Positions 1 through 64,000 of a DNA stretch of 64,000 nt are shown here, one piece after another (within the stretch, counting starts at the first letter, position 1; every line of letters starts with the position of its first letter). The position numbers and the translations under genes were made by a program. This stretch comes from Polynucleobacter sinensis. GTDB lineage: Bacteria; Pseudomonadota; Gammaproteobacteria; Burkholderiales; Burkholderiaceae. The DNA lies in assembly GCF_001595985.1 (NCBI RefSeq), contig NZ_LOJJ01000008.1, positions 1-64,000 of the forward strand. Reading direction: 5' to 3'. A model generated the notes under the pieces. The model was given only the letters and a program-made list of their open reading frames with translations. It did no database searches and was not told the DNA's origin.

Positions 1-2
1 TC

Positions 3-917
3 ACTCAGGCGGAGATGGATGCAGGTACTGACTTGGTCAATACCGCCGTAGCCGACACTGACCAAACTGCGCCAGAGCAAGCTAGTGCCACTACCACCAT
101 TGCACAAGCCCCAGATTTATCGATCACTAAGGTGGCTAATGTTGATTTTGTTGATGAGGCCGGCGATATTATTCTCTACACAATCAGCGTGGAGAATGAG
201 GGCAATATTACATTGAATGGTGTAACTGTGACTGATGCCATGCTTGTTAGTACGCTCACAAATGATGCTAATAAAGATGGCATTATCGATGGCGATACCA
301 ACAACAATAGTGCTTTAGATCTTAATGAAACTTGGGTATGGACTGGTAAGTATGTTGTTACTGAGGCAGATATCAATGCCGCTAGGGCTTCAAGTACTCC
401 ATACAGCATAAACAATACAGCTTATGCTGATAGTAACCAGACCGGAGAGGAGCAAGCTTCTGAAACAGTTGGGGTGCAGGTAAATTTTGAAGGCTTGTCT
501 CATGGTTATTGGAAAACACATCCCTCTGATTGGGATGGACTTGGAACCACGACTAGTTTTGAGAACTTCTTCTTTGGCTCACAGCAAAGCACTCTGAAAT
601 GGCAAGTTAGCTCCGGAGCAAAGCCTAATAAGTTCGTTACTGTGAATGATATTACCTTTGATCAGGCCCTTGCATTAACTGGAGGTAGTGAAGCTGCCCT
701 TGCTCGCGAGGCAGTGGCATCCATTCTCAATATTCGGGATGAAGATGTTACCTATCGTTTTACTGAATCACAGGTCAAAGAGTGGGTTAGTGAGGCCTTG
801 AGTAATCAGGCGGTTGATATCAATAATGATGGTATTAATGAGTTTGCCGCTGGAGCTGCAGCTATTACAGGAGTTAAGAATTTACTTGAAGTAAATAATA
901 ACCTCGAGTTGGTGTAA
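3..917 (+). CDS. C-terminal part of a large DUF11-repeat surface/secreted protein (5' end outside window)
   Basis: The reading frame is open to the left edge (residues TQAE precede the first ATG at 15), so this is the end of a longer protein. It shows the tail of one repeat and one complete DUF11-type beta-sandwich repeat (APDLSITKVANVDFVDEAGD..., then TISVENEGNITL and VTVTDAML), with Asp/Asn-rich calcium-like segments. From about residue 160 there is a distinct C-terminal domain starting SHGYWKTHPSDWDG, a GYWKTH motif common at the ends of bacterial exoproteins. The type I secretion ATPase starts 2 bp after the stop, so I infer that this is the exported substrate (adhesin or matrix protein) and that its last residues carry the secretion signal. 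No RTX nonapeptides are visible in this piece. Confidence 0.75.
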   Translation, partial: TQAEMDAGTDLVNTAVADTDQTAPEQASATTTIAQAPDLSITKVANVDFVDEAGDIILYTISVENEGNITLNGVTVTDAMLVSTLTNDANKDGIIDGDTNNNSALDLNETWVWTGKYVVTEADINAARASSTPYSINNTAYADSNQTGEEQASETVGVQVNFEGLSHGYWKTHPSDWDGLGTTTSFENFFFGSQQSTLKWQVSSGAKPNKFVTVNDITFDQALALTGGSEAALAREAVASILNIRDEDVTYRFTESQVKEWVSEALSNQAVDINNDGINEFAAGAAAITGVKNLLEVNNNLELV

Positions 918-919
918 TA

Positions 920-2632
920 GTGGCAAGCGCAGAACTTTCCTCAGTTCCTGGGATTCTGCCAATCTCTTTCAGAAGGAATTTTCCTTCTGGGGAGATTGCA
1001 GATACAGTCTATAAAAATCGTAATGCGTTTATGGCGGTCATTCTCTTTTCAGGTGTGATCAATTTACTGTATCTAACGCCGGCGATTTATATGCTACAAA
1101 TCTATGACCGAGTATTAAATGGTCAGAGCATCCCCACCTTAGTTGGATTAACACTTTTGGTATTTGGCTTATTTGTCATTTTGGGAATGTTAGAGCATTA
1201 TCGAAGCAAGATCATGGCAGATATTGGAAATCAGATTGATGCTGATTTATCAATCCGAGTTTTCCAGGCCGCATTTGCGCAGCAGTGTAGGGCTCCCGAT
1301 AGTCAGCCTGGACAGGCTTTATGGGATCTAAATCAAATACGACAGTTTTTTTCAGGCCCCGGCTTGTTTTCTCTAATTGATGCTCCATGGATGCCAATCT
1401 TTATCGTGGTAATTTTTTTATTGCACCCCTATTTGGGTTGGCTAGCTCTATTTGGGGCAATTCTTCTTGCGATACTGACAGTTACTGCAGAACGTACTGC
1501 GCGAGAGTTAACTACGAGCGGTCAGCGTTTATCTGCGGCATCCAATGGGATGGCATCAACGCAGTTAAAAAATACTGATGTCATCACCGCGATGGGGATG
1601 CTTCCTACTTTAAGTAAACGCTGGCATGCAATGCATCATCACTCCGTAGATCAGCAGTTACTCGCATTTGATAGAGTCGCCTTGATTACTGGGGCGACTA
1701 GGGTGCTAAGACTGGTATTGCAGTCGAGTGTTTTGGGATTGGGCGCTTATTTGGTTGTCAATGGCGAGTTATCAGGCGGATCAATGATCGCTGCTACGAT
1801 CTTGACGACAAGAGCGCTGTCTCCGTTAGAGTCGATGTTGGCGCATTGGAAATCTTTCCTTTTAACGCAAACTAGTTTTCTGAGATTAAAAGGCCTATTA
1901 AATGAGTTCCCAGTGAGGGTAGCTGGTCAAACAATGCCCCAGATCAAGGGTGAGATAGTGGTTGAAAATGCTTATATCGCTCCACCCAATCGCAAAGGTC
2001 CGGTTCTTAAGGGGGTTAACTTTCGAATAGAGGCTGGCGAAGTGATTGGCGTCATTGGGCCATCTGCATCGGGTAAATCTACCTTGGGACGAGCTTTATT
2101 GGGTATTTGGCCTTCAAGCCTTGGGACAATTCGGCTAAATGGTTTGGATATTACACGCTGGGATAGGGCCTTAATTGGGCCCGCGTTGGGTTATTTGCCT
2201 CAGGATATTGAATTGTTTAATGGGACAGTAGCTGAGAATATCTGCCGATTTGGGGAGGTGGATTCAGCTAAGTGTATTGAAGCTGCGACATCAGTAGGAA
2301 TACATTCAACCATTCTCAAATTTTCAGAAGGTTATGAGACTCAAATTGGTGAGGCTGGAGTCAACTTATCGGGCGGTCAAAGGCAACTCATTGCTTTAGC
2401 CCGGGCAATTTATGGAAACCCAGTCCTAGTGGTGCTAGATGAACCAGATTCAAGTCTAGATGAAACTGGAGAGAGTGCTCTTATCGAAGTGGTTCGTAAG
2501 CTAAAAAGTACGGGTAGCACGGTGATATTGATTACCCATCAACCAAAATTACTGAAGGTAACTGATCGAGCAATGCTTGTACAGGATGGGCAAATTCTTA
2601 ATGTGACGATGAAGAAAAAGGATGGGGATTGA
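920..2632 (+). CDS. Type I secretion system permease/ATPase, PrtD family
   Basis: Inner-membrane ABC exporter that would move the upstream protein through a type I channel. Residues about 35-300 form the transmembrane domain (hydrophobic stretches near AVILFSGVINLLYLTPAIYM and IFIVVIFLL). Residues about 335-560 form the ATPase, with Walker A GPSASGKST near 376, signature LSGGQRQ near 482, Walker B VLVVLDEPD and switch ITHQ. The length of 570 residues is normal for the PrtD/HlyB-without-peptidase group. The start is GTG at 920, 2 bp after the preceding stop; no strong ribosome site is visible, so translational coupling is likely. The next gene overlaps or abuts its stop. A TolC-like outer-membrane partner is not in the window. 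Confidence 0.93.
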   Translation: MASAELSSVPGILPISFRRNFPSGEIADTVYKNRNAFMAVILFSGVINLLYLTPAIYMLQIYDRVLNGQSIPTLVGLTLLVFGLFVILGMLEHYRSKIMADIGNQIDADLSIRVFQAAFAQQCRAPDSQPGQALWDLNQIRQFFSGPGLFSLIDAPWMPIFIVVIFLLHPYLGWLALFGAILLAILTVTAERTARELTTSGQRLSAASNGMASTQLKNTDVITAMGMLPTLSKRWHAMHHHSVDQQLLAFDRVALITGATRVLRLVLQSSVLGLGAYLVVNGELSGGSMIAATILTTRALSPLESMLAHWKSFLLTQTSFLRLKGLLNEFPVRVAGQTMPQIKGEIVVENAYIAPPNRKGPVLKGVNFRIEAGEVIGVIGPSASGKSTLGRALLGIWPSSLGTIRLNGLDITRWDRALIGPALGYLPQDIELFNGTVAENICRFGEVDSAKCIEAATSVGIHSTILKFSEGYETQIGEAGVNLSGGQRQLIALARAIYGNPVLVVLDEPDSSLDETGESALIEVVRKLKSTGSTVILITHQPKLLKVTDRAMLVQDGQILNVTMKKKDGD

Positions 2633-3557
2633 TATGGAAAACAGATCAATTAAAAGGGGTGCTTACGTCATTTTAGTAATGATTTTTGGATTTGTAATAT
2701 GGAGTCTATTTGTTCCTCTGGACTCAGGTACACCATCTTCTGGGATCGTATCGGTAGATGGCCATCGTAAGGCTATTCAGCACTCATTGGGTGGAGTGGT
2801 TGATATCGTTTTAGTGAAAGAGGGTGATAAGGTAAAGGAGGGGGATGACTTGATACAACTGGAGGATAGTGCTGCGAAGTCGGCACTATCACAAGCTAAA
2901 TCTGAATTAGATGCTGTAAATGCCCAGATCGCAATGCTTGAAAAAGTCATGCCGGGATTAAGAGGATTGGTTAGTGAAGGATATTATTCTCGCAATCAAT
3001 ATTTAGATAAAGAGCGTAAGCTACTTGAATCAAGAGCGCAGAGGGCGGGACTGATTGACAAAATTAATGCTGCTGATAAGGAATATGAGCGCACTATTAT
3101 CAAGTCCCCTGTCGATGGCAGCGTGATGGGCCTTACGGTTACAAATAAGGGGGCTGTGGTGGTTGCGGGCTCAAAGTTGATGGAGATTGCACCTATTAAT
3201 GATGAATTAGTTATTGATGCGCAAATTCGGCCTAATTTAATTGATAAGATTTATCCAGGTAAGCCTGCTCAAGTAAGGTTTACCGCAATGCAGACAGGTG
3301 TAACCCCAGTCGTGGTGGGAAAGCTTCAATGGGTTTCAGCAGATCGATTTCAGAATCGTGAAGATAAGATCAATCCTGAGGGTTATTACTTGGCAAGGGT
3401 TAGCGTAGGGAAAGACCAGCTAGCAAGATTGGGTAGCTTTCAGGTAGTTGCTGGCATGCCTGCAGATGTCATTATTAAGACAGGTGAGCGGACATTTTTT
3501 CAATATTTAATGAAGCCTATTTTCGATCGCTTAGCTTATGCGTTTAAGGAGTATTGA
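2622..3557 (+). CDS. Type I secretion membrane fusion protein, HlyD/PrtE family, short form
   Basis: Periplasmic adaptor linking the ABC exporter to an outer-membrane TolC. One transmembrane helix at residues about 13-32, then a split lipoyl domain (HRKAIQHSLGGVVDIVLVKEGD and TIIKSPVDGSVMGL), a short helical hairpin between them, and a beta-barrel with a C-terminal HlyD-type end. At 311 residues it is far shorter than typical PrtE proteins (roughly 430), because the coiled-coil hairpin is reduced to about 90 residues. The frame is continuous, so I see no frameshift. The start could be ATG 2622 (11 bp overlap with the ATPase gene) or ATG 2634, 1 bp after its stop with GGGGA upstream. Operon with the two preceding genes. 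Confidence 0.85.
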   Translation: MGIDMENRSIKRGAYVILVMIFGFVIWSLFVPLDSGTPSSGIVSVDGHRKAIQHSLGGVVDIVLVKEGDKVKEGDDLIQLEDSAAKSALSQAKSELDAVNAQIAMLEKVMPGLRGLVSEGYYSRNQYLDKERKLLESRAQRAGLIDKINAADKEYERTIIKSPVDGSVMGLTVTNKGAVVVAGSKLMEIAPINDELVIDAQIRPNLIDKIYPGKPAQVRFTAMQTGVTPVVVGKLQWVSADRFQNREDKINPEGYYLARVSVGKDQLARLGSFQVVAGMPADVIIKTGERTFFQYLMKPIFDRLAYAFKEY

Positions 3558-3593
3558 GATAAAGTCATCCAGCCTGCTGGCCTGTAATCAATA

Positions 3594-3995
3594 TTAATGC
3601 TTAATGAGTCTAATTAATTCTAGAACAATTTTCTTCTGATCGGTAGTTAAGTTAAATACAAGCTTAAGCAATAATTCATCAGGTTCAGATAATCCATCGC
3701 CACTCTTCTTATTGTCCTCGCATAAGTGAGGGCTCCCATTATTACTCGAGCATAGAACCTCATTAAAATCCAGTTGCAACCATTCGACCAAAATTCTTAG
3801 CCTATCTTCCTCTGGTATCGATACTCCTCGCATCCATCTTCTCGCGCTTTCCTGTGTGATGGGTTCAATACCATGTGCGCGAAGATTAAAATCTCTTGCA
3901 AGGGCAGACGCTGTTGGGACTTTTCCATAGCGCGCATGCAAACATTTTCTTAAGGATTGGGAAAAATGATCCTTTATTTCAATTGTTTTTCTCAT
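3594..3995 (-). CDS. Small XRE-like HTH protein, paralogue of the one at 16704-17105
   Basis: 133 residues. The N-terminal 80 residues resemble a lambda-repressor-like helix-turn-helix: ALARDFNLRA, then ITQESARRWMRG, then a third helix before VEWLQLDFNEVL. The C-terminal part is a predicted helix (LLLKLVFNLTTDQKKIVLELIRLI). A second protein in this island has the same blueprint (FNLRA...ITPETARRWLNG...LSEWLEIDLNTLL), so the two form a paralogous pair. An FNR-like box at 4098-4111 with a -10-like TACGAT lies upstream. Target genes are unknown. It may be a regulator or a DNA-binding accessory protein of the low-oxygen programme. Confidence 0.75.
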   Translation of the reverse strand: MRKTIEIKDHFSQSLRKCLHARYGKVPTASALARDFNLRAHGIEPITQESARRWMRGVSIPEEDRLRILVEWLQLDFNEVLCSSNNGSPHLCEDNKKSGDGLSEPDELLLKLVFNLTTDQKKIVLELIRLIKH

Positions 3996-4070
3996 CTAAA
4001 TAAAAAATAGTCAAAAGAGGAAGTTAGTGCAATTGGTATCGCTACAGTTGCTAGAAATATATATGGATTA

Positions 4071-4111
4071 ATCGTACAGATCTAAGTAGGTTATTTATTG
4101 ACAAAAATCAG
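4071..4111 (-). promoter_or_regulatory. FNR-like box and -10 for the small HTH gene at 3594-3995
   Basis: TTGAC-AAAA-ATCAG at 4098-4111 matches the FNR palindrome TTGAT-N4-ATCAA with one difference per half. On the minus strand a TACGAT hexamer (4076-4071) starts 28.5 bp from the palindrome centre, the class II FNR spacing. Confidence 0.55.
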
Positions 4112-4159
4112 AAATAGGGCAAGACTCACTAAATATTTAAGGGAATGTATTTTTAATAT

Positions 4160-4486
4160 TTATGAAAAATGCTCAAGGGCATCGCTAATGAAGTCGGCTG
4201 AACTAATCTCACCATCTTTGGTATGTTGTTTAAAGTATTGAGAGTAAAAACTAGCAACTAATGTCCGTCCATCAAAGTCCATGCAAGATTTCCCCAACTT
4301 TCTTCTAAACCAATCTATGTGGCCACAAATGATATCCATATCATCTTCTAAAATTGCATTATTTAAGCTTTGAATAAATAAATCATCGCCTTCATCTTTG
4401 AGACTTTCTAAGCCGAGGACTATGTCATCAGGCGTACTGCAAGTGACACCACCAATTTTTCGGATTGCGGCTAATTTAGTTTCCAT
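4160..4486 (-). CDS. Hypothetical 108-residue soluble protein, FNR-controlled
   Basis: I do not recognise this family. The protein is acidic, soluble and mostly predicted helical, with no signal peptide or membrane segment and three Cys (VTCSTPDD, DIICGHIDWF, KSCMDF). The middle reads DDLFIQSLNNAILEDDMDIICGHIDW. It is transcribed away from the phasin gene. The FNR box at 4560-4573 lies between the two starts, and a minus-strand TAGCAT (4538-4533) has the expected spacing, so both genes are probably induced together at low oxygen. Confidence 0.65.
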   Translation of the reverse strand: METKLAAIRKIGGVTCSTPDDIVLGLESLKDEGDDLFIQSLNNAILEDDMDIICGHIDWFRRKLGKSCMDFDGRTLVASFYSQYFKQHTKDGEISSADFISDALEHFS

Positions 4487-4532
4487 ATCTCATATCTCAT
4501 CTGCTGTAACGAATAAGTCATCCCAGTTTTCC

Positions 4533-4600
4533 ATGCTATTGATGCGTGAAAAGAATTAATTGACTTATATCAAAAATTTGTTTTACCTCGAAGATACGAT
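4533..4600. promoter_or_regulatory. Divergent FNR promoter between 4160-4486 and the phasin gene
   Basis: TTGAC-TTAT-ATCAA at 4560-4573 differs from the FNR consensus at one base. On the plus strand TACGAT (4595-4600) and on the minus strand TAGCAT (4538-4533) both start 28.5 bp from the centre of the palindrome, so one box can serve two class II promoters. Confidence 0.7.
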
Positions 4601-4625
4601 TAACCCTCAATAACAGGAGGGAATA

Positions 4626-5222
4626 ATGGGAATAAATCAATTAAATGAAAAGTTAGAAAAAATTCAAAGCTCTAACATGAAGAGCTCTAAGGCGTTAAGT
4701 GAAATGACGGTTGAGGGGGCTAAAAAGCTTACGCAAGTACATGCCTCTCTAGCAAACCATGTGGCCAAAAATATGCAATTAGCGGCAGCCAATCTCATGA
4801 CGGCAAATAGTCCTGAAGAGGCTTGGAATGTGATAAAGGGGGATGGGGGCGCCCCTTTTATTGAGGGATGGCAAGAGTATCAGAAATCTGTTGTCAGTAC
4901 GATTGAGCGTTACTTGGAGGATTATTCAGAGGCAAATGAGGAGATTTATGAACATACGAAGGGGGGTGTAAATGAATTCTTTAAGTTGGCCTGCCAAAAT
5001 GCTCCAGATGGTATGGATGTACTTATCAAACCCTATCAGTCTGCGATTAATGTTGCCCTAGAAGGCGCAGATCAAATGCATGTGTTACTTAAAAACTATG
5101 TTCATAACTTAGAGAGCAGTATTGCTGGTGGCGGTATCTTTGGAAGAATGACGGATTTAATACCGCAAGGGCCACTTCATAAATACTCAAAACGATCTAA
5201 AGGCGTTAGTAAGTCGCTGTAA
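4626..5222 (+). CDS. Phasin family protein (polyhydroxyalkanoate granule-associated)
   Basis: 198 residues, helical and amphipathic, with the phasin layout: KALSEMTVEGAKKLTQVHASLANHVAKNMQLAAANLMTA, then an aromatic-containing helix (PFIEGWQEYQKSVVSTIERYLEDYSEANEEIYE). Phasins coat PHB granules, so the gene suggests carbon storage during oxygen limitation. AGGAGGG lies just before the start ATG. The FNR box at 4560-4573 with TACGAT lies upstream. No PHA synthase is present in the window. The C-terminal SKRSKGVSKSL tail is basic, which could allow DNA or granule contact (inference). Confidence 0.82.
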   Translation: MGINQLNEKLEKIQSSNMKSSKALSEMTVEGAKKLTQVHASLANHVAKNMQLAAANLMTANSPEEAWNVIKGDGGAPFIEGWQEYQKSVVSTIERYLEDYSEANEEIYEHTKGGVNEFFKLACQNAPDGMDVLIKPYQSAINVALEGADQMHVLLKNYVHNLESSIAGGGIFGRMTDLIPQGPLHKYSKRSKGVSKSL

Positions 5223-5265
5223 TGGTGCATTGAGATTGATAACGTGTTAAATCTAAGATTGATTC

Positions 5266-5306
5266 GGGGCAATATCGGCTGATATTTAACATCACTGTAT
5301 TGCCCC
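5266..5306. terminator. Stem-loop between convergent phasin and nitroreductase genes
   Basis: GGGGCAATA (5266-5274) pairs with TATTGCCCC (5298-5306) across a 23-base loop. It lies between convergent genes but has no clear T run, so it is a weak terminator candidate. Confidence 0.35.
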
Positions 5307-5316
5307 ATCCATATTG

Positions 5317-5943
5317 CTAGGGGGTGCCATTCTCCAAAGGAAGAGATTTCCAAGAGAGAATTTCCACTGGTTTGCGAGGTACTTGAGGGCCAATATGAGT
5401 TGGCTTGCCTAAGATAACGGGGGCGATAATCTCAACTTCTTCTGGGATGCTTAACTCGCGCTTCCATTGTGGTGTATTGATAATCTCAACGGCAAACCCA
5501 ATCACACAACTTCCCAACCCATGTGCATAGGCTGCTAGCATGAGATTTTGCGCAGCGAGCCAGCAATCCGCTTGAACAAATTGACCTTGCAACTTACTGC
5601 AAATTAAGGCTAAGGTGGTGGAATTATAAAATATATTAAATTCAGGATTCCGAACGAGTTCCAATGCGTGCCTTGAAAATAAGTTCTGCTCAGTTTTTTT
5701 TGAAAGAATGTGCTGCTTAGCATCTTGCGAAATCCGATGGAGTAATCCCGAATCTTGAATTACAGAAAAGACACAGGGTTCTTCATGCATGGCCGTAGGT
5801 GCTTGTACTGCGGCATTAAATAACGTTGTGAGCAATTCTGAATCTACGATCTCATCAGTGAAGTCGCGCACTGAAATTCTTGAATAAATTGCTTCCATGA
5901 TGGTGATGGGGTTAACCCCCACCACATCATTGAATATTTTCAT
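5317..5943 (-). CDS. Nitroreductase family protein (FMN-dependent)
   Basis: 208 residues. MEAIYSRISVRDFTDEIVD near residue 16 is the usual RRSVR-type FMN phosphate-binding start of the family. PTAMHEEPCVFSVIQD and the later LAAQNLMLAAYAHGLGSCVIG (dimer and flavin-contact helix) follow, then VEIIAPVILGKP. The start lies 11 bp downstream of the BON gene at 5955-6605, so the two form an operon under the tandem FNR sites at 6698-6743. The substrate is unknown; family members reduce nitro compounds, quinones or enones with NAD(P)H. A more diverged paralogue lies at 9111-9698. Confidence 0.85.
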   Translation of the reverse strand: MKIFNDVVGVNPITIMEAIYSRISVRDFTDEIVDSELLTTLFNAAVQAPTAMHEEPCVFSVIQDSGLLHRISQDAKQHILSKKTEQNLFSRHALELVRNPEFNIFYNSTTLALICSKLQGQFVQADCWLAAQNLMLAAYAHGLGSCVIGFAVEIINTPQWKRELSIPEEVEIIAPVILGKPTHIGPQVPRKPVEILSWKSLPLENGTP

Positions 5944-5954
5944 CTTGAAATTCC

Positions 5955-6605
5955 TTAGGCAAAAGAAGTGTTGTCGATCACTTTTTTAACGCCTGGGATA
6001 GCCCAAACAGCATCAATAGCGAGTGATTTTTCTTTCCAATCATGGATTTTTCCACCTAAGGTAACTTCGTCACCATGAACGTTGACTGTAATCTCCTGAG
6101 CTTCATCGTGTGCACGACGTTTTAAGGCTTTTTCGATGTCGATCTTCACAGTCGTTACTGAAATTGCTGGTTTTAGACTGATAAAGTTATATACCCCCCT
6201 AACACCAGTTAAATATCGAACAGAGTTTTCAGCAGAAATTCGCTCAAAATTCCAAGGGACTTGACCTGTCAAGGTAATGTAGCCATCCTCAACTTTGATT
6301 GAGACGGAATCGGCTAGTTTGTAAACATTCCACTTGAGGGCATCCATTGCTGCCTTAGCAATCTCAGTGTCACTTTTCTTACTTGAGCCTGGTAATACGA
6401 CATCTAATTCAACGGCGATCACTTTGACTCCCGCAACGCGTTTTGCAGCCTCTTCAGCATTCCACTTTTCAGCAAAACTATCAACATGGCCTGATAGTGT
6501 CACCACGCCATTTTTTACTTCCACCCCTATGTGTGCAGCATTAACTTTTGGCTCCCACTTGAGTTCAGCCATTACATCCTGTTGAATTTGAATATCTGTT
6601 TTCAT
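5955..6605 (-). CDS. Triple-BON-domain protein (OsmY-like), copy 1
   Basis: 216 residues containing three BON domains of about 65 residues each: IQIQQDVMAELKWEP...GVVTLSGHVDS, then SDTEIAKAAMDALKW...GYITLTGQV, then KIDIEKALKRRA...DEVTLGGKIHDW. BON domains bind phospholipid or envelope surfaces. Unlike OsmY, no signal peptide is visible (it begins MKTDIQIQQDVMAEL), so a cytoplasmic or membrane-surface role is possible. Two close paralogues (7500-8165 and 9771-10421) lie nearby. It is the first gene of an operon with the nitroreductase, and tandem FNR sites lie upstream. Confidence 0.9.
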   Translation of the reverse strand: MKTDIQIQQDVMAELKWEPKVNAAHIGVEVKNGVVTLSGHVDSFAEKWNAEEAAKRVAGVKVIAVELDVVLPGSSKKSDTEIAKAAMDALKWNVYKLADSVSIKVEDGYITLTGQVPWNFERISAENSVRYLTGVRGVYNFISLKPAISVTTVKIDIEKALKRRAHDEAQEITVNVHGDEVTLGGKIHDWKEKSLAIDAVWAIPGVKKVIDNTSFA

Positions 6606-6670
6606 TTTCTTCCTCTATGTCTTTAAATTGCTTTCCAAGTCTTTGATTACCAATTTTGCTTCTGATGAAA

Positions 6671-6743
6671 AATATAAGCACTCTTTAAATTTCAATTTTG
6701 AGGAATGTCAAAATTTCTGTAGTTAAAAATTGATCAGAATCAA
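6671..6743 (-). promoter_or_regulatory. Tandem FNR boxes upstream of the BON copy 1/nitroreductase operon
   Basis: A perfect box TTGAT-CAGA-ATCAA (6730-6743) and a weaker one, TTGAG-GAAT-GTCAA (6698-6711), are 32 bp apart centre to centre, about three helical turns. A minus-strand TATATT (6676-6671) begins 28.5 bp from the centre of the weaker box. The strong site could therefore act as an upstream second activator site. Confidence 0.65.
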
Positions 6744-6751
6744 TTAAATAT

Positions 6752-7489
6752 TTAGCTGATGGTGGAATCAACATCTCTGATTTTTTCAACTTTTAGTTCC
6801 CGCTGAAATGGCTCCGCAATAAGATCGATAGGCGGATCTAGGGAGATAATCTCACTAGCCTTTTTGATGCTAGCTTCAAGCCATGAATGTAGATGTAGAT
6901 CAGGAATAATAATGGGCATTCTTTTTGCATCCCCGGGCTTATGAAAGCGACGTAATAAGGGATGGATGCTCGCATCTCTAGTCAAGATGCAAAACGAAAT
7001 AATGTCTTCACCCATTGCAACATCAGTCCATCTTTCCCAAAGACAGGCTAATGCAAAGGGGCTACCATCTTTTTTATGGACTCTCCAGCGAACTGCAGAG
7101 CCAGTTTCGTAGTTAGGTTGCATAAAGCTATCAACAATTACTAGTGCAAAATGCCTGTGGCTCCATGCAACTCGAAAACTGGGTTTTGAGCTAACAGTTT
7201 CACTTCGAGCGTTATAAGTTTCTCTATGAAAATCAAGTGTATGATTTGCCGTCATTGACTCGCTTTTCACGTTGTAAGTGTGTCTATTCGCCTTAGCCCC
7301 CTTAGCCCATGACGGTATAAGACCAAAATGGGCTAGACTGCATTTATATTGGCCAGAATCAAATGCGGCGCGGATAATAGGGCAGTAGTAGCTAGGGTAT
7401 ATTTCTTCGCGAAATTTCTTAGGTAGAGAGACTGAAAATTGCTTTTCTACCCATATACGATTTTGAGTGGGAATAAAATTGAGACACAT
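6752..7489 (-). CDS. SRAP (HMCES/YedK) family protein with altered active site
   Basis: SRAP proteins cross-link to abasic sites in single-stranded DNA through Cys2. Seen here: MCLNF at the start (Cys2 kept), FGLIPSWAKG, YNARSETV (Asn kept), and FHKPGDAKRMPIII near the end (His kept). In the motif where relatives usually have FYEPNYE, this protein reads SFMQPNYETG, so the catalytic Glu appears to be Gln. A segment before it looks tandemly duplicated: HTYNVKSESMTA followed about 20 residues later by ETYNARSETVSS. The gene starts 10 bp after BON copy 2, in the same operon. Activity may be reduced or altered. Confidence 0.82.
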   Translation of the reverse strand: MCLNFIPTQNRIWVEKQFSVSLPKKFREEIYPSYYCPIIRAAFDSGQYKCSLAHFGLIPSWAKGAKANRHTYNVKSESMTANHTLDFHRETYNARSETVSSKPSFRVAWSHRHFALVIVDSFMQPNYETGSAVRWRVHKKDGSPFALACLWERWTDVAMGEDIISFCILTRDASIHPLLRRFHKPGDAKRMPIIIPDLHLHSWLEASIKKASEIISLDPPIDLIAEPFQRELKVEKIRDVDSTIS

Positions 7490-7499
7490 ACTATATTAG

Positions 7500-8165
7500 C
7501 TAGTAGCCCACCTGAAGATGGTCAATCACATTTTTGACTGTGGGGATTGACCAAGCTGCATTAATTGCCGAGTTTCTTTCCGACCAACTTTTGACTTTTC
7601 CAGCAATGGTCACGATATTTTGATCGATCGTAATATCTAATTTCTGCGCTTGATCAATAGCCTGACGTGCGAGGGCATTTTGAATATCTTGCTTGATGAT
7701 TGGACCACTCAATTTTGGCTCAACTTCAATTAAATTACATACGCCCGTTACCCCTAGCATATTAGAGGCGTAGCTTTGAGCCAAATCTTTCTGATGAAAG
7801 GCTTCCACTTTTCCACTCAAGGTTATAAAGCCTTGTTCTACTTTGACATGAATTTGTTCATGAGGATCAATACTGCTCCAAGCGATAATGCTTTGCATTT
7901 GGCGAGCAATTTCAGTATCACTCCGCGTAGACGATCCCGGCAATAAAACTTTAATTTCTTGAGCAATTGCTCGAACACCCCGTACACGCTTTGCCGCTTT
8001 TTCAGCATTGATTTTTTCAGAGTAACTTTCGACGTATCCTGAAAGCGTAACAACACCTTCGGCTACCTCCACCCCAATATGGGAAGCCTTGATTTTGGGA
8101 TCCCAACGAATTTCAGCAAGGACATCAGCCTGAATTTCAATATCATCTCTCATGTTGTATTGCAC
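7500..8165 (-). CDS. Triple-BON-domain protein, copy 2
   Basis: 221 residues with three BON domains: IEIQADVLAEIRWDPKIKASHIGVEV...GVVTLSGYVESY, then SDTEIARQMQSIIAW...FITLSGKVEAF, then IKQDIQNALARQA...IVTIAGKVKSW. It is the most divergent of the three paralogues, mainly in its second domain. No signal sequence is visible. It sits between a 51-residue protein gene (2 bp gap) and the SRAP gene (10 bp gap), forming a three-gene operon behind the perfect FNR box at 8385-8398. Confidence 0.9.
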   Translation of the reverse strand: MQYNMRDDIEIQADVLAEIRWDPKIKASHIGVEVAEGVVTLSGYVESYSEKINAEKAAKRVRGVRAIAQEIKVLLPGSSTRSDTEIARQMQSIIAWSSIDPHEQIHVKVEQGFITLSGKVEAFHQKDLAQSYASNMLGVTGVCNLIEVEPKLSGPIIKQDIQNALARQAIDQAQKLDITIDQNIVTIAGKVKSWSERNSAINAAWSIPTVKNVIDHLQVGY

Positions 8166-8167
8166 TC

Positions 8168-8323
8168 CTAATTGACAACATGTTTTTGGGTTCGTTTATC
8201 GCGATTTTTCTTAATGGCTCTATCCATAGCCTCTTGCCAAATAAGGCGATCCCATAATTTGGGATCCATATCTTTGCAATTATTTGATTCTTTGGAATAG
8301 CTACTAGATACCTTCTTATTCAT
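8168..8323 (-). CDS. Small 51-residue hypothetical protein, first gene of a BON-SRAP operon
   Basis: The start at ATG 8323 is preferred because AGGGGATCTT lies just before it; longer in-frame starts overlap the promoter. The protein is charged, with the core DPKLWDRLIWQEAMDRAIKKNRDKRT, and is probably one long helix. I recognise no family. Its stop is 2 bp before BON copy 2, and the FNR box centre lies about 69 bp upstream of its start, as for other genes here. Confidence 0.6.
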   Translation of the reverse strand: MNKKVSSSYSKESNNCKDMDPKLWDRLIWQEAMDRAIKKNRDKRTQKHVVN

Positions 8324-8357
8324 AAGATCCCCTATCGGTGTGTTAGCTCTTGAAATC

Positions 8358-8425
8358 AATGTAATCAGTCTGAACATATTTTTTTTGATTTTTATCAAGA
8401 TTAAGATTTAAGTTCATCTTATAAA
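8358..8425. promoter_or_regulatory. Divergent FNR promoter with a perfect palindrome
   Basis: TTGAT-TTTT-ATCAA at 8385-8398 is a perfect FNR consensus. TATAAA (8420-8425, plus strand) and TACATT (8363-8358, minus strand) both begin 28.5 bp from its centre, so the box can drive the BON/SRAP operon leftward and the exported-protein operon rightward. Confidence 0.75.
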
Positions 8426-8480
8426 TTAAACATGAGAGAACCCGTCTCACACGATCAACTATCTATAGATGGAGAAAAAA

Positions 8481-8909
8481 ATGAATCAATTTATTATTAA
8501 ATCCTTTTTTACATCACTAGCTTTAATTTTTGGTATGCACTATTGCTATGCTCAATTACCTGAAATTGAGAGTCGCAGCAATCTCTCATGCATGATGGGC
8601 GGGGTGGGGGAGGACGAATCTAAGGCTATGCGCGAAGAGGCTAAGAAGTGGCCTCTCAATATTGAATTTTCAGAGCATGTTGGTAAATCAGATTTATGGG
8701 TTTCTGGGGCGACACTCACCATTATTAATAAATCAGGAAATACTATTTTTGAAGAGACCTGCAATGGACCTCTGTTCTTAGCAAAGCTAGCTCCTGGAAA
8801 GTATCAGTTAATTGCTACATATCAAGGCGTTACTCAGAAAAAGACTATCGAAATTCGAGAGGGAAAGTCACTTAAAGCGTCCTTTAATTGGAAAGGAAAA
8901 GCAGCATGA
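8481..8909 (+). CDS. Exported hypothetical protein with a carboxypeptidase-like beta-sandwich
   Basis: ATG 8481 is preferred (GGAG at about 8470 upstream; an in-frame ATG at 8469 is possible). Residues 1-24 form a signal peptide ending HYCYA before QLPE. The mature part contains WVSGATLTIINKSGNTIFEETCNGPLFLAKLAPGKYQLIATYQG, the pattern of small envelope proteins with a carboxypeptidase-regulatory-like fold. Two Cys (LSCMMGG and ETCNGP) could form a disulphide. The stop overlaps the next start (ATGA), so it is translationally coupled to the small membrane protein downstream. It lies under the FNR box at 8385-8398. Confidence 0.75.
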   Translation: MNQFIIKSFFTSLALIFGMHYCYAQLPEIESRSNLSCMMGGVGEDESKAMREEAKKWPLNIEFSEHVGKSDLWVSGATLTIINKSGNTIFEETCNGPLFLAKLAPGKYQLIATYQGVTQKKTIEIREGKSLKASFNWKGKAA

Positions 8910-9130
8910 GTCTATCAAAGATGCATGCTCAGAGATATAACGTAGGTCATCTTGATCGACTATTAAGAATCCTCGTTGGTATTGATTTGATGGGTTTAGC
9001 AGATATGCATTGGATTGACTTTTGGGGGTGGGTGGGTGTTATCCCATTATTGACTGGGATCTTGCGCTATTGCCCCCTCTACGCTTTACTTCATATCAAT
9101 ACCTATAGGGATGCTGGCTATGTTAAGTGA
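8906..9130 (+). CDS. DUF2892/YgaP-transmembrane-like small membrane protein
   Basis: The start at ATG 8906 overlaps the previous stop (ATGA). 74 residues. After a short N-terminus (MHAQRYNVGHLDRLLRILVGI), two hydrophobic helices follow (IDLMGLADMHWIDFWGWVGVIPLLTGILRYCPLYALLHI), matching the DUF2892 pattern of YgaP-like membrane segments, including the terminal CPLY motif. In other bacteria such segments accompany rhodanese or inner-membrane stress proteins. The gene downstream overlaps its end. Confidence 0.75.
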   Translation: MSLSKMHAQRYNVGHLDRLLRILVGIDLMGLADMHWIDFWGWVGVIPLLTGILRYCPLYALLHINTYRDAGYVK

Positions 9131-9698
9131 GTTTAACTATGGCGGTCCAGTGATGCAGGCAATTGTAAATCGACGAAATAATTACCATTTCTCAAATCAT
9201 CCAGTAAGCAGATCATCAATAGAAACCTTGCTTGAGTCTGGTATGAGAGTTTCTCTAAAAAATGAAGCTGATCGATGGTCATTTGTCGTGATACAGGATG
9301 AGGATTATGTGCGATATCTTAGAGAATACAGTGCTTTACTAAATATATTGGATGGTAAATATAACAGTGCTACACAAAAGATCGTTGCTCAAGATGCCTC
9401 GCTTAATAGTGGTGGTGCAGGATCACTCATTCTGGTTTGCGCTAATTTAGCGATGCCATTTTCTCTTGATCATTGTTGGCTTGCCGTGGAAAACATGCTA
9501 TTGACTGGGAGCGCTTTAGGTTTTGGCATTTCATTGGACGGATCCCTATTAAAAGTATTGAACTTATCCATGATTAAGAGCGAATTAAATATGCCAGAGG
9601 AGTTGACAGTTTTGGCGGCGATGATGGTAGGCGAGCCAGAGAATCCCATTTTGCCAGTAAATAATTACTCTCCCAAAGTGTGGAAGTGGTTAAGTTGA
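9111..9698 (+). CDS. Diverged nitroreductase-like protein
   Basis: 195 residues (alternative start ATG 9120). Paralogous to the nitroreductase at 5317-5943: MQAIVNRRNNYHF matches MEAIYSRISVRDF, HCWLAVENMLLTGSALGFGISL matches DCWLAAQNLMLAAYAHGLGSCVIG, and MPEELTVLAAMMVGEPENP matches IPEEVEIIAPVILGKP. The Arg-rich FMN-binding start has been rewritten (RRNNYHF instead of SxRxF) and a loop near residues 35-45 is shortened, so flavin binding may be changed. It overlaps the end of the DUF2892 gene and completes a three-gene operon. A terminator hairpin follows. Confidence 0.75.
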   Translation: MLAMLSEFNYGGPVMQAIVNRRNNYHFSNHPVSRSSIETLLESGMRVSLKNEADRWSFVVIQDEDYVRYLREYSALLNILDGKYNSATQKIVAQDASLNSGGAGSLILVCANLAMPFSLDHCWLAVENMLLTGSALGFGISLDGSLLKVLNLSMIKSELNMPEELTVLAAMMVGEPENPILPVNNYSPKVWKWLS

Positions 9699-9727
9699 AG
9701 CTAAGATTAGTGAGCTAGATTATCTTC

Positions 9728-9758
9728 AGAAGGTTTAAATTTATAATTTAAACCTTCT
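9728..9758. terminator. Bidirectional terminator hairpin
   Basis: A perfect 13-bp inverted repeat: AGAAGGTTTAAAT (9728-9740), a 5-base loop, then ATTTAAACCTTCT (9746-9758) followed by ATTTTTC. It separates the converging nitroreductase-like and BON copy 3 genes. Confidence 0.75.
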
Positions 9759-9770
9759 ATTTTTCACTTG

Positions 9771-10421
9771 TTAGGCAAAAGACATCTGATCGACAACATT
9801 TCTGACGCCAGGAACACCCCAAGCAGCGTCGACTACTAAATTCTTCTCAGACCAGTCGTGGACTTTACCCGTTAAGGTTACGTCGCTTCCGCTGACTAAG
9901 ACCTTAATATTTTGGATATCACTTTGCGCGCGCCGATTGATAGCGGCATCTATATCAGACTTAACGGCTGTGACAGATACTTTAGGCTTAACTGAAATAT
10001 TGTTGTAGATGCCCTTAACTCCAGTTAAATATCGAATTGCATTCGCTGCGGCAAGCTTTTGGAATTGCCACTCAACCTCTCCAGTGAGAGTCACAAATCC
10101 ATCTTCAACTTTAGCCTTCACGAGAGCATCTAGATGGTATGTGTTGACTTTCATTGCATTTGCTATGGCCAAGGCAATCTCGCTATCACTTTTAACGCTT
10201 GAATTTGGCAAAATAACCTCTAAATCAATGGCTAGCACTTTTACGCCGGCAACTCTCTTAGCGGCATCTTCGGCATTCCATTTCTCCGCATAACTATCTA
10301 CGTGCCCTGAAAGAGTAACAACACCATTATTGACTTCTACGCCGATGTGCGCGGGATTCAATTTAGGATCCCATTTTAATTCTGATAGTACATCTTGCTG
10401 TAATTGAAGATCAGTTTTCAT
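9771..10421 (-). CDS. Triple-BON-domain protein, copy 3
   Basis: 216 residues, closest to copy 1 (the same MKTD start, LQLQQDVLSELKWDPKLNPAHIGVEV, and a similar C-terminus VVDQMSFA). Three BON domains with the Gly-rich VVTLSGHV, FVTLTGEV and DVTLTGKV motifs are easy to see. No signal peptide. The gene follows a 48-residue protein gene by 18 bp and ends at a strong hairpin. The proximal FNR-like site is at 10691-10704. Copy 3 has no enzyme partner in its operon, unlike copies 1 (nitroreductase) and 2 (SRAP). Confidence 0.9.
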   Translation of the reverse strand: MKTDLQLQQDVLSELKWDPKLNPAHIGVEVNNGVVTLSGHVDSYAEKWNAEDAAKRVAGVKVLAIDLEVILPNSSVKSDSEIALAIANAMKVNTYHLDALVKAKVEDGFVTLTGEVEWQFQKLAAANAIRYLTGVKGIYNNISVKPKVSVTAVKSDIDAAINRRAQSDIQNIKVLVSGSDVTLTGKVHDWSEKNLVVDAAWGVPGVRNVVDQMSFA

Positions 10422-10439
10422 ATTTTTCCTTTAGATAAT

Positions 10440-10586
10440 TTATTTCATCAGTAGTGCATTGAATTGCAGATCCATATTGTTATAGATGCTGTTATTGCTA
10501 ATAAATTCTTGACTTAATTGATAGAAATCTTCCTCGCCGATCTCTTCAATATCCAAAATTTCTACAACTTTTGGTTCATTTTCCAT
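10440..10586 (-). CDS. Small 48-residue acidic hypothetical protein
   Basis: The start at ATG 10586 is favoured by AGAGGA 6 bp upstream. The sequence MENEPKVVEILDIEEIGEEDFYQ then LSQEFISNNSIYNNMDLQFN is acidic in its first half. I recognise no family. It precedes BON copy 3, as the 51-residue gene precedes BON copy 2, but the two small proteins do not look alike. Confidence 0.55.
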   Translation of the reverse strand: MENEPKVVEILDIEEIGEEDFYQLSQEFISNNSIYNNMDLQFNALLMK

Positions 10587-10663
10587 ATGTATCCTCTTTA
10601 TCAATTGAATTGATGGGATCGACCTTAAGAAGGTTCTTAAGAAAACCCGACCCCAGGAGAGAA

Positions 10664-10704
10664 ACATTAAGACTATGCTCGAAGGTTTTTTTGATTTATC
10701 ACAA
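10664..10704 (-). promoter_or_regulatory. Weak FNR-like site upstream of the 48-residue gene/BON copy 3 operon
   Basis: TTGAT-TTAT-CACAA (10691-10704): one half is perfect and the other has two mismatches. A minus-strand TAATGT (10669-10664) has the 28.5-bp spacing but matches the -10 consensus poorly. It is supported mainly by its regular position relative to the other island promoters. Confidence 0.4.
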
Positions 10705-10756
10705 ATTTTTCCAAAACAAATAAAGACCTTAGTCTATGCGGGTATGCAATTAAAAA

Positions 10757-10797
10757 TTGATATATCTCAATAGTTGAAAGCATGTTGCTCTTAGCAT
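10757..10797 (+). promoter_or_regulatory. FNR-like box and -10 upstream of the phosphoribosyltransferase operon
   Basis: TTGAT-ATAT-CTCAA (10757-10770) has one mismatch to consensus. TAGCAT (10792-10797) begins 28.5 bp from the centre, the same hexamer as the minus-strand promoter at 4538-4533. Confidence 0.6.
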
Positions 10798-10828
10798 TTA
10801 AGGCTCGCAATCAAAGAAAGTTATTTCC

Positions 10829-11515
10829 ATGGATGGGTATAAACGATTTAAAGATAGGGAAGAGGCTGGAGCACTATTAGCTCGTAAGTTAATTGATTTT
10901 AAAAATGATATAGATGCGATTGTTCTAGCTCTACCAAGAGGTGGAGTTCCGATTGGATTTGTGATTGCCCTTGAATTACAAAAACCACTAGATATTTATC
11001 TGGTTAAAAAGCTGGGCGTTCCAGGACAAGAAGAATTGGCAATGGGAGCAGTATCGACTAGCGGAGAGGTGAGTTTAGAGAAAGGATTAATTGGACGTCT
11101 AGAAATTAGCGACAGCGATTTAGATGAATTGATTGCTGAAAAACAGGTTCAACTTAGGGAACGAGAGATCCTGCTAAGAGGAAAGCGAAAACCTGTGGAA
11201 CTTAGTGGTAAGACCATTATTTTGGTAGATGATGGATTGGCTACTGGCGCAACGATGGCAACAGCAATTAAGGGAATTAAGAAGCATCACCCTAAGAAGA
11301 TTATTGTTGCTATTCCGGTTGCATCACGTGAGTCATTGGACCTTATTCAAAAGGAAGTTGACGAAGTCATTTGCCTACTGGTACCTGATTTTTTCTATTC
11401 CGTAAGTGTGTGGTACTCGGATTTTCGTCAGACAACTGACGGCGAAGTCATCACCTTACTCAAGAAATCTGAGGAATTATTACCAGCAGGTCACCAATCG
11501 GATGGTTACAGATGA
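10829..11515 (+). CDS. Phosphoribosyltransferase family protein
   Basis: 228 residues. The PRPP-binding signature is IILVDDGLATGATM near residue 130, and LALPRGGVPIGFVIA near 32 is the usual N-terminal part of the group seen next to dienelactone-hydrolase-like genes. A hood segment (LGVPGQEELAMGAVS) follows. The exact base or acceptor is unknown. The stop overlaps the next start (ATGA at 11512), so the downstream hydrolase is coupled. Such PRTases recur with erythromycin-esterase-like proteins in proteobacterial stress loci. An FNR-like box is upstream. Confidence 0.88.
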   Translation: MDGYKRFKDREEAGALLARKLIDFKNDIDAIVLALPRGGVPIGFVIALELQKPLDIYLVKKLGVPGQEELAMGAVSTSGEVSLEKGLIGRLEISDSDLDELIAEKQVQLREREILLRGKRKPVELSGKTIILVDDGLATGATMATAIKGIKKHHPKKIIVAIPVASRESLDLIQKEVDEVICLLVPDFFYSVSVWYSDFRQTTDGEVITLLKKSEELLPAGHQSDGYR

Positions 11516-12201
11516 AAGAAAGCTTATGGACCAAACATGATGTACGAATTGCGTGTGGGATCGTGTATATCGATGGCACATTGACCGTTCCTAACCATCC
11601 TATTGGCCTCATCATATTCGCCCATGGCAGTGGCAGTAGTCGATTTAGTCCGCGTAATAATTATGTAGCTCAACAGCTTAATCAAGCGGGTTTTGCAACC
11701 TTGCTTCTTGATCTTTTGCTTGTAGCAGAAGATCAAGATCTAGAAAATCGCTTCAATATTTCTTTATTAAGTTCTAGGCTAGCCTCAGCAGTTAGCTGGG
11801 CTGCAAAAGCTGAATCACTTTCCTCTCTCCCCGTTGGTTTGTTTGGCGCAAGCACAGGTGCGGCAGCAACTATTGAGCTGGCTGGAAAGAAAGATTTTAA
11901 TTTAAAGGGGAGAATTTATGCCCTGGTCTCGCGAGGAGGTCGACCTGATTTGGCGCCACAATCCTCTATTGAGAATGTCAATGCGGCCACATTATTGCTT
12001 GTTGGGCAGAACGACGAGCCTGTCATTTCTTATAACAAACGTGTTTTTGACCAGATGCATTGCACTAAATCTATGGAGATTATCGAGGGAGCAAGTCATT
12101 TATTTGAAGAGCCTGGCACTTTGGAGTTGGTTGCAGAAAAGGCGCTTAAGTGGTTTAAGAAAAATCTGCATCCAAAACTTACTCAGGATGCTAAATCCTA
12201 A
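11512..12201 (+). CDS. Alpha/beta hydrolase (dienelactone-hydrolase-like)
   Basis: 229 residues with the alpha/beta-hydrolase order: strand and oxyanion region GLIIFAHGSGSSRFSPRN, nucleophile elbow GASTG (Ser near residue 113), acid residue in LLLVGQNDEPV, and His in IIEGASHLFEEPG. All three catalytic positions are present. The substrate is unknown. It overlaps the PRTase gene by 4 bp and lies 19 bp before the erythromycin-esterase-like gene, so these three form one operon. Confidence 0.85.
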   Translation: MKESLWTKHDVRIACGIVYIDGTLTVPNHPIGLIIFAHGSGSSRFSPRNNYVAQQLNQAGFATLLLDLLLVAEDQDLENRFNISLLSSRLASAVSWAAKAESLSSLPVGLFGASTGAAATIELAGKKDFNLKGRIYALVSRGGRPDLAPQSSIENVNAATLLLVGQNDEPVISYNKRVFDQMHCTKSMEIIEGASHLFEEPGTLELVAEKALKWFKKNLHPKLTQDAKS

Positions 12202-12220
12202 TTGATCGAGAGAATGAAGC

Positions 12221-13552
12221 ATGCATGAGCTAAACCAACTAAGGCAGTATGCCATTCCCCTTAAGGCGGATAAGGCTAATTATGAGCCATTGATGAGCAG
12301 TATTGGAGATTGCCGATTTGTTCTCTTGGGGGAGGCGAGCCATGGAACTGCAGAGTTTTATCGAGAACGCTGTCTAATTTCAAAGAAATTAATACAGGAA
12401 AAGGGCTTTAACGCTATTGTCATTGAGGGTGATTGGCCAGACTCCTATAGGGTGAATGATTTTGTAAAAGGGCAGTCATCAGACCCTGACGCTTATGCGG
12501 CTCTGGGGGGATTCCAGCGCTTTCCTGCCTGGATGTGGAGAAATGATGAGGTATTCGAATTCCTGAATTGGTTAAAGGTATTCAACGGGAGGGTGAATGT
12601 TGCAAGCAAGTTGATTGGATTTTATGGGATGGACCTATATAGTCTATTTATCTCAATGGATATTGTGCTTGAGTATCTTAAGAAAGTTGATCCAGTCTTG
12701 GCTGAGAGAGCAAAAAAACGATATGCCTGCTTTGATCATTACAACAAAGATAGTCAGCTTTATGGATATTTAGCCTCCTATGGTGAAAGATTGCATAGTT
12801 GTGAGCAAGAAGTAGTTGAGCAAATGAACGAATTTCTAAAAATGAAGGAATATATTCGGGCACTAGGGTCGACTAAAAAAGATGAGTTCTTCTCTGCAAT
12901 GCAAAATACTCGATTGATTAAAAATGCTGAGGAGTATTACAGAGCTATGTTTAGCGGAAAGTTTTCTTCTTGGAACTTGCGCGACCAACATATGGTGGAG
13001 ACGATTGCTGAGATTGATCGGCACTTAAGCAAAAACTTGGGCGTTCCAGCCAAAATCATTGTTTGGGCTCACAACTCACATCTTGGAGATGCTAGAGCGA
13101 CTCAGCAGAGTCTTTCTGGTGAGCTTAATGTAGGCCAACTCATGCGACAAAAATATGCCTCAGAAGTCTATTCCTTAGGATTTACTACCTATCAGGGCTA
13201 TGTTACCGCTGCTGCTGAATGGGGTGCAAGCGCAGAGAGAAAGTCTATTAATCCAGGTTTGGAAGGTAGTTATGAAAAGCTGTTTCATCAGCTGGGGTTT
13301 GAACGTTTCCTTTATATATTCAAAGATAACCCGCAATTGCGGGCAGTATTGCCCAGTAAGCTCCTGGAGCGTGCTATTGGCGTTGTGTACTTGCCTCAGA
13401 GCGAAAGGAATAGTCACTACTTTTACGCCAATATGACAAATCAATTTGATGCTGTCTTACACATTGATACTACTGAGGCATTAAAACCACTAGAGAAGTA
13501 TGCTCCTATCCCCAAAGAAGATGCCCCCGAGACATTTCCGAGTGGTCTTTAA
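12221..13552 (+). CDS. Erythromycin esterase family protein
   Basis: 443 residues. Family motifs are FVLLGEASHGTAEFYRER near residue 33, FNAIVIEGDWPD near 66, WMWRNDEVFEFLNWL near 107, and VWAHNSHLGDAR near 284; the Glu and His positions of the active site are kept. Most members outside antibiotic-resistance plasmids have unknown natural substrates, so resistance should not be assumed. Third gene of the PRTase-hydrolase-esterase operon. Its last 4 bases overlap the 3' end of the converging gene. Confidence 0.88.
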   Translation: MHELNQLRQYAIPLKADKANYEPLMSSIGDCRFVLLGEASHGTAEFYRERCLISKKLIQEKGFNAIVIEGDWPDSYRVNDFVKGQSSDPDAYAALGGFQRFPAWMWRNDEVFEFLNWLKVFNGRVNVASKLIGFYGMDLYSLFISMDIVLEYLKKVDPVLAERAKKRYACFDHYNKDSQLYGYLASYGERLHSCEQEVVEQMNEFLKMKEYIRALGSTKKDEFFSAMQNTRLIKNAEEYYRAMFSGKFSSWNLRDQHMVETIAEIDRHLSKNLGVPAKIIVWAHNSHLGDARATQQSLSGELNVGQLMRQKYASEVYSLGFTTYQGYVTAAAEWGASAERKSINPGLEGSYEKLFHQLGFERFLYIFKDNPQLRAVLPSKLLERAIGVVYLPQSERNSHYFYANMTNQFDAVLHIDTTEALKPLEKYAPIPKEDAPETFPSGL

Positions 13553-14142
13553 AGTGTGATGGGCCCTTTTCTAGGGCTCGCAAGCACAATCTTTAATGTA
13601 GGCTCATATGGAGGAATATTGCATTCAATGATGGAATCAGCATAGACCTGAAGTGTTACTCCAATGACATTGGCAACAATAGGTAATCGAGTAGCGCAAC
13701 GATCGACTAGACAAGCGGTATAGATCAATGAAGGAGTTTTATGGATGAGATGATCTATCACTGTTAACAGGGAGTTGCCTGTAAATAAAACATCGTCTAC
13801 CAGTATGACTGTATACCCAGATAAATCAGTCAGCGGAGTCTTATCCTCAATCCTTAAGAGCGTCTTGGGGTAGAGAATACTGAGATCGTCGGCATACCTC
13901 TTCACATCCAAGTCAAGCCGCAGAATATCTCTTGTGTCCCCACTGCGTCTTATTTCTTGCAAAAGTAGATCGGCAATTGGGGCTCCACGCCTCAGCAGGC
14001 CAATGAGCGCGATTTTGGTGTGAGTCGCAAAAATCCCCTGAATCTGAATTGCCATCCGGCGAATAATGCGTTGCACCTGATCCGCATCGAATAAGAGAGT
14101 TCGTTCCATTGCGGACAGATTGTCAATGGCCATGTTCAACAT
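13549..14142 (-). CDS. PyrR-like phosphoribosyltransferase
   Basis: 197 residues. The PRPP loop is VILVDDVLFTGNSL near residue 112, and IALIGLLRRGAPIADLL near 43 and LDLDVKRYADDL match the PyrR/uracil-PRTase fold. PyrR is bifunctional in many bacteria, but the gene is far from pyr genes here and sits directly behind the UspA gene (2 bp gap), suggesting salvage or signalling in the stress programme. ATG 14142 or 14133 could be the start; the alignable family region begins at MERTLLFDADQV (14106). Confidence 0.85.
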   Translation of the reverse strand: MLNMAIDNLSAMERTLLFDADQVQRIIRRMAIQIQGIFATHTKIALIGLLRRGAPIADLLLQEIRRSGDTRDILRLDLDVKRYADDLSILYPKTLLRIEDKTPLTDLSGYTVILVDDVLFTGNSLLTVIDHLIHKTPSLIYTACLVDRCATRLPIVANVIGVTLQVYADSIIECNIPPYEPTLKIVLASPRKGPITL

Positions 14143-14144
14143 AG

Positions 14145-14585
14145 CTACAGGACTAACACTGGCAACTTGGAAGAGACGATTACCTTATGTACCTTATCTC
14201 CCAAGAGTACATTATTTATGCCTGTGTAGCGATGAGATGCCATGGCGATGCAGTCTACTTTATTTTTCTGCGCTGCTTTTAATATGCCATCGGGAATATC
14301 GTCACTAAATGTATGCACCAAAACAACTGAGTTTGCTTTATCAAGTAACTTCTCATACTTCTCAAAAAGTTTTTGAGCAAATTCCTGGCTTGTTTTTCGA
14401 TGTGTATCTTCGCTAACGTAGTATTCACTAAGAGCGCTTTCCGAATAAATCGTAGGGGGGTAAGGATCAGAAATATATGTCAGAAAGATTGACTTACCAG
14501 TGAGATCAATCGTGGAGTGTAGCTTTTTAATCATACTTCTGACCAATTGTGAGTCATCAATAGGAACCAGGATTTTATTTAGCAT
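14145..14585 (-). CDS. Universal stress protein UspA family
   Basis: The start at ATG 14585 is chosen for GGAAAG just upstream and because MLNKILVPIDDSQL is the family's usual first strand. 146 residues. The ATP-type G-2x-G-9x-G-S/T loop near the end is modified (MASHRYTGINNVLLGDKVHKVIVSSKLPVLVL), so nucleotide binding may be retained. UspA proteins of this type are strongly FNR/ANR-dependent in other proteobacteria. The FNR box at 14650-14663 lies about 71 bp upstream, with CAGTAT as -10. Confidence 0.88.
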   Translation of the reverse strand: MLNKILVPIDDSQLVRSMIKKLHSTIDLTGKSIFLTYISDPYPPTIYSESALSEYYVSEDTHRKTSQEFAQKLFEKYEKLLDKANSVVLVHTFSDDIPDGILKAAQKNKVDCIAMASHRYTGINNVLLGDKVHKVIVSSKLPVLVL

Positions 14586-14622
14586 ATTTTCTTTCCAAAA
14601 GTCATGGGTTAGACATAGTTGA

Positions 14623-14690
14623 ATACTGATCTCAAATTGAATATTTATTTTGATAAATCTCAAAAATATTCACGAATTAAGAAGAAAAAT
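14623..14690. promoter_or_regulatory. Divergent FNR-like promoter, uspA and 73-residue gene
   Basis: TTGAT-AAAT-CTCAA (14650-14663) has one mismatch. CAGTAT (14628-14623, minus) and AAAAAT (14685-14690, plus) both start 28.5 bp from the centre, though the plus hexamer is weak. Confidence 0.6.
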
Positions 14691-14730
14691 GAGGATGCAT
14701 TCCGGAACATTTTTAATGGAGGAATTTAAG

Positions 14731-14952
14731 ATGAGGATCAGGGTAAATCGAGGAACGCTGAGTAAGCGATGCAGCAAACATCAGGGTGGAGGTGGATTTT
14801 CTGTTCTATTTCCAGGCATCTATGAGGGTGAAATGTTGGCGGGTGATGAATTAGTGCTATTTAAATGTAATGGAGAAAAAGCCTATCTCCCCCCAAATAA
14901 AATTCAAGAAAAGATTAACTCTGGTGATATTACATTTTTGGAGGTTTACTAA
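14731..14952 (+). CDS. Small 73-residue hypothetical protein
   Basis: ATG 14731 is preferred because GGAGG lies 9 bp upstream. The protein begins MRIRVNRGTLSKRCSKHQ, has a Gly-rich stretch (GGGGFSVLFPGIYEGE) and looks beta-rich (ELVLFKCNGEKAYLPP). No signal peptide or membrane helix. The opening MRIRV and a comparable size are shared with the 71-residue protein at 22063-22278, which may be a distant relative. FNR-like box upstream, shared with uspA. Confidence 0.6.
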   Translation: MRIRVNRGTLSKRCSKHQGGGGFSVLFPGIYEGEMLAGDELVLFKCNGEKAYLPPNKIQEKINSGDITFLEVY

Positions 14953-14956
14953 TTAA

Positions 14957-14997
14957 TTGAGAAAAATCAATCGTTAAATTTCCCGCCGTTTTATACA
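14957..14997 (+). promoter_or_regulatory. FNR box and -10 upstream of the small membrane protein gene
   Basis: TTGAG-AAAA-ATCAA (14957-14970) has one mismatch. TATACA (14992-14997) begins 28.5 bp from the centre. Confidence 0.65.
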
Positions 14998-15024
14998 TGT
15001 AACCAATGACAGAGAGGTATATGT

Positions 15025-15207
15025 ATGAAATTTAAAAAAAGCGATTATTTGTATGAAGACGACAGCCATGTTGACTTACAGGGGTTAGATAATGGATCGA
15101 TAGATCATACGGGGATTTTGGTGGCAAGTTTATCCGCATTGATCATCATCTTAATTGCCGCATTAAGTTCTGATATAGATCTTATATCTTTGTATTTTAG
15201 TAGGTAA
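15025..15207 (+). CDS. Small 60-residue single-pass membrane protein
   Basis: MKFKKSDYLYEDDSHVDLQG is followed by a single hydrophobic helix, GILVASLSALIIILIAALSS (residues about 30-49), and a short tail. GAGAGG lies about 8 bp before ATG. I recognise no family. It has its own FNR box at the usual distance, which supports it as a real gene. Small single-helix proteins often modulate larger membrane complexes (inference). Confidence 0.6.
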   Translation: MKFKKSDYLYEDDSHVDLQGLDNGSIDHTGILVASLSALIIILIAALSSDIDLISLYFSR

Positions 15208-15238
15208 AAGAGGGCTACTGTAGTGCTTCAATTAGTTT

Positions 15239-15269
15239 CCTCGGCCCCAGATACCCTGGAAAGCCGAGG
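15239..15269. terminator. Hairpin between convergent small membrane gene and hsp20
   Basis: CCTCGGC (15239-15245) pairs with GCCGAGG (15263-15269). There is no clear T run, so it is a weak terminator for the converging genes. Confidence 0.4.
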
Positions 15270-15284
15270 GTTAAACTACCGCGA

Positions 15285-15761
15285 TTATTTAATCTCTATC
15301 TCATGGCTACTGCCGCCATTGGCTTTTGGTAAAGTAAGTTGTAGTACGCCATTTTCATAACTTGCTTTTGCCTTTTCTCGCATTACTTCACTCGGAAGTT
15401 GAAAGCCTCTTGACGATGAGCCATAGTAGCATTCACTACGAATAATGCGCTCATCAGCGCTGCGCTCCTCTTTTTCTGACGAGGTTTGAGCAGTAATATT
15501 TACAAAGCCGCCATCAATGGATACATGGATATCCTCTTTCTTTGCCCCCGGAATTTCTGCGCGTACTATAAATTCTTTGGGCTTCTCGCTAACATCCACT
15601 CGAATTTGGGGTTCAAACGCCTCACTTAAAAGGGGTCTTGCATAGAGGCTTGGCGTCTGAAAGTCATCAAAAAATTCAGTAAAAAGATTTGGAATGAATC
15701 GTCGAAGCGGTGTGGTGGCGCGGGTAACTTGTTGTGGTGATGATTTAGTTATATTGCTCAT
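15285..15761 (-). CDS. Small heat shock protein Hsp20 (alpha-crystallin family)
   Basis: 158 residues. The alpha-crystallin domain runs from about residue 48 to 140: IRVDVSEKPKEFIVRAEIPGAKKEDIHVSIDGG, then ERIIRSECYYGSSSRGFQLPSEV, then the final strand GVLQLTLPK. The C-terminal IEIK is the I-x-I tail used for oligomer assembly. It holds unfolded proteins in a refoldable state. A perfect FNR box at 15842-15855 lies about 87 bp upstream of the start, so oxygen rather than only heat probably controls it. Confidence 0.93.
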   Translation of the reverse strand: MSNITKSSPQQVTRATTPLRRFIPNLFTEFFDDFQTPSLYARPLLSEAFEPQIRVDVSEKPKEFIVRAEIPGAKKEDIHVSIDGGFVNITAQTSSEKEERSADERIIRSECYYGSSSRGFQLPSEVMREKAKASYENGVLQLTLPKANGGSSHEIEIK

Positions 15762-15841
15762 AGTATTTCCTTATTGAATTAAATTCGAGCTCATGCTCGA
15801 GTCTAATTTATCAATTAAGAAAAAAACACGGTGTCAATATC

Positions 15842-15855
15842 TTGATAATTATCAA
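15842..15855 (-). promoter_or_regulatory. Perfect FNR box upstream of hsp20
   Basis: TTGAT-AATT-ATCAA exactly fits the FNR consensus. It lies between the hsp20 start (15761) and the 3' end of the FNR-family gene (15861). The minus-strand hexamer at the standard spacing (TCTTAA) is weak; TTAATT two bases further on is an alternative. Confidence 0.7.
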
Positions 15856-15860
15856 AAAAA

Positions 15861-16586
15861 TTAGTTATGGATAAAGACTGACTTTAATTTGTCTTTTTGC
15901 AATACAGCAATCTTTTTATTTGTAACTGCTAGAATCTTCTTATTAATCAGATAAGAAAATGATCTACTAAGCGTTTCTACAGTGATGCCTAGATAGCTAC
16001 TTAATTCCCCCCGATTCATTGGCAAATTAAACTCATCGCTTGAAACATCTAGGGCGTTAATTTTATTTGAGAACTCTATTAAAAATTGGGCTAATTTTTC
16101 ATTTGCATTTAAGCAGGCCAACAAAAAAATATGAGCTTGAGTATCATTCAACAATGTACTCATCAAGCGATCTAAATTTGCTTGAAGAGCCGGATATGAT
16201 TTTGCCGCGTTTAATAATTGAGAGTAATTAATGCAACATACGTCACTATTTGTTAAGGCTGTGGTTGCTGTTTGATGATGCCCATCCTGGAGGCCATCTA
16301 ACCCTGCTAATTCACCGGGCGAATAAAATTTAATGATTTGTTGTCTACCATCAGCATAGCTACTTTCAGATTTTAAGATACCGGCTCTAATGTTGTAAAT
16401 GGAATGTAGCTTATCGCCGTTGTGATATAAATTTTTTCCCTTTTTAAGGGTAATTTTTTTTACATACAAATTACTCAATTGATCAATCTGCTCTGCAGTG
16501 AGGCTAGAATTTATACATCGATGTCGTGAAATACATTGAAAACAGGTATGGTGTGTACTTGAACTCGATGATAAGATTCGATCCAT
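15861..16586 (-). CDS. FNR-type oxygen-sensing transcriptional regulator (4Fe-4S)
   Basis: Start ATG 16586, AAGGAAA upstream. 241 residues. The N-terminus carries CFQC and CISRHRC, i.e. Cys-X2-Cys-X5-Cys exactly as in FNR cluster ligands, with a possible fourth ligand in SDVCCINYS of the cyclic-nucleotide-like domain. The C-terminal helix-turn-helix (MNRGELSSYLGITVETLSRSFSYL) keeps the Glu and Ser-Arg residues that read TTGAT half sites. It is therefore a good candidate to bind the many boxes in this island; a second chromosomal FNR could share the job. I see no FNR box before its own start. Confidence 0.9.
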   Translation of the reverse strand: MDRILSSSSSTHHTCFQCISRHRCINSSLTAEQIDQLSNLYVKKITLKKGKNLYHNGDKLHSIYNIRAGILKSESSYADGRQQIIKFYSPGELAGLDGLQDGHHQTATTALTNSDVCCINYSQLLNAAKSYPALQANLDRLMSTLLNDTQAHIFLLACLNANEKLAQFLIEFSNKINALDVSSDEFNLPMNRGELSSYLGITVETLSRSFSYLINKKILAVTNKKIAVLQKDKLKSVFIHN

Positions 16587-16703
16587 ATTCTTTGATTTCC
16601 TTTGCAAGCTATCAAGTAATGCTGGAATTGATAGGCAAAGGCTATATGAATTTCTTACCTTATTTGATGCATGATGTGTGAAATATTTAATTAACAGCAC
16701 ACG

Positions 16704-17105
16704 CTATGTGCTATTAATTGTTTTAATTTTTTTGATAATCACCTCGAGTTCATTGGTAATGCCATGTAGCGAATGAATTACTTTTTCGCTGGAATGAATA
16801 AATTCCTGCATTTCTTTATGAGTTAAATCTAATTCGCCATTTTCGGATACTTTGCGAATAGATAAAAGAGTATTAAGATCAATTTCTAGCCATTCGCTTA
16901 AGGCAACTAACTTTTCCATATCAGGAAGTACATGGCCGTTAAGCCATCTTCGAGCAGTTTCAGGGGTAATAGTGCATGTATTCTTTGCGCGCAGATTAAA
17001 TTCTTTGGCAATGAATCCTGAGGAGGGTACCTTCCGATATTTCGATAGCAAACCAACTCTCAAGACCTGAGAAAAAACAATAGCTATGTTCCGATTTTTT
17101 CTCAT
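16704..17105 (-). CDS. Small XRE-like HTH protein, second copy
   Basis: 133 residues with the same organisation as the protein at 3594-3995: MRKxxxI start, YRKVPSSGFIAKEFNLRAKNTCTITPETARRWLNG and SEWLEIDLNTLL, then a different helical C-terminus (MQEFIHSSEKVIHSLHGITNELEVIIKKIKTI). The shared N-terminal half suggests the same DNA target class with different C-terminal partners. It lies between the FNR gene and the alanine-rich protein gene; no clear FNR box is visible before it. Confidence 0.75.
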   Translation of the reverse strand: MRKNRNIAIVFSQVLRVGLLSKYRKVPSSGFIAKEFNLRAKNTCTITPETARRWLNGHVLPDMEKLVALSEWLEIDLNTLLSIRKVSENGELDLTHKEMQEFIHSSEKVIHSLHGITNELEVIIKKIKTINST

Positions 17106-17130
17106 ACCTAGGATATCGGCTTCTGAATAT

Positions 17131-17607
17131 TTATTTAGATTTTGCTTGTCGTATGGATTCTGAGGCAGTTAGCGATAGTTTGACGGCGTCTGATGCCGCC
17201 TCTGTTGCCCTCTTGGTTGCTTCGGCTGCCAGCGCTGCAGCAGATATAGAAGAATTTTTTTTATGTTGAGATGCCGCTAAAGATGCGGCAGCAGACGCGG
17301 CAGCAGCGGCAGACGCGGCCTCAATAGCTGCTTCTGCCGAAGCGGCGGCTGATTCTGCTGCTAGTTCTGCGGCAATAATAAGCTCTTTGTTTGCTGCTTC
17401 TTTGGCTGATTGAGAAGCAAATTTCGCCGCCACCGCTGATTTAATTGCGCTACTTGCCGATTTTTTGGCAGCCTCAGAAGCATTTGAAGTGAGGTCTTCA
17501 AGTGTTACCAAAACATTGCTATATCTGCTATCAATCGTGGAGTAAGTCTTTTGGAGCTGGCTAACCTCTATTTCGAGTTTGGCGATCTTTTTTAGAATGT
17601 CATTCAT
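17131..17607 (-). CDS. Alanine-rich coiled-coil protein
   Basis: 158 residues. After a short coiled-coil start (MNDILKKIAKLEIEVSQLQKTY) comes a long Ala/Ser-rich helix (SAAASAEAAIEAASAAAAASAA and similar) and a basic end. The composition resembles phasin-like or structural helical proteins that coat surfaces, but it has no recognised domain. The DNA is not a simple repeat because codons vary. It lies 37 bp downstream of the AMP-forming ligase gene, so it may end that operon. Confidence 0.6.
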   Translation of the reverse strand: MNDILKKIAKLEIEVSQLQKTYSTIDSRYSNVLVTLEDLTSNASEAAKKSASSAIKSAVAAKFASQSAKEAANKELIIAAELAAESAAASAEAAIEAASAAAAASAAASLAASQHKKNSSISAAALAAEATKRATEAASDAVKLSLTASESIRQAKSK

Positions 17608-17644
17608 GGCACGATGATTTTATCTTGATTTAACTGAGGCTATT

Positions 17645-19030
17645 TTAATATTGGGGGGGGAATATATCAATTTTTCCTGAATTATTAACAGAATTTTGAG
17701 CTATTGAGGAGCGTAATACAAGTAGATTAATGCTATTTTTAAATACTAAAAGTTGCTCAATACAATATCGAATATTCTGAAATTGCTGCTCCGTAGGGTG
17801 GGAGGTATTTGAGAAGTGGACATATAAATACTGATTGCCACCCTTTGTCATAGTTTCGTTTTGCGAAATGGTGGCATTAAATATTCCATGATCTTCAATG
17901 AGCGCAATGATCGCTAGGGCTGGTATTTTGACTTGTTCACCGTTTATATTTATGAATTTTAGGTGCTGAACAGCTCTTCCAGCAAGCTCAATATGAGGTA
18001 GCAAAGAGCCACACAGACACTTTGTCGGACTGTAGCAAATTTGATCGCCTAAATCATAACGAATAATTGGCTGAGCTTTATTTACCAAATTGGTTAGTAG
18101 GCTGGTGTGAGAGAGCTTGCCGGCTGGTAATGGCAAGTAGTTTTCATCAACCGCCTCTAATAGTGCCCAATCAGAATTCACGTGCAAGCTTCCTTGATGG
18201 CATTGCCAGGCTATTGGTAAAAACTCCGAGGCGCCATAGCTGCAATAGATTTTTGTCTGCAGTGCCCCCTCAATATAATTACGTTGTTTTGTGCTGAGAT
18301 GCTCCCCACCTAGCCAGAGCTCTCGAGGGTGAAGATCGGTGGAGGCGTAGTCTGCAAGACATATGGCCATGGATGGATAAGTGATAATGACTGATGGATC
18401 ATAGTTTGTTAGTTTGGAGACCAATTGTTCAATTGGCTCAAAAATTGAAAAGTCCCTAATAGACTTTTTAAGACTTGAGAAATCTTCTTTTAAAATGGCC
18501 AAAGAGACAGTGCTGGCGTAGTGTTGGTCTAAAACACCAATATAGGCAATGCGCTCTTGGCCCAATATTAGACGGGTGTATTGAGTGAACATTGCCTCAA
18601 TTGGCTTTCGCATTGCCTCAATTGCTTGATATCGACTTATGCAGCTCCTATCCTGAATATATATTCCTTGCAGGCCATTGGTGCCTGAGCTTTCCCATAT
18701 GTAGTACCGATTCTTAAATGGTTTACCGATATTGGTAGGTGAGGAAGTGAATTCTTGAATGTCGGCCAGTCGTATTTCTTGATTAGTGACCAATTGATCA
18801 AAGTGACTCATCATTTCGGCTTTATTGCTTATGGGAAAGCAATTAAAGGGGGCGTGACTGGAAATAGATTTTTTGAATTTCCTTTGATAAAAAGGGGAGG
18901 CGTTGGAGGCGTATTCCACCATCCTCCGTAATCGTAAATGAGCTATTTCATTCAGATAGCCAGGAAATACAGCTGCGTTGGTATCTGTGGCCCAAATCTC
19001 ATAAACATCTCTAAAGAATGATGGGTTCAC
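17645..19030 (-). CDS. PaaK/CapK-like AMP-forming ligase
   Basis: 461 residues. The acyl-adenylate motifs are visible: P-loop-like YYIWESSGTNGLQGIYI near residue 109, YGASEF near 248 (aromatic-Gly-x-x-Glu), and RYDLGDQI near 322. A Cys pair (KCLCGSLLPHIELAGR) matches the zinc or structural loop of phenylacetate-CoA ligase relatives. The family activates a carboxylic acid with ATP, usually to a CoA thioester. The substrate is unknown. It starts 5 bp after the small membrane protein gene at 19036-19314, behind the shared FNR box at 19376-19389. Confidence 0.78.
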   Translation of the reverse strand: MNPSFFRDVYEIWATDTNAAVFPGYLNEIAHLRLRRMVEYASNASPFYQRKFKKSISSHAPFNCFPISNKAEMMSHFDQLVTNQEIRLADIQEFTSSPTNIGKPFKNRYYIWESSGTNGLQGIYIQDRSCISRYQAIEAMRKPIEAMFTQYTRLILGQERIAYIGVLDQHYASTVSLAILKEDFSSLKKSIRDFSIFEPIEQLVSKLTNYDPSVIITYPSMAICLADYASTDLHPRELWLGGEHLSTKQRNYIEGALQTKIYCSYGASEFLPIAWQCHQGSLHVNSDWALLEAVDENYLPLPAGKLSHTSLLTNLVNKAQPIIRYDLGDQICYSPTKCLCGSLLPHIELAGRAVQHLKFININGEQVKIPALAIIALIEDHGIFNATISQNETMTKGGNQYLYVHFSNTSHPTEQQFQNIRYCIEQLLVFKNSINLLVLRSSIAQNSVNNSGKIDIFPPQY

Positions 19031-19035
19031 AAAAC

Positions 19036-19314
19036 TCAGTCAGCATTATTTTCCACCAGAGTATTAAATAGTTTTGACAATACATAACCCAAAACTGCTC
19101 CAACGGAAACTGTCAGAGCTAGTAGGATCAGAGCCCTTCCCATATCGAATGACTGAACCTCAAAGATAGGTTTTATAAAGTGCGCCCAATAGATAAAGTC
19201 TAAAAATACTTGAGCATATTTGAGATAAACCAAGATAAGCCAACTTAAGTGGATAACTCCAAACAACATTCCAAGTAATAGTGCAGCGTCTATTGAATTA
19301 ATTGAATTTTTCAT
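19036..19314 (-). CDS. Small two-helix membrane protein (DUF5676-like)
   Basis: 92 residues with two hydrophobic helices (AALLLGMLFGVIHLSWLILVYL and MGRALILLALTVSVGAVLGYVLSKLFNTLV) joined by an aromatic segment (FLDFIYWAHFIKP). The pattern resembles DUF5676 proteins, from memory and without an alignment. First gene of the leftward operon with the AMP-forming ligase; the FNR box centre lies 68 bp upstream. Confidence 0.6.
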   Translation of the reverse strand: MKNSINSIDAALLLGMLFGVIHLSWLILVYLKYAQVFLDFIYWAHFIKPIFEVQSFDMGRALILLALTVSVGAVLGYVLSKLFNTLVENNAD

Positions 19315-19348
19315 GGCCTATTTCCTAGCTCGTATGTGCATCTTGGCA

Positions 19349-19416
19349 ATTTTTATTTGAACTTCAAAATTAAAATTGACAAATATCAATATAGATTCAA
19401 ATTTAATTTTTACTAT
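19349..19416. promoter_or_regulatory. Divergent FNR promoter, cfa and membrane/ligase operon
   Basis: TTGAC-AAAT-ATCAA (19376-19389) has one mismatch. TACTAT (19411-19416, plus) and AAAAAT (19354-19349, minus) each start 28.5 bp from the centre. Confidence 0.7.
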
Positions 19417-19448
19417 TAAGAAATGGCAACTGATCTTGGATCCAAATC

Positions 19449-20597
19449 ATGCTTAAAAAATTAGAGATTGAAAAATACCGTATTCCTACGATCATTCAAG
19501 AAATATTCAATAGCGTTGGTATTGTCATCAATGGATCGAATCCATGGGATATTCAGATTCTGAATGAAAGAGCATTCAATTTAATTCTGAGTAAATGGTC
19601 TTTGGGTTTGGGTGAAGGCTATATGAGGGGATACTGGGATTGTCTTGATCTGGAGGGATTCTTATACCGACTACTCAAGCATGACCATAATGAAAAGATT
19701 CGTGGTTTCGCTAATTTCAACCTGTTATATGAGGTTATGCGAGCAAAGCTGCTCAATTTGCAATCAAAATCACGTGCTTTTATGGTGGGCCAGCATCATT
19801 ACGACGTAGGTCAAGATGTCTTCGCAGCGATGCTTGATAAGGAAATGATGTACTCATGTGCTTATTGGGAGCACGCTCATGATCTAGATAAAGCGCAACT
19901 CGATAAGATGGAATTAATTTGCAGAAAGTTGCAGCTTAAAGCTGGAGAATCTTTACTTGAAATTGGATGCGGCTGGGGTGGCTTTGCTCGTTATGCGGCT
20001 CAAAATTATGGTGTTAGGGTTTTGGGGGTCACCATATCTCAAGAGCAATATCGCATTGCCAAACAGAAGTGTGGAGGTGAAAATGTCGAAATCTTATTAA
20101 GCGATTATCGAGATCTTGAGGGTCAGTTTGATAAGATTGTATCAATTGGTATGTTTGAACATGTAGGTGAAAAAAATTACCAAAAATATTTCTCTGTAGC
20201 CTCTAGGCTACTTGCTGATAATGGAATTTTTTTACTTCATACCATTGGTAGTGATGTGACTACCTTACGAACGGATCCTTGGATTGAGAAATATATCTTC
20301 CCTAATGGCAAGATACCCTCTATAGGCGAGATCGGCATCGCTAGTGAGGGTCATTTTATAGTGGAAGATTTACAAAATATTGGTCTTGATTATGAAAAGA
20401 CTTTATTAGCATGGCACCAAAAATTTATTTCTAGTTGGCCATCCTTATCTTACAAATATGACTCTGTTTTCTATCGTATGTGGATTTATTATCTGCTAGG
20501 TTGTGCAGCCTATTTCAAATCCAGGCAAGGGCAACTGTGGCAGTTAGTATTTACAAAACGAAATTTTTCAGGAGTTTATAGATCAATTCGGATGTGA
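19449..20597 (+). CDS. cfa: Cyclopropane-fatty-acyl-phospholipid synthase
   Basis: 382 residues, the usual length of the E. coli-type enzyme. It transfers the S-adenosylmethionine methylene to cis double bonds of membrane lipids, making them more stable. SAM-binding LLEIGCGWGGFARYAA lies near residue 173, with GVTISQEQ and SIGMFEHVG following. The N-terminal lipid-binding part contains GEGYMRGYWDC, and HYDVGQDVF leads into the catalytic domain. It has its own class II FNR-like promoter, which fits membrane hardening under oxygen limitation or stationary phase. Confidence 0.95.
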   Translation: MLKKLEIEKYRIPTIIQEIFNSVGIVINGSNPWDIQILNERAFNLILSKWSLGLGEGYMRGYWDCLDLEGFLYRLLKHDHNEKIRGFANFNLLYEVMRAKLLNLQSKSRAFMVGQHHYDVGQDVFAAMLDKEMMYSCAYWEHAHDLDKAQLDKMELICRKLQLKAGESLLEIGCGWGGFARYAAQNYGVRVLGVTISQEQYRIAKQKCGGENVEILLSDYRDLEGQFDKIVSIGMFEHVGEKNYQKYFSVASRLLADNGIFLLHTIGSDVTTLRTDPWIEKYIFPNGKIPSIGEIGIASEGHFIVEDLQNIGLDYEKTLLAWHQKFISSWPSLSYKYDSVFYRMWIYYLLGCAAYFKSRQGQLWQLVFTKRNFSGVYRSIRM

Positions 20598-20620
20598 GGA
20601 TGATTGGATATCTTTTGTAG

Positions 20621-21028
20621 TTATTTCACTTGTAGACGGTTAATGTATTCAATCAGCAAAAGAATCCGGCCACGAGAGTACAGCTCTGAGTTATAAGGCA
20701 CACCAAGATAGATGTCTGGTGCTTCTTGCTTATATGTCTTTCCCCAGGCTGGCATATCGCTTGGACCATGAACTTTAATGTCTTCCCCAGAGATGCTTTG
20801 ATAAATACGGTCAATTGGCAAAATTCCATCATTTTTCTTGGCTAGGGTTGTGAGGTTCGTGGGTTGGACATTTAAGAAGAAAGAAAGCCAACCATTACCT
20901 TTGCCGTCCTTACCATGGCAGCTAGCACACCTAGATTCAAATTCCTGCTTTCCAAAATCTACTGTGTTTGCTAAGACATTCTGTATTGATATAAAAATTA
21001 GCACACTTGCCATCGCAATTTTCTTCAT
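20621..21028 (-). CDS. Periplasmic class I cytochrome c
   Basis: 135 residues. Signal peptide MKKIAMASVLIFISIQNVLA, then the haem-binding motif CASCHGKDGKGNG (Cys-X2-Cys-His) near residue 34. The axial Met is probably in SDMPAWGKTY. It could feed electrons to a high-affinity oxidase or another periplasmic reductase at low oxygen (inference); no oxidase gene is nearby. An FNR-like site at 21097-21110 precedes it. Confidence 0.85.
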   Translation of the reverse strand: MKKIAMASVLIFISIQNVLANTVDFGKQEFESRCASCHGKDGKGNGWLSFFLNVQPTNLTTLAKKNDGILPIDRIYQSISGEDIKVHGPSDMPAWGKTYKQEAPDIYLGVPYNSELYSRGRILLLIEYINRLQVK

Positions 21029-21069
21029 AAAAACCTCACCTTAAGAATTAGATTACTCAATACTGCTTA

Positions 21070-21110
21070 ATTGTTTTAGAGTTAGTTTTAAAAAAAATGA
21101 TTAATATCAA
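21070..21110 (-). promoter_or_regulatory. FNR-like site upstream of the cytochrome c gene
   Basis: ATGAT-TAAT-ATCAA (21097-21110) has one mismatch. The minus-strand hexamer AACAAT (21075-21070) is 28.5 bp from the centre. Confidence 0.55.
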
Positions 21111-21216
21111 AATAAGCCCTAACAGTTCTCCTCACCTTTTAAATTATTGTTTTAAACAGCATTATTTATAAGGAGTAAAAATATTACGATTTACATTTGA
21201 TTAGCGCACTTAAAAA

Positions 21217-21257
21217 TTGATAAATCGCAAATTTAAAAGAAGACATTAGCATTACAA
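21217..21257 (+). promoter_or_regulatory. FNR-like site upstream of the host-attachment-family gene
   Basis: TTGAT-AAAT-CGCAA (21217-21230) has two mismatches in one half. TTACAA (21252-21257) has the standard spacing. This predicts an untranslated leader of about 170 bases before the preferred start at 21436; I see no other feature in that leader. Confidence 0.45.
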
Positions 21258-21435
21258 ATGAACTTCTTGTTTCTTAGTGATTGGAAATTTATCTTGAAGT
21301 CAATTGTTTACATGAATGATATTTCACAATGCATTCAGTCAATTAAAGCTAAACACCTGCTTATCAATTACAAGCATTCTATTGCAGACTGTAAATACTC
21401 AATTTCTGATTTGTATTCGGATATCTGAGGATTCT

Positions 21436-21891
21436 ATGAGTGCATTTAGTAGTGGGGATCTTTATATCGTTGTAGATGGACACCATTTTATTTTTTTGGC
21501 AAAAGATAAGATTCCCTTAGTCGATCATTTAATCGCCTTTAAAAAAGTGGACTACGATCCCGCAACGTATGCAACCAAGAAACGCGCTGATCCGGGGCGC
21601 ACTTTCAACAGGATTGCTGGTGCCAGGTCTTCTTACGCATTTGCCGAGCCATCCAAAAAAAGTGATGTTAACTATTTAAGAGAGGCCTGTAAGACAATTG
21701 ATGAAGAATTTAAGCGTGGAAAGTTTTCGAGAATCATATTAATTGGCGATTTTGAAATACTCGCTATGATGAAAAAAAGCATGTCAAAAAATATGCTCAC
21801 AAAAGTATTTCATGAGATCTATAAAAACTATTCAAAAATGCCGATTGAGAGATTAGAGAGGCATCTGCGTTCTCTAGAGGGCGCTCATTAA
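21436..21891 (+). CDS. Host-attachment-family protein (AtsE/baeRF-like)
   Basis: ATG 21436 is chosen (GAGG just upstream; alignable residues begin at SGDLYIVVDGHHFIFLA). 151 residues. RADPGRTFNRIAGARSSYAF, then a helix (FKRGKFSRIILIGDFEILAMMKKSMSKNMLTKVFHEIYKNYSKMPIERLERHL), match the family once called protein required for attachment to host cells. That fold is release-factor-like; its molecular role is unsettled. The stop codon overlaps the next start (TAATG). Confidence 0.75.
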   Translation: MSAFSSGDLYIVVDGHHFIFLAKDKIPLVDHLIAFKKVDYDPATYATKKRADPGRTFNRIAGARSSYAFAEPSKKSDVNYLREACKTIDEEFKRGKFSRIILIGDFEILAMMKKSMSKNMLTKVFHEIYKNYSKMPIERLERHLRSLEGAH

Positions 21892-22058
21892 TGATTGGTA
21901 AATTTTTACGACTTTTTAATTATGATGAGTTTGATTTATTGAATTTAGTTGATGTCATGTCGGCAAATGCACTCCAGAGGCTCATGTCGATTGGATCAGT
22001 GTTGGATTGCTTCTTTCCTTTCTATTGCTTCTATCTGCTATTTTTAGCGAAGGATTAA
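21891..22058 (+). CDS. 55-residue small ORF, coupled to the attachment-family gene
   Basis: ATG 21891 overlaps the previous stop (TAATG). It encodes MIGKFLRLFNYDEFDLL and then NLVDVMSANALQRLMSIGSV, ending in an aromatic/Cys-rich hydrophobic segment (CFFPFYCFYLLFLAKD), perhaps a membrane anchor. The stop at 22056-22058 is 4 bp before the next gene. Tight coupling on both sides supports translation, but I recognise no family. Confidence 0.5.
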   Translation: MIGKFLRLFNYDEFDLLNLVDVMSANALQRLMSIGSVLDCFFPFYCFYLLFLAKD

Positions 22059-22062
22059 AGCG

Positions 22063-22278
22063 ATGAGAATTCGAATCACAAATGCTATTTTAGGTATTAG
22101 TGCAGGTGGAGTCATGGCTAAGGCGACCCCAATTGAATTTGATCCAGGGGAGTATTCGATTCACACGCACCCTTCTGGCCATCTTATTCTTGAATTGCCA
22201 GATCAAACAATTGGATTTATGAAATTTGATGATTTTGAGAACGGTGTTAATGCAGGATCAATCCTAATTCATGCCTAA
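22063..22278 (+). CDS. Small 71-residue hypothetical protein
   Basis: AAGGA lies 9 bp before ATG 22063. The protein starts MRIRITNAILGISAGGVMAK and has GEYSIHTHPSGHLILELPD, a beta-rich segment with two closely spaced His that might bind a metal (inference). Similar in size and opening to the protein at 14731-14952. Third gene of the 21436-22278 operon. Confidence 0.55.
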   Translation: MRIRITNAILGISAGGVMAKATPIEFDPGEYSIHTHPSGHLILELPDQTIGFMKFDDFENGVNAGSILIHA

Positions 22279-22289
22279 AGTGTAATTAA

Positions 22290-22330
22290 TTGACAATTCT
22301 CAAAATAAAAAAAGTAAAGTGATTTATAAA
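22290..22330 (+). promoter_or_regulatory. FNR-like box and -10 upstream of the tRNA-like element and DUF883 gene
   Basis: TTGAC-AATT-CTCAA (22290-22303) has one mismatch per half. TATAAA (22325-22330) begins 28.5 bp from the centre. The predicted transcript would start near 22338 and run through the tRNA-like sequence into the DUF883 gene. Confidence 0.55.
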
Positions 22331-22430
22331 CATCTTATGGAGCAAGATTAGTGATTCATTATGTAATGAGAGTACCAATTGAGTCCACTTTATCCCGATG
22401 GATAAGTAAATCGAGCCCCAGCTCTCATGA

Positions 22431-22500
22431 ATGGGCGTAGTTTAGTGGTAGAACAAAAGTCATTTTGGCATTTGCAGAGGTTCGATTCCTTTCGCCCATT
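22431..22500 (+). ncRNA. tRNA-like element (tRNA-Gly-like arms, degenerate anticodon arm)
   Basis: Acceptor strands ATGGGCG (22431-22437) and CGCCCAT (22493-22499) pair in all 7 positions. TA, the D arm GTTT-AGTGGTA-GAAC (22440-22454) and the T arm AGAGG-TTCGATT-CCTTT (22476-22492) follow normal tRNA order and resemble bacterial tRNA-Gly(UCC). The 21 bases left for the anticodon region are too few: the stem has a mismatch, position 33 is A instead of U, and the variable loop is 3 bases. CCA is not encoded (T then CAT). Either a tRNA pseudogene or a tRNA-like RNA with another role. Confidence 0.5.
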
Positions 22501-22565
22501 CATTTTTTATGATGTACTTATAAAAAATATTAATGAATATTTTCCTTATTAAATTCGAGATCAAG

Positions 22566-22877
22566 ATGCCAAATGAAAATCTTATTCAGATCCAACGGGA
22601 TCTTCAGCAACTAATGGAAAACGTACATCGCTTGATTGATGATTCAATTGGCGATGGTGCTAGCCAGGCAAAGAAAATTAGTAAAGAAGGAGCTGCTATG
22701 TTCGAAAATGTATTGGAGAAGTGCGCTTCAATCAAGGATGAGTGTATGGATTCCGGCAGAAATATGCTGTGCAAGGCTGAAAATTGTGTTCAGCATAAAC
22801 CTATATTATCTTTGGGTTTAGCTGCGCTAGTAGGTGGAATCATTGTTGCGGTGATATCTCGCCGTAGTCACCAATAG
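22566..22877 (+). CDS. DUF883 family membrane-anchored protein (ElaB/YqjD-like)
   Basis: ATG 22566 is preferred over 22533 because family members begin near LIQIQRDLQQLMENVHRLIDD. 103 residues: a helical soluble part, then a C-terminal membrane segment (PILSLGLAALVGGIIVAVISRR) ending in basic residues. ElaB/YqjD proteins are inner-membrane anchored and can associate with ribosomes in stationary phase. Three Cys in the linker (EKCASIKDEC, MLCKAENC) are unusual. It lies downstream of the FNR-like promoter at 22290 and the tRNA-like element. Confidence 0.8.
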   Translation: MPNENLIQIQRDLQQLMENVHRLIDDSIGDGASQAKKISKEGAAMFENVLEKCASIKDECMDSGRNMLCKAENCVQHKPILSLGLAALVGGIIVAVISRRSHQ

Positions 22878-23331
22878 AATGACTGATAGTGCGGTTTTTG
22901 GTATGGTGGTTGTAAATAAATACTCTTTATCAATTTATCTTCTAACTAATGTGAGTCGGTGCCATTACCTTATACCGTCACGGGCTACAGCGTATAGTCT
23001 AGAGGACGACTTTTATTACCCTTCCATTTAAACTTGCCCTAGAGGGTGGGAGGTGGGGGTAACTTCCTAGCTCATATGCCTATAGAGCAAAATCTAATCT
23101 TCTTACATAATTGGGGCTTATGTAGATTCCCTGATATTCCCTGTTCCTAAGCCTGCAAAAATCAAGCACGAGCTTTCAGGGCTTCGGTTTATCTGTATAT
23201 TTGAGGCACATTTGTCCAGGAATTAGCAAAATACCCTGTAAATTTCCCTGAAAGCAGGGTGGGATGCTGAGACAATATGGGCGGTGACTACGCCCACCGC
23301 CAGTTTTTTGATAGAGAGGGAGCCGCTTGGT
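22878..23331. other. Non-coding region at the right edge of the island
   Basis: No convincing ORF on either strand over about 450 bases. The stretch holds spaced copies of TTCCCTG (23127, 23137, 23244) and a TACCCTG (23232), and ends in a terminator hairpin. Such clustered CCCTG motifs resemble sequence I have seen beside tRNA-targeting integrases, so it may be a relic of an insertion site; a small RNA ending at the terminator is the alternative. Confidence 0.4.
23280..23309 (+). terminator. Rho-independent terminator with no obvious upstream gene
   Basis: GGCGGTG (23280-23286) pairs with CACCGCC (23295-23301), followed by six T (23304-23309). A competing pair TGGGCG/CGCCCA exists. It faces rightward, though the nearest rightward gene ends about 400 bases earlier. 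Confidence 0.6.
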
Positions 23332-23967
23332 TTACTCAATTAAGGTGATAAAGCTCTCTTTGGGTCGCCTTACTTTTTTCAGGTTTACAAGCCAGTCTTC
23401 GTCGGCTTTTCGATAGCCTAATGGCAGTATCACAACACTTCTTAAGCCTTTTTTCCTCAACTGCAATATCTCATCTAGCGCATCAGGATCAAAGCCTTCC
23501 ATAGGGGTGCAATCGACTTGTTCATAGGCTGCGGCAATAAGAGCAGTCCCTAGTCCAATATAGGCTTGTTTGGCAGCATGCGTGAAGTTGAGTTCGGGGC
23601 CTCTAACTGGGTAGGTGCTCAACAATTTTTGACGGTAAATATCGCCAGCCTCGCTCTTAAAGTTGCGCATACTCTCAGTCATGTCAAACGCCTGGTTAAT
23701 GCGCTCGGTAGTGTAGTTATCCCAAGCTGCAAAGACTAGTAAATGAGAGGATTCTGTAATTTGAGATTGCCCCCAGGCGATAGCCTTAATCTTTTCACGA
23801 ATCGCTTGATTGGTTACAACGAGGATTTCATAGGGTTGAAGTCCGCTAGAGCTTGCTGTCAGCCGAATGGCTTCTAGAATCTGATCGACCTTTTCTTGAG
23901 GTACTTTTTTGGTGGCATCCATTTTTTTAGTTGCGTAGCGCCACTGCAATTTATCGATCAGACTCAT
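23332..23967 (-). CDS. NAD(P)H-dependent nitroreductase (NfsB-like)
   Basis: 211 residues. LIDKLQWRYATKKMDATKKVP at the N-terminus and LTASSSGLQPYEILVVTNQAIREK are typical of NfsB-type oxidoreductases, followed by HAAKQAYIGLGTALIAAAYEQVDCTPMEGFD and LRSVVILPLGYRKADEDWL. The enzyme uses FMN to reduce nitroaromatics or quinones. It lies just outside the FNR island, has no FNR box and has ordinary codon use, so I treat it as core genome. Confidence 0.88.
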   Translation of the reverse strand: MSLIDKLQWRYATKKMDATKKVPQEKVDQILEAIRLTASSSGLQPYEILVVTNQAIREKIKAIAWGQSQITESSHLLVFAAWDNYTTERINQAFDMTESMRNFKSEAGDIYRQKLLSTYPVRGPELNFTHAAKQAYIGLGTALIAAAYEQVDCTPMEGFDPDALDEILQLRKKGLRSVVILPLGYRKADEDWLVNLKKVRRPKESFITLIE

Positions 23968-24021
23968 TTATTTTTCCTTTGGATTAATTTGAAGAGGGGG
24001 TGTTGTGACTTTAGCTATGCG

Positions 24022-24699
24022 TCAATGAAAGACGATTAAACCTGAAACCATATTGATCATCATGGCGAGCAATGTGGCGTTAAAAATGAACGCCGTCATA
24101 CCTTGAACCATGACTAAGTAACGCATTCTAGAGCTAGCAAGATTAACATCGGCCGTTTGGCAAGTCATGCCAATCACCATGGAGAAGTAAAGAAAATCTA
24201 CGTAAGTTGGCTGTAATTTAGCCAAAAAGACTAATGGAGCCTCTTTGGTCTTTGCAAACTCTTGGTAGTAAGCAAAAGCGTAGTGTAGTGAGAAGGCTGT
24301 ATGAATTAATAGCCAAGACGTGGCATAAGTTACTAGTGCAAGTCCGATGCGCAAATTTGCATCAGTCGGTGGCGCATCATTTGCGTTGACAAGAATCATC
24401 GCAATCGCAGCAAGGCTAACAATAGCTGCAAGTACCGTAATAAGCAGAATGATGGCTGCCCCGTCATCTTCTTTTTTAGCCAGTCCGATGATGTGCTCTT
24501 TGCTAGAGAAGTACATCATGAAATAAGTTAAAAATAGGTAAAGCCCGCCTGCAATAATCCATGAAATTGCCAACCGAATAACAAGAGGGGCCTCCGCAGA
24601 CAGCAGAAAGAATCCAGTAAAGCCAGCAATAGAAATAATGCTAAGACGTAGAGTGGCGCTAATGTGATGCCAGTGCTGCGTCCAGTGGATGGGTTTCAT
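24022..24699 (-). CDS. DUF1345 membrane protein
   Basis: 225 residues with four to five hydrophobic helices, ending near ATLLAMMINMVSGLIVF. The segment HTAFSLHYAFAYYQE, then FLYFSMVIGMTCQTADVNLASSRMRYLVMVQGMTAFIFN, is the characteristic DUF1345 core. The function is unknown. It lies between the nitroreductase gene and the iron-transport ATPase gene on the same strand. Confidence 0.85.
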   Translation of the reverse strand: MKPIHWTQHWHHISATLRLSIISIAGFTGFFLLSAEAPLVIRLAISWIIAGGLYLFLTYFMMYFSSKEHIIGLAKKEDDGAAIILLITVLAAIVSLAAIAMILVNANDAPPTDANLRIGLALVTYATSWLLIHTAFSLHYAFAYYQEFAKTKEAPLVFLAKLQPTYVDFLYFSMVIGMTCQTADVNLASSRMRYLVMVQGMTAFIFNATLLAMMINMVSGLIVFH

Positions 24700-24738
24700 G
24701 GATATCAGTATGCCCCGAAAGATTGATTCAGGAAATAT

Positions 24739-25821
24739 TTAAGCGTTAAATGTCACAACGTGATCGGCAACTAAATGGATGCCAATTTTTTCGCCAATCG
24801 CGTGATCATGGTGACTTGGAACAAAAGCAAAGATTTCAATGCCCGAAGCAAGTCTTAGTGTGTAAAGAAAATCTGCACCTCTAAAGGTTTTGCGTACCAC
24901 CTCAGCTTGCATCGGGCTATTGTCATCATGTTGAATATCGTCAGCTCGCAAAAGTACATCTACTTCTTGTCCCACTTTTTGACCTATCTCTGCTCCATGA
25001 TGGTGGTCTAGCTCCAATTCTCCAAGCTCAATCTTGACCTTGTTTCCGGGTTGAACGATGCCCTTAATAAAGATGCCACGACCAATAAAGTCAGCGACAT
25101 AACGATTGGCTGGCTTGTGATAAAGCTCGTATGGCACATCCCATTGGACTACTTTGCCTTCGGTCATGACACCGATTTTGTCGGCGATCGCAAAGGCTTC
25201 ATATTGATCATGGGTAACAAGTAGGGCGGTGATATTGTTTGCCTTGAGAATTTCCCGCATATCGCTTGCAAGGCGCTCCCTGAGTTCGATATCAAGACTG
25301 GAGAAAGGCTCATCAAGCAAAATTAAGTCGGGCTCTGGTGCCATTGCTCTGGCAAGCGCAACCCGTTGCTGTTGGCCGCCGCTCAGTTCGTGAGGGTAGG
25401 AATCGGCCTTATCAGCAAGAGACACTCGTTTGAGCCACTCCATTGCTAAGCTGGTTCTTTGTTGGCTTGGTAGGTGTTGCAAGCCAAAGGCAATATTTTC
25501 TAAAACATTGAGATGTGGAAAGAGGGCGAAGTCCTGAAAAACCATTCCAACCCTTCTTTGATTAGGGGGAATGTGAACGGTTTCTGAGCTGACTAAGTTG
25601 TCCCGCAGATAAATTTTTCCAGACTTGATGGGCTCAAAGCCACAAATCGCTCTGAGGACCGTCGATTTTCCACATCCAGATGACCCCAGTAAGCAACCAA
25701 TCTCACCTTGCTCTAGGATCAAATTGAGGCCTTTAACTGCCGTAACGCGACCAAGCCCATCTCGACTTGGGTAGTCGATTTCTAGATTGTGAATTGAAAG
25801 CAGAGTGTTGGCGGAGTTCAT
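24739..25821 (-). CDS. fbpC: Iron(III) ABC transporter ATP-binding protein, FbpC-like
   Basis: 360 residues. Walker A LLGSSGCGKSTVLRAICGF, signature ELSGGQQQRVALARAMAPEP, Walker B LILLDEPFSSLD and switch LLVTHDQYEAF. The C-terminal TOBE-type regulatory region (GELELDHHHGAEIGQKVGQEVDVLLRADDIQ) is typical of FbpC/PotA ATPases. It would energise the permease transcribed divergently at 25890. The His-rich DHHHG is a local curiosity. No Fur box is obvious in the shared 68-bp gap. Confidence 0.85.
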   Translation of the reverse strand: MNSANTLLSIHNLEIDYPSRDGLGRVTAVKGLNLILEQGEIGCLLGSSGCGKSTVLRAICGFEPIKSGKIYLRDNLVSSETVHIPPNQRRVGMVFQDFALFPHLNVLENIAFGLQHLPSQQRTSLAMEWLKRVSLADKADSYPHELSGGQQQRVALARAMAPEPDLILLDEPFSSLDIELRERLASDMREILKANNITALLVTHDQYEAFAIADKIGVMTEGKVVQWDVPYELYHKPANRYVADFIGRGIFIKGIVQPGNKVKIELGELELDHHHGAEIGQKVGQEVDVLLRADDIQHDDNSPMQAEVVRKTFRGADFLYTLRLASGIEIFAFVPSHHDHAIGEKIGIHLVADHVVTFNA

Positions 25822-25889
25822 CCCTATAATTTTCTTATCTTTACTAATGGTTTAATGCATAACCAGAGTCTAAACGGATTACTGATTTA

Positions 25890-27455
25890 ATGAATCGTAT
25901 TGTGGTGCCACTTGCCCTGCTGTTATTTTTGCCGCTTTTTGGCTTGGCGGCGCCATTCCTATTTTCGGACTTCGGTGCAGGCGGTGTCGCGGCAACGGGC
26001 ACCTTAGCCCATCTATGGAACTTTGTATTGGGAGCTTATATCGCATCAACCTTATGGTTGATTGCGGGCGTGGGTATTGGCGTATTTATTCTGGGGGTTG
26101 GTAACGCCTGGATTGTTGCTACTTATGATTTCCCGGGGAAAAGGATCTTTGAGTGGGCCTTGATTCTGCCGTTGGCGGTGCCAACTTATGTCATGGCTTA
26201 TCTTTTTGTAGATCTTTTACAGTTCTCCGGCCCTATTCAAACTATCCTCCGCTCTTTGTTGGGTGTGGATTCGCTATGGTTCTTTCCCGATCCCAGATCT
26301 CTGAGCGGGGCAATTTGGTCATTCTCCTTCTGCCTTTTTCCATATGTCTATCTCATTACGCGCACTGCTTTTTTAGAGCGTAGTGGTCGCCTTATCGAGG
26401 TTTCTGAAACCCTTGGCTACAGCCCCTGGCAAGGCTTTGTCAAACTGGTATTGCCTATGGCAAGACCAGCTATTTTTGCGGGCATGGCCTTGGCTTTAAT
26501 GGAGGTGCTCGCGGATTTTGGCGCAGTGTCGTATTTTGGGGTGCAAACCTTTGCCACCGGAATCTTTAAGGCCTGGCTGTCTTTTGGTGACCGCTTAGCT
26601 GCTGTGCAACTGGCCTTGGGCTTGCTTGGCTTTGTGTTGCTGATTTTCTTTGTTGAGCAAAGTAGTCGCTCGCAATTGCGTTATGCATCATCCTCGCAAG
26701 GTAGGCCAATGACTAAAGCCTTACGTGGAAGGTCTGCAGTCTTCGCTTTTTCATTCTGCGGCCTTACCTTACTGTTTGGTTTTTTGTTGCCCGCATTTGC
26801 GCTAATGCAATTACTGTACAAGCAGGGCCTGAGTATTGATATTCGTTATCTTGATTGGTTGAGAAATTCACTTTCTGTGTCCTTGATTACGGCTTTGCTC
26901 TCAGTCGTGCTGGCAATATTTTTTGCCTATGCGGTACGACTAAATTCCCGTTTAGCTTGGGTTAATCGTCTCTTAGGTTTTGGCTACGCTTTACCAGGCG
27001 CGGTTCTCGCTATTGGTGTCTTATCGTTTTTAGAAATCTTTCACCTTGCTTGGTGGATTTCTGCCGGCTTAGTAGTATTGGTATACGCCTACTTAGTACG
27101 CTTTTTATCTTCAAGTTTGCAAAGTGTTGAAGCAGGTCTTTCACGTATTACGCCATCTATGGATGGGTCCGCTGCATTGTTAGGTTTGTCTAGAGTGCAA
27201 ATACTCAAGAGGGTACATGTGCCTTTATTAAAACGAAGTCTGATGACGGCAGGCTTATTTGTTTTTGTGGATGTGATGAAAGAATTGCCAGCCACCTTGC
27301 TATTGCGCCCATTTAATTTTGATACCTTGGCGGTAGCGACCTATCAATTGGCTGCCGACGAACGTTTAGCAGAGCTAGCATTACCTTCCTTAACCATTGT
27401 TTTGGCAGGGCTTTTCCCCGTCCTACTGCTTTCTAGGGTCATATCGAAGGGCTAG
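25890..27455 (+). CDS. fbpB: Iron(III) ABC transporter permease, FbpB-like (fused two-domain)
   Basis: 521 residues with about 12 hydrophobic segments in two homologous halves, as in FbpB/ThiP permeases. Each half carries the loop that contacts the ATPase (EVSETLGYSPWQGFVKLVLPMARPAIFAG near residue 170 and MDGSAALLGLSRVQILKRVHVPLLKRS near 425). It passes Fe3+ from the periplasmic protein to the cytoplasm. 75 bp upstream of fbpA, with a Fur-like box in between. Confidence 0.87.
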   Translation: MNRIVVPLALLLFLPLFGLAAPFLFSDFGAGGVAATGTLAHLWNFVLGAYIASTLWLIAGVGIGVFILGVGNAWIVATYDFPGKRIFEWALILPLAVPTYVMAYLFVDLLQFSGPIQTILRSLLGVDSLWFFPDPRSLSGAIWSFSFCLFPYVYLITRTAFLERSGRLIEVSETLGYSPWQGFVKLVLPMARPAIFAGMALALMEVLADFGAVSYFGVQTFATGIFKAWLSFGDRLAAVQLALGLLGFVLLIFFVEQSSRSQLRYASSSQGRPMTKALRGRSAVFAFSFCGLTLLFGFLLPAFALMQLLYKQGLSIDIRYLDWLRNSLSVSLITALLSVVLAIFFAYAVRLNSRLAWVNRLLGFGYALPGAVLAIGVLSFLEIFHLAWWISAGLVVLVYAYLVRFLSSSLQSVEAGLSRITPSMDGSAALLGLSRVQILKRVHVPLLKRSLMTAGLFVFVDVMKELPATLLLRPFNFDTLAVATYQLAADERLAELALPSLTIVLAGLFPVLLLSRVISKG

Positions 27456-27466
27456 ACAACTTTATT

Positions 27467-27487
27467 AATTGATAATCATTCGTATTT
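27467..27487 (+). promoter_or_regulatory. Fur-like box upstream of fbpA
   Basis: TTGATAATCATTCGTATTTG resembles the Fur consensus GATAATGATAATCATTATC over its left two thirds. It sits 45-65 bp before the fbpA start, so iron repression is likely. Confidence 0.55.
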
Positions 27488-27530
27488 GTGATAAATTGAA
27501 CTTCATCGCAATTTCTTCATCAATACGTCA

Positions 27531-28589
27531 ATGAATAATCAACACCTTCCTAAAGTTTTGGGCTTTTCTGTGGCGCTTGTATCTTGTTGGATGATTGGCA
27601 CTGCTCAGGCTCAATCAGGAGGCAAGGAGCTGAATTTGTATTCCGCTCGGCATTACCAGACTGACGAAGCGCTCTACAGTGATTTCACCAAAAAGACCGG
27701 AATCAAAATTAATCGGATTGAGGCAGACGACAATGCCTTAGCTGAAAGATTAAAAAGTGAAGGCGCCAATAGTCCAGCGGATGTGATTTTGATGGTGGAT
27801 GCTGCAAGGTTGTGGCGTGCTCAAATTGATGGGTTCTTTAAGCCGATTCAATCTGCATATTTGGAGAAAAGAATCCCGGCGAATTTGCGATCAAAGCCTG
27901 ATCCCGAGGGGTCAACCTGGTTTGGTTTTTCTACTAGAGCGCGCTTGGTCGTTTACAACAAGGCTAAAGTCAATCCACTAGATGTCGATACCTATGAGAA
28001 GTTGGCTGAGCCAATGAATAAAGGTAAGGTATGTACGCGATCAGGCGCGCACCCTTATATGCTCTCTTTAATTGGCGCCATGATTGAACGCCGTGGAGAG
28101 TCTGCCACTGAGGAGTGGGCAAGGGGTATGGTGGCAAATATGGCGCGCCCACCAAGAGGGGGTGATACTGATCAAATCAAAGCGGTGGCTTCTGGAGAGT
28201 GCGGAGTGGCCCTTACAAATTCATATTATCTAGTGAGGTTATTACGTTCTACCAAGCCTGAAGATCAAGAGATTGCCTCAAAGATTGGATTTGTTTGGCC
28301 CAATCAAAAAACCAGTGGCACACACATCAATATTGCTGGCGGTGGTGTAGCAAAAAATGCACCTCATCCACAAGCGGCGATCCAATTCTTGGAATACTTG
28401 GCAAGTGACTCTGCTCAGGAGTATTTTGCGAACGGTAATAATGAGTGGCCGGCGGTGAAATCCGTCAAGATTGAAAATCCAGGTCTAAAGATGCTGGGAT
28501 CATTTAAGGCGGAAAACATTTCAATTGCAGCCATAGGCAAGAATCAAATTGCTGCTCAGCGATTGCTTGATCGTGTGGGTTATAAATAA
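27531..28589 (+). CDS. fbpA: Periplasmic iron(III)-binding protein, FbpA-like
   Basis: 352 residues. Signal peptide ending GTAQAQS, then KELNLYSARHYQTDEALYSDFTKKTGIKINRIEADDNAL, typical of class IV iron-binding receptors. Downstream are DVILMVDAARLWRAQIDGFFKPI and the paired Tyr motif ALTNSYYLVRLL, where family members ligand Fe3+. It would deliver iron to the FbpB/FbpC importer encoded next to it. Confidence 0.9.
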   Translation: MNNQHLPKVLGFSVALVSCWMIGTAQAQSGGKELNLYSARHYQTDEALYSDFTKKTGIKINRIEADDNALAERLKSEGANSPADVILMVDAARLWRAQIDGFFKPIQSAYLEKRIPANLRSKPDPEGSTWFGFSTRARLVVYNKAKVNPLDVDTYEKLAEPMNKGKVCTRSGAHPYMLSLIGAMIERRGESATEEWARGMVANMARPPRGGDTDQIKAVASGECGVALTNSYYLVRLLRSTKPEDQEIASKIGFVWPNQKTSGTHINIAGGGVAKNAPHPQAAIQFLEYLASDSAQEYFANGNNEWPAVKSVKIENPGLKMLGSFKAENISIAAIGKNQIAAQRLLDRVGYK

Positions 28590-28608
28590 AATTCGATAGA
28601 ATGAGCCC

Positions 28609-28914
28609 ATGCTTATTCATCACACTCACATCAGCGCTTTAGCTATTCGAATTATTCAATGCACTTTAATGCTATCTGCTGGAGCATTGCTTGTGGCATG
28701 CTCTACGCCAACTAGTGAGTTTGGTGTTTATCGACAGTCAGATGGTACGGTTGGTGTGCATGCGCCGAAGTCCGCGAAGGATACTGAGGCTCAGGCAGCT
28801 GCCGCAGAGGAGTGTAAAAAAATAGGAAAGCGTAGCGCCACTATTGTTGAAACTCGTAAAACAGTGAACGATCGCTTTCCTATGACCTACATTTTTGTGT
28901 GTAACACCTATTAA
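28609..28914 (+). CDS. Small putative lipoprotein
   Basis: 101 residues. The N-terminal hydrophobic segment ends LLVACSTP, a good lipobox with Cys31. The mature part (GVYRQSDGTVGVHAPKSAKDTEAQAAAAEECKKIGKRSATIVETRK...VCNTY) has two further Cys, near residues 69 and 98, that may pair. No domain is recognised with confidence. It lies 19 bp after fbpA and may be co-transcribed. Confidence 0.65.
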   Translation: MLIHHTHISALAIRIIQCTLMLSAGALLVACSTPTSEFGVYRQSDGTVGVHAPKSAKDTEAQAAAAEECKKIGKRSATIVETRKTVNDRFPMTYIFVCNTY

Positions 28915-28925
28915 TTTAAGTCTGC

Positions 28926-29801
28926 TTAGCTAAGCAACCATTTCTTAATAGATTTATTAACACACATTGCATCTAAGGCTAATCCAAAGAACTCTGAGCC
29001 ATTAGTAATCATGCTTTCAATGGCCTCAACCTTGCCGGATTTGATGCCGCGTAAATAGGTAGCGGCACGGTAGCGAAGGAAGTGCTCATTCTTGCCATCT
29101 TCATTATCGGTAGAGCAGATTTCTAGGCTGCCATAGCGAGTTTCTGGGTTGATATTGAGAATGGAGAGGCCCAAGGCACCAACTAATTTTTCGGGAACTG
29201 GAATTGGCACATAGGAATACAGAGAGACTAATTGCTCTTCTTCGTCCACTTCAATAATGTGGTCAACATCAAAAACATCCTTTTCAGTCAACTCCGTTTC
29301 GCCGGAATCGCCACCACCAAAGGTAGACTCAAACTGTAGCATCGCTGTATTGCTATCTTTGGAAATCTCGATCATGTCAGGGTAGCCTAGCAAGCCTTTC
29401 CACCAGTACATCAAGGAGAAGGTGCAGGGTTTGACTTCCACTAAACCCTTTTCGGTTGATTTTGCAAAATACAGGCCGTAGAACTCATCATCTTCTTCGA
29501 GCCCATACTGATCAACTTTGAGTTTCTTTGGGGCAGATGCCTTAGGGGATTTTTTAGCAGCTTTCTTCGGAGTGGGTTTTTTAGCTGCCGGCTTTTTTGC
29601 CACAACTTTTTTCGCCAACTTCTGATTTGCTGGTTTCTTGGCGGCTACTTTTTTGGCTGCCACCTTTTTCACTACCTTCTTAACAGCCTTCTTAGTTGCT
29701 ACTTTTTTAACAACAACTTTCTTGGCTGCTTTTTTAGCGGGGGCTTTTTTTACCACCTTGGTAGCTACTTTCTTTTTTACTGGAGACTTCTTTGTAGCCA
29801 T
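28926..29801 (-). CDS. Histone-H1-like Lys/Ala tail fused to a YbjN-like domain
   Basis: 291 residues. Residues 1 to about 95 are a repetitive basic tail (KKVAAKK, KKPAAKK, KKAVKKVVKK units), like bacterial H1-like DNA-binding proteins. Residues about 100-291 form an acidic globular region (DEFYGLYFAKS..., VDHIIEVDEEEQLVSLYSYVPIPVPEK, LGLSILNINPETRYGSLEICSTDNEDGKNEHFLRYRA) resembling YbjN-like sensory or chaperone-like proteins. The fusion suggests a nucleoid-associated adaptor (inference). No second start would separate the parts. Confidence 0.72.
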   Translation of the reverse strand: MATKKSPVKKKVATKVVKKAPAKKAAKKVVVKKVATKKAVKKVVKKVAAKKVAAKKPANQKLAKKVVAKKPAAKKPTPKKAAKKSPKASAPKKLKVDQYGLEEDDEFYGLYFAKSTEKGLVEVKPCTFSLMYWWKGLLGYPDMIEISKDSNTAMLQFESTFGGGDSGETELTEKDVFDVDHIIEVDEEEQLVSLYSYVPIPVPEKLVGALGLSILNINPETRYGSLEICSTDNEDGKNEHFLRYRAATYLRGIKSGKVEAIESMITNGSEFFGLALDAMCVNKSIKKWLLS

Positions 29802-30032
29802 GGTCTATTACCCTTCTTTTGGTAGTTATTGTGCTGATTGCACAAGTGAATATTACTTCAATTTAGATCTACTTTTGCTGCTTTCTTATATGGGGATTTA
29901 CCTTCCAATATCAAGACCCTCAATATCAGTGCATTATATTTTTTTATAAAGCATCTAAGATGCTTGAAATTAGGCCCCATATTGATACACTGAAACTGTG
30001 TAGTTACCTTAACCTCAACCTGAAGAGAATCT

Positions 30033-30254
30033 ATGTTCCCTGAATATCGCGAGTTAATTACCAAGCTAAAAACATCGGATCGTCACTTTTCCCACTTGTT
30101 TGATAAGCACAATAATTTAGATCAGAAAATCCAACGTATGGAGGCTCACTCTGAGCCAAGCACCCCGGAAGAAATCGAAGTTTTGAAAAAAGAAAAGTTG
30201 CTACTAAAAGATCAGATTTACGCCGTTCTCAAAAAGGCGAGCGTTCAGAGTTAA
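30033..30254 (+). CDS. YdcH/DUF465 family small coiled-coil protein
   Basis: 73 residues. FPEYRELITKLKTSDRHFSHLFDKHNNLDQKIQRME and LKKEKLLLKDQIYAVLKK match the DUF465 pattern (YdcH in E. coli), a short helical hairpin of unknown role. GAAGAGA precedes the ATG. A perfect inverted repeat follows the gene. Confidence 0.85.
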   Translation: MFPEYRELITKLKTSDRHFSHLFDKHNNLDQKIQRMEAHSEPSTPEEIEVLKKEKLLLKDQIYAVLKKASVQS

Positions 30255-30262
30255 AGTTTGCG

Positions 30263-30291
30263 ACTATTGGACTCTCACAGAGTCCAATAGT
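30263..30291. terminator. Hairpin between convergent ydcH-like and phnA-like genes
   Basis: ACTATTGGACTCT (30263-30275), a 3-base loop, AGAGTCCAATAGT (30279-30291): 13 perfect pairs. No long T run follows, so strength is uncertain. Confidence 0.55.
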
Positions 30292-30303
30292 TCTGATCCC
30301 TAA

Positions 30304-30657
30304 TTATGCTTTTTTCAAAAAACAGGCTTTGAGCAGCATATTGCCTGCTTCAGTTTTGCAGTCTACCTCGTGATCACCTGACACAAGCCGAATCCCCTTA
30401 ATCTTAGTGCCCACCTTCAATGTAGTCGAGGAGCCTTTTACCTTAAGATCCTTGATGAGGGTAACGGTATCTCCGTCGGCCAGTAAATTACCATTGGCAT
30501 CCTTGACGATTAAACCGCCGTCATCTTCCTCGGCGATTGTGGCCATTGGCCATTCATGACCGCATTGCGCACAAACAAAGTTTTCACCATCTGGGTAGGT
30601 CATGTCTTCCTGGCAGGCTGGACATTTGGGTAGATTGTTTGCGGAGTTCATGGTCAT
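30304..30657 (-). CDS. PhnA/YjdM family zinc-ribbon protein
   Basis: 117 residues. Two Cys pairs, CPACQED and CAQCGHEWP, near residues 12 and 32 form a zinc ribbon; [45 protein letters not shown] is the conserved PhnA core. Despite its old name it does not need to act in phosphonate use. The start could be ATG 30657 or 30651. Confidence 0.88.
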
Positions 30658-30726
30658 TAACCGATAGAAGTGATGTGGGATTTGATTTTAATCTAGGGGG
30701 CTCATAGTCATTTAGAATCAAAGGCA

Positions 30727-32559
30727 ATGAACAAAAAACTCAAGGTCATCGCTGCTATCCTCGGTGGATTCATCCTACTCAGTGGTGCTGGGATTTGGTA
30801 TGCCGCATCCCGCATTAATCCTGCTGAGCTGACAAAGCTACTCTCTGATTCTGTAAAGACGACTACCGGCCGAGATCTAAAAATTACTGGGCCAGTTTCA
30901 TTAGAGTTATTTCCAAAGATTTCTGTTTCTGCTAATCAGCTGAGCTTAAGTAATGCCAGCTGGGCTGATTCTGCCGATATGCTCACGTTAAAGCATATCG
31001 ACCTTGACTTGAAGCTGCTACCGCTTTTTAGCGGGCAGGTTGAAATTGGTAGTATTAAATTGAGTGGGCTGGAATTATTCTTGCAAAAAAATGCGGCAGG
31101 ACTGGCCAATTGGGATTTAAGTTTGAGCCCTGCTAGTTCAGACTCCGCCAAAGCGGTCGCACCTGTTGACTCAACTTCAAATACGAGCAACTTTCTCAGC
31201 ATTGGAGATGTTTCTATTCTTGATGCAAAGATTCATTATCGCGATGTAGGTAGTCCGGTATCTATCTATCAAGTAAAACGCCTATCAGTGGCTCAAAGTG
31301 CTGATAAGGCCTCGATCTTGCTCAATATGCAGTACCAAGGCCTGCCCATAGAGGTGGCTGGAAAAACAGGATCGATTTCTCAAGCACTTAAGCAGTGGGA
31401 TGTTGCTCCGGTAGGGATGATGGTTGATCTTAATGTGTCTGTGAATGGCAAATCTATTTTGATGAAAGGCGATATTAAAAAACAGCCTAAGTCGGATTTA
31501 TTGATAAATCTTGCACTGACGTCTAAATCATTTGATTGGCCTTCTTTTGATTCTGCGCCGCAGACCCTGGCGAAGACTTCTGCTAACTCACAAGCTAACA
31601 CGCAATCTCAGACTCAAAAGACGGGGGCGGCTAGACGGCCAAATTCTCAATATTTATTTAGCGATGATGCATTGCCATTTGACGCATTACCACGCGCTAA
31701 AGGCACAATTTCCCTTGATATTGCTGAGCTAGGCTTGCCGAGTCGCAGACCAATTCAGAATCTCTCTGCAACCGTAAATATGGATGCAGCTACGATTGAT
31801 ATACCGCATCTCTTATTCCAATTGGGTAAAGGGAGGGCTGATATTCAGTTCAGTCTCTCGCGACCCGTTGGCGCTTCGCCTACTTTGCTGCTTAAGGGGG
31901 TGACAAAGGATTTCACCTTAGAAGATTTAATGGCAAGACTGGATCCTCGTTCCAAGGTGAGTGGCGGCAATATGAAGTTGGCTTTTGATATCAAAGCAAG
32001 TGGAAAGAGTTTGCATCAATTAGCGTCCAGCTCAAACGGTAAGATTCAGGTCAGTATTCAGCAGGCAAAAATGGGATCAAACGTCTTAAATGATGCCGGC
32101 GACTTTGTTGTTACCGTCTTGGATTCCATGAATCCTTTACGCAAAAAATCCAAGGAAACGATCTTGGAGTGTATGGTGGCTTATTTACCTATTAATAATG
32201 GTCAAATCAATATTAACAACACAGTTGGCGGTGAAACTGATCGACTCAATGCCGTGCTATCTGGGTCGATTAATTTAAAGACTGAGGCCGTTAATTTAAC
32301 CATTGATCCCAGAGAAAAGTCGGGTCTAACAACGGGCTTAGACTTGGCTGGTTTGGTTAAGATAGGGGGTACGCTCTCCAATCCCAAGGCTGGCGTTAAT
32401 CAGGCTGGAGTAGTGAATAGTGCAGTCTCAATTGGGCTGGGGATTTTGACAGGGGGCGCAAGTCTTTTGGCTGAGAATGCTAAATCGCTGGCAACTAAAG
32501 CTCAACCCTGTCGCGATGCTCTCCGCCCCTGGGCTGATATTTACCCTGGGGCAGAGTGA
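30727..32559 (+). CDS. AsmA family protein
   Basis: 610 residues. An N-terminal membrane anchor (KVIAAILGGFILLSGAGIWYAASRI) is followed by the AsmA start ELTKLLSDSVKTTTGRDLKITGPVSLELFPKISVSANQLSLSN and a long periplasmic beta-rich body. Near the end, NGQININNTVGGETDRLNAVLSGSINLKTEAVNLTIDPREKSG and TGGASLLAENA match the family C-terminus. AsmA-like proteins are thought to bridge the membranes for lipid transport. The next gene is convergent. Confidence 0.88.
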   Translation: MNKKLKVIAAILGGFILLSGAGIWYAASRINPAELTKLLSDSVKTTTGRDLKITGPVSLELFPKISVSANQLSLSNASWADSADMLTLKHIDLDLKLLPLFSGQVEIGSIKLSGLELFLQKNAAGLANWDLSLSPASSDSAKAVAPVDSTSNTSNFLSIGDVSILDAKIHYRDVGSPVSIYQVKRLSVAQSADKASILLNMQYQGLPIEVAGKTGSISQALKQWDVAPVGMMVDLNVSVNGKSILMKGDIKKQPKSDLLINLALTSKSFDWPSFDSAPQTLAKTSANSQANTQSQTQKTGAARRPNSQYLFSDDALPFDALPRAKGTISLDIAELGLPSRRPIQNLSATVNMDAATIDIPHLLFQLGKGRADIQFSLSRPVGASPTLLLKGVTKDFTLEDLMARLDPRSKVSGGNMKLAFDIKASGKSLHQLASSSNGKIQVSIQQAKMGSNVLNDAGDFVVTVLDSMNPLRKKSKETILECMVAYLPINNGQININNTVGGETDRLNAVLSGSINLKTEAVNLTIDPREKSGLTTGLDLAGLVKIGGTLSNPKAGVNQAGVVNSAVSIGLGILTGGASLLAENAKSLATKAQPCRDALRPWADIYPGAE

Positions 32560-32571
32560 TTTCGAGGATTC

Positions 32572-32919
32572 TTAAGACAGCACTCCGCCAATAAAGAGGC
32601 TGAATAGTGAAATAAAGATACTGGCAAAAAAAGCTGTCCAAAAGCTGGAGATCGTAAAGCCGCTCACTAGCGCAGATACCAGCATTAGCACCAGGGCGTT
32701 AACTACCAACAAGAAGAGACCCATCGTGAGGACCGTTAGCGGTAGCGTAAAGAGGATGAGTAAGGGTTTGACGACGGCATTGGCAAAGCCAAGTAGCAGA
32801 GCTGCAATGATGAGTGAGCCGCCATCTGCAAAGCGTAAGCCGCTAAAAAGATAGCTAGCAACCCACAGCGATAAAGATGTTAGACCCCACTGCACAAGAA
32901 ATGGCACTAAGTTACCCAT
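32572..32919 (-). CDS. Phage-holin-family (PF04020-like) four-helix membrane protein
   Basis: 115 residues with four hydrophobic helices (LVQWGLTSLSLWVASYLF, LIIAALLLGFANAVVKPLLILFTLPL, VLTMGLFLLVVNALVLMLV and a last one ending FLIGGVLS-like). NAVVKPLLILFTLPLTVLTMGLFLLVVNA is the family signature. Widespread chromosomal members are not phage-borne; there is no phage gene nearby. Confidence 0.85.
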   Translation of the reverse strand: MGNLVPFLVQWGLTSLSLWVASYLFSGLRFADGGSLIIAALLLGFANAVVKPLLILFTLPLTVLTMGLFLLVVNALVLMLVSALVSGFTISSFWTAFFASIFISLFSLFIGGVLS

Positions 32920-32979
32920 GTTGGACTTCCTCTATTGATTGATGCATTAATCTGATTTGTATTAAATATTATCAGGAGA

Positions 32980-33183
32980 TCAATAGTGCGGAGGAATTTC
33001 ATCCTTTGCGCTATTGCCCCCGGGGCCATCGGCACTGCCGGCCTGCTCTTTAATAGATTTAAGCTCTCTGTATAAAAATTCAATTTGTTGCTGTTGCTTA
33101 TAGACAATTTGATTGAGTTGCTCAATGAGGTCTTCCGCAAAGCTGAGTTTGATTTCTAGGTTGGTCATGCGGTCTTCGGTCAT
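32980..33183 (-). CDS. slyX: SlyX family protein
   Basis: 67 residues: MTNLEIKLSFAEDLIEQLNQIVYKQQQQIEFLYRELKSIKEQ, a short coiled coil that defines SlyX, with the usual PPHY C-terminus. The role is unclear. It lies 17 bp downstream of the DUF1653-like gene. Confidence 0.85.
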   Translation of the reverse strand: MTEDRMTNLEIKLSFAEDLIEQLNQIVYKQQQQIEFLYRELKSIKEQAGSADGPGGNSAKDEIPPHY

Positions 33184-33200
33184 ATCAAATCCCTTTCTCT

Positions 33201-33422
33201 TTATTCGCTAAGAAGTTCAAAACGCCCATCTTCCATTTCTGCCTTTGGTCTGATCCAAAAATCATGAGATTGCAGGGATTCATAAACGTAAGCTGGCTCA
33301 AGACTGGCTTCTATATTGGCAAGGAGTACCACCTTGTAGAAGCCGCCGGTCTTAATATGCCGAAGTTTATTGCCTGGTTTGAATAGGCCATCGTCGGCAT
33401 CTGCCATTTTGGGTTTGCTCAT
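33201..33422 (-). CDS. DUF1653-like small protein
   Basis: 73 residues. [45 protein letters not shown] resembles the DUF1653 core (compact SH3-like domain with a WxRP motif). Function unknown. It is divergent from the LLM oxidoreductase gene. Confidence 0.7.
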
Positions 33423-33455
33423 GATAAATAAAGACTTTCTCGGTATGATCTACGA

Positions 33456-34472
33456 ATGACAAATTTAGTTCCGTACTCCATTCTAGATATATCTCCGATT
33501 CCACAGGGATTTACCGCTGGAGATGCTTTGCGTAACTCATTAGATGTTGCCCAGCATGCGGAGCGCTGGGGTTATACCCGCTACTGGGTTGCAGAACACC
33601 ATAATATGACTGGAAACGCTAGTTCAGCTACTGCGGTTTTGGTTGGATATATTGCGGCGGGGACGTCCAACATTCGGGTGGGGTCTGGCGGGGTTATGCT
33701 GCCGAACCATGCGCCGTTGGTGATTGCCGAACAATTTGGAACGCTTGCCTCTATCTACCCTGGCAGAATTGAGTTGGGCTTGGGTCGAGCTCCTGGTACT
33801 GACCCAATGACAGCTAGAGCTTTGCGTCGGGATCTGTTGGGGAGTGATGATCGCTTTCCGCAAGATGTTCGTGAGCTCCAGCATTATTTTGGCCCTATTC
33901 AGGAGGGGCAGGCCGTTAAGGCGATACCGGGCGCTAATACAGAAGTGCCGATTTGGATTCTGGGCTCAAGTCTCTATGGCGCGCAATTGGCAGCCCATTT
34001 TGGATTGCCCTATGCGTTTGCATCTCACTTTGCCCCTGAGCAATTGATAGATGCAATGAGAATTTATCGCGAGACATTTAAGCCATCCGATAAATTGGAT
34101 CAGCCATATTCAGCTTTTGTGATGAATGTCGTCGCTGCTGATACCGATGAAGAGGCTATGCATCTATTTACTACTTTGCAGCAAAATGTGATCCGTATGC
34201 GTCGCAATACCCGTGGCCAGTTACCGCCACCAATTGATAATCTCGATGATTTTTGTGAGCCTCATGAAAAAGCTACTGCCGCCCATGCTTTGCAATGCTC
34301 AGCCGTGGGTTCTATGCAGACAGTTCGACGGGAAATGCAGCGTTGGCTTGATTTGACTGGTGCTAATGAAGTGATTATTACTGGGCAAATTTTTGATCAT
34401 CAAGCTCGCTTGAGGTCCTTTGAAATTGCTGCCGAGGCTGCAAAGGGCTTGCGTTTTAACTCTGCAGTTTGA
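33456..34472 (+). CDS. LLM class flavin-dependent oxidoreductase
   Basis: 338 residues. [40 protein letters not shown], then [44 protein letters not shown], are the standard luciferase-like monooxygenase motifs for reduced flavin. The substrate is unknown. Its 3' end overlaps the converging PIN gene by 17 bp. Confidence 0.92.
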
Positions 34473-34878
34473 AGGCGTTGTAATCCTCTGTAATCAGAAT
34501 TCCCGCGCTAGCGGTATGCTTGGCAAGTTTCAGTAGGGCGTTATCTTTGCTTAAGATCATGGCAGGCTTGAGTCGATAGGCTAAATCTAAAAAGATCTGA
34601 TCGTCTATATCTTCGCATTCCCATGGCGCTTTAGCCAAATTGAGGTCATCTTCTATCTTGGCGAATGTCTTCCACTGGGTCAGAATTTCGTTTTGTGTAG
34701 CAATATCAAGCTTGAAAAGAGGGCGTGCTATGACATCAGTCAATTCTTCAAGCGTTTTTGGACTAGCTATCGCCACAATCTCTTGCTGCAGAATGGCCCG
34801 CTTTAAATCGACGGCTCTTCTATCACAGAAGACAAAAACATCCAAAAGGATGTTGGTATCTAAAACTACGGTTTTCAT
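34456..34878 (-). CDS. PIN domain protein
   Basis: ATG 34878 overlaps the upstream stop (TAATG), so this start is preferred. 140 residues. Acidic PIN residues are visible: [12 protein letters not shown], then [25 protein letters not shown] and [10 protein letters not shown]-like late positions. Domains of this kind are usually ribonucleases. It is coupled to yaeQ and has no antitoxin-like partner, so it is not a clear toxin-antitoxin system. Confidence 0.8.
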
Positions 34879-35423
34879 TACGTATTGTTGCGCCAAATCT
34901 CTGGGGTAATTGTGATTTGCCCCATATCGGAGGAGACATAGGCTTCGCCATCTTGAATATTCACATGAAGCACCATACTGCGTTCTACCAGTTGATTAAG
35001 CTCCTTCGCTTGTTCGGCGGGGATTGAGATCACTTGTAAATTTTTAGCGCGGGTGAGTTTATTGGCGATCCCATCCCACCAAATTTTGCTCGTATGACCA
35101 CCATAGCAATACACAATCACCTGATCGGATCGCCCGCAAGCTTTGAGAATTCGTCGTTCGTCTGGTTGGCCGATTTCAATCCACAACTTAATGGCGTCCG
35201 TCAGGTCTTTAACCCAGAGATCAGGTTCATCGGTATCGCTTAAGCCCTTCGTAAAGACCAAATCTTCTTGGGCTTGAAGTGCGAACGCGATGATGTGGAC
35301 CATCATCCGCTCCTCAGTTTCAGAAGGGTGTTTGGCGATAGTAAGGGAGTGACTGCCGTAATAATGACGGTCTGAATCTGCGACGTGGAGGTCGGCTTTG
35401 TGGATAGTTGCGCGTAGGGCCAT
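34878..35423 (-). CDS. yaeQ: YaeQ family protein
   Basis: 181 residues. MALRATIHKADLHVADSDRHYYGSHSLTIAKHPSETEERMMVHIIAFAL at the start and DLWVKDLTDAIKLWIEIGQPDERRILKACGRSDQVIVYCYG match YaeQ, a PD-(D/E)XK-nuclease-fold protein of uncertain activity. Translationally coupled to the PIN-domain gene. Confidence 0.92.
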   Translation of the reverse strand: MALRATIHKADLHVADSDRHYYGSHSLTIAKHPSETEERMMVHIIAFALQAQEDLVFTKGLSDTDEPDLWVKDLTDAIKLWIEIGQPDERRILKACGRSDQVIVYCYGGHTSKIWWDGIANKLTRAKNLQVISIPAEQAKELNQLVERSMVLHVNIQDGEAYVSSDMGQITITPEIWRNNT

Positions 35424-35524
35424 GGCACATTATCGCCTTTAAACCAAACAATACTGTGTCTACCAGCGCCTCTACCAGTATTATTTCGGTAAATACCCCA
35501 ATTTAGTGTGTATCGTAGAAACCC

Positions 35525-37135
35525 ATGATCCGGATTACCGAACTTCGCCTCCCCATTAACCACGCCCCTGAGGCGCTAGAAGAGGCGATCTTAAAGCGCT
35601 TGAATTTGCAGTCCCAAGATTTAATTCGCGCTGAAGTCTTTAAGCGAAGTTACGATGCCAGGAAAAATGTTGCGCTTGCCTTTATTTACACCGTAGATCT
35701 CTCGGTTAGAGACGAGGAAAAAATATTAAAGCAGTTTGCTAACGACGTTCATGTAAGGCCATCTCCCGACACGAGCTATCACTTTGTGGCAAATGCCGCC
35801 CAATTGAAGTCTGAAAAATTTGAACGCCCCGTCGTCATTGGTTTTGGCCCTTGTGGAATTTTTGCGGCGCTCGTCCTGGCTCAAATGGGATTTAAGCCGA
35901 TTGTTCTTGAGAGGGGTAAGCCAGTTCGTGAGCGCACTCAAGACACTTGGGGTTTATGGCGCAAGAATGTCCTTAATCCAGAATCTAATGTGCAATTTGG
36001 TGAGGGCGGAGCGGGTACATTCTCTGACGGTAAGTTATACAGTCAGATCAAAGATCCTAAGTTTTATGGTCGCAAAGTTATTAGTGAGTTTATTAAGGCT
36101 GGCGCCCCAGAAGAAATCCGCTATGTAGCAAAACCCCATATTGGCACTTTCCGCTTGGTAGGTGTTGTCGAAAGAATGCGACAGGAAATTATCGAGCTTG
36201 GTGGAGAGATTCGGTTTTCTCAAAAAGTGATTGGTTTTGATATTGAGAATGAGCAAATCAAAGGCGTCAAAATTGAAGGGCACTCCAATCTTCCTGCTAA
36301 TCATGTGATTTTGGCTCTTGGCCATAGTGCACGAGATACCTTTAAGGCTCTGCATGAAGCTGGGGTCTATATGGAGGCTAAGCCCTTCTCGGTGGGGTTT
36401 CGGATTGAGCATCCTCAATCATTGATTGATAAGGCTCGCTTAGGGCCTCATGCAGGTAATGCTTTGATTGGCGCGGCGGACTATAAGTTGGTGCATCATG
36501 CCAAGAATGGACGCTCTGTATATAGCTTTTGTATGTGTCCAGGTGGCACAGTAGTGGCTGCTACCTCTGAGCCTAATCGCGTAGTAACCAATGGGATGAG
36601 TCAGTACTCGCGCAATGAGCGCAATGCTAATGCGGGAATCGTGGTTGGTATTACGCCCGAAGATTATCCAGGTGGTCCTCTTGCTGGAATTGAATTTCAA
36701 AGGGCATTGGAGTCCAAGGCATATGAGTTGGGTGGGTCCACCTATGAGGCTCCCGGCCAATTGGTAGGTGATTTTTTGGCAGGTACGCCCTCTACAGAGT
36801 TTGGAAGCGTGATGCCATCCTATAAACCTGGCGTACATTTAACCGACCTTGCAGATAGTTTGCCGCCTTATGCCATTGAAGCAATTCGCGAGGCAATTCC
36901 CGCATTTGAGAAACAGATTAAAGGTTTCTCGATGAAGGATGCCGTACTTACAGGTGTTGAAACCAGAACCTCTTCTCCGCTACGCATTACTAGGGGTGCT
37001 AACTTCCAGAGCTTGAATATCAAAGGCCTATATCCGGCGGGTGAGGGCGCTGGTTATGCAGGCGGAATCTTGTCTGCAGGTGTTGATGGGATTAAAGTGG
37101 CGGAAGCCGTTGCGCTAGATTACCTTTCCAAATAA
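35525..37135 (+). CDS. FAD-dependent oxidoreductase (COG2509-type dehydrogenase)
   Basis: 536 residues. An N-terminal region of about 90 residues (MIRITELRLPINHAPEALEEAILKRLNL) precedes FAD binding by FERPVVIGFGPCGIFAALVLAQMGFKPIVLERG near residue 100. VQFGEGGAGTFSDGKLYSQIKD and the final GLYPAGEGAGYAGGILSAGVDGIKVAEAV are family motifs. The substrate is unknown. It lies 1 bp before hemN and is likely co-transcribed. Confidence 0.9.
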   Translation: MIRITELRLPINHAPEALEEAILKRLNLQSQDLIRAEVFKRSYDARKNVALAFIYTVDLSVRDEEKILKQFANDVHVRPSPDTSYHFVANAAQLKSEKFERPVVIGFGPCGIFAALVLAQMGFKPIVLERGKPVRERTQDTWGLWRKNVLNPESNVQFGEGGAGTFSDGKLYSQIKDPKFYGRKVISEFIKAGAPEEIRYVAKPHIGTFRLVGVVERMRQEIIELGGEIRFSQKVIGFDIENEQIKGVKIEGHSNLPANHVILALGHSARDTFKALHEAGVYMEAKPFSVGFRIEHPQSLIDKARLGPHAGNALIGAADYKLVHHAKNGRSVYSFCMCPGGTVVAATSEPNRVVTNGMSQYSRNERNANAGIVVGITPEDYPGGPLAGIEFQRALESKAYELGGSTYEAPGQLVGDFLAGTPSTEFGSVMPSYKPGVHLTDLADSLPPYAIEAIREAIPAFEKQIKGFSMKDAVLTGVETRTSSPLRITRGANFQSLNIKGLYPAGEGAGYAGGILSAGVDGIKVAEAVALDYLSK

Positions 37136-37136
37136 T

Positions 37137-38561
37137 GTGATTTCTATGGGCTCTGAAGTGATTGCAACTCCTCAAACAGAAAAAGAAGTGCTTTTTCATC
37201 CGGAGTTATTACAAAAGTTCGATATCAACGGACCGCGATATACCTCCTACCCCAGTGCGGATCGCTTTCATAGTCAATTTGGTGAGGCAGACTATTTAGA
37301 TGCGCTTGAACGAGTTGCTCGATTAAATGAGTCACTCTCGCTCTATTTTCATTTACCCTTCTGCCCTAATATTTGTTACTACTGTGGCTGTAACAAGATC
37401 ATTACTAAAGATCATGGGCGGAGTGCTAAGTACATTAAGTATTTGGCAAAAGAGATGGCAATGGTTTGTGTGGCGATGGGTGCACACAAGAAAATCCCAG
37501 TGACTCAATTGCATTGGGGTGGCGGTACGCCAACTTTTTTATCTCATGACGAAATGACTGAGTTGATGGGCCACACGCGCGAGCATTTTGACTTGCTACC
37601 CGGGGGCGAGTATTCGATTGAGATCGACCCTCGCAGGGTGACTGAGGTTGATATTGCCTTGCTTGCTGAGCTGGGATTCAATCGAATAAGTCTGGGTGTT
37701 CAAGACTTTAATTTTGAGGTGCAGCAGGCAGTCCATCGCGTTCAAACTATTGAGGAAACTCAAGCGGTAATGGATTGGTCTAGGAAGTATGGGTTTAAAT
37801 CCAGAAGCGTGGATTTGATTTATGGATTGCCGAAGCAGACTCCCCAGACCTTTAAAGAGACTGTTGATGAAGTATTGAAGATGAGTCCAGATCGCCTATC
37901 CGTTTATAACTATGCTCATCTTCCTCATATCTTCAAGCCTCAGCGCAGAATCGCGGAAGCGGATTTGCCGGGCGCTGCTGACAAGCTAGATATTCTTTCC
38001 AATACGATTGAACGACTGGGCGAAGCCGGATATGTCTTTATTGGTATGGACCATTTTGCTAAACCAGACGATGAGTTAGCGATTGCGCAAAAAGAGGGCA
38101 AGCTCCATCGAAATTTTCAAGGCTATTCAACCCAGGCGGAGTGCGATCTATTGGCTTTTGGAATTTCATCGATTGGTAAAGTGGATGATTGCTATTCGCA
38201 AAATGTACGCACCTTGGATGAGTACTATGCTGCAATAGATCATGGACATTTGCCAACTTTGAGAGGCTTGCGACTAGATCAAGATGATTTACTGCGTCGT
38301 GAATTAATTGGTGAATTAATGTGTCAATTTGCATTAGATACAGTCCAATTTTCTCAATCACATCAAATCGACTTTCCTAGTTATTTCAAAACGGAGATTG
38401 AAGAGCTAAAGCACCTGGAAGAAGCTGGTTTGCTAGAGTGGAGGGGCGCGACCATGGTGGTACCAATCAAGGGGCGATTGCTCGCCCGGCGCGTTGCGAT
38501 GACCTTTGATCGTCACCTCAGACAGTCGCAGGCTAAGGGTACTTACTCCAAGGTTCTCTAG
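37137..38561 (+). CDS. hemN: Oxygen-independent coproporphyrinogen III oxidase
   Basis: 474 residues; GTG 37137 or ATG 37146 start. The radical-SAM Cys-X3-Cys-X2-Cys motif lies in LPFCPNICYYCGCNK near residue 75, preceded by RYTSYPSADRFHSQFG typical of HemN. It makes protoporphyrinogen IX without oxygen, so it fits the FNR theme, but I see no FNR box upstream of the 35525 operon. Two perfect boxes lie just after it, in front of ompW. Confidence 0.95.
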   Translation: MISMGSEVIATPQTEKEVLFHPELLQKFDINGPRYTSYPSADRFHSQFGEADYLDALERVARLNESLSLYFHLPFCPNICYYCGCNKIITKDHGRSAKYIKYLAKEMAMVCVAMGAHKKIPVTQLHWGGGTPTFLSHDEMTELMGHTREHFDLLPGGEYSIEIDPRRVTEVDIALLAELGFNRISLGVQDFNFEVQQAVHRVQTIEETQAVMDWSRKYGFKSRSVDLIYGLPKQTPQTFKETVDEVLKMSPDRLSVYNYAHLPHIFKPQRRIAEADLPGAADKLDILSNTIERLGEAGYVFIGMDHFAKPDDELAIAQKEGKLHRNFQGYSTQAECDLLAFGISSIGKVDDCYSQNVRTLDEYYAAIDHGHLPTLRGLRLDQDDLLRRELIGELMCQFALDTVQFSQSHQIDFPSYFKTEIEELKHLEEAGLLEWRGATMVVPIKGRLLARRVAMTFDRHLRQSQAKGTYSKVL

Positions 38562-38587
38562 CGCGTTATTCTGAAAAATAGCGTAAT

Positions 38588-38673
38588 TTGATCTACATCA
38601 AAAACTCTTTAAAACAGTGTTGCTTTTAAGCTATTAAAAAATTTGAGTAGCCACAGCATTTGATTTACATCAA
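38588..38673 (+). promoter_or_regulatory. Two perfect FNR boxes upstream of ompW
   Basis: TTGAT-CTAC-ATCAA (38588-38601) and TTGAT-TTAC-ATCAA (38660-38673), centres 72 bp apart. GAAAAT (38696-38701) lies about 29.5 bp from the second centre and is the best -10 candidate. The first box may assist from upstream. Confidence 0.75.
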
Positions 38674-38737
38674 ATCATGACCCCTACATCAATTTGAAAA
38701 TGTACTCATCAAATTGATAACAGAAAAGGGGTACATC

Positions 38738-39361
38738 ATGCGTATTAAAACTCTCGTAGCCGCTATGGCAGCAGTAGCTTCATTGGCTCCCATCGCCGCT
38801 CAAGCTCAGTCTTCAGGCGAAAACCCATGGATGGTTCGTGTGCGTGCAGTAGATTTACTTTGGCAGAATGGCCAGACTGGAGCAGTCCAGAGTCTTGATG
38901 TGAAAGCCAAGAATCAAGTGATTCCTGAGTTTGATGTTTCCTATTTCTTTACAAAGAATATTGCTGCTGAGTTGGTTTTGACATACCCGCAAACTATTCA
39001 AATTGATGCTGGCGGTAGTAAGTTGGGTACGATCAAGGCTCTCCCGCCATCATTGGTTCTCCAGTACCACTTTACAGATTTCGGTGCGTTCAAGCCTTAT
39101 GTTGGAGCTGGCGTAAATTACACCATTTTTAGTAGTCGAAATAATTTGGGTAACGGCGCATATTCGGTGGATAACTCGAGTTTTGGAGCGGTTGGTCAAA
39201 TTGGTATGGATTACATGTTTGACAAAAATTGGGGTCTGAACGTGGACGTGAAATATGCAACTATGGCAACTAATGTAACAACCACAAGTAATGGAGCAAA
39301 TGCGGGTAAGTTAACTCTGAACCCATGGATGCCAGCTGTTGGTGTGACTTATAAGTTCTAA
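38738..39361 (+). CDS. ompW: OmpW family outer-membrane protein
   Basis: ATG 38738 with AAAAGGGG upstream starts a good signal peptide (MRIKTLVAAMAAVASLAPIAAQAQ); the longer frame from 38714 is not needed. The mature protein is an 8-stranded barrel: NPWMVRVRAVDLLWQN, QVIPEFDVSYFFTKNIAAELVLTYP, SLVLQYHFTDFGAFKPYVGAGVNYTIF and a final strand ending in Phe. OmpW is FNR-responsive in enteric bacteria, in agreement with the two FNR boxes. A strong terminator follows. Confidence 0.92.
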   Translation: MRIKTLVAAMAAVASLAPIAAQAQSSGENPWMVRVRAVDLLWQNGQTGAVQSLDVKAKNQVIPEFDVSYFFTKNIAAELVLTYPQTIQIDAGGSKLGTIKALPPSLVLQYHFTDFGAFKPYVGAGVNYTIFSSRNNLGNGAYSVDNSSFGAVGQIGMDYMFDKNWGLNVDVKYATMATNVTTTSNGANAGKLTLNPWMPAVGVTYKF

Positions 39362-39400
39362 GTGAGCTTCTGAGTTCGGATATTCCGGCATCTCAAGTAA

Positions 39401-39427
39401 AGGCCCTGCATGCAGGGCCTTTTTTAT
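39401..39427 (+). terminator. Rho-independent terminator after ompW
   Basis: AGGCCCTGCA and TGCAGGGCCT (39401-39420) form a perfect 10-bp palindrome, followed by a T run (TTTTTTA). Confidence 0.85.
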
Positions 39428-39432
39428 TGAAG

Positions 39433-40044
39433 TTATTGTGTAACTAAGTGGTCAATTAATTTCTCAAACTGGCTTTGATCAAAGTGAAGATTATCAAAGC
39501 GCTGTATGGCTAGATGTTTTGGTGGCTCTACTCTACGCAAAATATATTGATCCCAGTGTTTGAGTTTCCATTCATCTCTGGGGTCGGCTCTCTTCATCAT
39601 GCGAAGCTTTGCTTCATTTGCATCAAGATCAATCCAAGCAATTTTGATGCTCGATTCTTTTGGAATGCCGAGTTCCTCTGGATTGAACATCTTGCCGCTT
39701 TGGATTTCACTTGAAAAAGGGCCAACCATAATGACGTTGACTCCTAGCTGAAGATTTTCCTTGGCTATTGCAATTAGGCCAGAGTACTCCCAGTCCCGTA
39801 AATTTTTTAGATAAAAGGGGCTATCTCGATCATTTGGGTTATTGGTCGTCAGCTCCATCATGTGGGAGCTGTATGCACCATAAACAGTATCTTTATCGAG
39901 AAAAAAGAAATCTTCCCCGGTTTTTTGAACAATGAGGGGCAGCGCTTTTTTGGCTAGGGTGGATTTGCCTGTTCCTGCATGTCCTGCAAATAGGATGAGG
40001 CGTGGCGCTGACGGGGTTAATTTGCAGGTCATTTTGCCTTTCAA
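39433..40044 (-). CDS. P-loop kinase-like protein
   Basis: 203 residues. Walker A LILFAGHAGTGKSTLAKKAL near residue 17 and VNVIMVGPFSS near 104 resemble small-molecule kinases or chloramphenicol-phosphotransferase-like proteins. The substrate is unknown. The start is at 40044 or 40032 (MTCKLT). The neighbouring operons give no clue. Confidence 0.75.
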   Translation of the reverse strand: MKGKMTCKLTPSAPRLILFAGHAGTGKSTLAKKALPLIVQKTGEDFFFLDKDTVYGAYSSHMMELTTNNPNDRDSPFYLKNLRDWEYSGLIAIAKENLQLGVNVIMVGPFSSEIQSGKMFNPEELGIPKESSIKIAWIDLDANEAKLRMMKRADPRDEWKLKHWDQYILRRVEPPKHLAIQRFDNLHFDQSQFEKLIDHLVTQ

Positions 40045-40144
40045 TAGATCGGTATTACCTATATTGCCTTTAGTAAATTCTACTTCTCAATCCCATTCTG
40101 ACTGGAAATATCGTCACTTTGGATGAAACGACGATAATGACACC

Positions 40145-42067
40145 ATGGCTTTAATCGTACTTACTGATGCAAAACTGGCTTTTGGCCACGTTGACCTCCT
40201 TGCAAACACTGCTTTTTCCCTGGAATCTGGAGAGCGTGTTGGCTTAATTGGCCGTAATGGCACTGGCAAATCCTCTTTATTAAAGATTTTGGCTGGTATT
40301 GAAAAAATGGATGATGGGCTCTTGCAGTACCAGCAAGGGCTGCGAATTGCCTATGTACCTCAGGAGCCAATTTTTGAGGCGGAGGAAACCGTATTTGATG
40401 CAGTATCTAAGGGTGTGGCACAGGCTAAGGCTTTGCGAGAAGAGTATGAGGCTCTGAGTGTGGGTGAGTGGGATGATGCCTCTCATCATTGCCTTGACGA
40501 AGTTCAGTCTCAATTAGAGGCCCTGAGTGGCTGGAATTGGGAGCAACGGGTTCATGAAACTTTAGATCGCCTCCACCTCGAGGCAGACGTCAAAATCAGC
40601 ACATTATCTGGCGGTACCAAGAAACGTGTTGCATTAGCTCGCGCTTTAGTTGAGATGCCAGATGTGCTTTTGCTAGATGAGCCTACCAACCATTTGGACT
40701 TAGATTCTATTTCTTGGTTGGAAGACTTGCTTAAGGAATATAAAGGCTCCGTCATTCTCATCACTCACGACCGTGCGTTTCTAGATAACGTATGTACTCA
40801 AATTGTGGAATTGGATCGCGGTATTTTACGAAGCTACCCAGGCAATTTCTCTGCTTATGAAGTACTTAAGGAGCAAGAGTTAAACGCTGAATCATTGGCA
40901 AATGCGAGAGCGGATAAGTTATTGGCCCAAGAAGAGGTTTGGATTCGTAAGGGTGTGGAAGCGAGGCGTACTAGAAGCGTGGCCAGAATTGCCCGTCTAG
41001 AAAATTTGCGCGCTAGTCGTGCTGAGCGTCGTGATGCGATGGGACAGGTGAAGTTGGCTGTATCTGCCGGGGATCGCAGCGGCAAGATTGTTGCCGATCT
41101 ACAGAACGTCTCCAAGTCTTATGATGGCCGCTCCATTGTCAAAGACTTCACAGCAACGATCTTGCGTGGCGATAAAGTCGGGCTTCTTGGTCCTAATGGT
41201 GCCGGTAAGACTACTTTACTGAAATTGATTTTGGGGACAATTACGCCGGACTCTGGCACTGCGACCATGGGCACCAGAATAGAGGTTGCTTACTTCGATC
41301 AGATGCGTGAGGGCTTGGATCTCAATGCTTCACTTGAAGATTACATCAGCCCTGGTAGTGAGTGGATCGAGATCAATGGCAATAAGAAACATGTCAAGAG
41401 TTACCTAAGTGATTTCTTATTCGCGCCAGAGCGCACTAATTCACCGGTAAGTACTTTATCTGGTGGCGAGCGCAATCGTTTATTACTAGCACGATTGTTT
41501 GCAAGGCCTGCAAACGTTTTAGTCCTGGATGAGCCTACCAATGACTTGGATATTGATACCTTGGATTTGCTTGAGCAGTTACTGCAAGACTATAAGGGTA
41601 CGGTATTCCTAGTAAGTCATGATCGCTATTTCTTAGATAACGTAGTGACGAGCATTATTGCTAATGAGGGCGATGGATTTTGGCGTGAGTATGAAGGTGG
41701 CTATGAGGATTGGAAAATTCAAAAGGCCCGTTCAGATAAAATTCGTGCGACCAATGCAGGCCCTAAATCCATAGAGAAGGCTGAGACTGCAACTGCACCA
41801 AAGCCCGAAGTTAAGGCAGTTACAGCCAAGAGTGGCGTGCAAAAGCTTAATGGCAAGGAGCGTCAGGAGTTAGAGGCGCTGCCTTTGCAAATTGAGGCCC
41901 TCGAAACGAAGCAGGCTGATATCGGGATTGCGATGAGCAACCCCGATTTATATAAGAACGAGCCAGAATTAGCGGCAAGTATGCAGGCACGTTTATCCGA
42001 AATTACCGCAGATCTTGATTTGAAATTACAGCGCTGGGAATTGTTGCTAAGCCGCTCTGAATCTTAA
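40145..42067 (+). CDS. ABC-F family ATPase (Uup-like)
   Basis: 640 residues with two ATPase halves: Walker A GLIGRNGTGKSSLLKIL near residue 36 and GLLGPNGAGKTTLLKLI near 350; signatures STLSGGTKKRVALARAL and STLSGGERNRLLLARLF; Walker B VLLLDEPTNHLDL and VLVLDEPTNDLDI. The inter-domain linker and a C-terminal coiled coil (LPLQIEALETKQADI) are as in Uup. No membrane domain. ABC-F proteins act on ribosomes or, for Uup, on DNA branch intermediates. It converges on the amino-acid permease gene with a 4-bp overlap. Confidence 0.9.
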   Translation: MALIVLTDAKLAFGHVDLLANTAFSLESGERVGLIGRNGTGKSSLLKILAGIEKMDDGLLQYQQGLRIAYVPQEPIFEAEETVFDAVSKGVAQAKALREEYEALSVGEWDDASHHCLDEVQSQLEALSGWNWEQRVHETLDRLHLEADVKISTLSGGTKKRVALARALVEMPDVLLLDEPTNHLDLDSISWLEDLLKEYKGSVILITHDRAFLDNVCTQIVELDRGILRSYPGNFSAYEVLKEQELNAESLANARADKLLAQEEVWIRKGVEARRTRSVARIARLENLRASRAERRDAMGQVKLAVSAGDRSGKIVADLQNVSKSYDGRSIVKDFTATILRGDKVGLLGPNGAGKTTLLKLILGTITPDSGTATMGTRIEVAYFDQMREGLDLNASLEDYISPGSEWIEINGNKKHVKSYLSDFLFAPERTNSPVSTLSGGERNRLLLARLFARPANVLVLDEPTNDLDIDTLDLLEQLLQDYKGTVFLVSHDRYFLDNVVTSIIANEGDGFWREYEGGYEDWKIQKARSDKIRATNAGPKSIEKAETATAPKPEVKAVTAKSGVQKLNGKERQELEALPLQIEALETKQADIGIAMSNPDLYKNEPELAASMQARLSEITADLDLKLQRWELLLSRSES

Positions 42068-43371
42068 TGAGCTTTAGGTTGTTTAGTTCTGAGGCGTGAA
42101 AATGCCTCGAAGCCAAAGGAGGCGACCAAGGCTACAGCTAATGCAATTGCGCTAGAGGGTGCGGTTTTTACTGCGTTAATAATCAGTGCGGTAAATAGCG
42201 CAAGATTAATCACGATCGCGCACCATAAAATTCTTGGCTTAGCGCCAGTCTTTTGATGAATCTGAATATGGCCATAGGTAATCACCGCGTACACGAGCAA
42301 AAAAGCTAAGCTAGCCATTTGCCCAATTTCACCCAAGGGAAATAGCAGGGCAAAAATTGTGACTCCAATGCATGAGATGGTGAGGGCATGCAAATTACTT
42401 TTTAAGACACTATTACTTAAAGCGCTAGAAACCTCTTTCTTCTTAGCCACATCAGCCGCTATATTTGATGCCGCAAAAATAGTTGCATTGACTGCGGCTG
42501 CGCAGGCCAAAAGGGCGGAGACGCTGATCACGATTGAACCGAGCTTTCCAGCGACCATTTGAGCTGCTTCCGCTAGGACATGTCCGTTATGCAGTTGAAT
42601 AGAGTTCAGCGGCATGATTAATATCACCGCAGTGCTGACCGCTAAGTAAGCTACAGTCACCAAGATGAGGGCGGAGAACATGGCAAGAGGTAATTCTTTT
42701 TGGGGGCTTTTCATGGCAGATGATGAATTTGTGACTACGCCAAAACCCTGAAAGTTAATGTAGAGGATGCCAGCCGCCACCGCTATTCCTTCGATTGAGC
42801 CTCCGCCCATCTGGAATGTTTTGATATCCGCCTGATGAAATCCCATGGCGGAAAATACTAAAAGGCTAATGACAACCAAGCCAATTGCCAAGGTTTCAGC
42901 TCGACCTACGAGGCTGGGGCCCAATAGATTCAGAAAAGTGCAAATCAGAATGATGGCTGCAGTAATGCATTTCAGTGTGAGTGGTGAGAGATCGCCACCA
43001 AATAGGCTGTTGGTGTACTCAACAAATCCAGCGGCATAGAGGGCTGCCGCAATTAAGTAAGCGATGTACTGAAATAAATTAATTCCGCCAGAAGTGATTC
43101 CAGGGCCAAAGCTCATTACGGTAAAGGTTGCGCCGCCGCCGCTACTCGGAAATGCGGCGCCAAGCTTGGCATAGGAGTAGACGGAAAAGGAGGCGGCAAT
43201 TGCGCTAATCAAAAAAGCGAGGGGCACATAGGTTCCTGCATGTGAGCTTGCTAAGCCCAGCAATGAATAAAGCCCGGCCCCCATCATCCCGCCAATGCCT
43301 AAGGCGGTAGCGGAGAAGAGGCTAATATCGTTAGCTTGTTTTGGAGTATTTTTAAGTAAATTTGTACTCAA
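42064..43371 (-). CDS. APC family amino-acid permease
   Basis: 435 residues, about 12 helices. The opening SLFSATALGIGGMMGAGLYSLLGLASSHAGTYVPLAFLISAIAASFSVYSYAKLGAAFPSSGG is the APC signature (unwound helix 1 and GG motif of helix 3). Substrate not assignable. It lies 5 bp after the CbpM gene on the same strand but is functionally unrelated. Confidence 0.88.
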   Translation of the reverse strand: MSTNLLKNTPKQANDISLFSATALGIGGMMGAGLYSLLGLASSHAGTYVPLAFLISAIAASFSVYSYAKLGAAFPSSGGGATFTVMSFGPGITSGGINLFQYIAYLIAAALYAAGFVEYTNSLFGGDLSPLTLKCITAAIILICTFLNLLGPSLVGRAETLAIGLVVISLLVFSAMGFHQADIKTFQMGGGSIEGIAVAAGILYINFQGFGVVTNSSSAMKSPQKELPLAMFSALILVTVAYLAVSTAVILIMPLNSIQLHNGHVLAEAAQMVAGKLGSIVISVSALLACAAAVNATIFAASNIAADVAKKKEVSSALSNSVLKSNLHALTISCIGVTIFALLFPLGEIGQMASLAFLLVYAVITYGHIQIHQKTGAKPRILWCAIVINLALFTALIINAVKTAPSSAIALAVALVASFGFEAFSRLRTKQPKAH

Positions 43372-43376
43372 CAGCT

Positions 43377-43703
43377 TTAACCTAAATTCTCGCGGCGCAA
43401 CTGATTGCGCAAGCGAGAGATCTCCTCTAGGAGATCAAGTGCTAGGGCTACTCCCGAGGTATTGAGCTCTAAGTCATGCGTTAAATGCGCAGCCGTCTTT
43501 GCACGTTTTAGTGAGTCACCGCTAAAACGCCAGTCCTCTGGAGAGGATCCTGCAGGGCTGAGAACGCCCTCAGATACCCAGGCCATGATGAGGTCTTCTG
43601 GAGTGCGTGCTGCCTGCGATAGCTCCGTTATGCTCATGTGCACTTCGTCTTCTACAACGACACCTTCGATCCAGGTGATTTGAGTTTGCGTCATGTTTAT
43701 CAT
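43377..43703 (-). CDS. cbpM: CbpM-like chaperone modulator
   Basis: 108 residues, MerR-like helix-turn-helix fold. VHMSITELSQAARTPEDLIMAWVSEGVLSPAGSSPEDWRFSGDSLKRAKTA matches CbpM, which binds and inhibits the J domain of CbpA. The 4-bp overlap with cbpA (43700-43703) supports the assignment. Confidence 0.85.
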   Translation of the reverse strand: MINMTQTQITWIEGVVVEDEVHMSITELSQAARTPEDLIMAWVSEGVLSPAGSSPEDWRFSGDSLKRAKTAAHLTHDLELNTSGVALALDLLEEISRLRNQLRRENLG

Positions 43704-44680
43704 CCCTTCAGGTGGGTTCTAGGGTTGAAATCAAAAGCCTTTTCAAATGTTTGATAGGCTTCTTTTTGAGCATCCGTATCAGCGCTTGGTAGCACGATAG
43801 TTGGGACTACATATAGATCGCCAGCTTCTTTGCTAGGAATGCCTTTACCTTTCAGTCGCATTTTGCGACCAGCTACCGTACCCGCTGGAATTTTAAGCTC
43901 TAGCGTTGAACCGGCTGGCGTTGGTACGTTGACTGAGGTGCCCAAAGCAGTCTCCCATGGCGCTAGCGGTAAATCAAGATATACATCTTTTCCGTCCAAA
44001 CGATAAATTGGGTTGGCGTGGAAGTCGATTTCGAGATACAGATCACCTGCACCACCCTCGCCAACGCCTGGACCGCCTTGTCCAGCTAGGCGTAAATTCT
44101 GGCCTGCCTTAATGCCTTTGGGAATACTGACATCAAGTTTGCGTTCTTGCGTAGTGACATGGCCGCTTGCATCTTGGGTAGGCATATGCAGGGAGATAGT
44201 GCGCTTGGCCCCGTTATAAGCATCAGCTAGATCAATCAAAATTTTTGCATGGTGGTCTTGGCCTTTGAAGTTCATGCCCTGACGAGGGTTCCCACCGCGA
44301 CCGCCTTGGCGATGACGACCTCTGCCAAAGAGGGACTCAAAGAATTCACTTTGATCACCTTCATAACCCCCTCCAAAGCCACCGTGGCCTCCACCAAATC
44401 CACCGTCTGAATATTCAAAACCTTCATTCCAATTTGGCGGCGGGGTGAAATCTTGACCATTTTTCCAGTTTGCGCCCATGCGATCATAGGCTGCACGTTT
44501 TTCAGTGTCCTTTAGAACGGAGTAAGCTTCGCCAACAGCTTTGAATTGTTCTTCCGTCCCAGCTTCTTTATTGACATCTGGATGATATTTTCGGGCAAGC
44601 TTCCGATAGGCTGCTTTGATTTCTGCCTCGGTGGCGCCACGCGCTACGCCGAGAGTTTCATAGTAATCCCTGAATTTCAT
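43700..44680 (-). CDS. cbpA: DnaJ-type co-chaperone CbpA
   Basis: 326 residues. J domain RDYYETLGVARGATEAEIKAAYRKLARKYHPDVNKE with the HPD motif, a Gly/Phe-rich linker (FGGGHGGFGGGYEGDQ), then the two beta-sandwich substrate-binding domains (SIPKGIKAGQNLRLAGQGGPG). There is no Cys-rich zinc domain, which separates CbpA from DnaJ. It works with DnaK and is nucleoid-associated in E. coli. Confidence 0.94.
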   Translation of the reverse strand: MKFRDYYETLGVARGATEAEIKAAYRKLARKYHPDVNKEAGTEEQFKAVGEAYSVLKDTEKRAAYDRMGANWKNGQDFTPPPNWNEGFEYSDGGFGGGHGGFGGGYEGDQSEFFESLFGRGRHRQGGRGGNPRQGMNFKGQDHHAKILIDLADAYNGAKRTISLHMPTQDASGHVTTQERKLDVSIPKGIKAGQNLRLAGQGGPGVGEGGAGDLYLEIDFHANPIYRLDGKDVYLDLPLAPWETALGTSVNVPTPAGSTLELKIPAGTVAGRKMRLKGKGIPSKEAGDLYVVPTIVLPSADTDAQKEAYQTFEKAFDFNPRTHLKG

Positions 44681-44756
44681 ATTTTTGCTTCAGTCCTGTT
44701 GAATCAATAGCTTCAATTCTACAGTCCTCCAGGCTTGTTTCAACCGTCTTTAAGTA

Positions 44757-44784
44757 AAGAAAAAGCGGGCACAGGGCCCGCTTT
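44757..44784 (-). terminator. Terminator after the uxaA-like gene
   Basis: AAAGCGGGC (44762-44770) and GCCCGCTTT (44776-44784) pair with a 5-base loop. Read on the minus strand the stem is followed by TTTTTCTTT. Confidence 0.75.
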
Positions 44785-44809
44785 CAATGGATTGGAATTT
44801 GACGCTAAT

Positions 44810-46360
44810 TTAACTCATGACGCCAATTTGCCAGGGTACAAACTCATAGTCACCCAGACCGAGTAGCTCGCTCTTAGAGGGTTCTCCAGAGGCTGTGCGC
44901 AAGAATAGCTCAAAGATACGTTGGCCCATCTCTTGAACAGAAACCGTACCATCAAGAATTTCTCCGCAATTGATATCCATATCCTCGGTGAGCCGTTCAT
45001 ACATTGGTGTATTGGTGGCGAGCTTGATGCATGGCGCAGGCTTAGAACCAAACATCGAACCACGTCCAGTTGTAAAAGCAATTAAGTTGGCGCCCCCTGC
45101 AATTTGACCCGTTGCTGAAACAGGATCAAAGCCAGGCGTGTCCATAAATACAAAGCCCTTAGCCGTAACTGGTTCGGCATATCGATACACCTCCATTAGA
45201 GGACCAGTACCACCTTTCATAGAGGATCCAAGTGATTTTTCAAAGATATTTGCTAGGCCACCAATCTGATTGCCAGGACTGACTTGCCCGTTAATTTGTA
45301 CATCACGACCAACGGAGTATTCATCCTTCCACCAGCGAATACGCTTGATCAGTTTTTCACCAACCTCTTTGCTTACAGCTCGGCGGGTGAGGGTATGCTC
45401 AACACCATAGATTTCCGGGGTCTCCGAGAGGATGCCGGTGCCACCATGGCGCGACAAAATATCGATAGCAGCACCTAAAGCGGGGTTTGCTGTAATGGAA
45501 GAGAAGCCATCCGAACCACCGCATTGCAAGCCAACACATAAATGACTTGCTGAAACAGTTTGACGTTTGACTTTATTGGCTTCTGGCAAAAGCGCTTTCA
45601 CTGCTTCGATACCCGCCTCAATTGTTTTGCGAGTACCGCCTGTTTCTTGCATGATGAAGGTGTGCAAAGTGGAGCTCTCGTTTAATGCCTCTTGCTCCAT
45701 TAAGCCTTTTAGTTGGTTTCGTTCGCAACCTAAACCAATGATAAGAGCGGCCGCAAGGTTTGGATGCTGGGCGTATCCCGCCATAGTTCTGCGCAATAGC
45801 TGCATTGGCTCACCACTCATTTCCATACCGCAACCAATTCCATGGCTAAAGGCGACAACGCCATCGATATTGGGGAAATCTTTCAATCGTTCAGGGGTAA
45901 ACCATTCGGCAATTTTATTGACTACTGTTGCAGAGCAATTCACGGTCGATAAAATTCCAATGAAGTTGCGTGTACCAACTTTGCCGTTTGCTCTGACATA
46001 ACCTTGAAATGTCGCCCGCTCAGATTCTGGAAGAAGGGTAGTGGGCTTATATTCACTGGCGTAGGCATAGTCACGATCAAATTCCCGAAACTCAGTGTTA
46101 TGGCTATGCACCATCGTGCCAGGCTCAATAGCAGTATTTGCAAACCCAACAGTAACGTTGTATTTCAGAATGGGTTCGCCTTTGAGAATCTTCTTCGCTG
46201 CGATTTTGTAACCAGCAGGCACTTGACTGCGGCTGGTAAAGTTTTCACTAGGAACAGATTCCCCGATAGGAACATCTACTCGAGCCACGACAACATTGTC
46301 GTTGGGGTGAAGGCGAATAATTGGCCCGGCTAATTTTTTTTCAGAAGTTTCAATCATCAA
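44810..46360 (-). CDS. UxaA family altronate/galactarate-type dehydratase
   Basis: 516 residues. The N-terminal SAF domain (residues about 15-85, IIRLHPNDNVVVARVDVPIGE) and the long catalytic domain are fused, as in full-length UxaA. Conserved parts are NGKVGTRNFIGILSTVNCSATVVNKIAEWF, GVVAFSHGIGCGM and CVGLQCGGSDGFSSITANPALG (Cys and Asp near the Fe2+ site). It dehydrates sugar acids to 2-keto-3-deoxy acids. Next to a dehydrogenase gene on the same strand and SMP-30/GntR/Ldh2 genes on the other. ATG 46360 or 46357. Confidence 0.85.
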   Translation of the reverse strand: MMIETSEKKLAGPIIRLHPNDNVVVARVDVPIGESVPSENFTSRSQVPAGYKIAAKKILKGEPILKYNVTVGFANTAIEPGTMVHSHNTEFREFDRDYAYASEYKPTTLLPESERATFQGYVRANGKVGTRNFIGILSTVNCSATVVNKIAEWFTPERLKDFPNIDGVVAFSHGIGCGMEMSGEPMQLLRRTMAGYAQHPNLAAALIIGLGCERNQLKGLMEQEALNESSTLHTFIMQETGGTRKTIEAGIEAVKALLPEANKVKRQTVSASHLCVGLQCGGSDGFSSITANPALGAAIDILSRHGGTGILSETPEIYGVEHTLTRRAVSKEVGEKLIKRIRWWKDEYSVGRDVQINGQVSPGNQIGGLANIFEKSLGSSMKGGTGPLMEVYRYAEPVTAKGFVFMDTPGFDPVSATGQIAGGANLIAFTTGRGSMFGSKPAPCIKLATNTPMYERLTEDMDINCGEILDGTVSVQEMGQRIFELFLRTASGEPSKSELLGLGDYEFVPWQIGVMS

Positions 46361-46424
46361 TATCTTTCAATTATTTAGTTTTGACTCTGTGGTCGAATAT
46401 CGGACGTATCAAAAAGTCATTTAG

Positions 46425-47360
46425 TTATTCAATGTTCAGAACATCAAACGCTGCTTTCAACCTTCTTGAATAGGAATCCGAGGTCTGCTGGATTTCCTCC
46501 GGCGACCATTTTCTGAAACCCTCACCAGCTTTCATGCCTGTTTTGCCCTCGCTCATTAGCTGAACCACCTTTGGCGGAAGCGCGGTGATATTGGAAAGAG
46601 AGGGATAAATTTCTTTCGCGGCATTAGCCATGCCATCCCAGCCTGAAATTTCTTTTTGGGTCATAGGACCAACGGCAGCATATCTAAATCCAAAGCTATA
46701 GCGGACTGCATCATCAATGTCTTCGGGGCTCGCAATTCCTTCTTGGACTAGAGAAAGAGCTTCTCTCATGAGGGCATGTTGAATTCGGTTAGCTAAAAAT
46801 CCAGGGATATCTTTCTTCACTAGTACCGGTTTTTTGTCGATATCTTTGTAGAGTTGACAGGCTTTGTTAGCAAAGGACAACTCAGTCTTTTCGCCCATCA
46901 CAATTTCCACCAAGGGAACAACTTCAGCGGGCATAAAGTAGTGAGCCCCCATCATGCGATTAGCAGTTTTGAGGCCTAAGGCAATCTTGCTAATCGGGAA
47001 GCCTGAGCTGTTACTTCCAATAGGAACATGATCTGGAACAACCCCATCTAAATATTTAAAGATCTCTTGCTTGAGTGCTAGGTTCTCAGCAATGGTTTCA
47101 ATAACCCACTCGCAGTTAGTCCAATCCTTCCATTGCTCTAGAATTTCCGTAGTCTGAGAAGCTCGAATCGCGGCATGATCTTTTTGGGAATTTGCTCCTG
47201 AAAAACCAATTTTGCCGGCAAGTGTGAGCGCCTTATCCAAGCAGGCTTCAGCCTTTTCCTTGCTTCTGCCAAGAATCACAACGGGAATACTTTTGGCTAC
47301 GAATCCGGCTGCAATGCCAGCAGCCATGATGCCCGTTCCAATCACGGTTACATATTTCAT
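46425..47360 (-). CDS. 3-hydroxyacyl-CoA-dehydrogenase-like oxidoreductase (L-gulonate or carnitine dehydrogenase-like)
   Basis: 311 residues. NAD-binding VIGTGIMAAGIAAGFVAKSIPVVILGRSKEKAE at the N-terminus and GSNSSGFPISKIA and ADIPGFLANRIQHALMREALSLVQEGIASPEDIDDAVRYSFGFRYA (C-terminal helical domain). Related enzymes oxidise L-gulonate or carnitine as well as 3-hydroxyacyl-CoA, and the sugar-acid neighbours favour a sugar-acid substrate (inference). It is divergent from the SMP-30 gene. Confidence 0.82.
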   Translation of the reverse strand: MKYVTVIGTGIMAAGIAAGFVAKSIPVVILGRSKEKAEACLDKALTLAGKIGFSGANSQKDHAAIRASQTTEILEQWKDWTNCEWVIETIAENLALKQEIFKYLDGVVPDHVPIGSNSSGFPISKIALGLKTANRMMGAHYFMPAEVVPLVEIVMGEKTELSFANKACQLYKDIDKKPVLVKKDIPGFLANRIQHALMREALSLVQEGIASPEDIDDAVRYSFGFRYAAVGPMTQKEISGWDGMANAAKEIYPSLSNITALPPKVVQLMSEGKTGMKAGEGFRKWSPEEIQQTSDSYSRRLKAAFDVLNIE

Positions 47361-47500
47361 TTTTAAACCTATACGGTTAAGTGGTTAGTAGATATCAACA
47401 TCAAAACAAGATTAAGACTTAAGGTTATCATTATTTTATGGTTTAATGTCCCATCAACTCAAAAAACATATCCGTATAACTTTATAAAGGATTTCCAAAC

Positions 47501-48433
47501 ATGACTATGCATAACCCTTTCCAGCCAGTCGAGAAAATCAAGGCTGAAGTATTTATGTCGATGCCCGCCAAGTTTAGAAAGAAGTCGCGCACTGGCTGGT
47601 CTGATCCAAATCGTCAAAATGCTGAAGTAGAGTGTTTCTTAGAGGGTCCATCTTTTGACCGCGAAGGAAACTTATGGTTTTTAGATATCCCATTTGGAAG
47701 GGTTTTCAGAATTACCCCTAAAGGGGATTGGGATTTAGTGACTCAGTTTGATGGCTGGCCAAATGGACTGAAATTCCATAAAGATGGCCGAGCTTTCATT
47801 TGTGACTACAAGTTAGGCTTGCTAGCGCTTGATCCAAAAACTGGAAAAGTCGAAACCATTCTAGGATCAATGTATAGCGAAAGTTTCAAAGGCTTAAATG
47901 ATCTGCATTTCGCATCTAACGGCGATCTCTACTTTACCGATCAGGGTCAAACAGGAATTGCAGATCCGACAGGTAGGGTATTTAGATTGCGTGAGAATGG
48001 TCAGCTAGATCGCTTGGCAATTAATGTGCCAAGTCCCAATGGCATTACATTAAATACTCAAGAAAAACATGTATTTGTAGCGGCTACGAGATCACAGCAA
48101 ATCTGGCGCTTGCCACTGATGGCCGATGGATCCGTCTCTAAGACTGGCGTGGCCATTCAGTTGACAGGTGGTGTTGCTGGACCTGACGGTATTGAGATGG
48201 ACTCTGAGAATGGCTTATTAGTTTGCCATCTAGGCATTGGTATCTGGAGATTCGATAGCAATATGCTTCCAACACATCTGATTTACTCTGATAACCCGCA
48301 TCATCATCACCTCGCGAATATGTGTTTTGGCGGCGAGGATGGTAGGGATTTGTATATCACCGAATCTCTTTCCGGCGATATTCTGAAAGCTCGCTTACCA
48401 GTAGCTGGCAAGAAGATGTTTGGACTCTCTTAA
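47501..48433 (+). CDS. SMP-30/gluconolactonase family protein
   Basis: 310 residues, six-bladed propeller. ECFLEGPSFDREGNLWFLDIPFGRVFRITPKG, FKGLNDLHFASNGDLYFTDQG, VPSPNGITLNTQEKHVFVAATRSQQIWRL and GGVAGPDGIEMDSENGL carry the Glu, Asn and Asp metal ligands of lactonases. It opens sugar-acid lactones. First gene of a four-gene operon with GntR, Ldh2 and Bug genes. Confidence 0.88.
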   Translation: MTMHNPFQPVEKIKAEVFMSMPAKFRKKSRTGWSDPNRQNAEVECFLEGPSFDREGNLWFLDIPFGRVFRITPKGDWDLVTQFDGWPNGLKFHKDGRAFICDYKLGLLALDPKTGKVETILGSMYSESFKGLNDLHFASNGDLYFTDQGQTGIADPTGRVFRLRENGQLDRLAINVPSPNGITLNTQEKHVFVAATRSQQIWRLPLMADGSVSKTGVAIQLTGGVAGPDGIEMDSENGLLVCHLGIGIWRFDSNMLPTHLIYSDNPHHHHLANMCFGGEDGRDLYITESLSGDILKARLPVAGKKMFGLS

Positions 48434-49169
48434 GTTGAAAGGTGCCTTGCCTCTTTATAAAACTTTAGCGAATGCGCTTGCTCAGCGCATTCGTGAGGGT
48501 TATTGGGCAGTAGGGTCTAGCTTGCCTTCGGAGGCTTCACTTTGCGCAAGTTTTAAAGCAAGTCGCCACACCTTAAGGCATGCACTTCAAACTTTGGAGG
48601 CTGATGGTTTGGTATTGCGGCGTCAAGGCGCGCCAACCCAGGTGATTTCACGGCAAAAGGTCAGGCGTTTTACCCAGAGTTTTAATTCACCTATCGATAT
48701 TTTGAGTTACCCAAGAAATACTTATCGAGAAAATATTCTTGAGGAATTTATTGAGCTTGATAAGTCACTTAGCGAAAAAATTGGTGGTGCGATTGGCTCT
48801 TCCTGGTACCACATCAGTGGAATTCGCAAGCAGCAAGATACTGAGCAAGTGATTGCTTGGACTGATATTTATATCCTTCCTCAATTTGCCTCGCTAACCA
48901 AGGATCCAGATCACAAGCAGATCATGGTTTTTGAGCAAATCGAGAATAAGTATGGCACTCGGATTGATCGAGCTGAGGTGGATGTTTACGCCGTTGGCGC
49001 CCCTGACAATATCGCCAAACGCTTGCAATTGAAGTCAAATGATCCATGCTTAGTTATTGTTCGGCGTTATTTCGATGATCATGATAATCTGTTCGAAGTA
49101 ACTTTTACTTACCACCCCGAAAACAAATACATCCACAGGATGGAGTTTAAGAGCGGCTCGGGAAATTAA
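48420..49169 (+). CDS. GntR family regulator with UTRA domain
   Basis: 249 residues, TTG start at 48420 (14-bp overlap with the previous gene) or TTG 48435 right after its stop. Winged HTH: KTLANALAQRIREGYWAVGSSLPSEASLCASFKASRHTLRHALQTLEADGLV; UTRA effector domain in the second half (SSWYHISGIRKQQD... VYAVGAPDNIAKRLQLKSNDPCLVIVRRY). It probably represses this sugar-acid cluster until the substrate binds. Confidence 0.88.
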   Translation: MDSLKLKGALPLYKTLANALAQRIREGYWAVGSSLPSEASLCASFKASRHTLRHALQTLEADGLVLRRQGAPTQVISRQKVRRFTQSFNSPIDILSYPRNTYRENILEEFIELDKSLSEKIGGAIGSSWYHISGIRKQQDTEQVIAWTDIYILPQFASLTKDPDHKQIMVFEQIENKYGTRIDRAEVDVYAVGAPDNIAKRLQLKSNDPCLVIVRRYFDDHDNLFEVTFTYHPENKYIHRMEFKSGSGN

Positions 49170-49179
49170 ATTTCAAAAA

Positions 49180-50232
49180 ATGATGAAAAATTTACCTGTT
49201 ATTAAGGCTGAGGAATTTATTGCAAATGCTTTGCAAGCCAATAAGGTCCCTATGGCGGATGCTAAGGTTATTGCACAGCTTATGGTGAAGTCGGATTTAG
49301 CTGGCGCTGATGGCCACGGAATTTTCAGATTGCCCGCGTATATCAAACGAATTCGGGCTGGTGGCATCAATCTCAATCCGAATATTCATATTGAGCGTGA
49401 GCAGGGTGCGACTGCCTTAATCAATGGCGACAATGCTTTTGGTCACTTGGTTATGAATAAGGCCGTTGAGATTGCTGTAGAAAAAGTGAAGAAATATAGT
49501 GTGTGCTGGGTTGGAAGTCACTTTGGCAATCATTCTGGCGCTGCATCTGTCTATGTAAGAAAGTTAGCAGAACAAGGTTATATCGGAATTTACATGGCCG
49601 TTGGGAATGCCAATCACATGGCGCCATGGGGCGGCATTGACTTGCTGTTATCAACTAATCCAATTGCCATTGCGGTTCCCGCTGGTGATCATCCTACCGT
49701 GTTACTAGATATTGCTACTACCGTTGCCGCATACGGAAAGGTAAAGGTAGCGGCGCAAAGGGGAGAATCTATTCCAGATACCTGGATGATTGACCGCAGC
49801 GGTAAACCCATCACGGATCCAACCAAGTCTGGTGAAGGTTCTTTATTGCCGATTGGTGGTTATAAGGGGTATGGGCTCGCCGTGATGATTGGTTTGCTTG
49901 CGGGGGCGTTAAATAATGCCGCGGTTGGCAAGGATACGGTTGATTTCAATGCGCATCATGACCTGATTACCAATACTGGACAGACCATTATTGCGGTAGA
50001 CCCAAGTGCTTTTGGCGACCGAGACCAGTTTGTTGAGCGTGTAATTACTTTAGTGAATGATCTGAAGGCATCGTCTAGATTGCCTGGTGTGAATCAGATT
50101 CGAGTGCCAGGCGATGGCGCCGCAAAAGTAATGGCAGAAAGATTGCAGCATGGTATTCCGATTTCGCCTGAACTAAGAGAGTCATTGAATCAGTGCGCTA
50201 GGGAGTGTGGAATCGCAGTATTAGATTTATAA
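49180..50232 (+). CDS. Ldh family (malate/L-lactate/2,3-diketogulonate-type) dehydrogenase
   Basis: 350 residues. ADGHGIFRLPAYIKRIRAGGINLNPNI (active-site His region), VGNANHMAPWGGIDLLLSTNPIAIAVP and LPIGGYKGYGLAVMIGLLAGALNNAA are the Ldh2 motifs. Members reduce 2-keto acids or 2,3-diketo-L-gulonate with NAD(P)H. The context suggests a sugar-acid intermediate. Start at ATG 49180 or 49183. Confidence 0.88.
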   Translation: MMKNLPVIKAEEFIANALQANKVPMADAKVIAQLMVKSDLAGADGHGIFRLPAYIKRIRAGGINLNPNIHIEREQGATALINGDNAFGHLVMNKAVEIAVEKVKKYSVCWVGSHFGNHSGAASVYVRKLAEQGYIGIYMAVGNANHMAPWGGIDLLLSTNPIAIAVPAGDHPTVLLDIATTVAAYGKVKVAAQRGESIPDTWMIDRSGKPITDPTKSGEGSLLPIGGYKGYGLAVMIGLLAGALNNAAVGKDTVDFNAHHDLITNTGQTIIAVDPSAFGDRDQFVERVITLVNDLKASSRLPGVNQIRVPGDGAAKVMAERLQHGIPISPELRESLNQCARECGIAVLDL

Positions 50233-50251
50233 ATTTACCGGAGGAGACAAA

Positions 50252-51223
50252 GTGATTAATAAAACCATTAAAAAAATAGCAATCAGTTCCCTGTTAGTGC
50301 CTTTTATTTTTGGTACGGCATTTGCTGCATACCCAGATAAGCCCATCAAGATGTTGATTGGCTATGCCCCAGGGAGTTCAACCGATATTGTTGGCAGAAT
50401 GGTTGCCAATGAATTGAGCGTTGCCTTAAAGCAGCCTGTGATTGTTGAGAATCGCGGAGGGGCTGCGGGAAGTTTGGCAGCTGATGCGGTTGCGAAGAGT
50501 GCCCCAGATGGCTACACCATTTTGTTCGCGCAGAATGGTTTGGCAATCAATGTGGCTGCAAATCCCAAATTACCATTTAATGGTCAAAAAGATTTGGCGC
50601 CAGTTGTAGGAGTTGCTGCCACTCCTCACATATTGATTGTGAATAACAATTTAAAAGCAAAAAATGTAGTTGAATTGGTTGCGATGCTCAAAGCTGATCC
50701 TGGAAAGATGAGTTATGGCTCATCTGGAATTGGTAATTCAGATCACATGGCTGGAGAGTTATTGTTGGCGACCACTGGTACACAGGCTATCCATATCCCT
50801 TATAAAGGAGGCGCTCCTGCTGCAACTGACTTGATGGGCGGTCAAATTGATTTTTACTTCGCGGGTATGCCGGTAGGGCTGCCTTTATACAAAGGTGAGA
50901 AGGTAAATGCTTTAGCTGTGACAAGTAAAAACCGTTTTAGTGGTGCCCCCGAAGTGCCCACAATGCAAGAAGGTGGTGTGAAAGGTTACGAGATGTCCTT
51001 GTGGCAGGGAATATTTGTTCCTGCTGGCACGCCTGCTGCAATCGTTGGCACCTTGAATAATACCGTTCTAAAAATTCTGGAAACACCAGAAATGAAGGAG
51101 CGTTTTGTGAAGGCAGGCGTTCAGATTGCGCCTATGAATACCCAGCAATTTGCCGATTTATATAATTCTGATATCGCAAGATGGAAAGTAGTGATCGAGA
51201 AGGCAAAAATTAAACTCGATTAA
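50252..51223 (+). CDS. Bug-family tripartite tricarboxylate receptor
   Basis: 323 residues, GTG start with a strong GGAGGAG ahead. Signal peptide ending FGTAFAAYPD. YPDKPIKMLIGYAPGSSTDIVGRMVANELSVAL and IVENRGGAAGSLAADAVAKSAPDGYTI are the Bug signatures; the ligand is probably the sugar acid of the preceding operon. No TctA or TctB genes are near. Confidence 0.9.
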   Translation: MINKTIKKIAISSLLVPFIFGTAFAAYPDKPIKMLIGYAPGSSTDIVGRMVANELSVALKQPVIVENRGGAAGSLAADAVAKSAPDGYTILFAQNGLAINVAANPKLPFNGQKDLAPVVGVAATPHILIVNNNLKAKNVVELVAMLKADPGKMSYGSSGIGNSDHMAGELLLATTGTQAIHIPYKGGAPAATDLMGGQIDFYFAGMPVGLPLYKGEKVNALAVTSKNRFSGAPEVPTMQEGGVKGYEMSLWQGIFVPAGTPAAIVGTLNNTVLKILETPEMKERFVKAGVQIAPMNTQQFADLYNSDIARWKVVIEKAKIKLD

Positions 51224-51250
51224 TATTCATCAATCAGTGCAATAAATATC

Positions 51251-51286
51251 CGGGATATTGACGAAAGTTGATATCCCGTTTTTATT
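51251..51286 (+). terminator. Terminator with GAAA tetraloop after the Bug gene
   Basis: CGGGATATTGAC and GTTGATATCCCG pair over 12 positions (two G-T) around a GAAA tetraloop; TTTTTATT follows. Confidence 0.8.
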
Positions 51287-51415
51287 GAGGTCATTCATTA
51301 ATGATGCATCCTCCAGATCTGGCGATTTTCCTAGGGTTAACATGAATAACACCTTTTCCGAATAGCAATAAGCACATTATCATTAGCTTTTCACATATCT
51401 TCTGACTGGTCTCTT

Positions 51416-52822
51416 ATGGGAAGTATTAAGCAAGACATCAAGGAAACCTATTTAGGTCTCTATGAGACCATCCAAGAGAAGTGGGGCGATTTCACTCAAT
51501 TTTTGATGGAGGCTTGGCCCTTACTGGTAATTCTGTTGGTGGGCTTAATGGGTGTTTGGTGGTATGCCGACCCGCCACCGCCAAGACATGTGCTGATGGC
51601 AACGGGGCAACCCGGAGGTTCTTATTACGTTCTCGGAGAGAAGTACGCAGCCTTTTTTAAGAAAAAAGGCATCACTCTTGAGTTGCTAACCACCAATGGT
51701 GCTGAGGAAAATGTGACTCATCTGGTGGATCGCAAGGATCCCGTGCAGGCGGCTTTTGTGCAGGCGGGTGCTTTTAATCCGCATGAAGTGACTGGCGTAC
51801 AAACATTGGGCACCATCTCCTATGATCCCATCTGGTTGTTTTATCGTGGATCTGAGATTAAGGCTACAGATTTTCAGGAAATTAGAGCGAAATCCCAATA
51901 TTTTCTGAACTCTAGAATGTCTATTGGCGCCAAGGGTAGTGGAACTTATGCGCAAGCAATGCACATTTTGAAGGCAAGTGGATTTGATAAGGGCGCTCAT
52001 TTCTTGTACCTCTCGGGAGCTGAGTCGGTTGAAGCCTTGCAAAAAGGAGAAATTGACGCAGCATTCATCGTTGATGCCTATGAGGCGCCCAATGTGCAGA
52101 AATTACTCGCCGACCCAAATATTCACTTATCAGCATTCCCTCGGGCCGAGGCGTACTCTCGCTTGCTTCCTTACATGCAAATCTTGAAAGTGCCAACAGG
52201 GGCATTTAGTTTGGAGCGCAATTTTCCTTCGGTTGATATCAAGCTGATGGCCTCAACCACCAATTTATTGATAGATGACCGCATGCATCCAGCCCTGCAA
52301 TTCTTATTTTTGGAGGCTGCACGCGAAATTAATGGACGCGCCACTTTCTTCTCTAGTCATGGCGAATTTCCCTCTTTCAAAAATACTGGTCTTCCAGAAA
52401 GCCCTGTTGCTCTTCATTATGAAAAAAATGGCTCACCGCTTTTGATGACCTTCTTTCCTTTTTGGTTGGCTGAGTTAATTAATCGACTGGTTTTTGTCTT
52501 GCTGCCATTTTGCGCTGTTGCGTATCCTGTCTTGCTGACATTACCCGGCTATCGTAATAAACGTCTGCGTAGAAAAATTGATAGGCTGTACGGAACTTTA
52601 AGGCTGTATGAGCGTGAATTGACGGAGAATTTTCAGGCTGAAAAAAAGGATCTCTATTTGAAAAAGCTAGATCTATTGGAGTATGAAGCTTTGCAACTAC
52701 AGATCCCTAAAAGCATGTCTGGTGATTACTACGCCTTGCGTAGCAGCATCGACTATGTCCGAAACTGCCTTAACCGAGGCGTACAACCTTACCAAGTTCA
52801 GGAGTCGGAAGTCTCTATTTAA
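51416..52822 (+). CDS. TAXI family TRAP transporter solute-binding protein, membrane-anchored
   Basis: 468 residues. A membrane segment (AWPLLVILLVGLMGVWWYA) opens the protein, followed by the TAXI fold (VLMATGQPGGSYYVLGEKYAAFFKKKG, GAKGSGTYAQAMHILKASG). A second hydrophobic region (LAELINRLVFVLLPFCAVAYPVLLTL) and a charged C-terminal coil extend beyond the normal 320-residue TAXI protein. No TRAP permease is nearby. Confidence 0.78.
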   Translation: MGSIKQDIKETYLGLYETIQEKWGDFTQFLMEAWPLLVILLVGLMGVWWYADPPPPRHVLMATGQPGGSYYVLGEKYAAFFKKKGITLELLTTNGAEENVTHLVDRKDPVQAAFVQAGAFNPHEVTGVQTLGTISYDPIWLFYRGSEIKATDFQEIRAKSQYFLNSRMSIGAKGSGTYAQAMHILKASGFDKGAHFLYLSGAESVEALQKGEIDAAFIVDAYEAPNVQKLLADPNIHLSAFPRAEAYSRLLPYMQILKVPTGAFSLERNFPSVDIKLMASTTNLLIDDRMHPALQFLFLEAAREINGRATFFSSHGEFPSFKNTGLPESPVALHYEKNGSPLLMTFFPFWLAELINRLVFVLLPFCAVAYPVLLTLPGYRNKRLRRKIDRLYGTLRLYERELTENFQAEKKDLYLKKLDLLEYEALQLQIPKSMSGDYYALRSSIDYVRNCLNRGVQPYQVQESEVSI

Positions 52823-52823
52823 A

Positions 52824-53282
52824 TCATTCATTTTCCCCAGACTTGCTGGGGAATTTGAATGAAGCGTAGCGAACAACAGCATTGGCGATCGCTAATACAA
52901 GAATGGTTATACCCATTAGCAAGATAGCCATGTCTGCCTCATGCTTGGTGTTGACAAGATCAATAATGAGACGTGTCACGGCAGTGATGGCAACATAGAT
53001 CAAAAAGCGGACTGGCATATGGTTTGTCTTGAAATAAATACCGACCATCGCACCAATCTCTAAATAGATAAATAGCAGGAGTAGGTCTTCAATAGATGCG
53101 GAGCCTTTAGAGACCATGCCCATGAATGCCACCGCGGCCGACCAAACTGTTGCAGCCCCAATTCCAAACAAAGCAATCCGGTGAAAGAGTGAGACAAATA
53201 AATTTCCAATCGGAACTGTCCAGCGCTCGATAGCCTCTTCAATTTTGTGAGCATCTTTGGGGGTGCGTTGGGGCATATTCAT
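52824..53282 (-). CDS. PsiE family membrane protein
   Basis: 152 residues, four hydrophobic helices. The pattern LLLLFIYLEIGAMVGIYFKTNHMPVRFLIYVAITAVTRLIIDL is the phosphate-starvation-inducible PsiE core. Function unknown. It is convergent with the TAXI gene (1 bp gap). Confidence 0.88.
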   Translation of the reverse strand: MNMPQRTPKDAHKIEEAIERWTVPIGNLFVSLFHRIALFGIGAATVWSAAVAFMGMVSKGSASIEDLLLLFIYLEIGAMVGIYFKTNHMPVRFLIYVAITAVTRLIIDLVNTKHEADMAILLMGITILVLAIANAVVRYASFKFPSKSGENE

Positions 53283-53348
53283 GGGGGCTCTCCTGAATTC
53301 TTTAATTTGTCCATTCCAGTATATTTCTCAATTCCTATAAAAGGATAT

Positions 53349-53377
53349 AAAAAAAGAGGCCCAAAGGCCCCTTTTTT
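53349..53377 (-). terminator. Terminator after fccB
   Basis: A-rich arm with GAGGCC, loop CAAA, then GGCCCC and a T run; on the minus strand this ends the fccAB operon. Confidence 0.65.
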
Positions 53378-53395
53378 CCTTGCTCTTGACGCAAA

Positions 53396-54670
53396 TCAAG
53401 CCAAACTGTCTGCCCAGATATTGTGAGCCCAACCCCAGGCGTAAACACCCTCAAGAGTGGATGGGGCAGGGGATAGGCCTCCCGATCCAGGCACTGTTTT
53501 GAAAGTCTTTTCAGCAGCGTTGTACTGATGGACGCTGGCAACATGAACTACTTCCTTGTCATTCACAAAGCTGTAGCAGGTATTGGTTAAGACTGGTGCT
53601 GGGTTCACTTCCCAGCCACTTAACTCAGCCACAATTGCGGCAGCCGCTACTTTGGCATGCTGGTTAGCCATGTGGCCTGACTTAGGCATTAATGGAGCAA
53701 TCTGAATGGAATCCCCTAAAACATGGATGTCTTTACGAGCAGTGGATTCAAAATTGAGGAAATTCACATTTACCCAGCGACCATTAGAGTTTGCTAAGCC
53801 AGACTTCACGGCAATATCACCAGCGCTCATCGCTGGCAAGAGATTGAGAACATCACCCTTGATGTCATCCTGCACTTCGAGCTTGACCGTTTTAGTCTTA
53901 GCATCCACAGCCGTAACATTATGTTTAGGAAGGTACTCAATGATTCCAGCGTACTGCTCAGCCCAAACCTTTTTAAACAATCCGCCTTTGGAAGTGACAT
54001 CCTGATTGGCATCTAAGATCAGTACTTTAGACTTGGCTTTGTGCTGCTTTAGATAATTAGCAACTTGGCAGGCACGCTCATACGGCCCTGGAGGGCAGCG
54101 ATAAGGCGCCTCAGGAATGCTAATGATAAATGTGCCACCATCACGCATCGCTGCAAGTTGTTTGTGTAGCGCAACAGTTTCCGCTCCGGCCTTCCAGGCT
54201 TGTAAGGTCACACCATCTTTGTTAGCTTGTGCAAGACCTTCAATGCTATTCATCATGAGAGATACGCCAGGTGACACCACTACCTTGTCGTAACGCAAGG
54301 TTTTTCCTGATGCAAGTTTGACAGTTTTCTTATCGGCATCAATGCTACTGACGCTATCTTGAATGATCTTAATGCCGTGTCGCTTACTTAAGTTGTCGTA
54401 TGAGGAAGTGATCTCAGCCATATTGCGTGAGCCACCCACTACTAGATTGGATAGTGGGCATGATACGAAAGAGGCATTTGGCTCAATCAAAGTAACGCGA
54501 GCCGTATTATTTGATAAAAGACGGAGATATTTAGCTGCAGTTGCTCCACCATAGCCGCCCCCGATGACTAAAATTTCTGCTTTTTGTAAGTTAGCGCGAG
54601 CTTGGGTAGAAAATCCAGCGAGTAAGCCAATTGCGGCAGCGCCTTGACCAATAAAATGTCGACGATCCAT
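53396..54670 (-). CDS. fccB: Flavocytochrome c sulfide dehydrogenase, flavoprotein subunit
   Basis: 424 residues. A Tat-type signal (MDRRHFIGQGAAAIGLLAG) precedes FAD binding by ILVIGGGYGGATAAKYLRLL. Cys residues in FVSCPLSN and APYRCPPGPYERAC match those that handle sulfide and contact flavin. The last 70 residues form the FCSD flavin-binding domain (NTCYSFVNDKEVVHVASVHQ). It oxidises sulfide to sulfur in the periplasm and passes electrons to the adjacent cytochrome. Confidence 0.88.
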   Translation of the reverse strand: MDRRHFIGQGAAAIGLLAGFSTQARANLQKAEILVIGGGYGGATAAKYLRLLSNNTARVTLIEPNASFVSCPLSNLVVGGSRNMAEITSSYDNLSKRHGIKIIQDSVSSIDADKKTVKLASGKTLRYDKVVVSPGVSLMMNSIEGLAQANKDGVTLQAWKAGAETVALHKQLAAMRDGGTFIISIPEAPYRCPPGPYERACQVANYLKQHKAKSKVLILDANQDVTSKGGLFKKVWAEQYAGIIEYLPKHNVTAVDAKTKTVKLEVQDDIKGDVLNLLPAMSAGDIAVKSGLANSNGRWVNVNFLNFESTARKDIHVLGDSIQIAPLMPKSGHMANQHAKVAAAAIVAELSGWEVNPAPVLTNTCYSFVNDKEVVHVASVHQYNAAEKTFKTVPGSGGLSPAPSTLEGVYAWGWAHNIWADSLA

Positions 54671-54679
54671 GGTGCCTCC

Positions 54680-55009
54680 TTATTGTTTTTTGCCAAGTTG
54701 ATTGGCAATGGTAGTGAGTTGTTCGTCAGAGTAGCCCTTGGCTAACTGAGGCATGATGGTGCCTTCACGGGCACCCGACTTAAATGCTTTGAGTTGGGCA
54801 AGCATTTGTTCGCTTGTCAGGTTGTTGATCAATGGCATCCCACCATCAACCACGCCTTTTCCATCGGTGCCATGACAATTGGCGCAAGTAGCTGCTAGGC
54901 TACGTTTGTAGAGCGTATCGGCATTTTGCGCAATACTTGCTCCACTCCATTGGCTAAGACCCACAAGGGCACTAGCTAGCAGAATAGGTTTTAAATACTT
55001 CACTCGCAT
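54680..55009 (-). CDS. fccA: Flavocytochrome c sulfide dehydrogenase, cytochrome subunit (class I cytochrome c)
   Basis: ATG 55009 with GGAG upstream; 109 residues. Signal peptide ends SGASIAQN. The haem motif is CANCHGTDGKG; a late Met (TIMPQLAKGYSDEQL) is a likely axial ligand. Single-haem form, smaller than two-haem FccA. It lies 9 bp before fccB and would accept its electrons. Confidence 0.82.
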   Translation of the reverse strand: MRVKYLKPILLASALVGLSQWSGASIAQNADTLYKRSLAATCANCHGTDGKGVVDGGMPLINNLTSEQMLAQLKAFKSGAREGTIMPQLAKGYSDEQLTTIANQLGKKQ

Positions 55010-55185
55010 AGGAATAGTCTCCGTCTTACATGCAAATTGTTGATGGGTAATGCTCAATGGCTCTATCTTAATCAGCCAGGCGCCAAATTGGTGGTTTTAC
55101 TTAGATTGATTTTCAATAAGCTCAGAAGGAAAAGTGGGTTTAAATGGGCTCAGAATGCAGGCTTTGTGATGAAGCCCTATAAACT

Positions 55186-56913
55186 ATGGGTATGCGAAGC
55201 TCTTTTACCTACCGCAGTGCAGTACTAATCCTCATTCTGGGTATATTTACCTATCTTTATGGTTTAGATAGCCGCTTTGCTCCAAAAAATGGGGACGAGT
55301 ACCCCTATATGCATATTGTTCGTCTGACGGCGGATGCGGGGTCATGGTTGCCATTGCAGTCTGAAATGGATGGCATTAAAAATACCAAGCCACCACTAAT
55401 ATTTTGGGGGGGTATTGCAAGCACTCATTGGGCTGCGGATTGGTCTTTATTTGCGCTTCGTTGGCCAAGTGTGCTCTATACAGCATTCACTGCTTTTTTC
55501 TTATTCTTGGCAGTTGCACGTTTTAGCGGAAAAAAACAAACGGGTTTGCTTGCGGCTTTACTTTGGCTCGCTTTTTTTGCTACTTACCGTTATGGCCGAC
55601 CCTTTTTAACTGACCCTCCTGAAGTGTTTTGGTTGAGCTTGCCATTCTTTGGACTTTTGTATTGGGGCAAGAGTGCTTTCAATTCAAAGCTGCTGTTTCC
55701 GGTGATGGCGGGCATCTCCCTTGGGATGGCCTTATTGTCCAAATCTTTTGCCTATATCGTGCCGGCCTCTTTTGCATTAGGCCTGTTCTATTGGCGTTGG
55801 CGTGAGTGGAGTATTTCAAAGGTCCTGGTACGGGATGCTTACAAGCTCATCTTGATTGCATTATTAAGCTTAGGCGTCTTTGCACTTTGGTTTGTTTTGG
55901 ATCCATCTCCTGAAGCAATCTGGAAGGAATTTGTATTGGGGGAGAACGCGGCTAAGTTTGAGGCTCGTAGCTCCCACTATTTTTTAGATCTCATTCGTGG
56001 TGGCGATAGCATTTGGATGCTAATTCTGACTACTTTGGCGAATGCCGGCTTATTGACGTTTGTTTTGATTTCGACGCTCATCCAGTGTTGGCGTCAACGT
56101 CGCTTTCTGTCTCTGGAAGAGGCGCTGCTATTGCTTTTGGTTTTAGCCTTCTTCATTGTTTTTAGTTTGCCTAGTCAGCGTTCGGGGCGTTATTTGTTGC
56201 CAGTGATGCCAGCCTTTGCAGCTTTGATAGCGCTGCATTGGGATCGCTTGCCCTTATGGGGATTTCGGATAGCGTTGCTATTGCAGTTGATTTTGATCGC
56301 CACTCTTGCTTGGGTGGGAGGAAATCTCCAGTTATCAAACTTCTTGGGGCAGCCTAATATTTGGAATTACTCTTATTGGCATTGGGCCCTTGTCTGTGCA
56401 TCGCTATTACTCATCATTGTGGGGCTTGCTCACCAAAATCGCACCAAGACATTGGCTTTAGCCGGCTGCTTTCTGAGTTATTGCATATTGACTAGTAGCT
56501 TATCGCCACTAGAGGGGGCTTTGGGTCGATATGATCAGGCAACGATTGAGCGGGTATCTCGACAGGATATTTGGGTGCCATGCGACTATCGAGCTAAAGA
56601 CGAGGAGTATCGACTTTTACTACCAGGAACAAAGCTTCACGGCTATCTTGCAAAAGATGCCGGAGATGCTCGCTTGCTAAGTGATACTTATCCTTTAGTC
56701 GCAGTTCAATCGCCGATTGGGATTGAGCCAGAGCTTTGCGAATCATGCCAAATTATTGGTCGGCGCATGGAGATGCGCGCACGCCACTCTAATGCGGAGA
56801 TTTTGGCAATGGTTCAAGGCCAGATTGGGCAACATCTATTTGTTAATGAATATTTAATTTTGACTCCAGCAAAGATTGAATTGCCTTTATCTGGGAAGGA
56901 CGCCTGCCGATGA
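55186..56913 (+). CDS. ArnT/PMT-like GT-C glycosyltransferase
   Basis: 575 residues, about 12 helices. The first periplasmic loop KNGDEYPYMHIVRLTADAGSWLPLQSEMDGIKNTKPPLIFW carries the Asp-Glu of ArnT/PMT enzymes, and RYGRPFLTDPPEVFWLSLPFFGLLYW follows. Related enzymes use polyprenyl-phosphate sugars to modify lipid A or proteins. It shares a 4-bp overlap with the next gene. Confidence 0.82.
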   Translation: MGMRSSFTYRSAVLILILGIFTYLYGLDSRFAPKNGDEYPYMHIVRLTADAGSWLPLQSEMDGIKNTKPPLIFWGGIASTHWAADWSLFALRWPSVLYTAFTAFFLFLAVARFSGKKQTGLLAALLWLAFFATYRYGRPFLTDPPEVFWLSLPFFGLLYWGKSAFNSKLLFPVMAGISLGMALLSKSFAYIVPASFALGLFYWRWREWSISKVLVRDAYKLILIALLSLGVFALWFVLDPSPEAIWKEFVLGENAAKFEARSSHYFLDLIRGGDSIWMLILTTLANAGLLTFVLISTLIQCWRQRRFLSLEEALLLLLVLAFFIVFSLPSQRSGRYLLPVMPAFAALIALHWDRLPLWGFRIALLLQLILIATLAWVGGNLQLSNFLGQPNIWNYSYWHWALVCASLLLIIVGLAHQNRTKTLALAGCFLSYCILTSSLSPLEGALGRYDQATIERVSRQDIWVPCDYRAKDEEYRLLLPGTKLHGYLAKDAGDARLLSDTYPLVAVQSPIGIEPELCESCQIIGRRMEMRARHSNAEILAMVQGQIGQHLFVNEYLILTPAKIELPLSGKDACR

Positions 56914-58145
56914 GTCGCGTGATTGCTTTTTGTGCCTTGCTGCTTGCTGCAGTTTTGGGTTATCTACATATTGATAGTCGTCCAGCATGGGCGCCATTCG
57001 CCATTGAAAAACCGGTCTTTAATTCTGATGAAACCCAAGAGTTTGAGGCCATTGAGATCAGCAAATCCTCCCGACTCAGTAAGCAAGCATTACCCACCAA
57101 AACGGCCCCAGTAATCTTGCGGATGGATTGGCTGCCAGATACAGGAGCACCGTCAGTACACGCCGCCTCGCTCATTGCCTTAAAAGATGGCGCAATCAGA
57201 GCATTCTGGTTTGCAGGCAGTAGAGAAGGCGCCCCAGATGTTGTCATTAATACTGCTGTCTATGATCCTCGTGCCACGCGTTGGAGTGCGCCAACCGTAG
57301 TGATGGATCGTGTTGGAGCGGAAAGAGGTTTATCACGCTATATCGCGAAACTGGGTAATCCTGTTCCCGCAAGAATGGCGGATGGCCGCATGCAATTATT
57401 TTTCGTGACCGTATCTATTGGTGGTTGGGCTGGTAGTTCAATCTCCACAATGATTTCTGATGATGAGGGTTTGACATGGAGTCAGCCGCAGCGTTTGATT
57501 ACCTCCCCCTTAATTAATTTAAGCACTCTGGTCAAATCACCGCCCCTACAGTTTGCAGATGGCCGCCTTGGTTTGCCGGCATATCATGAGTGGATTGGAA
57601 GATTTGGTGAGTTCTTAAGAGTTGAGGCGAGTCAAGTGATTGATAAGCGTCGCATGAGTTCCGGTAGGGGCGCCATTCAGCCTGTGGTGTTTGTAGACGG
57701 CGAGCAAGAAGCTAGTGCGTTCTTTCGTCAAACGCGTTCAAGCTCTCAGTTAAAGCAAGTTCCAGTGAGTGACACCAAAGATGCTGGTCAATCATGGAAG
57801 GTTTCTGAGGATCTCGCAATACCTAATCCCAATTCAGCGCTGGCTGCTTTGACTCTAGCAAGCGGTGCTCGTGTCATGGTGCTCAATAATATTGAAACAG
57901 GTCGCTATCGCTTGGTGATGGTGATGCGCGCAGCACAATCATCTCCATGGAAGGTAATTCAGACCCTAGAGGATGACGAATCTTTGGCAAATGATCAGCG
58001 TCGTGAGTACTCATATCCGTATTTGATTTCAGCAAACGGGAATGATGTGCATTTGGTATATACCTGGGATAGAAAAAAAATCCGTCATGTGTATTTTCCA
58101 TCAACATGGTTTAAGCAGGCTCTAGAGAAACCAGAGGTCCAATGA
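56910..58145 (+). CDS. Sialidase-like (BNR/Asp-box) protein
   Basis: 411 residues. N-terminal membrane anchor (VIAFCALLLAAVLGYLHI), then a predicted propeller. Two Asp boxes are visible: SDDEGLTW and TKDAGQSW. The propeller part begins VHAASLIALKDGAIRAFWFAGSREG. Family members cleave sialic-acid-type sugars or simply bind glycans. Coupled at both ends to the ArnT-like and membrane genes. Confidence 0.8.
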   Translation: MSRVIAFCALLLAAVLGYLHIDSRPAWAPFAIEKPVFNSDETQEFEAIEISKSSRLSKQALPTKTAPVILRMDWLPDTGAPSVHAASLIALKDGAIRAFWFAGSREGAPDVVINTAVYDPRATRWSAPTVVMDRVGAERGLSRYIAKLGNPVPARMADGRMQLFFVTVSIGGWAGSSISTMISDDEGLTWSQPQRLITSPLINLSTLVKSPPLQFADGRLGLPAYHEWIGRFGEFLRVEASQVIDKRRMSSGRGAIQPVVFVDGEQEASAFFRQTRSSSQLKQVPVSDTKDAGQSWKVSEDLAIPNPNSALAALTLASGARVMVLNNIETGRYRLVMVMRAAQSSPWKVIQTLEDDESLANDQRREYSYPYLISANGNDVHLVYTWDRKKIRHVYFPSTWFKQALEKPEVQ

Positions 58146-58765
58146 TGAATACATACATGCAAACGATAGCCCTGATAGAGATGTCAATTACCTGCGCGAT
58201 GGTGTTGATTTGGTGTTTTCAGAAGGTGCTGCAAACCCAGATGTCATTAACAGTTCGCCTTGTTCTATTGCTGCTGTTAGGCAACCTCTTTTTTTGGCCC
58301 CTAGGACTCTCACTCGAGTTACCCTTGGCAGCCTACGTTCGTGGCGTGACAGGCGACCTCAGTATCGTTTCAATGCTATTGCTGTGGAGCAGTATATTGC
58401 TCTCGGTTAAGGATGTCCCAATGGGGGTGAAGATTTGGATTGCGTTGCTGGCGATCATTTTTTATCCCTTAGCATTGGGCTTCGGAATGTTTGATCCCTA
58501 CGTATGGGGATATGGAAGTTTTGGATTTTTGATTGCAGTGATTATTTTTGGCTTGCTCTGTGGTCTTGCTGGATGGGTCTGGGGTGTTTGGTTAATTTCG
58601 TTGGCCATCATGGCCTGGGCCGCGCACTGGCATGAGTCTACAAATCTATGGGACTACTTGCTCGACCCTTTCTTGGCTGTCTGGTCAGTATGCGCGATTA
58701 TTACGTTCATTTATCAAAGGCGTCGCGCAAAAACTCAGTCTGGCTACTTATTTAGAGCGGGTTAA
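58142..58765 (+). CDS. Hypothetical multi-pass membrane protein of the ArnT-sialidase operon
   Basis: 207 residues, six or so hydrophobic helices, ending in a basic tail (YQRRRAKTQ). I recognise no family. Overlaps the previous gene by 4 bp, so its role is probably in the same glycan pathway. Confidence 0.7.
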   Translation: MMNTYMQTIALIEMSITCAMVLIWCFQKVLQTQMSLTVRLVLLLLLGNLFFWPLGLSLELPLAAYVRGVTGDLSIVSMLLLWSSILLSVKDVPMGVKIWIALLAIIFYPLALGFGMFDPYVWGYGSFGFLIAVIIFGLLCGLAGWVWGVWLISLAIMAWAAHWHESTNLWDYLLDPFLAVWSVCAIITFIYQRRRAKTQSGYLFRAG

Positions 58766-58795
58766 GTTTTATAGCCCGTAGTGTTTAGGGGTAAC

Positions 58796-58824
58796 AAAAA
58801 AGCCAGCGATCTGCTGGCTTTTTT
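58796..58824. terminator. Bidirectional terminator
   Basis: AAAAAAGCCAGC, loop GATCT, GCTGGCTTTTTT: a perfect 12-bp arm with A/T runs on both sides, between convergent genes. Confidence 0.85.
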
Positions 58825-58843
58825 GTTGACTGCTATTCCAGGA

Positions 58844-59848
58844 TTAATCTGGAATATTTGCTTTACGGATGACTGGGCCCCAAACGTTGATCTCTTTATC
58901 AAGATGATCTTTTAGGCCTTTTGCAGAGATCTTATCTGCTGACACAATATCAATATTGGAATCTTCTAAACGCTTCTTCACGTCAGGAGTATTCAATGCT
59001 TTCTTGAGAGCGGCATTGATTTTGTCCAAAATTGGCTGAGGAGTGCCTTTAGGAGCGTAAACACCATGCCATACCTTCACCTCAAAGCCTTTGAGGCCTT
59101 GTTCGTTTAAGGTTGGAACATTCGGAATTGCTGGTAAGCGCTTCATAGTGGTTGTACCAAACGCCTTCACGCGACCATCCTTGATGTAAGGAATGGTTTG
59201 TGTAGTTTGGTCACACAAGAGATCGACTTGACCGCCTAAGAGGTCTGTCAAAGCAGGGCCTGTCCCTTTGTAAGGGATGTTGGTCAATTTCACACCCATG
59301 CGGCTTTGGAATAGCAGGCCGCAAAGCTGTGACACTGCTCCAGGGCCAGCATTGGCCATGGTAACTTTTGAGCCATTTGCCTTGATGTAGGCTTCTAATT
59401 CTTTGAAGTTATTGGCAGGCAAATCTTTCTTGCCCAAGAGGACCATTGGAACGTCAGCTACTTGACCAATGTATTCAAAGCTCGTCATCGGATCGTATGG
59501 GAGTTTGTCGTACAGTGCATTCGCTGTTGCCATGCCCATGTGGTGAATGTAAATCGTGTATCCATCTGGCGCAGCACGTGCCACTTTGGTGGAGGCAATT
59601 GTGCCGCCAGCACCTGGAACGTTCTCAACCACTACCGTCTGACCAAGAGCTTGGCCCATTGGAACAGCAATCAATCGTGCGATGGAGTCTGTTGGGCCAC
59701 CAGCCGCAAATGGAACGATCAACTGAATTGATTTCGTTGGCCAGTCTTTTTGGGCGGATGCAATATTGCTACCCAGCAATGCGCTAGCGCTGATAGCAGC
59801 GGCGATGCCAGCGAAAATAGTTTTCTTCAATTTCATGTAAGTCTCCAT
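58844..59848 (-). CDS. Bug-family tripartite tricarboxylate receptor
   Basis: 334 residues. Signal peptide ending SNIASAQKDWP. WPTKSIQLIVPFAAGGPTDSIARLIAVPMGQALGQTVVVENVPGAGGTIASTKVARAAPDGYTI is the Bug signature. Last gene of a putative operon with the CoA-ester lyase, MmgE/PrpD and hydratase genes, which suggests that a di- or tricarboxylate is its ligand. Confidence 0.9.
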   Translation of the reverse strand: METYMKLKKTIFAGIAAAISASALLGSNIASAQKDWPTKSIQLIVPFAAGGPTDSIARLIAVPMGQALGQTVVVENVPGAGGTIASTKVARAAPDGYTIYIHHMGMATANALYDKLPYDPMTSFEYIGQVADVPMVLLGKKDLPANNFKELEAYIKANGSKVTMANAGPGAVSQLCGLLFQSRMGVKLTNIPYKGTGPALTDLLGGQVDLLCDQTTQTIPYIKDGRVKAFGTTTMKRLPAIPNVPTLNEQGLKGFEVKVWHGVYAPKGTPQPILDKINAALKKALNTPDVKKRLEDSNIDIVSADKISAKGLKDHLDKEINVWGPVIRKANIPD

Positions 59849-59895
59849 AAATGTGTAATACCTGTTAATTTTGCCATCTTTAGCATTTGCGATGT

Positions 59896-60741
59896 TTAGG
59901 GTTTACCAGCAACGGCTAATGTCCTTTGTGCCAATAGGACTACTGGACGGTCAATCATCCGGCCATCTAGCTTGACTACGCCGCCTTTTGAGGCTTTATC
60001 GGCTGCAATAACGCGATGCGCCCAATCTATCTCGTCAGCGGAGGGCATAAAGGCGTCTTTTACTGGACCAACTTGTTTTGGGTGTATGCAAAGCTTGCCG
60101 CCAAACCCCATTCTTTTTGCACGCTGCGCATCATTGCTAATACGCTCTAAGTCATCGGTGGAAGGGGTGACCCCATCAATAGGAGGGGCAATTTGAGCTA
60201 AACGTGACGCCAAGACGATTTGAAATCGTGCCGTTTGCAGCTCAGTTTCTTGAGGGTCGCAGGCCATTCCAAGATCGGCTTGAAGATCGAGATTGCCTAA
60301 AGCTAAGCGTAATACCTGTTGAGAGTTGGCGAGATCATTTAATCGATCAAGTCCAAGAGCGGTTTCAATCATCGGAATGATTGCTGTATTGGGAAGAATC
60401 AGAGCCGCCCCATTGATTTGGTCGAGGGACTCGCTCTTGGGAATAAGTAAGCAAGCGACATTTAACTCTTGGGCGAGAATGAGATCGGCTCCATAAAAAT
60501 TACTGCCAGGTGAGTTTGAGCGAATGATCAAGCGTTTTTTCTGCTCATTGGTAAATGTGCCCCAAGCAGTGCGAATAGCTGCGCGAGCCTGTTCTTTATC
60601 CTCTTCGGGGACTGCGTCTTCTAAATCAATGACGACAGCATTCGCATCACTATTCAGAGCCTTTAAGAATCTCTCAGGGCGATTGCCCGGAACAAATAAA
60701 AAGCTGCTACTAAAGCCAATAGGGGTATGTAGTGGATTCAT
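59896..60741 (-). CDS. HpcH/CitE-like CoA-ester lyase
   Basis: 281 residues from ATG 60741 (the longer frame to 60864 overlaps the upstream gene). SFLFVPGNRPERFLKALNSDANAVVIDLEDAVPEEDKEQAR, MIETALGLDRLNDLA and FGGKLCIHPKQVGPVKDAFMPS are the CitE/citramalyl-CoA or malyl-CoA lyase motifs with Mg-binding Glu and Asp. With the hydratase it may cleave a branched C5-type CoA ester. Confidence 0.88.
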   Translation of the reverse strand: MNPLHTPIGFSSSFLFVPGNRPERFLKALNSDANAVVIDLEDAVPEEDKEQARAAIRTAWGTFTNEQKKRLIIRSNSPGSNFYGADLILAQELNVACLLIPKSESLDQINGAALILPNTAIIPMIETALGLDRLNDLANSQQVLRLALGNLDLQADLGMACDPQETELQTARFQIVLASRLAQIAPPIDGVTPSTDDLERISNDAQRAKRMGFGGKLCIHPKQVGPVKDAFMPSADEIDWAHRVIAADKASKGGVVKLDGRMIDRPVVLLAQRTLAVAGKP

Positions 60742-60772
60742 GGAGTATCTATATTGGGTTAAATAAATTGGT

Positions 60773-62143
60773 TTACGTAAGCAATAGGCCAATCTTGGCT
60801 TGTTTACGAATATTCCATAGGCGTTCAATCGCAGTAGCCATTTCTGATGGGGTAGCGCCACCACTAAATGCTGCTAGTCGCATTGCTTTATCAGTGATTT
60901 CAGCGCGGCTTAATGTATTGCCTGGATCGCCCTTGGGCTCATCAACTCGCCCCTCTAGAACTTCTCCATTTTTTAAAAATACTTTTACCTTTCCAATCCA
61001 GCGCTGTGGATAGGCGCCGTCCACTTCGGGATCCAAAACCATGGTGACTCGATCACGGAAGGCGCAGATCTCATCATCATGAAAATGCGCATCAAATTCT
61101 TGTAGACCAGCAAATTGATAATGAGCAACAAGGGCGAGCACGGTGCCCATAGAGAACTTTGATTGGTGCACTGTACTTGGATCAGTTACCGGCCCGAGCA
61201 CATCGATCGCACCTTGATGTACCAAGGTTTCTACTTTCGCAATATCGCTAGGCTTGAGTTGGTGTGCGATCATGACTTGCAATAATGCATCTGCAGCAGG
61301 GTGGGTATGACGGCATGATGCGTGGTATTTAAAACTCGTTTCAGCAATCGTCCAGCGGCCACCCAATTGATCGACTAATTTACTTGGATCGGCATCGCTA
61401 GACATGCCCGCAGCCATACCTTGCTTGCCTTCGAGGATCTGTTGCGCGCCTGTAAAACCAGATTGTGCCAAGTAGGCAGACATGAGCCCAGTCGATGCAG
61501 CGTGCGCAGTATGTAATTGCTTAGAGTCAGCAGCATCGCGTAAGAATTCCCAGAGTCCTGCTGATTGCGTTCCCGCGGATCCAAAAGCATGCAGCATTTG
61601 GACGGGGCTCAATTTGAGTAAGTTACCTACTGCGGCAGCGGCAGCTAGTGTGCCTGCAGTCCCAGTGGTGTGAAATATTTTGTAATGCGAGCGCCCTAGA
61701 AATTCACCAACGCGAATACCTACTTCATAGCCAGCAACAGCCGCCACCAGTAAATCCTCTCCAGAGGTGCCAATAGTTTGAGCGGTAGCAAGTGCCGCGG
61801 GAAAAACAACGGTAGCCGGATGAAAGACAGAGCCATTGTGGACGTCATCCTGTTCGGCAACATGCGAAGCCGCTGCATTCGCCATTGCCGCCAAGAATGG
61901 ACTTGAGTTTGAACGGGTAATCAGAATTTCCGCGGAGCCTGGGTGAGTCGCATTAAAGCCCCCCATGTTTTGTGCGAACTGGGTAATCGTTTCAACGGGG
62001 CGCGAGCCCTTGCCCGCAATGGCTGAGCCAAACCAATCCACCAATAGATCTTCGGTGCGATTAATCACATCTTGAGGGATGTCATTAATTTTTAATTGCG
62101 CGGCAAATGTAGCGAGCTCTTTAGATAAATGCGATGTCAACAT
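60773..62143 (-). CDS. MmgE/PrpD family protein
   Basis: 456 residues. LLVDWFGSAIAGKGSRPVETITQFAQ, NAAASHVAEQDDVHNGSVFHPATVVFPAALA and the helical lid AFGSAGTQSAGLWEF, plus CRHTHPAADALLQV, are family motifs. Members include 2-methylcitrate dehydratase and cis-aconitate decarboxylase. There is no prpB/prpC nearby, so methylcitrate metabolism is not implied. Confidence 0.88.
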   Translation of the reverse strand: MLTSHLSKELATFAAQLKINDIPQDVINRTEDLLVDWFGSAIAGKGSRPVETITQFAQNMGGFNATHPGSAEILITRSNSSPFLAAMANAAASHVAEQDDVHNGSVFHPATVVFPAALATAQTIGTSGEDLLVAAVAGYEVGIRVGEFLGRSHYKIFHTTGTAGTLAAAAAVGNLLKLSPVQMLHAFGSAGTQSAGLWEFLRDAADSKQLHTAHAASTGLMSAYLAQSGFTGAQQILEGKQGMAAGMSSDADPSKLVDQLGGRWTIAETSFKYHASCRHTHPAADALLQVMIAHQLKPSDIAKVETLVHQGAIDVLGPVTDPSTVHQSKFSMGTVLALVAHYQFAGLQEFDAHFHDDEICAFRDRVTMVLDPEVDGAYPQRWIGKVKVFLKNGEVLEGRVDEPKGDPGNTLSRAEITDKAMRLAAFSGGATPSEMATAIERLWNIRKQAKIGLLLT

Positions 62144-62217
62144 GAAGCAAGAAATTCCTCGGTAATAGAGATGTATTTAATTGGTGATTTAAAAACTGAT
62201 TGTCATAGCGCAGGCGA

Positions 62218-63102
62218 TTAAGCCAACACCGCCGTTGCCTGCATCGTGAGCCAGCCTTCGTGGTCTTGCGCCCAAATGGAAATTGTTTTTCCAGACGGAT
62301 CTTTTTCGAGATCAGGTTTGGCACTCACCTTAAAAAGGTTGATGTCAAAGGTGGGGCGAATAGCCCTGAACTCAAAACTCTTGAGGGTGCAACCTGGGAT
62401 GCTTTGACGTACGAGATCTACCAAGAGAGTTGCAATCAAGGGGCCGTGAACAATGAGTCCAGGATAGCCTTCCACTTCAGTGACATATTTGCGATCGTAA
62501 TGAATGCGATGACCATTAAATGTCAGTGCTGAGTAGCGAAACAACAAAACATCATCTGGTGTAATCGTCTTTGACCACTTTGCGTCTGTGGGGGCAGGAG
62601 TGGGAGCCACTGGCTTGTCATCTGGACCAGGGGCATCGCGATACACAATATCGTGCTCTTCAATTAAGGCTAGACCATTTTGATTAGAGACTTCATGCTT
62701 GACCAAAACAAAGATCAGATCGCCAGTGCGTCCAGCCTTATGGGTAACCGATTTAATCTCTGATACCCGTTTAATCTCGTCACCAACTGATAAGGGGGCA
62801 ACCCACTCTATCCGGCTACCTGCCCACATACGACGTGGCAATGGTACTGGTGGCAAAAACCCACCGCGCTTAGGATGGCCATCGGGACCAATCTCAGATT
62901 GCCGCGCATGAGGTAAAAAATACAACCAATGCCAAAGCTCGGGTAAAAAGCTGCCTTTGCTGGGCTCGGGATCAACTCTATCGAGTGTTGCCGATAAGGC
63001 CCTTACAGGGGCGGCAGTAATAGAGTCATGAAGGGTCTCGGTCTTACCGAGCCATTCCTGAAGATGGGCAATGGTTTGAGGTTCGATTCGCATAACTTCC
63101 AT
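62218..63102 (-). CDS. MaoC-like/mesaconyl-C4-CoA-hydratase-like protein
   Basis: 294 residues (alternative start ATG 63093). A double hot-dog protein: KRGGFLPPVPLPRRMWAGSRIEWVAPLSVGDEIKRVSEI in the first half and LFRYSALTFNGHRIHYDRKYVTEVEGYPGLIVHGPLIATLLVDLV in the second, with the Asp/His catalytic pair (NGHRIHYD). Closest in pattern to HTD2-type mesaconyl-C4-CoA hydratases. It opens the leftward operon to the CoA-ester lyase. Confidence 0.85.
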   Translation of the reverse strand: MEVMRIEPQTIAHLQEWLGKTETLHDSITAAPVRALSATLDRVDPEPSKGSFLPELWHWLYFLPHARQSEIGPDGHPKRGGFLPPVPLPRRMWAGSRIEWVAPLSVGDEIKRVSEIKSVTHKAGRTGDLIFVLVKHEVSNQNGLALIEEHDIVYRDAPGPDDKPVAPTPAPTDAKWSKTITPDDVLLFRYSALTFNGHRIHYDRKYVTEVEGYPGLIVHGPLIATLLVDLVRQSIPGCTLKSFEFRAIRPTFDINLFKVSAKPDLEKDPSGKTISIWAQDHEGWLTMQATAVLA

Positions 63103-63133
63103 TATGCCAATTTAAGCGCTTCGAAAAGGTCGA

Positions 63134-64000
63134 TTAGATCAATAAAGTGGCCAATAAATGACTGAGTAGACCTGCTAGAGCGGAGCCCGCTAAAACACTC
63201 AGAACCCCTTTTTGGAATTTGAAGAGTGCTAGCCCCGCAAGCGCGCAAATAGCAATTGAAATCCAGGAGATAGAGCCACCCAAACCTTGAGGAAAAAAGA
63301 CGTGATAGGCAAAGAAAAGACCTAGATTCGCGATGACGCCTACAACGGCAGCGGAAATTGCAGTGAGGGGTGCTGTGAAGCTGAGCTTGCCATGGGTAGA
63401 TTCAATTAAAGGGCCGCCCACTAAGACTAAAAAGAAGGAAGGTAAAAAGGTGAACCAAGTGGCAACACAGGCACCTAATACGCCAAACCAAAATGGATCG
63501 CTATTGCCGATGAGGTGCTGAATGTGGCCGGCTAGATAACCAACAAATGCCACCACCATGATGAGTGGCCCGGGAGTAGTCTCCCCTAAAGCCAAGCCAT
63601 CCATCATTTGCCCAGAGCTAAGCCAGTGAAATTGATCAACGGCTCCTTGGTATACGTAAGGTAGTACGGCGTAGGCACCGCCAAAGGTGAGGAATGCTGC
63701 TTTAGTAAAGAACCAAGCGATTTGGGGGTAGAGCGTTTTCCAGCCAAACAATAAGACAAGCCCGAGAAAAGGTAGGGTCCATAAAACACAAACTATTGCA
63801 GTATGGCTAACTAGCTTTTTGGGGGTGAAGAGTGCGTGCTCAGGCGTGGGAGTGCGATCATCAATGATTGCCGCCCCATAATTTTTATCGTTTGCATTTG
63901 CATGTGAAGACTGTTGCTCGAAGTAGTCTGGATATCGTTTTCCGCCCCAAATACCAATTAGTGCAGCCCCAAGCACGATGAGTGGGAAGGCCAGGTTAAG
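63134..64000 (-). CDS. chrA: Chromate transporter ChrA, C-terminal part (5' end beyond window)
   Basis: The frame continues past the right edge (residues LNLAFPLI precede a GTG at 63976), so the gene is truncated by the window. The visible part has the second CHR domain: FFTKAAFLTFGGAYAVLPYVYQGAVDQFHWLSSGQMMDGLALGETTPGPLIMVVAFVGYLAG, and several helices. Two-domain ChrA exports chromate; the preceding half should lie to the right. Confidence 0.85.
   Translation of the reverse strand, partial: LNLAFPLIVLGAALIGIWGGKRYPDYFEQQSSHANANDKNYGAAIIDDRTPTPEHALFTPKKLVSHTAIVCVLWTLPFLGLVLLFGWKTLYPQIAWFFTKAAFLTFGGAYAVLPYVYQGAVDQFHWLSSGQMMDGLALGETTPGPLIMVVAFVGYLAGHIQHLIGNSDPFWFGVLGACVATWFTFLPSFFLVLVGGPLIESTHGKLSFTAPLTAISAAVVGVIANLGLFFAYHVFFPQGLGGSISWISIAICALAGLALFKFQKGVLSVLAGSALAGLLSHLLATLLI

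Follow-up and report, generated by a model that had tools for sequence, protein, structure and literature searches.

A putative Fnr-controlled low-oxygen stress island in Polynucleobacter sinensis with a candidate tRNA-like small RNA

Gene content of the island

The segment from 3594 to 22877 of the window (the whole 64,000-nucleotide stretch of Polynucleobacter sinensis DNA that was analysed; assembly GCF_001595985.1, contig NZ_LOJJ01000008.1) contains about 30 open reading frames (ORFs) and has a GC content, in 2-kb steps, of 35–43% compared with 41–50% elsewhere in the window. Pfam matches were obtained for a phasin, two nitroreductases, three triple-BON proteins, an SRAP protein, a YgaP-like TM protein, two PRTases, an alpha/beta hydrolase, an erythromycin esterase, a universal stress protein (Usp), Hsp20, a Crp/Fnr regulator, a cyclopropane-fatty-acid (CFA) synthase, a cytochrome c and a Host_attach/baeRF protein. 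The first-pass annotation had placed some 30 genes here, many of them of oxygen-limitation or stationary-phase type, and both the ORFs and the Pfam matches bear this out.

The genes are interspersed with Fnr-like sites (TTGATN4ATCAA, exact or with mismatches), and the gaps given below are those between such a palindrome and a putative −10 hexamer. At the left end lies XREa, a small HTH-like regulator with no Pfam match (3594–3995, minus strand), whose candidate promoter is a 2-mismatch site at 4098–4111 followed by TACGAT at gap 21. The minus-strand ORF u108 (4160–4486), which the Pfam search assigned to no known family, and the plus-strand phasin gene (4626–5222; PF09361) have in common a 1-mismatch site at 4560–4573 with TAnnnT at gap 21 in both directions. 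Four minus-strand genes follow, encoding a nitroreductase (5317–5943), triple-BON protein 1 (BON1; 5955–6605), the SRAP-family protein (6752–7489) and triple-BON protein 2 (BON2; 7500–8165). Upstream of BON1 are a 2-mismatch site at 6698–6711, with TATATT at gap 21, and an exact one at 6730–6743. Another exact site (8385–8398), with TATAAA at gap 21 on the plus strand, separates the minus-strand s51 and BON2 from a plus-strand group that encodes the small protein CpD, the YgaP-like TM protein and the second nitroreductase (8469–9698). Triple-BON protein 3 (BON3) and s48 (9771–10586, minus strand) are preceded by a 2-mismatch site at 10691–10704, and a plus-strand 1-mismatch site at 10757–10770, with TAGCAT at gap 21, stands ahead of an operon for a PRTase, the alpha/beta hydrolase and the erythromycin esterase-family protein (10829–13552, plus strand), a recurring module.

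The second PRTase and Usp are encoded on the minus strand (13549–14585), with a site for the Usp gene at 14650–14663. On the plus strand are s84, a small beta-rich protein (14689–14952), and the small protein s60 (15025–15207), with a site for s60 at 14957–14970 and TATACA at gap 21. The Hsp20 gene (15285–15761, minus strand) has an exact site upstream (15842–15855) with no TAnnnT at gaps 20–22. The Fnr-family regulator (15861–16700, minus strand; we chose the Met start at 16586) appears to form an operon with the minus-strand genes for XREb, an Ala-rich protein, an adenylate-forming protein with an F390-synthetase-related match below cut-off, and s92 (16704–19314). Between this operon and the plus-strand CFA synthase gene cfa (19449–20597) is a 1-mismatch site (19376–19389) with TACTAT at gap 21 towards cfa, and the cytochrome c gene (20621–21028, minus strand) has a site upstream at 21097–21110. 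The right end comprises the Host_attach/baeRF-family protein and s71 (21436–22278, plus strand), an RNA element described below and an ElaB/YqjD-like small protein (22566–22877, plus strand) that gave weak NCBIfam matches below cut-off.

Fnr-like sites and the island regulator

Exact TTGATN4ATCAA palindromes number 22 in the 2.32-Mb genome and three in the island, where 0.18 would be expected by length. With up to one mismatch there are 297 in the genome (58 for the reversed pattern) and 11 in the island, compared with 2.5 expected; two of the 11, at 7857 and 8812, fall within genes. An excess over the genome background, the lack of which the first-pass annotation named as a refutation, is present. 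In an intergenic set of 20 segments of 3558–23331 (2,590 bp, with gene starts picked by us) there are 3, 9 and 19 palindromes at zero, up to one and up to two mismatches, respectively, whereas 500 shuffles of the same DNA that kept dinucleotides gave means of 0.02, 0.49 and 5.0 and none reached the observed counts. The 19 other permutations of the half-sites yielded zero to two intergenic sites at up to one mismatch, and other gap lengths (0 to 12) yielded zero to three. The first-pass count of 13 or more promoter palindromes thus holds if two mismatches are allowed (19) but not at a single mismatch, where there are just nine.

Spacing to the −10 region was scored at gaps of 5 to 44 nt for 24 hand-listed pairs of site and orientation. 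The −10 score peaks at gap 21 only (mean 6.33, versus 2.67–4.42 at other gaps), and TAnnnT occurs at that gap in 8 of the 24 pairs and in two at most at any other. A 21-nt gap between palindrome and −10 corresponds to the geometry of class II Fnr promoters, in which the palindrome is centred at about −41.5.

That the island contains an FNR regulator, as first annotated, is confirmed by the Pfam Crp/Fnr match and by alignment with a solved FNR-type regulator, in which all four [4Fe–4S] ligand cysteines are present: those of the solved protein are matched by the N-terminal CFQCISRHRC and by NSDVC in the central part. The ETxSR of the recognition helix is likewise kept (TVETLSR, TVETISR in the solved FNR). 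No relative was found when a genome-contig collection was scanned with the island protein. One other genome of the genus, G145, has the left half of the island in the same gene order, and in it the counterpart of the BON1 site at 6698 differs by one base and the 14-mer of the CpD site at 8385–8398 is identical. Since the site excess, the class II geometry, the four-cysteine regulator and the matching sites in syntenic G145 agree, the sequence evidence strongly supports Fnr control of the island promoters.

A structured RNA with a tRNA-like domain

An Fnr-like site with two mismatches, TTGACAATTCTCAA (22290–22303, plus strand), is followed after 21 nt by the −10 hexamer TATAAA (22325–22330), and this putative promoter precedes a predicted RNA of ~165 nt that ends at 22501, with a predicted transcript start near 22337. 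On the evidence of a leader model and covariation, the RNA comprises a plus-strand leader (22337–22430) with helices P1, P2 and P3 and a pseudoknot, followed by a 3′ domain resembling tRNA-Gly (22431–22501, plus strand). The structured RNA, the most novel component of the island, is missing from the first-pass annotation, which does not mention its tRNA-like element. The 3′ domain folds as a cloverleaf that exceeds the Rfam tRNA cut-off (RF00005, 45.4 bits, cut-off 29), although its score is the lowest of 38 in the genome; the homologues at five scanned loci score 33.9–43.2 bits, and a search of Rfam at gathering scores gave tRNA as the sole family for the window element. The domain lacks a usable anticodon loop, as U33 is absent and an A precedes the called anticodon in the window copy, and ARAGORN calls among the copies vary (Lys-TTT, Ile-AAT, Pro-AGG, '???' or none). 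CCA is encoded, by reading, in none of nine tRNA-like copies, compared with all 25 of the plus-strand true tRNAs listed for the genome.

Nine full-length copies, including that of the window, and a tenth that is truncated at the end of a contig were found in 9 of 186 genomes of the genus. All ten have the same promoter layout, an Fnr-like site, 21 nt and then TATAAA or TATATT, and the copies G145b and G046 were first detected by models that contained no promoter. At both G145 loci a u108 homologue lies next to the RNA. An alignment of eight sequences, four of which are closely similar to one another, has 49 pairs, 24 of them with changes on both sides. With the pseudoknot included in a fixed register, 26 of 55 pairs have changed on both sides, compared with 12.9±2.4 in shuffled alignments (0/500 as high), and further pair types are weakly above shuffles (61 versus 55.4; 18/500). 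Paired cells amount to 90.6%, versus 41–54% when the alignment is slid; for helix P1a the figure is 81% and for the pseudoknot, in one fixed register, 71%. The two sides of the pseudoknot also match better within a sequence than after the partners are swapped (permutation P=0.0017; 16 of 5,040 permutations in a seven-row subset). These compensatory changes among the copies of the genus give good support for the RNA as a conserved structure.

Of the nine full-length copies, that of the window diverges most (lowest R1 score), with its 2-mismatch Fnr site and several broken P2 pairs. A full-length model built without it detects it at 72.7 bits (E=3e-19), compared with up to 59.2 bits for ordinary tRNA-Gly genes. 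A model of the leader that extends ~10 bases into the tRNA-like domain, also built without the window, scores it at only 31.6 bits (E=1.2e-6), and in a genome-wide search with this model the window copy (E=4.3e-5) was the sole match at E≤0.1. Weak leader-model matches in G096, G043, G026, G132, G164 and G177 (19.6–27.8 bits) were not accepted as copies; the first three of these were inspected and have no Fnr site in place. Outside the genus, the RNA model gave only tRNA-level scores in a 398-genome sample of the family, and among the listed matches to the full-length model the 13 that were re-scanned (up to 62.2 bits) proved to be ordinary tRNA-Gly genes. Searches of plasmid, phage and viral contigs, the last by a strict pattern, gave no match to the RNA, and searches of open-access papers listed nothing relevant on an Fnr-linked tRNA-like RNA, on Polynucleobacter with FNR or on neighbouring subjects.

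Proposed function and alternatives

In our view the segment is probably an accessory stress island for low oxygen, under the control of Fnr, that includes an Fnr-activated, tRNA-like small RNA. As oxygen falls, the island Fnr, or a paralogue encoded elsewhere in the genome, would activate some dozen promoters together, leading to the production of chaperone, membrane, granule and nitroreductase proteins and of Usp. The ~165-nt RNA, with its pseudoknotted leader and tRNA-Gly-like cloverleaf, would be driven by one such promoter and would most likely act in trans. We propose that the tRNA-processing machinery reads the tRNA-like domain, either with RNase P cutting at the acceptor stem or through protection and protein binding, and that this frees or stabilizes the leader. 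The expression, processing and targets of the RNA are those that we infer from its sequence.

The RNA might instead be a cis-acting leader, the 5′ untranslated region of a small gene behind it, with riboswitch-like control of translation or stability. We regard this as possible but clearly less probable. A cis role is suggested by a same-strand ORF within about 70 nt of the RNA in six of the nine full-length copies: related ORFs of ~57 residues stand behind it in G112, G008, G039 and G148, the ElaB-like gene in the window and an s92 homologue in G109. The downstream genes are, however, unrelated between genomes, the next same-strand ORF of at least 45 residues at locus G145a is the phasin gene, which lies about 0.8 kb off with more Fnr-like sites in front of it, and G043 contains a DUF883-like gene with an Fnr-type promoter but no match to the RNA model. 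A fossil origin of the tRNA-like element, as a piece of tRNA-Gly that island integration left at an att site and that is devoid of RNA function, is very unlikely. Islands often sit in tRNA genes, and the G112 element has a D-arm region identical over 22 nt to true tRNA-Gly(CCC) genes of three genomes, yet a leader of ~95 nt is conserved alongside with compensatory changes, every copy has the Fnr-like promoter and the element occupies differing gene contexts.

The palindromes could serve another member of the Crp/Fnr family, DNR-like and NO-sensing or a paralogue, rather than oxygen sensing by the island protein, given that the TTGAT half-site is common to DNR, FixK and ANR and that four Crp/Fnr-type proteins score above cut-off in this genome; the Fe–S cysteines and ETxSR residues retained by the island protein argue against this, and we judge it unlikely. 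We give almost no credence to a protein-coding stress island without special regulation, in which the sites merely accumulated in AT-rich, horizontally acquired DNA. The low GC content of the island is in keeping with such an origin, but as a full explanation it is refuted by the shuffles, permuted half-sites and other gap lengths, none of which gives such an excess, and by the fixed 21-nt spacing to the −10, for which composition does not account.

We also lean, with rather less assurance than for the Fnr-wired island as a whole, towards the RNA being the founding member of an undescribed family: Fnr-activated, pseudoknotted and ending in a full non-decoding tRNA mimic, with promoter and RNA spread as a cassette among the low-oxygen islands of one genus. 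If so, oxygen would control a bacterial RNA that has a tRNA mimic as its 3′ processing or effector module, tying oxygen sensing to tRNA mimicry. Were it made and processed as predicted, it would offer a compact system in which to study the role of a non-decoding tRNA mimic in a bacterium with no detectable Ro60, and why the module often adjoins Fnr genes.

Comparison with known systems

The dormancy regulon DosR of Mycobacterium is governed by the two-component system DosRS, not by Fnr. It resembles the island in its hypoxia-linked Usp and alpha-crystallin genes (PMC6127331). The resemblance to the lxa locus of Burkholderia cenocepacia, proposed on first annotation, stands at the level of gene families, by which the protein-coding part of the island is lxa-like: both have an FNR gene (BCAM0287 in lxa) within a cluster that also contains Usp, Hsp20 (alpha-crystallin) and BON-domain genes. 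The lxa locus (BCAM0275–BCAM0323), which is tied to anoxic persistence, has about 50 genes and six USPs, compared with about 30 genes and one Usp here, and the island differs in its three triple-BON proteins, EreA/PRTase module, small proteins without a family and tRNA-like RNA. A loose likeness to lxa becomes a concrete putative Fnr regulon with mapped candidate promoters in a small-genome bacterium.

FnrS and PhrS are small RNAs that are activated by Fnr or Anr and made at low oxygen, and like the island RNA they lie behind an Fnr/Anr promoter; to our knowledge neither has a tRNA-like domain or a pseudoknotted leader. MALAT1 has a tRNA-like end that is cut by RNase P, analogous in logic to the proposed 3′ module. 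A pseudoknot and a tRNA-like domain are features in common with tmRNA, but the island RNA has a complete cloverleaf at its 3′ end and no CCA, and the Rfam tmRNA models match neither the window element nor the scanned homologues. Bacterial Y RNA (YrlA) is likewise modular, with 90–150 nt and a tRNA-like domain (PMC8394870). Y RNA is closed by a 5′/3′ stem that holds Rsr/Ro60, whereas the tRNA-like domain here is a self-closed 3′ module. Membership of the Y RNA family was rejected because a Ro60 (TROVE) gene was found in none of the nine RNA-carrying genomes; the control search was positive in 1 of 14 (Deinobacterium).

Recurring modules and small proteins

A scan with EreA, the erythromycin esterase-family protein, gave 258 relatives in many phyla. 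Among the best 80 of these 258, the loci also contain PRT1 (61/80), the hydrolase (40/80), Hsp20 (13/80) and BON proteins (7/80). At up to one mismatch, 49 of these best 80 loci have no Fnr-like site; the 80 together have 70 sites, compared with 12.9 expected from base composition. This fivefold excess resembles that of the P. sinensis genome overall against the reversed pattern, and the EreA/PRTase module alone is therefore no evidence for Fnr control. Loci that stand out are those of Herbaspirillum (eight sites, 0.3 expected), Undibacterium (six, 0.9 expected) and a betaproteobacterial MAG (three, 0.05 expected). A defence-system reading was rejected because PADLOC gave only weak PRTase matches.

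As regards the lineage-specific character suggested on first annotation, the triple-BON protein has 91 matches in a 249-genome sample of the family, with G000 the sole member of the genus among them, and the left block recurs in G145, one other genome of the genus. Homologues of s84 occur in 12 of 151 genomes of the genus, this one included. Its predicted structure (pLDDT 84) has Foldseek matches that are SH3-like but weak (best E=0.17), and we therefore claim no function for it. By eye, s71 is a remote relative of s84, with 18% identity.

Fnr-like sites and promoter architecture of the island

The gene list that the first-pass annotation gave for the stress island (3594–22877) was borne out by ORF and Pfam results, and its proposed excess of Fnr-like palindromes (TTGATN4ATCAA) held against genome counts, shuffles, permuted half-sites and other gap lengths. 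The island contains 3 exact palindromes of 22 in the 2.32 Mb genome (0.18 expected by length) and 11 of 297 at ≤1 mismatch (2.5 expected). Its 20 intergenic segments (2,590 bp, 31% GC) hold 3, 9 and 19 sites at 0, ≤1 and ≤2 mismatches, compared with 0.02, 0.49 and 5.0 in dinucleotide shuffles, and 0 of 500 shuffles matched the observed values. At ≤1 mismatch, each of 19 permuted half-sites gave ≤2 intergenic sites and other gap lengths within the palindrome gave ≤3. Two exact sites also lie 72 bp apart outside the island (38588–38673), which brings the window's total to 5 of the 22 in the genome.

The −10 score was profiled over gaps of 5–44 nt between palindrome and −10 hexamer for 24 hand-listed, gene-facing site–orientation pairs. 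The sole peak is at gap 21 (mean 6.33; 2.67–4.42 at other gaps), where nAnnnT occurs in 12 of 24 pairs (≤6 at any other gap) and TAnnnT in 8 (≤2 at any other gap). This spacing is the geometry of class II Fnr promoters, in which the site is centred at −41.5. TAnnnT is found at gap 21 before XREa, the divergent pair phasin and u108 (one site between the two), BON1, s51, s48, the PRTase–EreA operon and cfa, and TATAAA or TATACA before CpD, s60 and a small RNA element. The −10 match is weaker or absent, despite the site, for Hsp20, cytochrome c, Usp, s84, baeRF and the s92 operon.

A predicted Fnr-linked RNA with a tRNA-like domain

ARAGORN and Rfam both reported a tRNA at 22431–22501, which at 45.4 bits is the lowest scoring of 38 tRNAs in the genome. 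An Fnr-like site lies 128 nt upstream, with TATAAA 21 nt after that site; the window has two instances of the arrangement TTGAY-N5-TCAA, 21 nt, TATAAA, and 100 shuffles have none. In two loci from other genomes, retrieved for their s84 or Fnr genes, 'tRNAs' called as Ile-AAT and Pro-AGG, anticodons not normally used by bacteria, are each preceded by an Fnr site and a related leader. BLASTN with one such element (G112, promoter included) recovered, besides the G112 query, full-length copies in G008, G039, G148 and G109; in G183 and G145 it matched the tRNA-like part. All are genomes of the same genus. Short matches in G019, G020 and G092 were rejected as true tRNA-Gly genes; G019 had one further short match.

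A model built from seven other copies matches 22338–22501 at 72.7 bits (E 3e-19), with tRNA-Gly genes scoring up to 59.2 bits. A leader model from eight other copies, built without the promoter and extending ∼10 bases into the tRNA-like domain, matches 22337–22439 with a score of 31.6 bits (E 1.2e-6 when the window is searched), and in the whole genome the window copy (E 4.3e-5) is its sole match at E ≤0.1. Since these models lack the window copy, their scores indicate that its homology to the other copies is real and that its sequence is divergent. A further full-length model (R1), which includes the window copy, gave nine full-length copies above 118 bits, the window's among them, in 8 of 186 genus genomes (about 0.9–3.4 Mb), the next best match being 59.9 bits; this search used tightened filters, under which faint matches may be missed. 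The leader model adds a copy in G046, truncated where its contig ends (43.9 bits). Across a sample of 398 family genomes (25 genera, part of this genus included), matches above 63 bits are confined to the genus, the best elsewhere being 62.2; 13 re-scanned family loci proved to be tRNA-Gly genes. Searches of open-access literature found nothing relevant on an Fnr-linked tRNA-like RNA or on FNR in Polynucleobacter.

All ten copies have an Fnr-like site (0–2 mismatches) followed after 21 nt by TATAAA (nine) or TATATT (one); the promoter was part of the search query for G008, G148, G109, G183 and the first G145 copy (G145a), G046 and the second (G145b) were found by promoter-free models, the retrieval of loci for their s84 or Fnr genes led to G112 and G039, and the window copy was the starting point. 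An Fnr-family gene lies 359–408 bp from the RNA in G112, G008, G039 and G148, 3.9 kb away in G145b and 5.6 kb away in the window; in G109, G183, G145a and G046 such linkage was not seen or not determinable. The two G145 copies (L242, 8966–9134; L243, 9045–9214) are each near a u108 homologue.

In a MAFFT alignment of eight copies the consensus has 49 pairs, of which 24 have changed on both sides. With a pseudoknot added in one register, both-side changes occur in 26 of 55 pairs (shuffled 12.9±2.4; reached in 0 of 500), and 90.6% of cells of the 55 pairs are paired in register compared with 41–54% when slid. The count of further pair types is less decisive (61 versus 55.4, a level reached in 18 of 500 shuffles). 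The pseudoknot joins the P2 loop to the bases immediately 5′ of the tRNA-like domain, with partners such as AAAGGG/CCCTTT, GAGAGT/ACTCTC and GAGAC/GTCTC, and, for the window, ATGAGAGT/GCTCTCAT. Each copy's two strands fit each other better than when partners are swapped between copies (P 0.0017; on a seven-row subset, 16 of 5,040) or shuffled (summed score 103 versus 77±5). Only 71% of pseudoknot cells are paired in the fixed register, and in G145a a different stretch pairs best.

In the window element the base before the called anticodon is A, whereas tRNAs always have U33 there. From copy to copy the anticodon call varies or fails, and by reading none of nine tRNA-like copies encodes CCA, which follows all 25 plus-strand true tRNAs examined in the genome. 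The domain is therefore unlikely to decode. At gathering scores the window element matches only tRNA in Rfam. Scans of five further loci with the limit relaxed to E 1 likewise match the elements to tRNA, except for an opposite-strand plastid-UTR match at the G109 copy (E 0.69, far below its cut-off). Identity as a tmRNA was rejected, tRNA alone being matched in these scans, as was identity as a Y RNA (PMC8394870), no TROVE/Ro60 gene being found in the nine RNA-carrying genomes.

Sites, spacing, conserved structure and linkage are established at the level of sequence. We propose that at low oxygen Fnr would activate the island promoters, that the RNA would be made, and that its tRNA-like domain may recruit tRNA-handling enzymes. 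The predicted transcript would begin near 22337 and measure about 165 nt, or yield pieces of about 95 and 70 nt should RNase P cleave it. The genes downstream of the RNA vary between copies, which argues for a trans-acting RNA and against action in cis on a neighbouring gene; the cis role nevertheless keeps weight because a same-strand ORF lies within about 70 nt of the RNA in six of nine full-length copies.

The island Fnr regulator

In an alignment over residues 9–234 with solved structures of the FNR type (5cvr and relatives), the island Fnr (15861–16700, minus strand) retains each of the four cysteines that bind the cluster in FNR, as well as the ETxSR residues used in recognition. It is one of four Crp/Fnr-type proteins above the family cut-off in the genome. 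Its identity to the others is 42% (contig C5), 36% (C18) and 22% (C1), and its best match in another genus genome is 43% (151 genomes); from these comparisons it is a divergent paralogue. Judged by coordinates, fnr appears to be the final gene of an operon s92–ANL–Ala-rich–XREb–fnr starting at the Fnr-like site at 19376; towards s92, this site lacks a convincing −10 at the 21-nt gap. The apparent operon includes a 461-residue adenylate-forming protein (17645–19030) with no Pfam match, related to F390 synthetases by NCBIfam below cut-off. XREb (16704–17105) and XREa (3594–3995) are mutually related small HTH-like regulators; XREb has a weak likeness to phage RstR repressors, far below cut-off, and at another locus (L043) a homologue of this type lies beside Fnr, Ala-rich and s92 genes.

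Relatives of the island

One G145 locus (contig C2, L243) carries u108, phasin, nitroreductase, BON1, SRAP, BON2 and CpD in the island's gene order. The two genomes have the same 14-mer upstream of CpD, followed at equal spacing by TATAAA, and the 6698 site upstream of BON1 differs by one base. A counterpart of the exact site at 6730 was not found in G145; the phasin–u108 region aligns poorly, and its Fnr-like sites do not align to each other. Other genus loci have in common with the island EreA, PRTase2, Usp, s84, CpD and Fnr (G112), Cfa, s92 and Ala-rich (G109), Fnr, DUF883 and CpD (G043), or Fnr, Ala-rich, XRE and s92 (G022).

Triple-BON proteins occur in 91 of 249 family genomes (E ≤1e-20), of which P. 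sinensis is the sole genus member. Twelve hand-picked triple-BON loci hold 44 Fnr-like sites (≤1 mismatch) versus 1.4 expected from base composition, an expectation that understates the background, the palindrome being ∼fivefold commoner than its reversed control in P. sinensis (297 versus 58). At least one site is present in 11 of the 12, Hsp20 homologues in 5 and Fnr homologues in 5 (29–32% identity). Even against that background, the island, taken as a set of protein genes, appears to belong to a widespread class of Fnr-wired stress clusters. The lxa locus (BCAM0275–BCAM0323) is of this class too: it has an FNR gene of its own, BCAM0287 (PMC4505428), along with six USPs, one alpha-crystallin and one BON protein (PMC6127331, PMC9733578).

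Among the best 80 of 258 erythromycin-esterase relatives (L075–L154), from many phyla, the gene occurs with PRTase in 61 loci and with an alpha/beta hydrolase in 40; the Herbaspirillum (L076) and Undibacterium (L080) loci have 8 and 6 Fnr-like sites. The small beta-rich s84 protein (14689–14952), with a predicted, weakly SH3-like fold, belongs to a family found in 12 of 151 genus genomes, its own included. Fnr-like sites (0–1 mismatch) lie ≤400 nt upstream of 6 of its 11 homologues (L053–L063), with two sites in four cases, and s71 (22063–22278) looks like a remote member.
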